IMG/VR virus record: IMGVR_UViG_3300027754_000291
Location: 1 to 31,769 of that record
Length of the DNA: 31,769 nt
Source of the DNA: a virus
Strand: one strand, 5' to 3'
Shown here: positions 1 to 31,769 of the stretch, piece after piece
Layout of the letters: each line of letters begins with the position of its first letter
Numbering within the stretch: position 1 is the first letter of the stretch
Made by a program: the position numbers and the translations under genes
The notes under the pieces: generated by a model
Told to the model about the DNA's origin: nothing
What the model saw: the letters and a program-made list of their open reading frames with translations, nothing else
The model's database searches: none

Positions 1-1833
1 TTGTCTACCAAAGGTGGGTTAACTTGGATAAAAGGCAGAAGTGGCGCAACTGGTCATCGTTTAACCGATACCGCAAGAGGTGTTACAAAATCACTTGCAT
101 CTAACTCTACTGACGCAGAAGCAACTGAAAGCACAGGATTAACTGCGTTTAGCACAACTGGATTTACGATTGGTGCTGATGCGGATTACAACACATCTGC
201 GGCTACTTATGTTTCATGGACATTCCGTAAACAAGCAAAGTTCTTTGATATTGTGACTTATACAGGGAATGGGTCAACTCAGACAATTGCACATAATCTT
301 GGAAGTGTCCCCGGTTGTATTATTGTTAAAAATACATCAGATTCTACTAATTGGCCGGTTTATCATAGAGGATGTAGCGGGACAGGCGACACTATAATAC
401 TTTTAAACGATACGTATATTGCACAAACTAATACCGCTTTTAATAATGCTCTACCAACTTCAACTAATTTTCAAGTCGGAAATCCAAGCGGTACAAATGG
501 CACAAACGCCAATGGTAATACATACGTTGCCTACCTATTCGCCCATGACGCAGGAGGCTTTGGCCTAACTGGTACAGACAATGTGATTTCGTGTGGAACA
601 TACACTACTGATGGCAGTGGCGTTGCAACTGTAAGTTTGGGCTATGAGCCTCAATGGGTTTTAACCAAAGCAACTAGTGGGATTTACGGAGAAACAAATT
701 GGGTTATTGCTGACAATATGCGTGGTATGCCAGCACCTCCTACAACTGACGGGGTTGGTGGATTATTTCCAAACACTTCAGGCGCAGAAGATAATAATTT
801 CAACAGAAGTGTTCACCCAACAAGTACAGGTTTTGTAGCAAATCAATATGCGTCAACACCCTACATCTACATAGCCATTCGCAGAGGCCCGATGAAAGTG
901 CCTACTGTGGGGACGAGTGTGTTTAGTCCTAACACTTCATCAGGCACAACAGGTACAGCTATTACAACTGGATTCCCCGTTGATTTATCAATTTCTCAGT
1001 ATCGTTTGGGAGACCCAGCGTTTTGGGGTGACAGACTTCGCGGAGTAGATACAACAACTGTGGGGACGTCCACACCTCGCTTAAAAAGCGATGGCACTGG
1101 CGCAGAAACTTTATCTAGTTTCACTAGGAATTGGGGCAGTACTGGAATTACAATATCTAGTAACTACAGTGGTTTGTCTACTATTTACTGGAACTTCAGA
1201 CGCGCCCCTAGCTTCTTTGATGAGGTTTGCGATACAGGGACGGGTGTAGCAAAAACTGTGACGCATAACTTAGGAGTTATGCCCGAATTAGTAATTCGAA
1301 AAAGTAGAAGCAACACAGGGCCATATTGGTTAGTTGGGTCAACATATTTATCATATGCCAATGATGAATATTTAAAACTATCTACAACTGGCGCAATATC
1401 TGCTGGAGGTGGTAGTTATTGGAATAGCACAGCCCCCACTTCGTCTGTGTTTAGTGTTGGAAATAATTCGTATTCAAATGGTAACGGATACACATTTGTG
1501 ACTTACCTTTTTGCAACTCTTGCAGGTATTTCCAAAGTAGGCTCATACACAGGCAATGGCTCAACTCAAACAATTGATTGCGGATTCGGTGCGGGTGGTG
1601 CAAGGTTTGTTCTTATCAAACGCACAGACTCAACGGGTGATTGGTATGTATACGACACAGCCCGTGGCATGACAGTATTGACAGACCCATATTTATGGTT
1701 AAACGATTCAGTAGCTGAAGTGGCAACTCTTGGCTCTGTTACAACAGTCTCAACAGGCTTTGCTTTAAATGCGGCAATTACAGTAGCAATTAACACAAGT
1801 TCAGCAAGCTACATCTTTTTGGCAATCGCATAA
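1..1833 (+). CDS. Tail fibre / receptor-binding protein with repeated beta-rich domains (5' end cut)
   Basis: Likely a host-recognition part of the virion. The product is rich in Gly, Ser, Thr and Asn, as tail fibres are. It repeats one module: a WTFRK- or WNFRR-like strand, then FFD, then TGNGSTQTIAHNLG-like text, then a strand around IIVKNTSDSTNWPVYHRG. Copies begin near residues 75, 400 and 515; the third is partly degraded. This module is common in tail proteins of aquatic phages. The frame is open from the first base and begins with an in-frame TTG without visible upstream sequence, so the true start probably lies outside the window. The stop is followed after 9 bp by the chaperone-like gene, as is usual for fibre/chaperone pairs. 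The receptor cannot be told from sequence. Confidence 0.7.
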   Translation: MSTKGGLTWIKGRSGATGHRLTDTARGVTKSLASNSTDAEATESTGLTAFSTTGFTIGADADYNTSAATYVSWTFRKQAKFFDIVTYTGNGSTQTIAHNLGSVPGCIIVKNTSDSTNWPVYHRGCSGTGDTIILLNDTYIAQTNTAFNNALPTSTNFQVGNPSGTNGTNANGNTYVAYLFAHDAGGFGLTGTDNVISCGTYTTDGSGVATVSLGYEPQWVLTKATSGIYGETNWVIADNMRGMPAPPTTDGVGGLFPNTSGAEDNNFNRSVHPTSTGFVANQYASTPYIYIAIRRGPMKVPTVGTSVFSPNTSSGTTGTAITTGFPVDLSISQYRLGDPAFWGDRLRGVDTTTVGTSTPRLKSDGTGAETLSSFTRNWGSTGITISSNYSGLSTIYWNFRRAPSFFDEVCDTGTGVAKTVTHNLGVMPELVIRKSRSNTGPYWLVGSTYLSYANDEYLKLSTTGAISAGGGSYWNSTAPTSSVFSVGNNSYSNGNGYTFVTYLFATLAGISKVGSYTGNGSTQTIDCGFGAGGARFVLIKRTDSTGDWYVYDTARGMTVLTDPYLWLNDSVAEVATLGSVTTVSTGFALNAAITVAINTSSASYIFLAIA

Positions 1834-1842
1834 GGAAAAATC

Positions 1843-2325
1843 ATGCAAATACGAATTCGCGCAACAGGTCAAGTGCTTTTACAACACGAGTGGGAAAAGT
1901 GGGTCGCCCAAACTTACGCCAAATCTTTGAGTGGCATTACCGAAGAGGCGGTCAATAGGTTTGAATCAGACATTGTGTTTGAAGGCCCACAAGCATCAGG
2001 TGGTACGGTATATCAATACTCACAGCAAGACGGCGTTGAGCAGATTGATGGCAAGTGGTACACCAAGTATGTGCTTGGCCCTGTCTTTACAGATGGTGAG
2101 ACAACTGCCGCAGAACAAGAAGCCGCTTACAAAGCCATTAAAGACGCAGAGCAAGCCAAGTCTGTACGCACCTCACGCACGGAAAAGCTCAAGGACTGCG
2201 ACTGGACTCAGATTTCTGATAGCACTGCGGATAAAACTGCATGGGCTACGTACCGTCAAGCATTGCGTGATGTTACTGCTCAGTCTGGCTTCCCTTGGAC
2301 AATCACTTGGCCTGACGCGCCCTAA
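1843..2325 (+). CDS. Tail fibre assembly / tail assembly chaperone-like protein
   Basis: The C-terminal 50 residues have the pattern typical of phage tail assembly chaperones: charged helix, L-K-D-C-D-W-T-Q, short linker, W-x-x-Y-R-Q-A-L-R-D, then G-F-P-W-x-I-x-W-P-D-x-P at the end. Such proteins help fold or trim the fibre encoded just upstream and are not always in the finished particle. The N-terminal 95 residues have a hydrophilic mixed composition and vary widely in the family. The ATG follows an AAGGAAAA ribosome site that overlaps the stop of the fibre gene. Family assignment rests on the C-terminal motif. The chaperone role is inferred from family and position. Confidence 0.7.
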   Translation: MQIRIRATGQVLLQHEWEKWVAQTYAKSLSGITEEAVNRFESDIVFEGPQASGGTVYQYSQQDGVEQIDGKWYTKYVLGPVFTDGETTAAEQEAAYKAIKDAEQAKSVRTSRTEKLKDCDWTQISDSTADKTAWATYRQALRDVTAQSGFPWTITWPDAP

Positions 2326-2327
2326 TC

Positions 2328-2420
2328 ATGAAAGACTGGACTGAAGCAATCATTGCGGCAGTCTCTATCACTGCGTTTATTGTTTTTGGTACGTACATAA
2401 TTGCATGGAGTGTGGTGTGA
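2328..2420 (+). CDS. Very small single-pass membrane protein (30 aa)
   Basis: Starting two bases after the previous stop, this reads MKDWTEAIIAAVSITAFIVF and ends AWSVV. It has a short charged N-terminus (K2, D3, E6) followed by about 20 hydrophobic residues, so a single membrane helix is predicted. Its position at the head of the holin/endolysin group suggests a role in lysis or membrane conditioning, but nothing in the sequence proves that. It is short enough to be missed by length-filtered gene callers. The tight packing and clean helix argue that it is real. Confidence 0.5.
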   Translation: MKDWTEAIIAAVSITAFIVFGTYIIAWSVV

Positions 2421-2423
2421 TAA

Positions 2424-2711
2424 ATGCGTTGGCTCATACTGTTACTGCTGTTGGGGCTAGTTGGAGCCGTAGCCAAGAGCGGATGCCATGTGCGCGAGTT
2501 CTATGGGATTGCTTACACAGTCCACGACCCAACCCTGCGGCACAGAGAGATGGTAGCGTGGCTCGACAAGAATGCGCCCTATTGCAAGACAACGGATTAC
2601 GTGGTCATCTGGAACAATCTGGGCGAATGGGCGGGAACGGCAGACTCACCAAAGATTAGAGAGTTAGTCATTCATGGGTACAAAGAGGCACAAGAGCGTG
2701 AAAAGAAATGA
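2424..2711 (+). CDS. Small exported or membrane-anchored protein of the lysis region (95 aa)
   Basis: The N-terminus MRWLILLLLLGLVGAVAKSG is a strong signal peptide or signal anchor. A hydrophilic domain follows with two cysteines (C21 and C54) and a conserved-looking core, REFYGIAYTVHDPTLRHREM and VIWNNLGEWAGTADS. The C-terminus is highly charged. C21 lies just after the hydrophobic stretch, so a lipoprotein-like processing site is conceivable, although the preceding residues (K-S-G) do not make a good lipobox. The gene starts 3 bp after the small membrane protein and its stop overlaps the next start (ATGA). Its neighbours suggest a spanin-like or envelope role, which remains unproven. Confidence 0.6.
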   Translation: MRWLILLLLLGLVGAVAKSGCHVREFYGIAYTVHDPTLRHREMVAWLDKNAPYCKTTDYVVIWNNLGEWAGTADSPKIRELVIHGYKEAQEREKK

Positions 2712-2944
2712 TCGACACCATCAAATTATTTCCGACCGTTCAGCCGTCTGGGTATCCAGACAAGCATGACCTTGCTCAGAAAAAGATGGAAAGACAGCAT
2801 GAAGTTAACAAGGCAAATGAGTTAGCCAAACAGAAACAGGTGCAGTTGCAAGACATAGGGTTTGAGATTTACTGCAAGAAGACAGTGCAAGACCGGCTCC
2901 GTATGGAGATATTTAACAACCGCAAACTGGATGTATACGTGTAA
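2708..2944 (+). CDS. Small charged hypothetical protein (78 aa)
   Basis: The gene begins in an ATGA overlap with the previous one and ends in a TAATG overlap with the next, which supports it as a real member of the operon. The product is a mostly helical, Lys/Gln/Glu-rich polypeptide. Residues 20-48 look like an amphipathic or coiled-coil helix. The C-terminus ends KLDVYV. No signal peptide, membrane segment or catalytic motif is visible. I do not recognise the family. Confidence 0.55.
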   Translation: MIDTIKLFPTVQPSGYPDKHDLAQKKMERQHEVNKANELAKQKQVQLQDIGFEIYCKKTVQDRLRMEIFNNRKLDVYV

Positions 2945-3666
2945 TGGTTACAAAGAAACCCCCAGCCAAGGTAGCGCCTGTCAAACAGCGTACACCCAAG
3001 CCCAAACCAGAACAGATAATCAATGTATCTATTTCTGAGCCAGCCCCTGTCAAGCCTGAAGCTAAGAAAGACGACAGCACCGTTGGTAAAGTGATTGGTT
3101 TAATTGAATGGGTGGACAATCCTTTCAAGTTGTTTACGGTTATCCTGCTGTCGTTCTTGTTCTTTGCGGGTTATTTTGCTTGGGACTCACGTACAGTCAT
3201 TTTGAACGCCATTACAAGCTCAAGCCACCAGCCCCAGCTTAAAGAAATCAAAGTGCTGGAGCACATAGCTGAAAAACTGAAGAAAGACTTAGAAGCTGAG
3301 ACTGTGCTGGTTCACAAAGTAGCTCTGGTAGTTAATAGCCGGATTACGCTACTTGCGTATGGCCCAAAGGGTCGAGACATAACGCTTGATGGCTATAACT
3401 CTACCTTGTTTGGCAAAGATGCCACCCGTAACTCTGCCGTAATTGCAATGATGAATGGCGAGGTGCATTGCGATAAGCTTGTGGCCTCTGGTAAAACATC
3501 AGACTGGGAAGAGAAACAAGGCGTAGGCTACATCTGCCGTGGTTCAATACCACCTGAAATGGGTGCATTTGAGGGGTACATCTCTGTGGGCTTTACCAAA
3601 GAACCACAAGACCTTGGCGCAGTCAAAACCCGTATCAACCTAGCCGCCACTGAAATGGCTAAATAA
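2944..3666 (+). CDS. Single-pass membrane protein with cytoplasmic Pro/Lys tail and C-terminal soluble domain (240 aa)
   Basis: Residues 1-48 are basic and proline-rich (KKPPAKVAPVKQRTPKPKP), and residues 62-80 form one clear membrane helix. The remaining 160 residues make a soluble domain with alternating strands and helices, including VALVVNSRITLLAYGPKGRD and a closing SVGFTKEPQDLGAVKTRINL stretch. That pattern is loosely like a small sensory (GAF-like) fold, but I cannot assign it. Two cysteines, in GEVHCDKL and GYICRGS, lie in the soluble part. The gene shares one base of its start with the preceding stop and precedes the holin by 9 bp, so a lysis-control or envelope function is possible. 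Confidence 0.55.
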   Translation: MVTKKPPAKVAPVKQRTPKPKPEQIINVSISEPAPVKPEAKKDDSTVGKVIGLIEWVDNPFKLFTVILLSFLFFAGYFAWDSRTVILNAITSSSHQPQLKEIKVLEHIAEKLKKDLEAETVLVHKVALVVNSRITLLAYGPKGRDITLDGYNSTLFGKDATRNSAVIAMMNGEVHCDKLVASGKTSDWEEKQGVGYICRGSIPPEMGAFEGYISVGFTKEPQDLGAVKTRINLAATEMAK

Positions 3667-3675
3667 GGAGTAACC

Positions 3676-4170
3676 ATGCTTGATATTCTTTCCGGTGGAC
3701 TGATGGGTTCCATCTTTGGTGGGCTGTTCCGTATGGCCCCCGAAGTGCTCAAATATTTTGACAAGAAGAACGAACGCCAGCACGAGTTGGCAATGTTCAA
3801 AAACCAATGCGACTTGGAAGCCCAGCGCGGCCAGCAGAAATTGGCTGAGATTGGCGCACAGCGTGAAGCCGCTATTGACGTAGGTGTTATGGATGCGTTT
3901 AACAACGCCATCACCCAGCAGGCCGAGATGGTCAAAGCCGCAGGCGGTTGGGTAGCCAGCCTTTCAGCTTCTGTCCGTCCGGTGGTTACCTATTGGGTGC
4001 TGTTTGTTTGGTCGTTCATCCACGTATGGTTTGCATGGAACGCATGGCTTGCCGGTGCGCCTGCCGTAGAAGTGTTTAAGACCATGATGACACCTGACTT
4101 CTCAGCCCTGTTGTCTGGGACAATTAACTATTGGTTTCTTGATCGTACTTTAAAGCAAAGGGGTATTTAA
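3676..4170 (+). CDS. Holin, gene-transfer-agent 3TM type
   Basis: Forms the membrane lesion that releases the endolysin. The product matches the GTA_holin_3TM family pattern. There is an N-terminal glycine-rich hydrophobic segment (GGLMGSIFGGLFRMAPEVL, residues 7-25), a charged helical linker (residues 29-68), QQAEMVKAAGGWVASLSASV, a strong aromatic membrane helix at 102-124, and a third segment around ALLSGTINYWFLDRTLK. The ATG follows an AAGGAG ribosome site with good spacing. A 38-residue gene and the endolysin follow immediately, giving the expected lysis cassette. Length (164 aa) fits the family. Confidence 0.8.
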   Translation: MLDILSGGLMGSIFGGLFRMAPEVLKYFDKKNERQHELAMFKNQCDLEAQRGQQKLAEIGAQREAAIDVGVMDAFNNAITQQAEMVKAAGGWVASLSASVRPVVTYWVLFVWSFIHVWFAWNAWLAGAPAVEVFKTMMTPDFSALLSGTINYWFLDRTLKQRGI

Positions 4171-4287
4171 ATGGCACACGCAAACAACTGTTTAGTTCAC
4201 GAAGACGGCCCATGCACCTGTGGATTTGAAGAGATTCTTGAAGACGAGGCAAGAGAAGCCGAACAAGAGCATCTTGAACAAGAATGA
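4171..4287 (+). CDS. Tiny acidic cysteine-containing protein between holin and endolysin (38 aa)
   Basis: The start codon directly abuts the holin stop and the stop overlaps the endolysin start (ATGA), so translation is likely coupled. The product begins MAHANNCLVHEDGPCTCGFE and continues as a strongly acidic helix. Cys7, His10, Cys15 and Cys17 could make a small metal site. No signal peptide or membrane helix is present. Function is unknown. Position suggests a modulator of lysis, but a passenger gene is equally possible. Confidence 0.5.
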   Translation: MAHANNCLVHEDGPCTCGFEEILEDEAREAEQEHLEQE

Positions 4288-4727
4288 ACCTAGAACTAGC
4301 CGCTGAACTGTGCCGCCGGTATGAAGGGTATCGGGCTAAGCCCTACCTTTGTCCGGCTGGCGTGGCTACGATTGGCTACGGTTCTACCTACTACGCAGAC
4401 AAACGCAAGGTAACTTTGGAAGACGCTCCGATGGACGAACCTACGGCTAGGGCGCTTTTAATGATTGAGCTTGAGCACACGTACCTACCCGGTGTTCTGC
4501 GTAACTGCCCCGGCTTGATTACTGACGTACGTAAGTGCAACGCCATCGTGGACTTCTGCTACAACCTAGGCACAGGACGCTTGCAAACATCTACGTTAAA
4601 GAGGAAAATCAATGCCAATGATTGGGAAGGCGCAAAAGAACAACTGATGCTCTGGACTAAAGGTGGCGGTCGGGTACTGCCGGGTCTGTTTAAACGCCGC
4701 ACGGCTGAGTGCGCTTTGTTGGATTAA
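4284..4727 (+). CDS. Endolysin, T4-type lysozyme (GH24)
   Basis: Cleaves the glycan strands of peptidoglycan (N-acetylmuramidase) at the end of infection. The N-terminal RRYEGYRAKPYLCPAGVATI and GYGST give the GH24 signature. Glu14 aligns with the catalytic Glu11 of T4 lysozyme and Thr29 with Thr26. The position of T4 Asp20 is Cys23, with the same 9- and 6-residue spacings. Later conserved pieces include the DFCYNLG segment near residue 90 and the GLFKRRTAE motif near the C-terminus. Length (147 aa) is normal for this family. There is no signal-arrest-release helix at the N-terminus, so it probably needs the upstream holin to reach the wall. The start overlaps the preceding stop. Confidence 0.9.
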   Translation: MNLELAAELCRRYEGYRAKPYLCPAGVATIGYGSTYYADKRKVTLEDAPMDEPTARALLMIELEHTYLPGVLRNCPGLITDVRKCNAIVDFCYNLGTGRLQTSTLKRKINANDWEGAKEQLMLWTKGGGRVLPGLFKRRTAECALLD

Positions 4728-4730
4728 CCG

Positions 4731-6629
4731 ATGGCACTTAAAAAACTAACTTTGAAAGCTGGTGTAAACAAAGAAAACACCCGTTATACCAATGAAAATG
4801 GTTGGTATGAATCCGATAAAGTGCGGTTTCGCCAAGGTACGCCTGAAAAAATTGGTGGTTGGGAACGCATATCAGCGGCAACATTCTTAGGTGTTTGTCG
4901 TTCTTTGTGGAATTGGGTCACTCTTGGATTTTTAAATTTAGTTGGGGTTGGCACTAACTTAAAGTTTTATATTGAGAGCGGCGGCGCATACAACGACATT
5001 ACACCTATTCGGGCATCTAGCACAATTAACAACAACCCGTTTGTAGCTACAAATGGCTCTGCCACAATCACAGTAACAGATACAAGTCACGGTGCTATTA
5101 CGGGTGACTTTGTTACTTTTAGTGGTGCTATAGGGTTGGGCGGGAATATCACGGCTACGGTGTTAAACGCTGAATATCAAATAACAGTTCTTACTGCAAA
5201 TACATACACATTTACAGCGTCAGCCACAGCCAATGCAACGGATGCTTCTGGCTCTCCCGGTGGTGGTGCTTCTGTCGTAGCGGCGTATCAAATCAGTGTT
5301 GGCCCTGCCATAGTTGGCCCATTTGTTGGTTGGGGCGGTGGTACTTGGGGGCAAGGTGTGTGGGGTACTGGAGGTACTTCTTTATCTAGTATTCGCATTT
5401 GGAGTCAAAGCAATTTTGGTCAAAATTTAATTTTCAGTTACCGTGGGAGTCCTATTTATTATTGGGATGCCGCATCTGGTTTGACAACTAGGGGTGTTCT
5501 TGTTTCATCTTTGTCCGGTGCTTCTGATGTCCCAACAGTTCAAAATTTTATTTTTGTATCTGATACAAGCAGATTTGTATTTGCATTTGGTTGTAATGAC
5601 ATTGGTTCAGGAACACTAAACCCTATGTTAATCCGTTGGTCAGATCAAGAATCTGTAGTAAATTGGACACCGGCAACAATCAATCAAGCTGGTAGTGTGG
5701 TGTTATCTCACGGCTCAGAAATTATTACAGTTGTCCAAGCTCGGCAAGAAATTGTAGTATTTACTGATTCGTCTATTTATTCATTGCAATACCAAGGCCC
5801 ACCAGTAATATGGAGTTCTCAACTTCTTGGCGACAACATTTCAATTATTAGCCCTAATGCGGCTGTAATTGCTTCCGGTGTTGTGTATTGGATGGGTGTA
5901 GATAAGTTTTATAAATATGACGGGCGAGTCCAAACTTTGCGTTGCGATTTACTTCGTTTTATCTACCAAGACATTAACTTAGTTCAATCAACGCAAGTGT
6001 TTGCGGGAACCAATGAAGGCTTTAATGAAGTCTGGTGGTTTTATTGTTCTGCTACTAGCACCGCTATTGACCTGTACGCAATCTATAACTACGCAGAAGA
6101 TGTTTGGTCTTATGGAACGCTAAGTCGTACAGCATGGCTTGATTCGGGTTTGCGTGATTATCCGTTGGCGGCTACATACAACTCAACCACAAGTACTGGT
6201 AACCTTGTAAACCATGAGTATGGTGTAAACAACAATGAAACTGGAACACCTGTAGCAATTAACGCTTTAATTGGCTCTGCTGAGTTTGACATTGATGACG
6301 GCGATCATCTTGGATTTGTCTGGAGAATGCTCCCAGATATTACATTCCGTGGGTCTGACGCGGTTTCTCCGCAAGTGACTATGACACTAATCCCCATGCA
6401 GAACTCAGGATCCGGGTATAACAATCCAGTCTCTGTGGGCGGTAACTCAAGTGCGACAGTAACCCGTACATCTACTTCAGTGATTGAGCAGTTTACGGGT
6501 CAGGTGTACGTTAGGGTGCGAGGCCGTCAAATGATTCTTCAAGTTGAATCTAGCCAGATTGGGTGTACTTGGCAATTGGGTTCACCCCGTATTGACATCA
6601 AACAAGATGGCCGCAGGGGTAATTCATGA
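4731..6629 (+). CDS. Virion structural protein, possibly gp10-like packaged-DNA stabilisation / tail protein (632 aa)
   Basis: The product starts MALKKLTLKAGVNKENTRYT followed by ENGWYESDKVRFRQG. This opening and the repeated short beta-strand pattern (for example VLVSSLSGASDVP, VVYWMGVDKFYKYDGRVQTL) resemble proteins annotated in podovirus-like phages as stabilisation protein gp10 or tail tube components. Residues 110-190 contain a Gly/Thr/Ala-rich insert (TVTDTSHGAITGDFVTFSGA) that looks like a small beta domain. No catalytic motif or membrane segment is present. The ATG lies 3 bp after the endolysin stop and the gene ends in a 4-bp overlap with the next. A head-tail connector or tail role is inferred from family resemblance and position, not proved. 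Confidence 0.55.
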   Translation: MALKKLTLKAGVNKENTRYTNENGWYESDKVRFRQGTPEKIGGWERISAATFLGVCRSLWNWVTLGFLNLVGVGTNLKFYIESGGAYNDITPIRASSTINNNPFVATNGSATITVTDTSHGAITGDFVTFSGAIGLGGNITATVLNAEYQITVLTANTYTFTASATANATDASGSPGGGASVVAAYQISVGPAIVGPFVGWGGGTWGQGVWGTGGTSLSSIRIWSQSNFGQNLIFSYRGSPIYYWDAASGLTTRGVLVSSLSGASDVPTVQNFIFVSDTSRFVFAFGCNDIGSGTLNPMLIRWSDQESVVNWTPATINQAGSVVLSHGSEIITVVQARQEIVVFTDSSIYSLQYQGPPVIWSSQLLGDNISIISPNAAVIASGVVYWMGVDKFYKYDGRVQTLRCDLLRFIYQDINLVQSTQVFAGTNEGFNEVWWFYCSATSTAIDLYAIYNYAEDVWSYGTLSRTAWLDSGLRDYPLAATYNSTTSTGNLVNHEYGVNNNETGTPVAINALIGSAEFDIDDGDHLGFVWRMLPDITFRGSDAVSPQVTMTLIPMQNSGSGYNNPVSVGGNSSATVTRTSTSVIEQFTGQVYVRVRGRQMILQVESSQIGCTWQLGSPRIDIKQDGRRGNS

Positions 6630-6967
6630 TTGTTATATCCGAGTTTGAGATCAATCAGGTTGCTTCGCCCAACCTACCACTGTCTCCGCTTGAGTACAAC
6701 CAGCAATACACCAATCAGCTAAACAACGTACTACGCCTGTACTTTAATAGGGTTGATGCTATTCTTGGTCAGCTTAAGACAGATGAAATCATCCCACCGT
6801 TAACTAATTACACTGTAGCAACATTACCTAGCGCAGTCACTTCAGGTAAAGGTGCAAGGTCTTTTGTTACTGATGCTTTAGCTCCTGTATTTGGGGCAAC
6901 CGTTGCGACTGGCGGGGCAGTGGCAGTGCCCGTCTACTCTGACGGCACGAATTGGAAGGTCGGGTAA
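6626..6967 (+). CDS. Small virion-associated protein with phage C-terminal beta motif (113 aa)
   Basis: The C-terminal 45 residues (SGKGARSFVTDALAPVFGAT through VPVYSDGTNWKVG) match a small beta-structured ending found on many phage tail and fibre proteins, where it probably caps or attaches a trimer. The N-terminal half is hydrophilic and Asn/Gln-rich with a helical stretch around LNNVLRLYFNRVDAILGQL, compatible with a short coiled coil. The start overlaps the previous stop by 4 bp and the stop shares a base with the next start. It is likely a minor particle component. Confidence 0.6.
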   Translation: MIVISEFEINQVASPNLPLSPLEYNQQYTNQLNNVLRLYFNRVDAILGQLKTDEIIPPLTNYTVATLPSAVTSGKGARSFVTDALAPVFGATVATGGAVAVPVYSDGTNWKVG

Positions 6968-8601
6968 TGACTTTAGAAGAACTTAAAGCCCTGTATGCCG
7001 AGAAAGGCGCTACTGAAGCCGTTCATGGCGTATCTGAACAGGGCGACACCGTAGATTACCAACCTATTCAATATGGGCAAGGATGGACTGCTTGGGATAA
7101 AGCGCCTGAAATTATTGGATATCAAGATGGTGCAGGCGGTGGAGAAGGCGGTGATCAGCCCGTTCCAATTTATAGCACTGACAAAAAACTTGGTGGCTTT
7201 GCCAAGCAAGAAGGCGATTACATCACTTCCTACGACTTAGACGGCAACGTTGTTAAACGTGAGAAGATGGATCATGATAACTTTTTAAAGACCATGATCA
7301 AGGATCTTGGGCCTTTAGCTCTGGCCGCCATGACAATGGGTGGCGGTAATGCTTTGCTAGGAAATGCATTATTTGGCCTGACAGGTGCAGGTGCATCAGC
7401 CGCTGGCGGAGCTTTGGCAGGCAGTTTAAACGCTTATGGAAATGACAGCAACATCCTTAAAGGCGCATTGCTTGGTGGTGTATCGGGCGCAGGCTCTGCA
7501 AAACTTGCAGATATTTTTGGTGCTGATACTTTAGGCAAAACGTTTGAAAATGCCAAGATAGGCGATATAACCAAAGCAATTAACTTTGCTCAAAACCCCA
7601 CCCTAGCCGGAGCGGCAAATATTGCCTCTCCTTACATGACAACCAACTTTGAACTTGGTGATACTGGATTTACCACTAACGATTTACTTAAAGGCGTTAA
7701 CACGGCGCAAGCTTTTGGTAGTGGAGATAACAAAAAGATATTTGACGCTATTACAGGTTTAGCTAAAGGAACAGACTTTAGCGGTTTAACCGCAAGCGAA
7801 CAGGCGGAACGTAATGCCAATCGAGAAACCGCACGTTTAAACAAAATTGAAAACGCAGTTTTAAACCAGCCAGCGTCTGATGATGGGTCAACACAAGGAA
7901 TTGTTGATTTAATTAATGAGATGTACCCAGCCGCAGATGTTAAAGGTATGTCTCAAGGCGATTTAGTTAAATTCCTTGAAGCCAATATGGGTGAAATTCA
8001 AGGTTCTGCGGAGCTTGAAACTTTGCTTAAAGGCCAAGGAAAAACTGCCGCAGATGAAGGCACTGTTACTGTAACGGGCGATAGGCCTACAGGCCTTGGC
8101 GACTTTATGGTTCCCACCACAGATACACCCAAGGGCAATGTGGTTCCAGTAGATAACCCTGATGAAGTGGTTATTACAGGTGATCGTCCCGCGCCGTATA
8201 TTTCTAGCCTTAGAACCAAAGATATTAAGTCTGACATTCCGGATGAGATAACTTCCGATCAGATTGACAAGTTGTTTCCAGATATTGATTTTAATGATAT
8301 CTTGCAAACTGTTACCGTTCCGGGCGACACAAAAACTGTTACTCCAACCAAGACGGTTATTCCTGCAACTGTTACGCCAAAAACAACTGTGCCGGGAACA
8401 ACAACCACAGAGCAGGCATTAATGAATCTTGGTTTAAACGCACCAATGCCTAGCCAAGATCCGTATGCCAATATAAAATTGATGGAAGAGTTGTTTGGCG
8501 GTGATACAGCTTACAAGCTCAGAGCACTTGGAGCACCTAAAAACCAAGCATCTACGGATATGGATGCTCTTGCTCGTTTACTAAGGAAGCAAAATGGATG
8601 A
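6967..8601 (+). CDS. Putative internal or minor virion protein with Gly/Ala-rich core and TGDRP repeats (544 aa)
   Basis: I chose the ATG at 6967: it follows a GGAAGGT ribosome site at 6954-6960 and shares a base with the previous stop. A TTG 15 bp upstream is open but lies over that site. Residues 105-170 are a Gly/Ala-rich hydrophobic stretch (LLGNALFGLTGAGASAAGGA) that could insert in or cross a membrane. The C-terminal third carries two near-copies of a VTVTGDRP / VVITGDRP motif, then a Thr/Val/Pro-rich linker around TVTPTKTVIPATVTPKTTV. The combination resembles internal or ejected virion proteins. No enzymatic motif was seen. Confidence 0.55.
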   Translation: MTLEELKALYAEKGATEAVHGVSEQGDTVDYQPIQYGQGWTAWDKAPEIIGYQDGAGGGEGGDQPVPIYSTDKKLGGFAKQEGDYITSYDLDGNVVKREKMDHDNFLKTMIKDLGPLALAAMTMGGGNALLGNALFGLTGAGASAAGGALAGSLNAYGNDSNILKGALLGGVSGAGSAKLADIFGADTLGKTFENAKIGDITKAINFAQNPTLAGAANIASPYMTTNFELGDTGFTTNDLLKGVNTAQAFGSGDNKKIFDAITGLAKGTDFSGLTASEQAERNANRETARLNKIENAVLNQPASDDGSTQGIVDLINEMYPAADVKGMSQGDLVKFLEANMGEIQGSAELETLLKGQGKTAADEGTVTVTGDRPTGLGDFMVPTTDTPKGNVVPVDNPDEVVITGDRPAPYISSLRTKDIKSDIPDEITSDQIDKLFPDIDFNDILQTVTVPGDTKTVTPTKTVIPATVTPKTTVPGTTTTEQALMNLGLNAPMPSQDPYANIKLMEELFGGDTAYKLRALGAPKNQASTDMDALARLLRKQNG

Positions 8602-11422
8602 AAATGCATATGACGTAGAAGATGCTGGCGGTGGTTATACAGTAGCCGCACCGTTCCCCGGCGCAGATACGGATCCAAATACCAACCCCAACACTAGTAC
8701 CGGCCCCAATTCACCGTTTACACGCGGTGATGTTTTTACAAACCAAACTGTGATGGATCCATCTGCTGGTATAGCAGGGCTAAAGAAGTTTGTAACAGAT
8801 AACAAAGCATTTATAACTGGTGCAGGCGCGTTGGCTAGTGTCTATGGTGGCGGTACAAACGCTGATAAGAAGACAGGCTACCAAGGCGTTATTCCTACAT
8901 TAGCCGCTTCTCGTTCAATGATTGCCGCTCCTCCTACCCGTGCACAAGGCTACCGTCCCGGCGCAGGTGGGATTGATTATGGTGGTGATGTATCCTACAC
9001 GCTTGCTCCGGGTCAAGCTCCTTATGCCAATCTGTCAGGAACTTCAGGTTCTGCGGCTGGTGCAAATTTAACCACTCCCGGCGACACAACTTCCGGAGGT
9101 TTAACCACTATTGCAGGCGGCACAACTCCCGGTGGCACAACCGTGACTCCCGGTGGCACAAAAGTAGTAACCCCCCCATTACCCAAAACAATAACACCTT
9201 TACCACTTGATGTTAAGCCTCCACCACCTACCAACCTAGGTTCTAAGGGATACCAAGCCGCTATTGCGGCAGGACTTACTCCCGCCCAATATTTAGGCAA
9301 TATTAATCAATGGCTTATTGATAATCCCCGTGCAAGTAAAGCGCAAGTTGATGCCGCCATGAGCCAGTTTGGCGTAAGCCAAGAAGATTTGCAAACGGCT
9401 TTAGGAACCACAAACTTTTCAGACTACACAAAGTATGGTTTGACTCATGGTCAAGGTTTGCAAGAGTTGAATTTCAAGATTGCTGATTGGGTTTCTCAAC
9501 ACCCATATGCAACAAACAAAGAGATACAAGATGCAATGAAAGCCGCAGGAGTTAATGATGCGGATATTGCCCGTGGTTTAAACGGCCTGTCAGCCTCTGC
9601 TGGCAAAGAATCTGCAATCATTAATGACATGGGCTTAGATCAGTTGTACAAGAATATCTTGGACTACCAAGCCGCAGGTCATTCTTCTGCTGAAGTTGCC
9701 GCCGCATTAGCGGCTACGGGACTTGATCAACGTGATATCAATGCCGCTAATAAATTTGCCACGGCGCAAAATTACACCGCTAATCCTACATCTGCGGCGG
9801 CTACTGTTAACTATCTACCCACTACTAATGTAGCGGATACTTCTACACCACCTCCTCCTACTAAAGTGGCTGATGTTGTGCAAGCCGCATCAACACCTAC
9901 AGCGGTTCAAAATACTGCGCCTGACAACTCAGGCAAGATGAGCGAGATTTATCAGTATTTTGCCGACCCCTCAACACAAGCCGCACTTGCCTCTGGTAAT
10001 ACACGAGGTATTGCTGAAACCATGCAAGCTTTGGGTTATTCTCCAGCCGAAGTAGCACAAGCTACAGGTTCAAATGTGGCTGATGTTCAGGCCGCATATG
10101 ATGCGGCTCTTGGTTCTAATAAGGTTGGATTTTATGATCCTTACAGCGAAGCATTTGCCGAGGGTGGTATGGCTAAAGGTCGTTATCTACAAGGTGAAAC
10201 AGATGGCATGGCAGATAAACTTCCAGCCCAAATTGGTAATGACCAACCCGCCGCTTTAAGCCATGGTGAGTTTGTTATCCCTGCGGATGTGGTTTCCCAT
10301 ATGGGTAACGGCAACTCTGATGCCGGAGCTAAGAAGCTTTATCAAATGATGGACAAAATTCGTATGGCACGTACAGGTACAAAGAAACAAGGTAAACGTA
10401 TCAACCCTGATAAGTTTATGCCCGGTGGATTGGCTCAAGCTTACGCTTCAGGTGGCTCAGTTAAGCACTTTGACAATGGTGGTTCCACAGGAACTCCTGC
10501 GGCTAACTACGGCGCAGGTCTTGCAGGCGTTGAATCTAACCTATCCAACTGGGCAGGCCCATATGTAACCAACATGCTTGGTCAAGGCCAAGCCTTGGCT
10601 AACATGCCTTATCAGGCTTACATGGGTCAGTTGTCTGCGGGTGAATCTCCTTTACAGACTTCAGCATTCAGCAATGCTTCCAATCTACAAACACCGTCTA
10701 GCATTGGTACTGCCGCTACAAACGCAGGAACTATTGGTACTGCGGCTCAAGGGTTGAAGTACACGCCTACAACCACATCGTTTGATGCGGCACAGGCTCA
10801 GAATTACATGAACCCCTATTTGCAGGCTTCTTTGAATCCTCAACTAGATGAAGCTCGCCGTCAGTCTCAGATTACCCAACAAGGTAATGCCGCCAAGATG
10901 ACTCAGGCAGGTGCTTTTGGAGGCTCCCGTCAGGCTATCCTTGATGCCGAAACACAGCGTAACTTAGGCACTAACCTAGCTAATATCACTGGTCAGGGCT
11001 ATAACACTGCGTTTAACAATGCACAACAGCAGTTCAATGCTGATCAGACCCGTAAGATGCAAGAAGCTCAATACGGTGCAGGCTACGGTTTGCAGGGTCT
11101 ACAGGCAGGCTTACAAGCCGCCACGGCTCAAGGCGCTTTGGGCGTTCAACAGAACCAAGCCGACATTAATAACCTCAACGCACAACTGACCGCTGGCGGT
11201 CAACAACGTGGCATTGAGTCTGAAGGTATTGCCGCAGACAAAGCACAGTTTGAAGAAGCTAGGGCCAATCCTTATAAGATGGTTCAGTACCAACAGTCTT
11301 TATTGCAAGGCCTGCCTTTGGCGGCTCAGAGCTATCAAGGTATTGAGCCTTCTGCGTTGCTTAAAGCTTCTCAAGGTGCTTCCACCGTTAATGCTTTGTT
11401 AAAGAATCTTGGCCTAGCCTGA
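8594..11422 (+). CDS. Large internal virion protein candidate (942 aa)
   Basis: Three parts are visible. Residues 1-210 are low-complexity Gly/Thr/Pro with GGTTPGGT-type repeats. Residues 215-560 form helical repeats in which the same helix-turn pattern recurs about every 75 residues (GYQAAIAAGLTPAQYLGNIN and related). After GGMAKGRYLQGETDGMADKL comes a conserved block with GEFVIPADVVSHMGNGNSDA, found in many aquatic phage genomes. Residues 700-942 are Gln/Ala/Asn-rich (ANITGQGYNTAFNNAQQQFN) and probably long helices. Cysteine is absent. The start overlaps the previous gene by 8 bp behind an AAGGAAG site. Position between structural genes and the giant polyvalent gene suggests a capsid-internal ejected protein. 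Confidence 0.55.
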   Translation: MDENAYDVEDAGGGYTVAAPFPGADTDPNTNPNTSTGPNSPFTRGDVFTNQTVMDPSAGIAGLKKFVTDNKAFITGAGALASVYGGGTNADKKTGYQGVIPTLAASRSMIAAPPTRAQGYRPGAGGIDYGGDVSYTLAPGQAPYANLSGTSGSAAGANLTTPGDTTSGGLTTIAGGTTPGGTTVTPGGTKVVTPPLPKTITPLPLDVKPPPPTNLGSKGYQAAIAAGLTPAQYLGNINQWLIDNPRASKAQVDAAMSQFGVSQEDLQTALGTTNFSDYTKYGLTHGQGLQELNFKIADWVSQHPYATNKEIQDAMKAAGVNDADIARGLNGLSASAGKESAIINDMGLDQLYKNILDYQAAGHSSAEVAAALAATGLDQRDINAANKFATAQNYTANPTSAAATVNYLPTTNVADTSTPPPPTKVADVVQAASTPTAVQNTAPDNSGKMSEIYQYFADPSTQAALASGNTRGIAETMQALGYSPAEVAQATGSNVADVQAAYDAALGSNKVGFYDPYSEAFAEGGMAKGRYLQGETDGMADKLPAQIGNDQPAALSHGEFVIPADVVSHMGNGNSDAGAKKLYQMMDKIRMARTGTKKQGKRINPDKFMPGGLAQAYASGGSVKHFDNGGSTGTPAANYGAGLAGVESNLSNWAGPYVTNMLGQGQALANMPYQAYMGQLSAGESPLQTSAFSNASNLQTPSSIGTAATNAGTIGTAAQGLKYTPTTTSFDAAQAQNYMNPYLQASLNPQLDEARRQSQITQQGNAAKMTQAGAFGGSRQAILDAETQRNLGTNLANITGQGYNTAFNNAQQQFNADQTRKMQEAQYGAGYGLQGLQAGLQAATAQGALGVQQNQADINNLNAQLTAGGQQRGIESEGIAADKAQFEEARANPYKMVQYQQSLLQGLPLAAQSYQGIEPSALLKASQGASTVNALLKNLGLA

Positions 11423-11433
11423 AGGATATTTAA

Positions 11434-12861
11434 ATGTTTACACCTCCATCCGTCAATCAGATTGCCTCAGCATATCAAGGCAACCCTGCGCCCTTGGCTC
11501 AGAAAGTTGACCAAGATAAAAAACAACATGGTGGAATCCCACAGGATTTGCGCCAGCTTCTTGCTTTAAACGACATCAACCAGATGCGTCAGGGTGCTGG
11601 TATTCAGGCCGCTTTAAACGCTCCTCCTAACATGCCAACAGTTGCAGAAGATGTTCAGGCCAAGGCCAAGCAGGCTTTACAGGCTCGTATGGTTCAGGAG
11701 GCTCAGAAGCAAATGGCTAAAGATGGCAGACCCGGTATTGTTCCTATGGGAGTTCCACAACCTAGACCTCAACCTGAGGAACAGGGCATTGATAGCCTAA
11801 CCTCTAATGTGGGCGAATCCTATTTCCATGGCGGGGTAGTCTCGTTTGATGAGGGTGGCCCAACACCAGACACAAGAAGCGCAGACGACATTCTTCGTGA
11901 ACAGATGCGTGTAAACGAGGAAGCTAAACGTACAGCCGCTATTGAGCGTCAAAGGGCTGAAGTTGGTGCTCCCGACACGACGCAGATTGATCGCTTAATT
12001 GCTGAGAACCAAGCACGTAAGGAGAAGCTTGCTCCTCCTAAACCCGGCTATGACGCAGTGATGGAGTATCTTGAGCAGGTTGCCAATGCTCCAGTTAGTA
12101 CCCGCTCTAGTGCGGCGGCTGGCTCTTATGGTGCACAGCAACAAAGAGCATTGCAGAAAGCCCGTGAAGCAGAACAGAACACCTTGACTGACAAAATGAT
12201 TGATCTGGCTCAGAGGAAGTCTGACACTGGCTATCAGTATAAGAAAGAACTGTACCAGACAGGTAACACTGCCGCTGAAGCCGCTATCAAGCAGAAGTAC
12301 GATGCGGCTATCCAAGTGGCTAGAACAGATCAAGAAAAGCTTAAGTTGGCTCAAGAGAAAGATCTTGAACTTAAGAAGCTTGCTATTGAGCGTGACAAAG
12401 TTGGCGTTATGAAAATTAACCCAGCTTTGCAAATTGCAGATGCCCTCCAAAAAGCCGACCCAGATCGTTTAAATGCTATCAGAGAAGGTATTGCAAGCGT
12501 GTATGGAAATAGAACTGGTCAAGCAGATGCCGCATTGCTTGGTCAATACGAAAGAGCAATTAAAGAACACGATACAAAATATAAAGATGATCCACGCCAG
12601 TATCAAAAAGCTGAAAAAGAAGCGTGGAAAACTGAGAAAGCCGCCGATCTTGAAGGTATTAATAAGCATTATTCTAAGTACAACATTGGCCCACTAGCTG
12701 AAAAAGGCTTGCCTTCTGCCGTTCCCGGCGCAACTCCAAGTGCAACTCCTAGTGCGACTCCAACCGCTGGAGGATATACTGTTACGGCAGGAGGAATGGT
12801 TCACACATTCCCAACCCAAGCGGCGGCTGATGCGTTTAGACTAGCTAGTGGAGCAAAATAA
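11434..12861 (+). CDS. Helical internal virion protein candidate (475 aa)
   Basis: The product is Gln/Ala/Lys-rich. Long predicted helices or coiled coil run from about residue 160 to 410, including IKQKYDAAIQVARTDQEKLK. A glycine motif, SYFHGGVVSFDEGG, near residue 130 echoes the FDNGG and FAEGG motifs of the upstream protein, suggesting that the two belong to one assembly. Near the C-terminus there is a Pro/Ser/Ala/Thr repeat (three SATP units) followed by a compact GGYTVTAGGMVHTFPTQAAA ending that may be a small sorting or attachment domain. The stop shares a base with the giant gene's start, so the two are probably translated together. The role is inferred from composition and place. Confidence 0.5.
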   Translation: MFTPPSVNQIASAYQGNPAPLAQKVDQDKKQHGGIPQDLRQLLALNDINQMRQGAGIQAALNAPPNMPTVAEDVQAKAKQALQARMVQEAQKQMAKDGRPGIVPMGVPQPRPQPEEQGIDSLTSNVGESYFHGGVVSFDEGGPTPDTRSADDILREQMRVNEEAKRTAAIERQRAEVGAPDTTQIDRLIAENQARKEKLAPPKPGYDAVMEYLEQVANAPVSTRSSAAAGSYGAQQQRALQKAREAEQNTLTDKMIDLAQRKSDTGYQYKKELYQTGNTAAEAAIKQKYDAAIQVARTDQEKLKLAQEKDLELKKLAIERDKVGVMKINPALQIADALQKADPDRLNAIREGIASVYGNRTGQADAALLGQYERAIKEHDTKYKDDPRQYQKAEKEAWKTEKAADLEGINKHYSKYNIGPLAEKGLPSAVPGATPSATPSATPTAGGYTVTAGGMVHTFPTQAAADAFRLASGAK

Positions 12862-15800
12862 TGGATCTAGAAGAACTGGCAAAACAGTATGGCGGTGTTT
12901 CAACCAAAATTGAACCAGTTAATCTAGAGAAATTAGCCAAAGAGCTAGGCGGTACGTCACGCCCCGTTAAAGAGCGCACAGTTACTGAAGCCTTTACCGA
13001 CCCTGCGGCTAAGTTTGCCTCAGGCATTGGCTCATTAATTCAGTTCCCCGGTCAGATCTATGGCCTGACTACAGGTGCTATCAAAGAGAAAGACTTTGGA
13101 ACCACTGGCCTGCAAGGCCTAGGTCAAGAATTACAGGACTATGCCAAGAAGAAGCTTTCTGAAAAGCTTGTATCTGAAGAAGCAGAAACTGCCCGTAAGG
13201 TTGAAGAAGCCGAGAAAAAGGGTGTTCTTTCAGCCTTAGGCACTCAGTTTGGTGAAGTCCTTAAGAACCCTTTAACTCAGGGTATCGGTTTTGCCGCAGA
13301 GCAACTTCCTCAGGCTATCCCTTCTATTCTTGCCGCCGCTATTCCCGGTGTTGGCCCTGCCGCCGCCGCAGAGTTACGTGCCGCTCAGACTGCCGCCAAG
13401 GCCGCAGTCGGTAATGCCGCTAAAGAAAAAGCCGCCAAAGCCATTGTTGATTTAGCTGAAGATGCCGCTAAAAAATCCCAAATAGCTCGTGGTACTGCCG
13501 CCGCTATTGGCACTGGAGCCGCCCAACAGGGCGCAGACATCGGCTCAGGTAGCTTTGAGGAGATCAAACAGTACCTGATGAAGGAAAAAGGCATGTCCGA
13601 GCCTCAGGCTTCGGCAGAGGCTTTAAACCTTGCCAGAGCCTCCGGAGTAAGTGGTGCGGCTATTTCCCTTTTGGCACAGAAATTACCCGGTGCACAAGCC
13701 CTAGAACGTGCCCTTGCAGGCGAAAGACTTGGTACAGGTCGTATTAAAGGTGCAATCGCTGGCGCTCTTAAGAATATCCCTGAGGAAATGGTTGAAGAGG
13801 GTGGCGGTAAAGTTACCCAGAACCTTGCCTTGCGTGAAGTCAATCCAGAGCAAAGTCTCACTGCCGGACTAGGACAAACCCTAGGTCAAGCCGCTTTAGG
13901 CGCAGGCCTTATCGGTGGTGGTGCAGGTGCTATCTCTGGTGGTAAACCCACAATTAATCCTGAAGATGTCAAGAACGCAGAGTTTGAGAAGCGCAGGGCT
14001 GAAGACACCAAACTAGCTGAAGAAAAGCGGGCAGTAATCTCCAAGCAGATGGAGGTTGTTAAGAACCCTATTGGTGCTTTGACAGAGGCTGACCTTGGCC
14101 CTGAGTTAACCTCATATGTAAACGAGCACCGGACAGCAACAGGTAAGCCTACGCTATCTGCGTACAGTTTGGATGATGTGGTTGATGCCCTGCCGGGCAA
14201 AGATGTAGCTAAAGAGACTGCCGCTTTAAACGCATTGATCGCCCAGAAGACCGGTCACACAGATCAGGTTTACACGCCTGACGCGGTAACTGCGCTGGCT
14301 ACTGAAAAGAATGTGGATGTAAACGCTCCCGGGTTTGGGGACTTCCTTTCTAGATCAACTGGCATCGCTGATCTTGCTCAGATGTCTCAGCCCCAGTTGC
14401 ATTCTGCGGTTACAGCCCTACAGAAGCTCCCTACATTTGAGACTAAGCAAGCCCTACCCGAAGGCACTAACGCTACACGCTACACACCTGAACAAGTTAC
14501 ACAGGCTGTAGATGCTTTAAACGCCAAGATGGATGAAGTTGGTAAGGATGAGTTAACGTTTAAAGAAACAACAACAGCCATAGAGACGGCCACAGGACTA
14601 AAGGGTTCTGCCGTTAATGCCTTGCTTAACGATGCAACTAAGAACGGAAGTATTGTCACGGAAGACAAGAAAGTTAGTGTTCCCTCACGTACCACACCTA
14701 CTGGATACAACATTCAGGAGGAAGTTGGGCAAGAAGAAGAGCAGGCAGAATCTTATGATGTCATGAGCGGTGACCAAAAGGTTCGCTCTATGGACACCAT
14801 GGAGCAAGCCAATACTCATGCTGAGAAACTAAACAGTTTTGCACAGGGTGAACTTAAGAAAACGCAAGAAGCTTTAAAGGCTCAAGACGCAAAGATTACT
14901 AAGTCCGAGAACGAACTGCACAAGTTTGAACTCAATGGGTTGGTTGATACCCCCGCATATAAGGTTGCAGAAGAAGCGCACCAAGCCGTGCTAGACGAGG
15001 CTATGCCCGTCATTGCTAACCTTAAGAATCAAGAAGAGATCTATAGCAGGCCTGTCACTGTTGTGCCTGTTGGCACAAAGAAGGTTACGCCCAAGACATA
15101 CCGAGTTACCAAGGGTCAGGTTGTTAAAGGAACCAAGGCTACCCGTGAGGAAGCCGAGCAATCTATCTTTGAAGACCTGTCAGACAAAGAAATTCAAGAG
15201 TTGGCAAAAACCAAATCTCCTAAGTTAAAGGCTCGTTTAAACGCAGAGATTGCCCGCCGGTCTACAGCGCCAGCACCAGCACCTAGAACACCAGAACAAA
15301 CACAAGGGCTTCAAGCCGTACAAGCTTCCCTCCAATCCATGTTGGGACGGTTTGGCCTACAGGATGTAGCCCTAAAGATTGTTAATGCCATTGAACAGGG
15401 CGCAGATGGCTCCTATGCCGCTAAGGTTATCCAGTTAGCTATCGATGCACAGAACCCTGTAAGGGTTATGCGCCATGAAGCCCTCCATGCTTTAAAAGAA
15501 CTAGGGTTCTTTACTGATTCCCAGTGGGCTTCTTTAGAGCGTCAAGCTAAAGCTGAGTGGGTAGACAAGTACCTTAAGAACAATCAAACAAAGACATCCG
15601 ACGGGCGAGTTGTCAGCCGGTACGATGCCTATGTTGAGATGGGTTTAAACGAAGCAGACATTCTGGAAGAAGCAATCGCAGATGCCTTTGGTGACTTTGA
15701 TGCTAACAAGGCTCCTCCGGGAATGTTGACTGCGTTGCTGAACAAACTCCGCAACTTCTTCTCTACCCTCAAGTCATACCTCAATGGTCAAGGCTACGAG

Positions 15801-18800
15801 TCCTACAAGGACATCTTTGGCAAGATTGAGAAGGGTGAACTAAAACCTTCTAAGCCTGCCGAGGCAAACAAAGAAGTTAAGAAGTCGCTTACATCCTTTG
15901 GCGCTTTCTACGGGGATGAAAAACAGCCCGTTTATACGCCGCTGTCTACCCGTAACTTTATGGAGCAGGACATGACTGCGTCCCAGCAGGATCTTGGTTT
16001 AAACACCAAGGCCAAGCGTGGCATATTCAATAATGTCCGGGACATCGCCAGTGCTTTAAACCAATACACCATAGATCGTTTCGGCCAGATGGATCGAAGC
16101 AACTTGAGCGAAGAGCAATCTACTCAGCTTGCTAGGGCAATGGCAGATGAGGTTGCATTCCAATTGGGCACTCAAGCCACAACTGGTACAGGTCTGGGTT
16201 GGTATTCAAACAACTATCCCAAGGCGGTTAAACGCTTGGCAAGCCGTTTCCCTGAACTGAGCGATAACAAACACGCCCGTTCTGTATTCTCTGCATTGGT
16301 GGCAGTTACATCTAACGGTGAAAAGGTTAACAAGAACATTACTAACGCTATCACGCTGTATTCCAAACTGCGTGATGGTAAGCCTCTGATTGCCATGGGC
16401 AACCGTAGAGCTACCGCTCTTGAGAACAACCTCAAGATGATCCAAGACCTGCTTAATCTGCACGGCACAAAGTTTGAGAAGGTTCTCTTAGAAGAAATTA
16501 CGGTCAAAGAAATGAATGCCCGTCTGCGTGAGATGGGTGAAGACACTGATGGTAGCTACCTCAAGGACACGACTGTCCCTGCCGCCGCAGTCTACTTTGG
16601 GCCTAAGCTGGGTGCGTTCTACGCCAACCTCTCTGGCTCAGAGGGCTATCTCACCATGGATCTGTGGTGGACTCGCTCTGTCAACCGGATGCGTGGCTTG
16701 TTAATTCCTCAGGCAACTGAAGCGTCTATTAACAAGTTCCGTGACATGATGGAAATGCCTAGCGCAACCCGTGATGAAGTGATTGCCGCTACGATTCCCC
16801 TGCGTAATAAGTACGAGGAATACGGCTATAGCACTGAGCTTGAGCATTTGGCTAAGGGGAAAGAGCCTGCCAAGAAAGACAAGAAACCAGCATGGTTTAA
16901 GAAAGCCAAAGCCAAAGCCGGAGCCGCCTACGACCAACTGTTGTTTGAACACAACCTTGAGAAGATGGCTAACACCATCTACAAGAATGAATTTGAGATG
17001 CTGGAGGAAGCACCGTTTACAGCTACCGACCGCAAGTTCATGTATGACGCAGGCCGTAAAGCGCAAACTATGTTGCGTAAAGACGGCATTAATTTAACTT
17101 TAGCTGACATCCAAGCGGCTCTTTGGTATTATGAGAAACGCCTCTACGAAAAACTAAGCGGAAGGAAAGCCGATGACATCGGATACGAAGAAGCAATCAT
17201 CGCTCAGTCCGGAAAGACTACTGGACGAGCAAGACCCAGTGTGGTCTTCGATACAGAACTTAACGGCAGGGATGAATCCGGAGGAGCGGTCAAGAACGCT
17301 GAGGAACTTCGTGGGAAGTCTGACTACGGGCCAAAATACTCCCTCAGAGAAGCCGTACGATCCTATAGAGGACGCAATGAATCTGAACCCGGGACTCACA
17401 CGCGAGAAAGCATTGAAGATGGCGAAGGAATTCGGGTTCTAGGCGTAGCGCCAATTGCCCGATACAGACCTACTCAAGGGTTTAAAGACATCATCAGCGA
17501 CCACGGGTTTGAATCGCCCGTGTTCTATGAGATTAGCGGTGATGATGCTCAGACATATGCGGATGCCATTCAGGCATCCAAAGATTCAACTGAATATGGT
17601 GCGGCTGTCTTTGTGTATCCTGTAGAGGACTACGCCAAGATGCGCCTGTTCTTAACCCAAGATGGTAAGTCTGGCATTGCCCTTAAGAAAGACGATATTG
17701 TTTCCGTCTTCTCAGGTAAGCCACACAGAGGATCTGCCAACTCATCGCTCCAGTTAGCGGTACAAGAAGGCGGTAGAAGGCTTGACGCATTTGCCACAAT
17801 TCTTCCCACCCTTTACCACGCCAATGGGTTTAAAGCTGTTGGCCGCATGACTTGGAATGAAGAATACATACCTGACAACTGGAACAAGATAACATTTGAA
17901 GACTACAACAAGGGTGAGCCTGACGTTGTTTACATGTCATATGATCCGGACGACAGCACAACTTTGTTAGAAAATCCCGGCCCATACTACGACGACTCTG
18001 ATGAATTAGTAGCGGCACAAGTTAGGGCTGTAAAGAATTATTTTGAAGAAGGAGAAGGGTATGGATCTAGAAAACAAAATCAAAGAACTGGAAAACTCAA
18101 AGCCTCAGCGCAAGAACTTCCAGACCAACGAAGAGTACGAAGAGACATACAACTACTGGATGATGAGACAAGGGCAAAGTATCCGTACCTTGAAGAACCG
18201 GTTGAAGGATTACCAGCAAAAGTAAAAGTTGATGGTGTTGAAGTTACATTTGGCCCTTACATACCTGCAAGAGAAGCGGCTATTTTGTATGCGGAACAAA
18301 TGGGAATTCCATATCGCCAACAAGCTAGTTACCACAAACTAGATAAAAAGTTCTCTACATTGCTGGCTAACACATACGCTAGCATGTTAAACAGACCGCT
18401 TGCGTCAGAGGTAAAAGAAGCTTATCAAGCTTGGGCTAAGGAAACTATTGCTCAATACGAAGCCATGATTAAAACGGGCATAACAATTGAGTTTATGCCC
18501 AACAACAGGGATCCTTATGGAAACCCACGTAATGCAATACTTGATGTTTTAAACAACAATCATCTTTACGTTTTCCCTGCTGATGGTGGTTTTGGCAAAG
18601 ATGCCATTACTGAAAAACAAATCAGAATCAACCCTGCTTTAGCTTTAACAGATATTATTATTTCCGGCAGACAAGCCCGAGTAGTTGAGGTGTTTAGAGC
18701 AACGCATGATTTTTATGGTCATGTTAAGGAAGGTTTTGGATTTAGAGCAGAGGGTGAAGAGAACGCCTTCCAGTCTCACGTTAGGATGTATTCACCACTT

Positions 18801-21800
18801 GCCGCCAGAGCAATGACTGCTGGCACAAGGGGACAAAACTCAGACGTAAATTTTGGCCCCAATGCCGAATTTAATAAAACCGCATCTGGTGAAGATACTA
18901 TTTACGCAGATCAAAAAATTGGGTTAATGCCTGAGTGGGCAACTGATTCTAATATTGAGCCTGATGTAACTAGCAAACCAAAGTTAAGTCTCCGCACATC
19001 TTTCCCAACGGCTGAAGAAGCAGAAAATGCCGCTTACCGCAAAGCCCCGCCTACAGATAATGCGTTTAAACGCTGGTTTGGCAAAAGCATTGTTAAAGAA
19101 GAAGGTCGTCCTCTGGTGATGTACCACGCTTCCCGTGTTGACTTTAATGCCTTTAGGGAAAATGCTCCCATATTTATTAGTCCATATGCCAAAGAAGCTG
19201 AATACTTTGGAAGAGCACATGAAGATGAATCTGTCAAAAGTGAGAACAAGATTAATGTCTATCCTCTGTGGGTACGTGCAGAAAATCCCTTTGACTTTGA
19301 AAACTCTGACAATTTAGATAGTTTAAATTTTTATTTAGACAGTTTTTTTGGAAGAAATCCAGATTTAGATGTAACAGCTTTGTTTGATAAGGTTGCACAA
19401 GGTGATTGGGATACTATTGAAAGTCCTGAAATACAAGAAGCTATTAGAGGTCTAGGTTTTGATTCCTTCTATGTAAAAGAGAACGGTAAGAAGAATCTCG
19501 CAGTCTTTGATGCCAACCAAGTTAAGTCAGCCACAGGTAACACTGGTGAGTTTGGCGAGACTAAAGACATGCGCTTTAGTCTGCGTCAAATTGATGATTT
19601 CTTTAACAAAGCTGACGATATTAAAGAACCCGAAGGCGTAGAAATTATTCGTGAAAACTGGATTGGTAGCGTCTCTGGGTTAGGTGATCGTGATTCTGCA
19701 TATGACTTGTACCGTGTACAAGGCGGTAAGCAGTACATGCAGAATGTACAAGACTTGGTGCGCCAGTCTTTTGGTAATGAGTTTAAAGGCTATCGTTTAA
19801 TGCACGTAGAGGAACTTGAGGAGATTAAAGCTGGCGCTATGGGTAGCCAATTAGCTTCTTTTACATTACGTCCTGATGTTGCTCAATCTTTTGCCAACTT
19901 AGCCACCTTCCGGAAGATCCCTAAAGACCAACTTACAGTAGTTGAGATGGATCTAACGCCCGAACACATTGTGATGATTGGTCACACTGGTGAGCGTGAG
20001 TTAGTGGTGGACTACGGCCAAGGATATAACCCTGATGCCGTAGTTGAATACAACCCGCCAAAACTAAGCTTGCGTCAGGCTCCAGATACGCCTGAGTTTA
20101 AACGGTTCTTTGCTGACAGTAAGGTTGTGGATGCTGATGGCGAGCCGCTTGTTATGTACCACGGCACTCCCTACGATTATGTTTCCAAGGGAGACATTGC
20201 CGCATTTAACACCAAGGACTTTGGAGCCTTGCTTGGTAAAGGATCTTATTTTACTTCAGACCCCGCTGATGCAGAGGCATATGCAGGTAAGAGTGGAATG
20301 CAGTATGGCTCAAAGCCAAACATTATCCCCGCTTACATTAGTTTGCAAAATCCTTTAATTGTTGATTCCGTTTTAGACAAAATTCCTAAACGACAAGAAT
20401 TAAAAGATGCTGGCTATGACGGTGTTTTGTTAAGGAAGAAAGATGGTTCTGTTCAGTGGGCTGTTGCTTTTGAACCTACACAGATTAAGTCTGCTACAGG
20501 AAACATCGGTACATACGATCCCACTAACCCTGACATCCGTTATAGCTTGCGTTCGTTTAATTCTAAAGAACTGCCTCAGAATAAAAAAGAATACACATTA
20601 CCCGCCGACACATTGCTTTATCACGGTGCTCATGAAGAACGAGCCAAAGAGATTGAAACCTCCGGTCAAGTCCTTGTCTCACGTTCACCCATCAAAACAA
20701 GTAGCGGGACTTTAGATGAGGGTGGCTTGGTGTTTTTTGGCGGCAAAAATACGGCCACAAATTACGCAAATGCAGAAGCAGACCCAATGTCGGTTCAAGC
20801 CGCTAGAAATCGTGGCGAAAGCCGCAATCCGGGCGTAGTGTTTGAGACTGCTACGGATCGCCCGTATAAATTAATGAATAAAAATTATGTGCTTACACAA
20901 AAAGAAGCAGATAATTTAAACGAGGTTTTGGGTATACCTGATTACAAACTCTTGAAAAAAGGCGACAGTGCTGACATTGCGGCCTACAGGGCGGTAACCA
21001 ACTCTCGCACCATTGATCGATACCAAACCAACAAAGGGGAAATGGCCGTTGCATGGCCTAAAATCTTTGACACCTTGGGTTATGACGGCTTCTATGATAA
21101 TTTTGCAGTTGCCTTAACAGCAGACAATGGCATTCGCCTTGTCGGTGAAGGCGGCAAAATGCAGAAGTTTAGCTTCCCAAGCATTGCTGATCAGATTGCT
21201 CAGACTAACAACGGTGCAAATATTAACCAAAGCATCTTGGGCACAACCACTGTCCGTGAAGAAGAAGGATTCATTGAGCGCATGATGAGCGCCATCTCTC
21301 CTGAAGCAAGATCTAAGTTTCGTGCCAGTGCTATTAATCGTTACAACCAGATGAGCGTCAACGATAAGAAGATGGCTCAGGCGATGGGCGGTATTGAACT
21401 CCTTGCAGACTCAAGCGCAGAGTTTGCCGCTCTTCAGTCTGATACATCCGCAGGCGTTGCCGCCGCAGTCATGGGTTATGGAGAATCCAAAGGTGGTGTG
21501 CCAGTCTACGAAAAGGGCTACACAACAGTCAGTGATTTAAACGGTACTGTCAAAGGCTTGACTGAGTTGTTAATGCCTTTGGCTAAACGTGGTGATCCTT
21601 ACATCTATCGGGCATTTCAGTTCTACTCTGGTGTTAGACGGGGTACTCGCCTAGAAGCTACAAGCAATGGCAAGTACAAAGAAGAGTTGTTTGACACAAA
21701 AGATCTTAAATTTGCGGATGACTTGGAACTTCTCTATCCTGAGTTTAAACAAGTCCATGCTGACTGGATTAAGTACAACAACGGCCATGTGGATTACATG

Positions 21801-23783
21801 GTCAAAACTGGTGTACTTACCCCTGAGAAGGGCGCAATCTTTAAGAAATATGCCGACTACATTCCTTTCTACCGCCAGTTAGAGGGTGAAGAAACCTTTG
21901 GCCCCAACATCTTCCAAAGCTTGTCTAACGTCAAGGCTCCTAAGAAAGCTAAAGGTAGCGAGGCTCCACTGGCTGACTTCCTTGAGACTGTTGTCCGGAA
22001 CACTCAGGCTTCTGTCCAGTCAGGCATGAAGAACATTGCGGCTAACAGAGCGATTGACCAAGCCTTGTTCTTGGGTACTGCGGTTCAGTTGCCTGAAGTC
22101 TCTAGTGCTCCCAATACGGTAACCGTTTTGCGTAACGGCATTCCCGTTTCCTACGTTGTATATGACCGTCTGCTGTTCGATTCAATGCAGAGTTTAAACC
22201 TACCAGAGATGCCTTTCCTTGGCATCTTGGCTGGCCCTGCCAACTTGCTTCGTAGCATGGTTACAAAAGACCCCGGCTTTATCCTTGCCAACATGATGCG
22301 TGACTCATTGTCAGCTTACGCAACTAGCGGTGCAGATATAACCCCTATGGTAGATACCATCCGTAACTTTGGTCGCGTGATGGCTAACCGCTCACCTGAG
22401 TTCTATGATTTGATGAATGCGGGCGCAATTGGTGGTTATGACTTCTCTAAAGACGTAGCCACTAGCGGTAGTCAACTGGCTAAAGATCTTCGTAAGAAGT
22501 CCAAGACTCAAACTGACACCGAGAAAGCCTTGCGACCCATCACAAGTCTATGGGGATTCCTTGAGAAGGGTACAGAAGCATCTGATGCCGCTACCCGTAT
22601 TGCCGTTTACAAGGATACATTAGCTCGTACAGGCAATGAAGCCGAGGCTATCCGTCAAGCGATGGAGGTAATGAACTTTAACCGCAAGGGTAGCTCTGCC
22701 ATCATCCGTATTGTGACTGCGGCTATACCGTTTTTAAACGCACGTATCCAAGGCTTAGATGTTCTGTACCGCGCTGGTATGGCTCCAAGGCCAGAGGGCG
22801 TAAGCAAGACTGATTACCAAAAGCGTGTTCAAAAAGCCTTTATCATCCGTGGAGCCACAATGATGGCTTTGAGTTCTATGTATTGGTTCATGATGAAGGA
22901 TGATGATGAATACAAAAAGCAAGAACAAGAAGTCAAGGATAACAACTGGATCATCCCCGGTATTAATCGCCTGATACCCATTCCGTTTGAAGTTGGTGTT
23001 CTGTTTAAAGTGATTCCTGAGCGGATCTTGGCATACATGTTTGGTAGTGATACCGGAGAAGACTTAGCTAAGTCTATGGAACGTGCACTGCGTAGTACCT
23101 TTGCGGTTAACTACATCCCTCAAGTTGTCTTGCCTTTGGTGGAAGCACGTACTAACTACTCTTACTTTACAATGCGACCCATTGTTGGTCAGGGCTTAGA
23201 GGGGGTTCGACCCGGCTTACAAGTTGGCCCCAACACAACGCAGATTGCACAAACAGTGGGCAAGGCTATCAATGAATCTCCAATCTTGATTGATCACTTG
23301 ATTCAAGGTTACACAGGAACCATGGGCATGTATTTGGTTAGCGCTATAGATGCAGTCTTTGATTCTATGAGTGATGTTAAAAAACCCTCTCTTAGACCTG
23401 ATCAATACCCAATCAATAAACGCTTTGCGGTTAACAAAGAAGCCAAGGGAAGTCTTTCTGCATACTTTGAACTAAAAGATGCGGTTGATGAAACTGTCAG
23501 GACAATGAATGTCCTTAAAGGCACAGGTCAAGGTGATGAGCTTTCCGACTTTATGGAAGGTAAGCACCGTATGTTTGGTCTACCCAACGCACAACTTTTA
23601 GGTGCTCGTGGATTAATTAAAAACATGGATGCCAAAATAAAACCTTTGCTTGAAAATGCCAAGAAGATTCGTGCCTCAGACATGGATCCCGATGAAAAGC
23701 GGGATGCCCTATCCGGTATCAATGAAGCACTGATCACTATGACCAGTGATATCCAAGAGATCAAGAAAGGTCTGTCACAGTAA
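12861..23783 (+). CDS. Giant multidomain polyvalent virion protein (3640 aa): metallopeptidase-like, GNAT-like, four ART-like domains, LPD38
   Basis: Probably packaged and injected to modify host targets at entry. Order: Ala/Gly-rich hydrophobic segments at about 143-178 and 343-363; helical linkers; a zincin-like domain at about 808-985 with HEALH at 872-876 and a candidate third ligand at E936/E937; an uncharacterised domain at about 1030-1480 with TGTGLGWYSNNYPKAV; a GNAT-like domain at about 1522-1690; an unknown domain at about 1790-2035 with H1949-D-F-Y-G-H1954; ART-like domain 1 (Y2088-H2089); ART-like 2 with an R-S-E set (R2312, S2333, E2378-R-E2380); ART-like 3 (Y2433-H-G-T); ART-like 4 (Y2587-H-G-A); and an LPD38-like region from about 2794 to 3490. 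A [KR][FYL]SLR motif sits at 1492, 2041, 2238, 2401 and 2560. Domain names follow the polyvalent-protein literature; boundaries are by eye. Target specificity is unknown. Confidence 0.8.
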   Translation: MDLEELAKQYGGVSTKIEPVNLEKLAKELGGTSRPVKERTVTEAFTDPAAKFASGIGSLIQFPGQIYGLTTGAIKEKDFGTTGLQGLGQELQDYAKKKLSEKLVSEEAETARKVEEAEKKGVLSALGTQFGEVLKNPLTQGIGFAAEQLPQAIPSILAAAIPGVGPAAAAELRAAQTAAKAAVGNAAKEKAAKAIVDLAEDAAKKSQIARGTAAAIGTGAAQQGADIGSGSFEEIKQYLMKEKGMSEPQASAEALNLARASGVSGAAISLLAQKLPGAQALERALAGERLGTGRIKGAIAGALKNIPEEMVEEGGGKVTQNLALREVNPEQSLTAGLGQTLGQAALGAGLIGGGAGAISGGKPTINPEDVKNAEFEKRRAEDTKLAEEKRAVISKQMEVVKNPIGALTEADLGPELTSYVNEHRTATGKPTLSAYSLDDVVDALPGKDVAKETAALNALIAQKTGHTDQVYTPDAVTALATEKNVDVNAPGFGDFLSRSTGIADLAQMSQPQLHSAVTALQKLPTFETKQALPEGTNATRYTPEQVTQAVDALNAKMDEVGKDELTFKETTTAIETATGLKGSAVNALLNDATKNGSIVTEDKKVSVPSRTTPTGYNIQEEVGQEEEQAESYDVMSGDQKVRSMDTMEQANTHAEKLNSFAQGELKKTQEALKAQDAKITKSENELHKFELNGLVDTPAYKVAEEAHQAVLDEAMPVIANLKNQEEIYSRPVTVVPVGTKKVTPKTYRVTKGQVVKGTKATREEAEQSIFEDLSDKEIQELAKTKSPKLKARLNAEIARRSTAPAPAPRTPEQTQGLQAVQASLQSMLGRFGLQDVALKIVNAIEQGADGSYAAKVIQLAIDAQNPVRVMRHEALHALKELGFFTDSQWASLERQAKAEWVDKYLKNNQTKTSDGRVVSRYDAYVEMGLNEADILEEAIADAFGDFDANKAPPGMLTALLNKLRNFFSTLKSYLNGQGYESYKDIFGKIEKGELKPSKPAEANKEVKKSLTSFGAFYGDEKQPVYTPLSTRNFMEQDMTASQQDLGLNTKAKRGIFNNVRDIASALNQYTIDRFGQMDRSNLSEEQSTQLARAMADEVAFQLGTQATTGTGLGWYSNNYPKAVKRLASRFPELSDNKHARSVFSALVAVTSNGEKVNKNITNAITLYSKLRDGKPLIAMGNRRATALENNLKMIQDLLNLHGTKFEKVLLEEITVKEMNARLREMGEDTDGSYLKDTTVPAAAVYFGPKLGAFYANLSGSEGYLTMDLWWTRSVNRMRGLLIPQATEASINKFRDMMEMPSATRDEVIAATIPLRNKYEEYGYSTELEHLAKGKEPAKKDKKPAWFKKAKAKAGAAYDQLLFEHNLEKMANTIYKNEFEMLEEAPFTATDRKFMYDAGRKAQTMLRKDGINLTLADIQAALWYYEKRLYEKLSGRKADDIGYEEAIIAQSGKTTGRARPSVVFDTELNGRDESGGAVKNAEELRGKSDYGPKYSLREAVRSYRGRNESEPGTHTRESIEDGEGIRVLGVAPIARYRPTQGFKDIISDHGFESPVFYEISGDDAQTYADAIQASKDSTEYGAAVFVYPVEDYAKMRLFLTQDGKSGIALKKDDIVSVFSGKPHRGSANSSLQLAVQEGGRRLDAFATILPTLYHANGFKAVGRMTWNEEYIPDNWNKITFEDYNKGEPDVVYMSYDPDDSTTLLENPGPYYDDSDELVAAQVRAVKNYFEEGEGYGSRKQNQRTGKLKASAQELPDQRRVRRDIQLLDDETRAKYPYLEEPVEGLPAKVKVDGVEVTFGPYIPAREAAILYAEQMGIPYRQQASYHKLDKKFSTLLANTYASMLNRPLASEVKEAYQAWAKETIAQYEAMIKTGITIEFMPNNRDPYGNPRNAILDVLNNNHLYVFPADGGFGKDAITEKQIRINPALALTDIIISGRQARVVEVFRATHDFYGHVKEGFGFRAEGEENAFQSHVRMYSPLAARAMTAGTRGQNSDVNFGPNAEFNKTASGEDTIYADQKIGLMPEWATDSNIEPDVTSKPKLSLRTSFPTAEEAENAAYRKAPPTDNAFKRWFGKSIVKEEGRPLVMYHASRVDFNAFRENAPIFISPYAKEAEYFGRAHEDESVKSENKINVYPLWVRAENPFDFENSDNLDSLNFYLDSFFGRNPDLDVTALFDKVAQGDWDTIESPEIQEAIRGLGFDSFYVKENGKKNLAVFDANQVKSATGNTGEFGETKDMRFSLRQIDDFFNKADDIKEPEGVEIIRENWIGSVSGLGDRDSAYDLYRVQGGKQYMQNVQDLVRQSFGNEFKGYRLMHVEELEEIKAGAMGSQLASFTLRPDVAQSFANLATFRKIPKDQLTVVEMDLTPEHIVMIGHTGERELVVDYGQGYNPDAVVEYNPPKLSLRQAPDTPEFKRFFADSKVVDADGEPLVMYHGTPYDYVSKGDIAAFNTKDFGALLGKGSYFTSDPADAEAYAGKSGMQYGSKPNIIPAYISLQNPLIVDSVLDKIPKRQELKDAGYDGVLLRKKDGSVQWAVAFEPTQIKSATGNIGTYDPTNPDIRYSLRSFNSKELPQNKKEYTLPADTLLYHGAHEERAKEIETSGQVLVSRSPIKTSSGTLDEGGLVFFGGKNTATNYANAEADPMSVQAARNRGESRNPGVVFETATDRPYKLMNKNYVLTQKEADNLNEVLGIPDYKLLKKGDSADIAAYRAVTNSRTIDRYQTNKGEMAVAWPKIFDTLGYDGFYDNFAVALTADNGIRLVGEGGKMQKFSFPSIADQIAQTNNGANINQSILGTTTVREEEGFIERMMSAISPEARSKFRASAINRYNQMSVNDKKMAQAMGGIELLADSSAEFAALQSDTSAGVAAAVMGYGESKGGVPVYEKGYTTVSDLNGTVKGLTELLMPLAKRGDPYIYRAFQFYSGVRRGTRLEATSNGKYKEELFDTKDLKFADDLELLYPEFKQVHADWIKYNNGHVDYMVKTGVLTPEKGAIFKKYADYIPFYRQLEGEETFGPNIFQSLSNVKAPKKAKGSEAPLADFLETVVRNTQASVQSGMKNIAANRAIDQALFLGTAVQLPEVSSAPNTVTVLRNGIPVSYVVYDRLLFDSMQSLNLPEMPFLGILAGPANLLRSMVTKDPGFILANMMRDSLSAYATSGADITPMVDTIRNFGRVMANRSPEFYDLMNAGAIGGYDFSKDVATSGSQLAKDLRKKSKTQTDTEKALRPITSLWGFLEKGTEASDAATRIAVYKDTLARTGNEAEAIRQAMEVMNFNRKGSSAIIRIVTAAIPFLNARIQGLDVLYRAGMAPRPEGVSKTDYQKRVQKAFIIRGATMMALSSMYWFMMKDDDEYKKQEQEVKDNNWIIPGINRLIPIPFEVGVLFKVIPERILAYMFGSDTGEDLAKSMERALRSTFAVNYIPQVVLPLVEARTNYSYFTMRPIVGQGLEGVRPGLQVGPNTTQIAQTVGKAINESPILIDHLIQGYTGTMGMYLVSAIDAVFDSMSDVKKPSLRPDQYPINKRFAVNKEAKGSLSAYFELKDAVDETVRTMNVLKGTGQGDELSDFMEGKHRMFGLPNAQLLGARGLIKNMDAKIKPLLENAKKIRASDMDPDEKRDALSGINEALITMTSDIQEIKKGLSQ
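17173..17442 (+). CDS. Nested +1-frame ORF inside the giant gene (89 aa)
   Basis: An ATG preceded by GGAAGGA with 6-bp spacing opens an 89-codon frame, shifted +1 relative to the giant gene. It reads like a true protein: hydrophilic helical N-terminus, TLRNFVGSLTTGQN, then LNPGLTREKALKMAKEFGF at the stop, which is a convincing terminal helix. The frame stops where the GNAT-like domain of the giant frame begins. Across 17340-17440 the giant frame uses several AGA, CGA and GGA codons that are uncommon in neighbouring genes, while the nested frame looks ordinary. It may be an expressed overlapping gene or the remnant of a gene absorbed into the fusion. No function recognised. Confidence 0.4.
   Translation: MTSDTKKQSSLSPERLLDEQDPVWSSIQNLTAGMNPEERSRTLRNFVGSLTTGQNTPSEKPYDPIEDAMNLNPGLTREKALKMAKEFGF
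18061..18225 (+). CDS. Nested +1-frame ORF inside the giant gene, coiled-coil-like (54 aa)
   Basis: An AAGGAG site at 18049-18054 lies 6 bp before an ATG. The product, beginning MDLENKIKELENSKPQRKNF and ending IRTLKNRLKDYQQK, is a natural-looking charged helical protein. Over the same bases the giant frame gives an Arg/Gln-rich, linker-like stretch between its GNAT-like and HDFYGH domains. It is in the same +1 frame as the other nested ORF and sits at the other end of the GNAT-like domain. Together they look like a three-gene cassette inserted or fused so that one frame became continuous. Expression is unproven. Confidence 0.45.
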   Translation: MDLENKIKELENSKPQRKNFQTNEEYEETYNYWMMRQGQSIRTLKNRLKDYQQK

Positions 23784-24057
23784 GGTAACCCCCATCAAAG
23801 AGCCATCCAATGGTTCTTCTGTGGGCTTCATCCCAGACAGCCTTTCTCTCTTCCTTGTTTAAACGTTGTCCTTGGTCTACGTCTGCATGACAGAGATAAC
23901 ATAAAGCGGCAATCCTGTAGTCGTGGGATTTTATGCCCATTCCCTTTCCATCCCGTTGTTGGTTAGAGTGAGCGGCCACTATCGTCCCATCCTTTGCCCC
24001 GCATATCTGACAGGGCGATTCCCGAACAATGTCTAGTAGCTTCCTACTCCGGTACAT
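23761..24057 (-). CDS. YbcO/DUF1364-like HNH-type nuclease (98 aa)
   Basis: Small zinc-binding proteins of this type (YbcO/DUF1364 in lambdoid phages) are regarded as putative recombination nucleases. Here Cys16 and Cys19 (CQIC), His30 (AAHSNQQRDGKGMGIKSHDY), Cys53, Cys56 and His57 (CYLCH) give the expected metal and HNH-like layout. The C-terminal region, WDEAHRRTIGWLFDGGYL, also fits. It is the last gene of the leftward operon. Its start overlaps the preceding gene by 14 bp, and its 3' end overlaps the end of the giant rightward gene by 23 bp. The family call is fairly secure; the nuclease activity is from family knowledge. Confidence 0.7.
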   Translation of the reverse strand: MYRSRKLLDIVRESPCQICGAKDGTIVAAHSNQQRDGKGMGIKSHDYRIAALCYLCHADVDQGQRLNKEERKAVWDEAHRRTIGWLFDGGYLTVTDLS

Positions 24058-24256
24058 CTTGCTTTGCCAAGAAGTTTACATATCGGGCTATCTCATGGCC
24101 TGTGTAGTCAATGTCTCCATAACCGGCAAACCTTGTAGACAGTCGTTTAAACGCCGCCTGCTGGGCCGCTTGCCAGACCTCGTAACTCCAACCTCCGTCG
24201 TCTTCAAACGCTTTACTGCCTATGAAGTCACAGTATTCTTTTTTGCATTCGTTCAT
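24044..24256 (-). CDS. Small hypothetical early protein (70 aa)
   Basis: The product begins MNECKKEYCDFIGSKAFEDD, continues WSYEVWQAAQQAAFKRL and ends LAKQDVPE. The frame is open 81 bp further up, but this ATG is preferred because the longer version would lie wholly over the previous gene. Charged and aromatic composition, the C-x5-C pair near the N-terminus and dense packing in the operon support a real protein. It overlaps both neighbours (28 and 14 bp). No recognised domain. Confidence 0.5.
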   Translation of the reverse strand: MNECKKEYCDFIGSKAFEDDGGWSYEVWQAAQQAAFKRLSTRFAGYGDIDYTGHEIARYVNFLAKQDVPE

Positions 24257-24419
24257 CTTCAACCTGTTTCTCGTAGTGGTTAATCGGTAGCTTGGCTTTC
24301 TTCTTGACAAACTGACGGAGCCAATCTGCCCCGCCAAGTTCTTGAAAAATCAACCACTCCACATCAGACATTCGCATGTTGCGTTGCTTAAGTGGTGATG
24401 GCGGCTTAGGTCTGGGCAT
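24228..24419 (-). CDS. Small basic helical protein, possibly DNA-binding (63 aa)
   Basis: The sequence starts MPRPKPPSPLKQRNMRMSDV, a basic proline-rich arm followed by helices EWLIFQELGGADWLRQFVKK. This resembles small Arc-like or regulatory proteins common in phage early regions, but the ribbon-helix-helix pattern is not complete. AAAGGAAAA precedes the ATG. A GC-rich hairpin lies in the 56-bp gap upstream and may modulate expression. Confidence 0.5.
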   Translation of the reverse strand: MPRPKPPSPLKQRNMRMSDVEWLIFQELGGADWLRQFVKKKAKLPINHYEKQVEDERMQKRIL

Positions 24420-24436
24420 TTTTTTCCTTTAATAAA

Positions 24437-24468
24437 GTGAGGGGGTTTTGTAGATTACGTGCCCCCTC
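24437..24468. other. GC-rich hairpin inside the leftward operon
   Basis: Bases 24441-24445 (GGGGG) pair with 24462-24466 (CCCCC). A40-T67 and G39-C68 extend the stem around a 16-nt loop. It occupies one of the few intergenic gaps of the leftward operon. Read leftward, it is followed by ACTTTATT rather than a clean U-tract, so a weak terminator, pause or processing site is more likely than a strong stop. Confidence 0.35.
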
Positions 24469-24475
24469 GGTCACG

Positions 24476-24613
24476 TTATAGGATAGCAACGCAAGGATCA
24501 AAACAACAAGCACTAGCCAAAACCCAACGTTGCTCTGGAAATGTATTCACATCTACAAGGCGTTTACAAATCCAGTTATGCCATGCTTTGGCTAGGAATT
24601 CTTTGGTGTCCAT
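24476..24613 (-). CDS. Very small hypothetical protein (45 aa)
   Basis: The ATG directly abuts the stop of the gene before it (TAA-ATG). The product begins MDTKEFLAKAWHNWICKRLV and ends ACCFDPCVAIL, with four cysteines (Cys16, Cys36, Cys37, Cys41). The mixture of charged and aromatic residues looks like a folded peptide rather than random frame. It is below usual length cut-offs. No function recognised. Confidence 0.45.
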   Translation of the reverse strand: MDTKEFLAKAWHNWICKRLVDVNTFPEQRWVLASACCFDPCVAIL

Positions 24614-24814
24614 TTATTTCTTCATGCTCCGTACATAACTTGCAAAGCTTGCAGTTGTGTCTCCACCATTCTTCATACCGTCAAACTCCTTAGCCACCTC
24701 TTCCAAGGTGTTGTTCCTGATCTGATTGCTTACAGGATCAAGTTGCTTGATGATCATCTGCCTTTTTCTCCACCCCAACGCTTTTTCCCATATGTTTAAA
24801 CTTGGTTCGCTCAT
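24614..24814 (-). CDS. Small hypothetical protein (66 aa; start uncertain)
   Basis: The chosen ATG (MSEPSLNIWEKALGWRKRQM) follows an AAAGG site with 6-bp spacing. It gives an unusually long 77-bp overlap with the previous gene. A second ATG at 24757 (MIIKQLDPVSNQIRNN) would cut the overlap to 20 bp, which is more typical of this operon, but its ribosome site is poorly spaced. The core after that Met, with NTLEEVAKEFDGMKNGGDT and SFASYVRSMKK, looks like the conserved part. The gene is probably real with either start. Function unknown. Confidence 0.5.
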   Translation of the reverse strand: MSEPSLNIWEKALGWRKRQMIIKQLDPVSNQIRNNTLEEVAKEFDGMKNGGDTTASFASYVRSMKK

Positions 24815-24965
24815 TGTTTGCCTTTCTGTATTCCAATACTTCTTTGAGTAAACGTTCCATCTCATCAGCCGCCATCAAATGAAATGGGCTGATCGGTTTG
24901 TGGCTTGCCATTGAACGCATCATGCCGATGGTTGTTCGTGCAGTTGTTTCACTTATCTTTGCCAT
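24738..24965 (-). CDS. Small hypothetical early protein (75 aa)
   Basis: The product starts MAKISETTARTTIGMMRSMA, continues through HKPISPFHLMAADEMERLLK, and ends in a basic, probably disordered tail (KKADDHQAT). The ATG is preceded by GGAGA and overlaps the end of the upstream gene by 17 bp. A longer frame exists but would cover most of that gene. It is an amphipathic, helix-rich protein without known motifs. Confidence 0.5.
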   Translation of the reverse strand: MAKISETTARTTIGMMRSMASHKPISPFHLMAADEMERLLKEVLEYRKANNERTKFKHMGKSVGVEKKADDHQAT

Positions 24966-25122
24966 CGTCAATCTCCACAGGGCCGTTAAACATAGCCATG
25001 CCCAACTGCCCAAGCATGACCGCTTTTAAACGCTCTCGATCTTCTTCTGGGAAATCAGAAGCAACGTCATTCATTATTTTTAGAATGTCTTGTGCCATTT
25101 TTTGTGGTGTGATGGCGCTCAT
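24949..25122 (-). CDS. Small acidic hypothetical protein (57 aa)
   Basis: It reads MSAITPQKMAQDILKIMNDV, then DFPEEDRERLKAVMLGQLGM, and ends EIDDGKDK, a compact helical acidic protein. A strong AAGGAGAAG site precedes the ATG, and the start overlaps the previous stop (ATGA). It is short but has the strongest translation signals in this stretch. Acidic small early proteins often bind host factors, but nothing here shows a partner. Confidence 0.6.
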   Translation of the reverse strand: MSAITPQKMAQDILKIMNDVASDFPEEDRERLKAVMLGQLGMAMFNGPVEIDDGKDK

Positions 25123-25289
25123 GTGTTCTTCTCCTTAAGCTTGGCTTCAACGGCTTTGCCGTAATCGTGTTCAGGCATTTTGCTCATGTCCGTTTTCCAC
25201 CACAATTCGCTTCGTTCTTTGGCTGTCAGACCAACCCACGGCTTCATAATTTTCTGCACATCTTCGGGTGTATGTGTTCTGCTTGTCAT
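25119..25289 (-). CDS. Small hypothetical protein (56 aa)
   Basis: The product begins MTSRTHTPEDVQKIMKPWVG and contains LTAKERSELWWKTDMSKMPE, a charged helical sequence with paired tryptophans. The ATG lies 3 bp after the preceding stop and the stop overlaps the next start. Its own ribosome site is weak (GTGGATAAAAC), so it may rely on coupling. Function unknown. Confidence 0.55.
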   Translation of the reverse strand: MTSRTHTPEDVQKIMKPWVGLTAKERSELWWKTDMSKMPEHDYGKAVEAKLKEKNT

Positions 25290-25292
25290 GTT

Positions 25293-25898
25293 TTATCCAC
25301 GCACCATGTGTGCTTTGTTTGCTTCATTGGATACATCCCTAGCAGATGCGTATGCATTGGACTTAGGAATTTCTTCTATGTTTATTGTTGAGTCGTCATG
25401 TAAGCTGGCTCCTGTATGTGACTTACCTACAGTGGCACGGTTCATTAAAGCCGTTGCAATCTTACGCAGTGCATGGTCTGAGTCCTTAGCCAACATGGTC
25501 GTTACTATGCCAACGGCAAATAGCTTAGGGTCGTACGGCTCAGTTAACTGGGGGGAAAACTGATTGATAGGTTGCGAATTCTCATCACGCATGATGACAG
25601 GACTGCTTATTGATTGGTCTTTTGTAATAATAGTGCTTAAGAAATGAACCTTTTCTCTTACTTTTTCAGCACCCTTTATCATCACTGATACGTTTCCAGT
25701 ATCAAAAATCCATCTCATTTTTCTTTCAATATCATCAGCCTCACAACCAACTACAAGTAATTTATGTTTGGCAGTTTCGCCTGTTTCCTTATCCATTACA
25801 TTTACATCTACGATGTAAAGCATTCCCAAAAGAGGAGCCTCCGTTGGTTTTTGTGCAGTTAACAATGGCGGGTGATGAATTTTCTTGTATCTAGTCAT
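25293..25898 (-). CDS. Hypothetical protein (201 aa)
   Basis: The ATG at 25898 (MTRYKKIHHPPLLTAQKPTE) is chosen because it overlaps the previous stop (ATGA) behind AAGGAGAAG; the frame remains open a further 51 bp. The N-terminal half looks like an alpha/beta domain (GMLYIVDVNVMDKETGETAK, LLVVGCEADDIERKM) and its DNA is visibly more AT-rich than neighbouring genes. The C-terminal third, with FAVGIVTTMLAKDSDHALRK, is a helical domain ending in a charged tail. The composition shift could reflect a fusion of parts of different origin. No catalytic motif recognised. Confidence 0.55.
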   Translation of the reverse strand: MTRYKKIHHPPLLTAQKPTEAPLLGMLYIVDVNVMDKETGETAKHKLLVVGCEADDIERKMRWIFDTGNVSVMIKGAEKVREKVHFLSTIITKDQSISSPVIMRDENSQPINQFSPQLTEPYDPKLFAVGIVTTMLAKDSDHALRKIATALMNRATVGKSHTGASLHDDSTINIEEIPKSNAYASARDVSNEANKAHMVRG

Positions 25899-26080
25899 GT
25901 GTTCTTCTCCTTCAGCGCGGCCTCTAGCGCATCCATAGCTTGATCCCAAATGTGATAATCCATTGTGTTACTAAAAACATTGACGACCAGACTGGCTGTT
26001 TTCTCAATGTGTCTCAGGCGCTTAACTTCCATTTCCAAGTTACCCACCAGCAAATCCAGTTCTCTCTCCTCGTTTGTCAT
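25895..26080 (-). CDS. Small helical hypothetical protein (61 aa)
   Basis: The sequence MTNEERELDLLVGNLEMEVK followed by RLRHIEKTASLVV is a heptad-like amphipathic helix, probably a coiled coil. DYHIWDQAMDALEAALKEK closes the protein. ATGA overlaps link it to the genes on both sides. Its composition suggests a small oligomeric adaptor. No known family recognised. Confidence 0.55.
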   Translation of the reverse strand: MTNEERELDLLVGNLEMEVKRLRHIEKTASLVVNVFSNTMDYHIWDQAMDALEAALKEKNT

Positions 26081-26283
26081 TCTCCTAACTCCTCAAATAT
26101 TTGGTCTGTTAAATCTTGTACTCGATCAAGGACTGCGTTTAAATCAGCCTTCGTTTGAAAGCTACCCGTCACCGCCATCTTGATGTTAGTCAGTGCCCTG
26201 TACATCTCCGGCCCCTTGATGGCGAACAGTAAACTGTCCTCATCGTCAGGGTAAGTGAACTCAAGTATTACCTTCTGTTGCAT
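26077..26283 (-). CDS. Small acidic hypothetical protein (68 aa)
   Basis: The ATG follows AAGGAGA with suitable spacing; an in-frame TTG one codon upstream is less likely. The product begins MQQKVILEFTYPDDEDSLLF, a beta-strand start, and ends in a helical acidic segment (LDRVQDLTDQIFEELGE). The pattern of strand, acidic loop and two helices is sensible for a small folded protein. It overlaps the neighbours at both ends. Confidence 0.55.
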   Translation of the reverse strand: MQQKVILEFTYPDDEDSLLFAIKGPEMYRALTNIKMAVTGSFQTKADLNAVLDRVQDLTDQIFEELGE

Positions 26284-26440
26284 CAAGTCTCCTTAATGGT
26301 TTGGCGGTCAGCCAATGATCACCCAGTCTTAGGACTGCACGAACCCACTTGCGTTGGTTATGGCGATTAGTATGTTCCGGAGCCAAGTCGTTGTTGTAGA
26401 TCTGCCTTGCCTTGCGACGTAGTTGTTCAGTTGTTAGCAT
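26261..26440 (-). CDS. Small basic protein (59 aa)
   Basis: Start ATG at 26440 with an AGGGAGA site; a TTG two codons upstream is also open. The product, MLTTEQLRRKARQIYNNDLA followed by NRHNQRKWVRAVLRLGDHWL, is strongly basic and helical with paired tryptophans, consistent with nucleic-acid binding. It resembles small conserved proteins in other phage early operons, but the role is unknown. It overlaps the downstream gene by 23 bp. Confidence 0.6.
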   Translation of the reverse strand: MLTTEQLRRKARQIYNNDLAPEHTNRHNQRKWVRAVLRLGDHWLTAKPLRRLDATEGNT

Positions 26441-26657
26441 CTTCAATCTCCCTTAGGTTTAAATGCTCCGGACGCTTGCTGGTTATCCAGAAACCCTTTG
26501 CGTTTACACTGAACCCCAGAGCAGTCATTTCTTCTGGGGTTCTGCATCTTCTGTTTACACCATACTGACCGGTGCGGTGTTTCTCAAATGCTCCATTGCT
26601 ATTAAAGAATTCCATGCATCCTTTGCATTGGTTCCTGTCACCCTTTAATATTTTCAT
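26427..26657 (-). CDS. Small zinc-finger-like protein (76 aa)
   Basis: Cys11, Cys14 (CKGC), His27 and Cys38 are spaced like a single treble-clef or C2HC finger: CKGCMEFFNSNGAFEKHR, then VNRRCRTPEEM. The remaining part (LGFSVNAKGFWITSKRPEH) is a beta-rich tail typical of this small phage family. The ATG is preceded by AGGAG. A DNA- or protein-binding role is likely from the metal site; the target is unknown. Confidence 0.65.
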   Translation of the reverse strand: MKILKGDRNQCKGCMEFFNSNGAFEKHRTGQYGVNRRCRTPEEMTALGFSVNAKGFWITSKRPEHLNLREIEDANN

Positions 26658-26958
26658 TGTCGCTCCTGAGTCGTTGCTTCATGATTTCGTCTGCCATCAA
26701 GTCTGCAAAAGATTGTCCCGAGGGGAACCTCATCTGTGCCGCATGGTGACCATTGATAATATTAATGGATGCGTCTAGCCCCTCGTTAAAGCCCCGTAGG
26801 TAAGGGTTGTCTACCGCTACCCTCATAGACAATCCCTCTCTTAAAACTTGAGCCATGGTTAGTTTCTTAGACTTAGCAAACTTACGTAGCTTCACGTAGT
26901 CTGCATCGTTTATATACGTCATAAACGGTTTAAGCTTTTCTTTTTTAGAAGGGGTCAT
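26638..26958 (-). CDS. Ribbon-helix-helix regulator candidate (106 aa)
   Basis: Residues 12-48, FMTYINDADYVKLRKFAKSK and then KLTMAQVLREGLSMRV, fit a ribbon-helix-helix (Arc/MetJ-like) DNA-binding unit: a strand, a helix, a tight turn and a second helix. A longer C-terminal helical extension follows, with GQSFADLMADEIMKQRL. Such proteins dimerise and repress short palindromic operators, often their own promoter. AAGGAAAA precedes the ATG. The gene overlaps its neighbours by 14 and 20 bp. The regulatory role is by analogy. Confidence 0.6.
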   Translation of the reverse strand: MTPSKKEKLKPFMTYINDADYVKLRKFAKSKKLTMAQVLREGLSMRVAVDNPYLRGFNEGLDASINIINGHHAAQMRFPSGQSFADLMADEIMKQRLRSDNENIKG

Positions 26959-27340
26959 CGGTTTTCCTTATGGATTCAAACTCATGGAGTATCAAATCAA
27001 ACTTATATTTAGCGTCTGCTTTTCCATGAAGTTCCGTCCGGGAGTCAATCCCACAGCGTTTACACAACATGTGCGCGGCATCTGTTTCGTTGTCACACAT
27101 CAGGAACTCTTGGAAGTCAGGGTCACGGCAAAGCATCCCTGCTTTTTTGACACGGTTGTCATAGGGGGTTGCTGACTCATCGTCCTGTATCCGGACAAAA
27201 GCACAACCATACCTCGCACCCACAAAGTCCCGCATTAACTCCTCGGGAACTTCGTCAGGGTGGATAGCAATGGTTAAAACAAAACCTGTGCGGTCTTGCT
27301 TTAACGCAACTTTACGGGCTTCAAACTGTAGCGCCATCAT
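26945..27340 (-). CDS. Conserved phage protein with cysteine pairs (131 aa)
   Basis: I start at ATG 27340 (MMALQFEARKVALKQDRTGF), 20 bp inside the previous gene; the open frame upstream is shadow. The core ARYGCAFVRIQDDESATPYD, KAGMLCRDPDFQEFL and HMLCKRCGIDSRTELHGKAD recurs in many phage early regions next to recombination genes. Four cysteines, two of them in CKRC, may hold a metal. The first 50 residues look beta-rich (TGFVLTIAIHPDEVPEEL). The function is not known to me. Confidence 0.6.
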   Translation of the reverse strand: MMALQFEARKVALKQDRTGFVLTIAIHPDEVPEELMRDFVGARYGCAFVRIQDDESATPYDNRVKKAGMLCRDPDFQEFLMCDNETDAAHMLCKRCGIDSRTELHGKADAKYKFDLILHEFESIRKTDDPF

Positions 27341-27674
27341 CTTTGCTCGCAATGCCAAGGCGTGACTCAAGGTAAGAGATGACGTACTCAAGTCCTTCGT
27401 GGTGCAATCTCAATTCCTTTACCTTGTTTGCCAAGAAACGAATCCTCTCTTCTTGGAACGTGGTCAGGTTCTTGTACTTCGTGATCTCATCGTTTAAACG
27501 AGTAACCTCTTGTCGCAGTATCTGCTGGCCTTCGGTTGGCTTAGGTTCCTTCTTTACCCCGTTTTGAAGAACCTGATACACGTAAGCGGGTTTGCATTTA
27601 ACTTCGGTGGCAATCTCTTTGGCCGTAGCTTTAGGGTTGGCTAATTTGTAGGCACGAATTTTTTTAGATAACAT
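27321..27674 (-). CDS. Helix-turn-helix protein with C-terminal coiled coil (117 aa)
   Basis: Residues 4-38 (KIRAYKLANPKATAKEIATE and then VKCKPAYVYQVLQNG) form a typical winged or basic helix-turn-helix. Residues 50-105 are a strong coiled coil (QEVTRLNDEITKYKNLTTFQ and following), implying a dimer. The ATG at 27674 follows GAGGAGA. It probably regulates early transcription, or acts in replication initiation as some phage HTH/coiled-coil proteins do. The sequence alone does not separate these. Confidence 0.65.
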   Translation of the reverse strand: MLSKKIRAYKLANPKATAKEIATEVKCKPAYVYQVLQNGVKKEPKPTEGQQILRQEVTRLNDEITKYKNLTTFQEERIRFLANKVKELRLHHEGLEYVISYLESRLGIASKDDGATV

Positions 27675-27684
27675 TTCTCTCTCC

Positions 27685-28158
27685 TCAAATATAAATTGGC
27701 TTGTTAATTTTGTGCCACGCTTTGTGGCATTGCTCACATAACCACCGTACATCTAGTGGCTTGGTGTAGTCATCGTGATGACCCTCAATCTTTTCAACAG
27801 ATCCACAGATTGAGCAACTACTTGCGGGGATAAGTTTCCCATCACGTATTGCATTGCCTGCAATAACATGAGTGGCGTATGCCATTGGGTAACGTTTGTT
27901 ATACGCATCCATAGCTTTTTTCTTTGCAAGTTTTCCAGCTTCTGTTTGTTGGTAATCTTTACGTGCTTTAACACGATGCGGTTTGTTAGACCGCCTCTTG
28001 TCATATTCACGTATCGTTTCCAAATTAACCTCTCGGTGTTTATTAACTCTGCTTTTGACGCACGGTTTGCATTTGTTTAAATGCCCATCACCCATCGCGG
28101 CATGTTTGTAAAAATCACTTAAAGGCTTCTCTACACGGCACTCTCGACATACTTTCAC
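27685..28158 (-). CDS. HNH endonuclease-like zinc protein (157 aa, GTG start)
   Basis: Two metal modules flank a basic linker. N-terminal: Cys4, Cys7, Cys30, Cys33 (CREC...CKPC), with the K-P-L-S-D-F-Y motif common to phage zinc-ribbon/HNH proteins. C-terminal: CSIC (115-118), HH (127-128) and CEQCHKAWH (141-149), the HNH pattern with Cys4 zinc support. The start is GTG at 28158 behind a good AAGGAGT site; no ATG fits. Linker residues 40-90 are very basic and would contact DNA. It is probably a homing-type or recombination-linked nuclease; which one cannot be told. Confidence 0.75.
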   Translation of the reverse strand: MKVCRECRVEKPLSDFYKHAAMGDGHLNKCKPCVKSRVNKHREVNLETIREYDKRRSNKPHRVKARKDYQQTEAGKLAKKKAMDAYNKRYPMAYATHVIAGNAIRDGKLIPASSCSICGSVEKIEGHHDDYTKPLDVRWLCEQCHKAWHKINKPIYI

Positions 28159-28174
28159 GATTACTCCTTAAAAC

Positions 28175-28205
28175 GGTATGCCTTAAGTATACCATTCTAG
28201 AATGG
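28175..28205. promoter_or_regulatory. Two adjacent dyad-symmetric sites in an intergenic gap (operator candidates)
   Basis: GGTATGCCTTAAGTATACC at 28175-28193 has GGTAT/ATACC arms. CCATTCTAGAATGG at 28192-28205 is a perfect 14-bp palindrome that includes the TAG stop of the SSB-like gene. They fill the 38-bp gap before the HNH gene. They could be operators for the ribbon-helix-helix or HTH protein of the same operon, or a processing hairpin. No U-tract follows, so they do not form an intrinsic terminator. Confidence 0.35.
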
Positions 28206-28523
28206 CACATCACTGTCGTCAGGATGACTCTGCGCTTGGTTCTCTTGACGGGTTCCGGCCTGTTCCTCAGGAACCCAACGGTTGACTGCCAATGACAAGT
28301 AAGTCTTGCCGTTGGTTTCGCTGACACGTTTCCATCCGGATAACTTAATCACGGTCAAACCGTTCTCAGTCTTTATGTTGGTCAAGTCTTTAAGATTGAT
28401 GGCAATCGTTCCCCAGTAATCGGGGGATTCAGCCGTCTTCTTAATCTGACTGGCATGAAGATTACCGGAGTCAGGTCGCTCCTCAAAGGGCTTGCTATAT
28501 GCTTTCTTTTGGTAGGTACTCAT
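28197..28523 (-). CDS. Single-stranded-DNA-binding-like protein (108 aa)
   Basis: The C-terminus ends HPDDSDVPF, closely matching the acidic DDDIPF-type tip by which SSB proteins recruit partners. The body has strands compatible with a small OB-like fold (YWGTIAINLKDLTNIKTENG, VIKLSGWKRVSETNGKTYLS). The N-terminal 30 residues are basic and flexible. It lies immediately after an annealing protein and exonuclease, with an ATGA overlap, which fits a recombination module. It is much shorter than canonical SSB (about 170 aa), so this is a divergent phage SSB-like protein rather than a clear family member. Confidence 0.6.
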   Translation of the reverse strand: MSTYQKKAYSKPFEERPDSGNLHASQIKKTAESPDYWGTIAINLKDLTNIKTENGLTVIKLSGWKRVSETNGKTYLSLAVNRWVPEEQAGTRQENQAQSHPDDSDVPF

Positions 28524-29251
28524 TTCTTTTCCTCAGTTAGTTGAAGCTTCAAGGTCTTGAAGCGGGATAAAACCTCCTCGTAAAGGGGAGGGTGCGTTGC
28601 CTTCAGCGAGTCAAGCTGAAGCTCATTGCTCTTCCAGTAGCTGTTTAAACCTGCTACGCTGGTGCAGTCGGATGTCCACTCAATCATTCCTTCGGTAAAC
28701 AGCTTGCGGCTTTCGTCCGATGGATCCCATTCGGTGGGTTGTGCTTTGACCAAAACCTTTGGGGCAACCTTAGCCACAATCTTCTCGTACTTAGGCGCAT
28801 CTTCCTTGCGGGTTAGTTCCCCCATTGGAGCCGTTGCCTGTGGCGTATAAGCCGTTTTCCCATCATCCTCCGGTAAGTCGGAACCCGCATAGATATAAAT
28901 GCCCAAACCATGAAGCGCAAGGGCTTTGGTCATGCACCTCATAATCGCTGTATTGACGGCAAACGCATCAGGGTTAAGGATGGGTTTATTCTTGTAGTCC
29001 ATGACGGGCAACATACAGGTCATTGGCTTGCCAAACATGGTGACAGTGACCCACACCAAGCCTGTGCCATTGACATCCATATAGGGCATTGGGGAGTACT
29101 GATCCCGATTAAATGTATGTACATTAAATGTAGCGGCAGGGTCAGCCTTAAGGGCTTCAGCCCACGCAAACGCCCATGAGAGGTACGTTAGGCCGTTCTT
29201 CTTCTCGGTGTGATCATTGACGTTGATCTTGAGTAAATCATGCGGAGACAT
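28520..29251 (-). CDS. Single-strand annealing protein, DUF1071 / Sak3-like (243 aa)
   Basis: Anneals complementary single strands during phage recombination. The signature DLLKINVNDHTEKKNGLTYL, SWAFAWAEALKADPAATF and the later CMTKALALHGLGIYIYAG with SDLPEDD match DUF1071, assigned to Sak-type (Rad52/Erf-like) annealing proteins. I place the start at ATG 29251, behind a perfect AAGGAG site that overlaps the end of the exonuclease gene (14 bp). The frame is open to 29377, but the extra N-terminus is low-complexity and absent from typical relatives. The C-terminal 90 residues are variable and charged. The partner exonuclease is directly upstream. Confidence 0.8.
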   Translation of the reverse strand: MSPHDLLKINVNDHTEKKNGLTYLSWAFAWAEALKADPAATFNVHTFNRDQYSPMPYMDVNGTGLVWVTVTMFGKPMTCMLPVMDYKNKPILNPDAFAVNTAIMRCMTKALALHGLGIYIYAGSDLPEDDGKTAYTPQATAPMGELTRKEDAPKYEKIVAKVAPKVLVKAQPTEWDPSDESRKLFTEGMIEWTSDCTSVAGLNSYWKSNELQLDSLKATHPPLYEEVLSRFKTLKLQLTEEKK

Positions 29252-30116
29252 TGAGTTCTCCTTGATATTGACTGCACCACTTGCTGACACCACAGAAGTC
29301 TCCTGTGCATCGCTTGGGTTCGCCTTTTCTTGTTTCGACATATCCTTTTTCCTTTTCTGCCAACTCTGTGGCTTCATCTATTGTTTTAAGTACACGGATC
29401 GCAGTCTTGCGACCCTCTCTCTTCACTGCATAAGTGGTTTCGCTCACCCACCTTTCGTCATCGGTACAGGGCTGTAAGTCCTCCCCGAATTCATGTTGCA
29501 CCTTGGCATTACGGTGCATGTTTAAACGATCCCTGACGTAAGTCTCGGTCGTAACTGACTTCCACATTGGGATGTCAATCATCACCGCCTCTGCCTCAGG
29601 GTAGTTTTCCTGAGCAGAATGGGGCGTGTAATCTTTGACAATGGCACAGATCTGTAGGCCTACCACAGGCGTACCCTTGACAGTCTCTACCAACCACTTG
29701 TAAATATTCAATTGAGTAACCCAGTCATCCTTGTTGTTTGCCAAGGCTTGCATGACTGACCACGCCTTAACAAACTTGTAATCGATGATGACAACGCCTC
29801 CATCTACTTGTTGTTGGAGGTCAATTGCACCGCTGATCACCACGCCATCAATCTCAGTAAAGATGCGTTCCTCATTGATATAACCCTCAACTTCCTTTGC
29901 CTCAAGCTTGCCGTGCATGAAAGTCCCAAGTTGGGACGCAATCATCTTGGTAACATCAACCTCCATGTCTGCGTCATACTGTTCGCGTAACCTTCTAATT
30001 TTTGGTGGTGACATTAACTCAGTTACGCTATACTGTGATGCACCTTTACTGTAGTAGTTCCTAGAGAGCAAAGCCACTAACGGTGCGGGTAGCTTCTGAT
30101 CGTTGGTTATCTTCAT
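29238..30116 (-). CDS. PD-(D/E)XK exonuclease, Cas4/RecB-like (292 aa)
   Basis: Digests duplex ends to give single strands for the annealing protein. Motifs in order: GTFMHGKLE near residue 64 (His68), SGAID with Asp99, IDYK with Asp112 and Lys114, and QLNIYKWL (Gln135 to Tyr139, the QxxxY motif). This is a complete RecB/Cas4-type active site. The C-terminus has CTGDFCGVSKWC and an earlier Cys in LQPC. Four cysteines of this kind hold an Fe-S cluster in Cas4/AddB relatives, so one is possible here. The ATG at 30116 follows GGAGAAG. It is the first gene of the leftward operon, facing rusA 19 bp away. Confidence 0.85.
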   Translation of the reverse strand: MKITNDQKLPAPLVALLSRNYYSKGASQYSVTELMSPPKIRRLREQYDADMEVDVTKMIASQLGTFMHGKLEAKEVEGYINEERIFTEIDGVVISGAIDLQQQVDGGVVIIDYKFVKAWSVMQALANNKDDWVTQLNIYKWLVETVKGTPVVGLQICAIVKDYTPHSAQENYPEAEAVMIDIPMWKSVTTETYVRDRLNMHRNAKVQHEFGEDLQPCTDDERWVSETTYAVKREGRKTAIRVLKTIDEATELAEKEKGYVETRKGEPKRCTGDFCGVSKWCSQYQGELNVSA

Positions 30117-30135
30117 CTCTTCTCCAAAGGTTGTC

Positions 30136-30573
30136 ATGAGTACAAAACACAATGATAGCGATGTTATAAAAGAATTGCAAGTACTGTCACAAATTATTTT
30201 TGGTGAGCCAGCTTCCAAAGCAAATTCTCGTAGAGTTGTACACTACGGTGGTATGTCTAGGCTGATTAAGTCTAAGAAAGCATTAAGCTACTCTGATGTA
30301 TTTAGACAACAGTGCAAACCATTGGCCGTGCTGATGACGGGTGATCTAAGGATCACCATGCATATCTACTACGCATCAAGACGACCCGACTTAGATGAGA
30401 GCCTGATCCTAGACTTGCTTCAGGGATTGATTTATGTGAACGACCGTCAGGTTAAGGAGAGGCATACCTACTGGCATCTCGACCCTGAGTTGCCCCGTAC
30501 AGAGATGATCATTGAGCAAACCCCTGAGGTGCACCCAAAAAAAAGCCCCTCCAAGCGTACTCAGAAGGGCTAA
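30136..30573 (+). CDS. rusA: RusA-type Holliday junction resolvase (145 aa)
   Basis: Resolves recombination intermediates as a dimer. The core ASRRPDLDESLILDLLQGLI followed by YVNDRQV carries the RusA acidic set: Asp85, Asp87 (DLD) and Asp103 (ND), with the usual G-E-P-x-S-K-x-N-S-R-R opening at residues 23-33. Start ATG 30136 is chosen over an upstream in-frame GTG because of its AAAGG site and RusA-like length. It diverges from the exonuclease, and a candidate leftward promoter lies inside its first codons. The last 15 codons encode a minus-strand terminator hairpin. Together with the annealing protein it completes a recombination set. Confidence 0.85.
   Translation: MSTKHNDSDVIKELQVLSQIIFGEPASKANSRRVVHYGGMSRLIKSKKALSYSDVFRQQCKPLAVLMTGDLRITMHIYYASRRPDLDESLILDLLQGLIYVNDRQVKERHTYWHLDPELPRTEMIIEQTPEVHPKKSPSKRTQKG
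30163..30192 (-). promoter_or_regulatory. Candidate promoter of the leftward operon, inside rusA
   Basis: On the minus strand TTGTGA (30187-30192) and TATAAC (30163-30168) are separated by 18 bp. That gives a start near 30156 and a leader of about 40 nt before the exonuclease ATG. It lies past the minus-strand terminator at 30537, so it would not be blocked by it. The -35 match is 4 of 6, the -10 match 5 of 6. Position makes it attractive; there is no further proof. Confidence 0.4.
30537..30571 (-). terminator. Intrinsic terminator, leftward
   Basis: Read on the minus strand, AGCCCTTC pairs with GGAGGGGCT (two wobble pairs) around a short loop, followed by seven or eight Us (the A-run at 30537-30544). 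It overlaps the end of the rusA coding sequence. It would stop leftward transcripts coming from 30574-30900 before they enter the exonuclease operon. There is no U-tract in the rightward direction. Confidence 0.7.
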
Positions 30574-30867
30574 CTCCAACAGGAGAGAGAATGGACAGGC
30601 AACTGCAAAGTAGTCTGTCGAGGGTTAGTTTAAACCAATAACGCAGGCGGGGTCAAATAATTTTATTTTTACTCGTTTCATAATACAAAACTAATAAACT
30701 CAACAAAATCAATAGGTTACTGAGTAACTAACAAAACCCAGCCTAATTTTTGGCCCCTGCATTAAACAACCCGGCGGTAACGTTTAAACGTATAGCGCAT
30801 TCCCGGCGCAAGGCAGAATTTGGGTTAGCCATCGCTAAATTATTTTTTGTCTTTTTTTTGATACTGC
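30574..30867. other. Non-coding AT-rich control region between rusA and the structured leader
   Basis: No convincing gene. It contains a 16-codon ORF with a good ribosome site (ATG at 30591, MDRQLQSSLSRVSLNQ) that could be a leader peptide. A candidate leftward promoter (TTGTAT at 30683-30688, TAAAAT at 30660-30665, 17-bp spacer) points at the minus-strand terminator. There is a dyad GTTAC-TGA-GTAAC at 30716-30728, two GTTTAAAC palindromes (30628 and 30782, the second within a 12-bp ACGTTTAAACGT), and a weak hairpin TTAGC/GCTAA at 30825-30838 followed by a T-rich run that may stop rightward rusA transcripts. An origin of replication is possible but unsupported. Confidence 0.4.
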
Positions 30868-30898
30868 TTGACACAACCTGAAAAGATGTGCTTATAAT
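30868..30898 (+). promoter_or_regulatory. Strong sigma70-type promoter
   Basis: A perfect TTGACA (30868-30873) and a perfect TATAAT (30893-30898) are present with a 19-bp spacer, or 18 bp if the -10 is read as TTATAA. A T-rich stretch lies immediately upstream. Transcription would begin near 30905, just at the structured element. It drives the rightward control genes beginning at 31261 unless stopped at 30993. The spacer is 1-2 bp longer than ideal. Confidence 0.7.
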
Positions 30899-30904
30899 TC
30901 AATC

Positions 30905-30995
30905 GTTGTCGTCGTAGTCAACACGGAAAGCCATTTACACATGCCTCGCCCCGTTATGGGGAACTACGACGGGGCAGTTGTAAGTGGCTTTTTTA
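30905..30995 (+). ncRNA. Structured leader or small RNA ending in an intrinsic terminator
   Basis: Just after the promoter start, bases 30927-30939 pair with 30979-30991 (13 bp including one G-U), followed by more Us: a strong rightward terminator with a long loop. Inside the loop GCCCCG (30948-30953) can pair with CGGGGC (30970-30975), or CCCC (30949-30952) with GGGG (30958-30961). CGTCGTAGT at 30910-30918, upstream of the stem, is fully complementary to ACTACGACG at 30963-30971 in the loop. A pseudoknot or a switch between exclusive folds is therefore possible. The product may be a roughly 90-nt RNA or an attenuator for the 31261 operon. Confidence 0.5.
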
Positions 30996-31260
30996 ATTTC
31001 TACACCAACTCGCAGGCAATGCGGTTCCGTCGGTGGTTGCCTGTTAAATACCCTGTCACACGAGCAAGCACATAGCAGGGATGGTGGGCAAAGAATAGAG
31101 CCAGTGCGGTGGGACTTACGTCCTGAAGTCTGTTCAACGTGATGCGACGGCATGGCTCCGAAGGGAATACACGAAAGCGAACCTTACTTTTGAGTACGGT
31201 AAGGCTACGTATTGCTCAAACAATCACCAAAGGGAATATACAGGCTTACTAGGAGATGAC
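30996..31260 (+). other. Long structured 5' leader of the rightward control operon
   Basis: No supported gene in 265 bases. Complementary pairs are frequent: CAGGCAA/TTGCCTG (31013-31019 with 31037-31043), CCCTG/CAGGG (31051 with 31076), GAGCCA/TGGCTC (31098-31103 with 31153-31158) enclosing GGAC-TTAC-GTCC (31112-31123), and CCTTAC/GTAAGG (31182-31187 with 31199-31204). A 36-codon ORF (ATG 31142, stop 31250) overlaps the ribosome site of the next gene but lacks its own. The region could be a regulatory leader, a non-coding RNA or an origin-linked transcript. Confidence 0.4.
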
Positions 31261-31479
31261 ATGAGACTATGCCAGTGTGGGGGAAATGTCCTGCAAGGAC
31301 AACTGACCAGAGGCCGTGAATCTTGGAGTTGCAAAGCCTGCGGTCGATATGAAATATTTGGAGGTACAGATGAAGCAACGTGTTTACACAGTCGGGATGG
31401 GGGATCAGGTCAGACTGATCAGGGCATCCAATCGCAGACAAGCGATAGCGCATGTATCGTTAACTCTCTTGACAGTTAG
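31261..31479 (+). CDS. Zinc-ribbon-like small protein (72 aa)
   Basis: Cys4-Q-Cys6 and Cys24-K-A-Cys27 (MRLCQCGGNVLQGQL, ESWSCKACGRYEIF) form a small zinc ribbon in the first 32 residues. The rest is a Ser/Asp/Gln-rich tail without obvious fold, lying mostly over the next gene (110-bp overlap). The tail may be a by-product of the overlap. AGGAG precedes the ATG. Zinc ribbons of this size in phage control regions often contact RNA polymerase or DNA; nothing here proves it. Confidence 0.55.
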   Translation: MRLCQCGGNVLQGQLTRGRESWSCKACGRYEIFGGTDEATCLHSRDGGSGQTDQGIQSQTSDSACIVNSLDS

Positions 31480-31573
31480 GGTAGCGACACAGGAAGATTT
31501 AATTAACCAACTAACGAAAGGTATACCTATTGAAAACTACACACCTCCGGAGCAAATCGAACTAGAACTTTAA
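31370..31573 (+). CDS. Small conserved-looking hypothetical protein (67 aa)
   Basis: The ATG lies 5 bp after GGAGG, inside the preceding gene. The product begins MKQRVYTVGMGDQVRLIRAS, continues RRQAIAHVSLTLLTVRVATQ and ends YTPPEQIELEL. Strand-helix-strand order and good hydrophobic spacing suggest a stable small domain. It resembles control-region proteins of other phages, but I cannot name the family. It probably belongs to one operon with the genes on both sides. Confidence 0.6.
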   Translation: MKQRVYTVGMGDQVRLIRASNRRQAIAHVSLTLLTVRVATQEDLINQLTKGIPIENYTPPEQIELEL

Positions 31574-31591
31574 AACAAATGGAGTAAGAGA

Positions 31592-31769
31592 ATGATCAAT
31601 AAAGAAACGCCCGAACTAACAGGGCATCATGCAATTATTTATACGTGTCTCAAGCTGAACGGCCCACTGGGCAAGGACGGCATAGGCAGAAGAACAGGCT
31701 TAGATGTCAACCAATGCTCAAGGGCACTGCCTCTTTTGCAAAGGATGAACTGCATAGAACTAACTGGCT
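31592..31769 (+). CDS. Winged-helix-like regulator (partial, 3' end outside window)
   Basis: The ATG after GGAG opens a frame that runs to the window edge (59 codons visible). The order of helices TGHHAIIYTCLKLNGPLGKD, GIGRRTGLDVNQCSRALPLL and QRMNCIELTG matches a winged helix-turn-helix in which the second helix (LDVNQCSRALPLLQRM) would read DNA. Its place at the end of the promoter-driven control operon fits a repressor or early switch protein. The wing and any C-terminal domain are missing from view. Confidence 0.55.
   Translation, partial: MINKETPELTGHHAIIYTCLKLNGPLGKDGIGRRTGLDVNQCSRALPLLQRMNCIELTG

Follow-up and report, generated by a model that had tools for sequence, protein, structure and literature searches.

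The question raised by this locus is why a phage should carry a single 8-bp palindrome, GTTTAAAC, throughout its genes as well as in non-coding DNA, and what reads it. The window, i.e. the whole stretch of viral DNA analysed here (31,769 nucleotides; IMG/VR record IMGVR_UViG_3300027754_000291), had been credited in a preliminary description with a strongly iterated, HIP1-like palindrome that may mirror a host genome signature and so identify the host. The iteration is confirmed below; the host reading is not, and the distribution of the word points to a protein encoded by the phages themselves.

Abundance of the palindrome in the window

The window contains exactly 20 exact copies of GTTTAAAC, corresponding to about 0.6 per kb, with no copy in positions 1-4687, while the runner-up among 8-bp palindromes reaches 4. 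Expected counts are 0.86-0.91 for Markov models of orders 1-2 and 2.2 for order 3. The null models called for in the preliminary description were run, and neither simulation with an order-3 Markov model (150 runs, mean 2.26, maximum 8) nor codon- and protein-preserving shuffling of the window (300 shuffles, mean 1.02, maximum 4) reached 20. The earlier statements that codon preference is a poor explanation, and that the enrichment is the opposite of the restriction-site avoidance of phages, are thus borne out, and the reported 12-bp ACGTTTAAACGT is present at 30780. The sites are listed below with the encoded residues; where a site is kept elsewhere, the genome is named.

4688..4695, endolysin gene 4284-4727, L-F-K-R
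7424..7431, ORF 6952-8601, S-L-N
7835..7842, ORF 6952-8601, R-L-N
8432..8439, ORF 6952-8601, G-L-N
9576..9583, ORF 8594-11422, G-L-N
15235..15242, giant ORF 12861-23783, R-L-N
15643..15650, giant ORF 12861-23783, G-L-N
15997..16004, giant ORF 12861-23783, G-L-N
19064..19071, giant ORF 12861-23783, F-K; GTTTAAAC at the same codons in G014 and G065
20096..20103, giant ORF 12861-23783, F-K; at the same codons in G065 and G072
21743..21750, giant ORF 12861-23783, F-K; at the same codons in G065 and G085
22192..22199, giant ORF 12861-23783, S-L-N; at the same codons in G065 and G085
23857..23864, HNH-endonuclease-like gene 23761-24057, minus strand
24145..24152, gene 24044-24337, minus strand; kept in G065
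24794..24801, gene 24614-24865, minus strand
27492..27499, gene 27321-27752, minus strand; kept in L176
28643..28650, Sak-like annealing protein gene 28520-29377; kept in G014, G065 and L176
29520..29527, exonuclease gene 29238-30218; kept in L117
30628..30635, non-coding, 3' of gene 30103-30573
30780..30791, non-coding, ACGTTTAAACGT with the GTTTAAAC core at 30782-30789
28520..30573, early module: Sak, exonuclease and a plus-strand 156-aa gene
4762..31389, range covered by ten variant sites with one changed letter, probable weaker members
8716, 11436, 14268, 26502, 26553, 27058 and 31382, variant sites GTTTACAC
4762, 6223 and 11909, variant sites GTGTAAAC

The 18 coding sites lie on genes of both strands and are read either as [GRS]-L-N (12 sites) or as x-F-K (6 sites), the only two stop-free frames; together with the two non-coding copies (30628 and 30782) this agrees with the earlier account of several frames, both gene directions and non-coding DNA. 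The word is evidently under selection. Within the window, xGTTTAAAC is the exact spelling of 13 of the 16 [GRSC]-Leu-Asn tripeptides, and in non-enriched relatives [GRSC]LN is spelled with GTTTAAAC in 1 of 6, 0 of 9 and 0 of 12 cases. Moreover, several of the sites are retained in relatives at 30-55% protein identity. One-letter variants are over-represented in the window as well (GTGTAAAC/GTTTACAC, 10 copies, 9x expected; CTTTAAAC, 11 copies, 8.5x; ATTTAAAC, 7 copies, 4.7x), whereas in most lineages they stay near background. A search of cultured phages for a near DNA match to positions 4684-12860 and of bacterial genomes for the giant protein returned none.

Pairing of the word with a SprT-like gene

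The common factor of lineages A, B and C, Venkman, Pan1, R5C and the E. coli-type phages, whose gene sets otherwise differ, is a gene for a SprT-like metalloprotease, here called SprT, whose C-terminus carries a zinc ribbon (Q-x-T-R-x-x-K-x-x-C ... R ... C). When 28 viral contigs were fetched by SprT protein homology only, using a single protein as query and not the word, GTTTAAAC was the top 8-bp palindrome in about 24 of them (about 15-93x). A second sample, 80 contigs fetched by the primase of the window's lineage, comprised 75 that are enriched in GTTTAAAC (25-127x), the remaining 5, with 0-1 copies, carrying a one-letter variant at 20-68x instead; since the contigs are kin to one another, these counts are not fully independent. 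SprT is encoded on the opposite strand, 3.3-6.6 kb on from the primase, in 56 of 56 contigs long enough to reach it, and each of the 24 contigs lacking it breaks off no more than 4.9 kb from the primase. Among cultured SprT phages, copies of GTTTAAAC number 34 in Venkman, 17 in R5C, 16 in Pan1, 8 in Alexa, 7 in Arya, 6 in Bas97 and 4 each in Mano and Persinger, vs 0-1 for the control word.

The word itself varies between lineages. The possibility that actinophage SprT proteins go without any site was rejected, as GTTTACAC is enriched there (136 copies in eight genomes, 45x, in both orientations). Where the ribbon is lost (MW2, Epa5) or degraded (Eden), GTTTAAAC falls to 0 and GTTTACAC to at most 1; lineage A, which has lost the HExxH active site and kept the ribbon, shows the highest site densities. 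In L357 the ribbon is intact and neither word is present, and four enriched fragments (G067, G077, G088, G011), from which parts of the genomes are missing, contain no visible SprT. Taken together, the pairing of GTTTAAAC with SprT is strongly supported by these genome comparisons.

SprT was also sought in the window and is absent from this fragment. Because related contigs show the order early module, primase, SprT, the gene is predicted about 7.8 kb past the right end, near 39.6 kb on the numbering of the window, and the window's own phage presumably has it.

Features of the SprT protein

The match to the SprT-like Pfam family PF10263 lies above the curated cut-off for G089, G093 and Venkman and is weak for others. 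The 175-aa protein of lineage A does not match PF10263 and is tied to the family only by its ribbon and N-terminal homology. The HExxH motif, present in most members, is lost in lineage A and G065, and some lineage A contigs have dispensed with the entire protease domain. Across 22 SprT proteins, 7 of the 9 invariant residues fall within the ribbon. AlphaFold models the SprT of G014 with confidence (mean pLDDT 94.6). A sequence search of the PDB with SprT gave no significant match, and a Foldseek search of the model against the PDB gave none at E <= 0.001; the weak best matches, to the CapP metallopeptidase, abylysin and MCM chains (a 42-column stretch), are compatible with a metallopeptidase plus zinc ribbon and are no proof of it. 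None of the papers searched describes sequence-specific DNA recognition by SprT.

Placement and spacing of the sites

Of 56 SprT genes, 33 have a GTTTAAAC site in the 90 bp upstream, vs 6.9 expected. In sparse-site phages it is found 15-35 bp upstream in 10 of 10 cases, and in one of these no other site occurs in 16.6 kb. In three lineages the sites are densest at the SprT gene and thin out with distance, from 3.75 to 0.3, from 1.33 to 0.44 and from 2.55 to 0.23 per kb. Gaps below 30 bp are depleted (4 observed vs 88 expected) and gaps of 40-60 bp are favored (125 vs 55); helical phasing of the sites was looked for and not detected.

Between 67 and 81% of sites lie wholly inside ORFs, and the intergenic share is 3-4 times that expected. 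Since most sites are coding and the overall start-codon bias of their positions is small, initiation control accounts for only some of them, and a promoter-only reading was rejected. In Emotion, sites follow -10-like boxes of inferred promoters about 30 bp before starts, SprT's included. UNTPL, Pan1 and Wildwest have sites evenly spaced over the genome, which suggests a further role.

Proposed explanation and alternatives

With a probability of roughly 0.8, GTTTAAAC is the DNA site recognized by the phage-encoded SprT-like protein, which would regulate its own gene and occupy dispersed sites in the genome. The zinc ribbon would read the word, and the N-terminal metalloprotease domain, often intact, would be dispensable. 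SprT would control its own gene via a site overlapping the promoter or leader, and would occupy many further genome-wide sites kept by selection, densest near its gene and the early operons and with a minimum spacing of about 35-40 bp. The likeliest effect may be that phage transcription, early transcription above all, is silenced or roadblocked from these dispersed sites in a stoperator-like way, perhaps along with compaction or coating of phage DNA.

A first alternative holds that an active, Spartan-like SprT protease is loaded at the sites, from which it patrols the phage DNA and strips bound or cross-linked proteins of the host nucleoid or of defence. The HExxH motif of most members, the PF10263 assignment and the evenly distributed sites of UNTPL, Pan1 and Wildwest would fit, and SprT would still be the reader. 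However, the densest sites belong to lineage A, which lacks HExxH and in part the protease domain, and a patrolling protease is considered unlikely. Less likely again is another co-inherited phage protein, such as the primase-helicase or a small early DNA-binding protein, that reads the word and regulates SprT. Although the primase, too, occurred only on enriched contigs of the first data set, and SprT has an upstream site like other early genes, it is SprT that recurs across lineages with otherwise differing gene sets, and loss of sites coincides with loss of the ribbon.

The word could also be a modification target by which phage DNA is labelled as self or shielded, with SprT merely linked. 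Cyanobacterial HIP sites do accompany methyltransferases (PMC4390886), and Venkman encodes a DNA methyltransferase, but no cognate methyltransferase was consistently present among 521 proteins of strongly enriched contigs in a crude motif scan of partial contigs. Since the SprT-upstream sites, the density gradient and the joint loss of sites and ribbon would be left unexplained, this reading is very improbable.

The proposal of the preliminary description, a host signature akin to HIP1 or to DNA uptake sequences that the phage has copied or acquired through amelioration, can hardly be upheld. HIPs are known in cyanobacteria (PMC4390886) and the density in the window is similar in magnitude to that of HIP1. 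The suggested search for bacterial genomes with the same enrichment gave 77 scattered stretches, many of them repeats, when 85,000 species of bacteria and archaea were scanned for runs of three GTTTAAAC sites, and in 33 of the genomes with such stretches whole-genome counts were near those of the control word. None of the bacterial genomes counted was enriched to viral levels, and genome enrichment of the type seen in competent hosts with DNA uptake sequences was likewise not found in the scan or in the counts. Phages bearing the word span unrelated hosts of different phyla (Methylophilales, cyanobacteria, roseobacters, E. coli), close relatives (G001, G004, G010) are without it, and its density is centred on a phage gene. 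As GTTTAAAC tracks SprT, the repeats look like phage-encoded genome-wide control rather than a host signature; iterated palindromes in phages need not indicate the host. Finally, codon usage, amino-acid or mutational bias is refuted: TTA is frequent among the leucine codons of the window (182/720), but shuffling leaves about 1.0 copy vs 18 coding copies, variants are near background in most lineages, non-coding DNA has 3-4 times its share of sites and enriched contigs range from 34 to 59% GC.

Comparison with known systems

SprT as the reader of the word would place these phages close to the repressor-stoperator system of Cluster A, in which many dispersed short sites, one of them overlapping a promoter, are recognized by a single phage protein (PMC9262239). 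Both show a site repeated at scattered positions of a phage genome and share the proposed silencing of transcription, and the sites 15-35 bp upstream of SprT, next to the -10-like boxes of inferred promoters, may be the counterpart of the promoter overlap. In contrast, Cluster A stoperators are asymmetric, 13-14 bp long, in one orientation and mainly intergenic, whereas the sites described here are palindromic and 8 bp long or, for GTTTACAC, occur in both orientations, and lie for the most part within genes. They further differ in a density of up to 4 per kb, in the gradient around one gene and in the candidate reader, a SprT metalloprotease-like zinc-ribbon protein.

Repeated motifs about 14-30 bp upstream of starts, in short intergenic gaps, are likewise seen in SAS/ESAS and other start-codon motifs of actinobacteriophage Clusters K, EC, EF, EG and EI (PMC7302621), but these are start-associated, occur in 5-12 copies, have no known reader and differ in sequence from GTTTAAAC and GTTTACAC. 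No report of GTTTACAC in SprT actinophages was found in the papers searched. HIP1 (GCGATCGC, cyanobacteria) is also a grossly over-represented 8-bp palindrome; it is, however, a feature of cellular genomes with methyltransferases (PMC4390886), whereas iteration of GTTTAAAC is exclusively viral and goes with a gene of the viruses.

A Pfam match, HExxH in most members and a zinc ribbon link the protein to the SprT/Spartan family (PF10263), from which the candidate sequence-specific recognition and the missing catalytic motif of lineage A set it apart. In many phages, SprT-like genes are annotated only as proteases, and a role as sequence-specific reader would give them a testable function. If true, this would be an unexpected class of phage DNA-binding regulator, in which a single protein strongly influences which synonymous codons a viral genome uses (13 of the 16 tripeptides able to hold the word). 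The natural diversity of both word and ribbon (GTTTAAAC, GTTTACAC/GTGTAAAC, ATTTAAAC) would offer a ready system for studying change in zinc-ribbon specificity. On balance, and with less assurance than for the pairing of reader and site, the evidence favors an undescribed, widespread, genome-wide nucleoid or silencing system in phages of several bacterial phyla, in which a SprT-like ribbon would read a co-evolving 8-bp GTTTAMAC family that selection has spread to at most 4 sites per kb, graded around the reader's own gene.

Over-representation of the palindrome in the window

The palindrome GTTTAAAC occurs in 20 exact copies in the 31,769-base IMG/VR virus record, against Markov expectations of 0.9 (orders 1–2) and 2.2 (order 3). 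Synonymous-codon shuffling over all window genes gave a mean of 1.02 copies and a maximum of 4 in 300 shuffles, as compared with 18 coding copies. The excess noted in the preliminary description thus withstands both the codon-shuffle and the third-order Markov check. At [GRSC]-Leu-Asn, 13 of the 16 spots in the window are written exactly xGTTTAAAC, versus 1/6, 0/9 and 0/12 in non-enriched relatives. Several window sites recur unchanged at the corresponding codons of relatives, mostly with 30–60% protein identity, and other sites are unshared, a combination which argues that the word is maintained by selection, with turnover.

The tail-fibre end (positions 1–4687) contains no GTTTAAAC, in line with a site density that declines away from the early module or with recent exchange there. 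The 3640-aa ORF at positions 12861–23783 encodes a giant polyvalent protein, with domains of the ART-PolyVal (ADP-ribosyltransferase) and LPD38 types.

The proposed host signature

The proposal that the word mirrors a host genome signature was not supported, since phage relatives differ sharply and none of the bacterial genomes counted is enriched to the level of the phages. Among relatives collected via the virion 'stabilization' protein, G014 (GC 0.55) carries 30 GTTTAAAC in 62 kb and G011 carries 10 in 26 kb, versus 0–1 each in G001, G004 and G010. A pattern scan of viral contigs revealed many phages with 1–4.5 copies per kb at GC 0.34–0.59, about 40–360x a simple base-composition expectation. 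Scanning 85,000 bacterial and archaeal species for triple sites returned only 77 scattered stretches; a simple calculation puts the yield of a 3-Mb genome with 2 sites per kb at about 20 matches, and an isolated species with one site every 1.6 kb (0.7 matches expected) could escape. Whole-genome counts in 33 genomes from these matches placed GTTTAAAC near a control 8-mer, the highest being 385 versus 150 in the 4.2 Mb of Mucilaginibacter arboris (G043, source of stretch L243). Identity with HIP1 (PMC4390886) or with a DNA uptake sequence was rejected because no host-type genome with the word was found.

A SprT-like protein accompanies the word

Comparison of enriched records from lineages A (WhiB/sigma/amidoligase phages), B (that of the window) and C (AT-rich phages) singled out one protein family, a SprT-like metalloprotease with a C-terminal zinc ribbon. 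These records had been picked by the word, and the link was therefore tested in the reverse direction. GTTTAAAC is the top palindrome in about 24 of 28 contigs fetched by SprT homology alone, and 75 of 80 contigs fetched by the window-lineage primase are enriched, counts which are not independent, as the contigs of both sets are related to one another. Every one of the 56 primase-fetched contigs of sufficient reach has SprT, 3.3–6.6 kb past the primase and invariably on the opposite strand; the remaining 24 all stop within 4.9 kb of the primase. Four enriched fragments (G067, G077, G088, G011) show no SprT within their available sequence. Judging from the gene order of G014, the SprT gene of the window phage is predicted about 7.8 kb past the right end of the window.

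SprT phages of the annotated collection were counted over whole genomes.

Table. GTTTAAAC and control-word copies in cultured SprT phages
Phage (host group); GTTTAAAC; control word
Venkman (Methylophilales); 34; 0–1
Pan1 (Pseudanabaena); 16; 0–1
R5C (Dinoroseobacter); 17; 0–1
Alexa (Acinetobacter); 8; 0–1
Arya (Enterobacter); 7; 0–1
Bas97 (E. coli); 6; 0–1
Mano (Achromobacter); 4; 0–1
Persinger (P. aeruginosa); 4; 0–1

Seven actinophage-type records (Arthrobacter, Microbacterium and Streptomyces phages, bacteriophage 4A) contain 0–2 GTTTAAAC and 12–39 GTTTACAC each; GTTTACAC totals 136 (45x), and the word's other neighbours are almost all absent there. Five window-lineage contigs with 0–1 GTTTAAAC carry GTGTAAAC or ATTTAAAC/CATTTAAA instead (~20–68x). 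Taken with the ribbon comparisons below, this variation suggests that reader and word have co-evolved. A second iterated palindrome, TTCACGTGAA, occurs in 7 copies in Arthrobacter phage Emotion (L334; ~690x expected) and in 5 in JasmineDragon (L392–L393; ~480x).

Zinc ribbon and protease domain

Where SprT has lost the ribbon (Bordetella phage MW2, Pseudomonas phage Epa5), GTTTAAAC is absent, as is GTTTACAC bar one copy in MW2; Eden, with a degraded ribbon, has neither. Lineage A has lost the protease active-site motif HExxH, at times the whole protease domain, and keeps the ribbon together with the densest sites. Its ribbon-only protein (L158 8755–9012; L330, G097, 118–417; L310, G079, 151–363) is a SprT protease decayed to a bare zinc ribbon. 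The protease is probably dispensable in the proposed system. An alignment of 22 SprT proteins has 9 invariant residues, 7 of them in the ribbon. On contig L357 (7989–8564) the ribbon is intact, yet GTTTAAAC and GTTTACAC are missing; this contig is enriched ~24x for TCCGCGGA, TTCCGGAA and CAAGCTTG instead. The predicted structure of G014 SprT is a confident model, for which Foldseek against the PDB found no close solved relative.

Placement of the sites

Of 56 SprT genes, 33 have a site in the 90 bp preceding the start, where mean densities predict 6.9. All 10 sparse-site phages have such a site, mostly 15–20 bp from the ATG. Four of the sites in Emotion come after a promoter-like TTGCGTG...TAGACT sequence some 30 bp ahead of a start codon, in one case that of SprT. 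In three lineages the site density declines away from the SprT gene. Non-coding DNA holds 3–4x its share; most sites nevertheless lie within genes, at no preferred position. Gaps shorter than about 34 bp hardly occur and gaps of 40–60 bp are in excess, partly via homologous clusters; spacing in UNTPL, Pan1 and Wildwest is more even than random.

Other elements occur among the sites. A CIRCE-like inverted repeat, TTAGCAGTC-N9-GAGTGCTAA, of the HrcA operator type, lies between GTTTAAAC sites in three contigs (L320, G092, 10221–10323; L332, G095, 14223–14325; L148 4427–4537). Pairs of GTTTAAAC 44–54 bp apart flank intrinsic-terminator-like hairpins in two (L329, G096, 3804–3970; L310 2345–2510).

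Proposed mechanism and known systems

In the best reading, we infer that SprT binds the word through its zinc ribbon, regulates the promoter of its own gene and occupies dispersed sites, where its footprint would exclude close neighbours. The likely outcome would be silencing or roadblocking of phage genes, mainly early ones, and perhaps also compaction of phage DNA. Like the binding and the direction of regulation, the reason for the density gradient around SprT is presumptive. In members that retain the protease, it may act on proteins bound to DNA.

No prior report of the word was found in phage papers of the open-access literature searched. From HIP1 (PMC4390886) and from DNA uptake sequences the phage word differs in that no host-type genome was found to carry it. 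The proposed SprT–word system does not match any of the known iterated-site systems considered, and it joins an iterated site to a class of proteins that is not known to read specific sequences. Should its function prove to be silencing, it could be seen as a form of control resembling that by stoperators, the dispersed repressor-bound sites of Cluster A phages.
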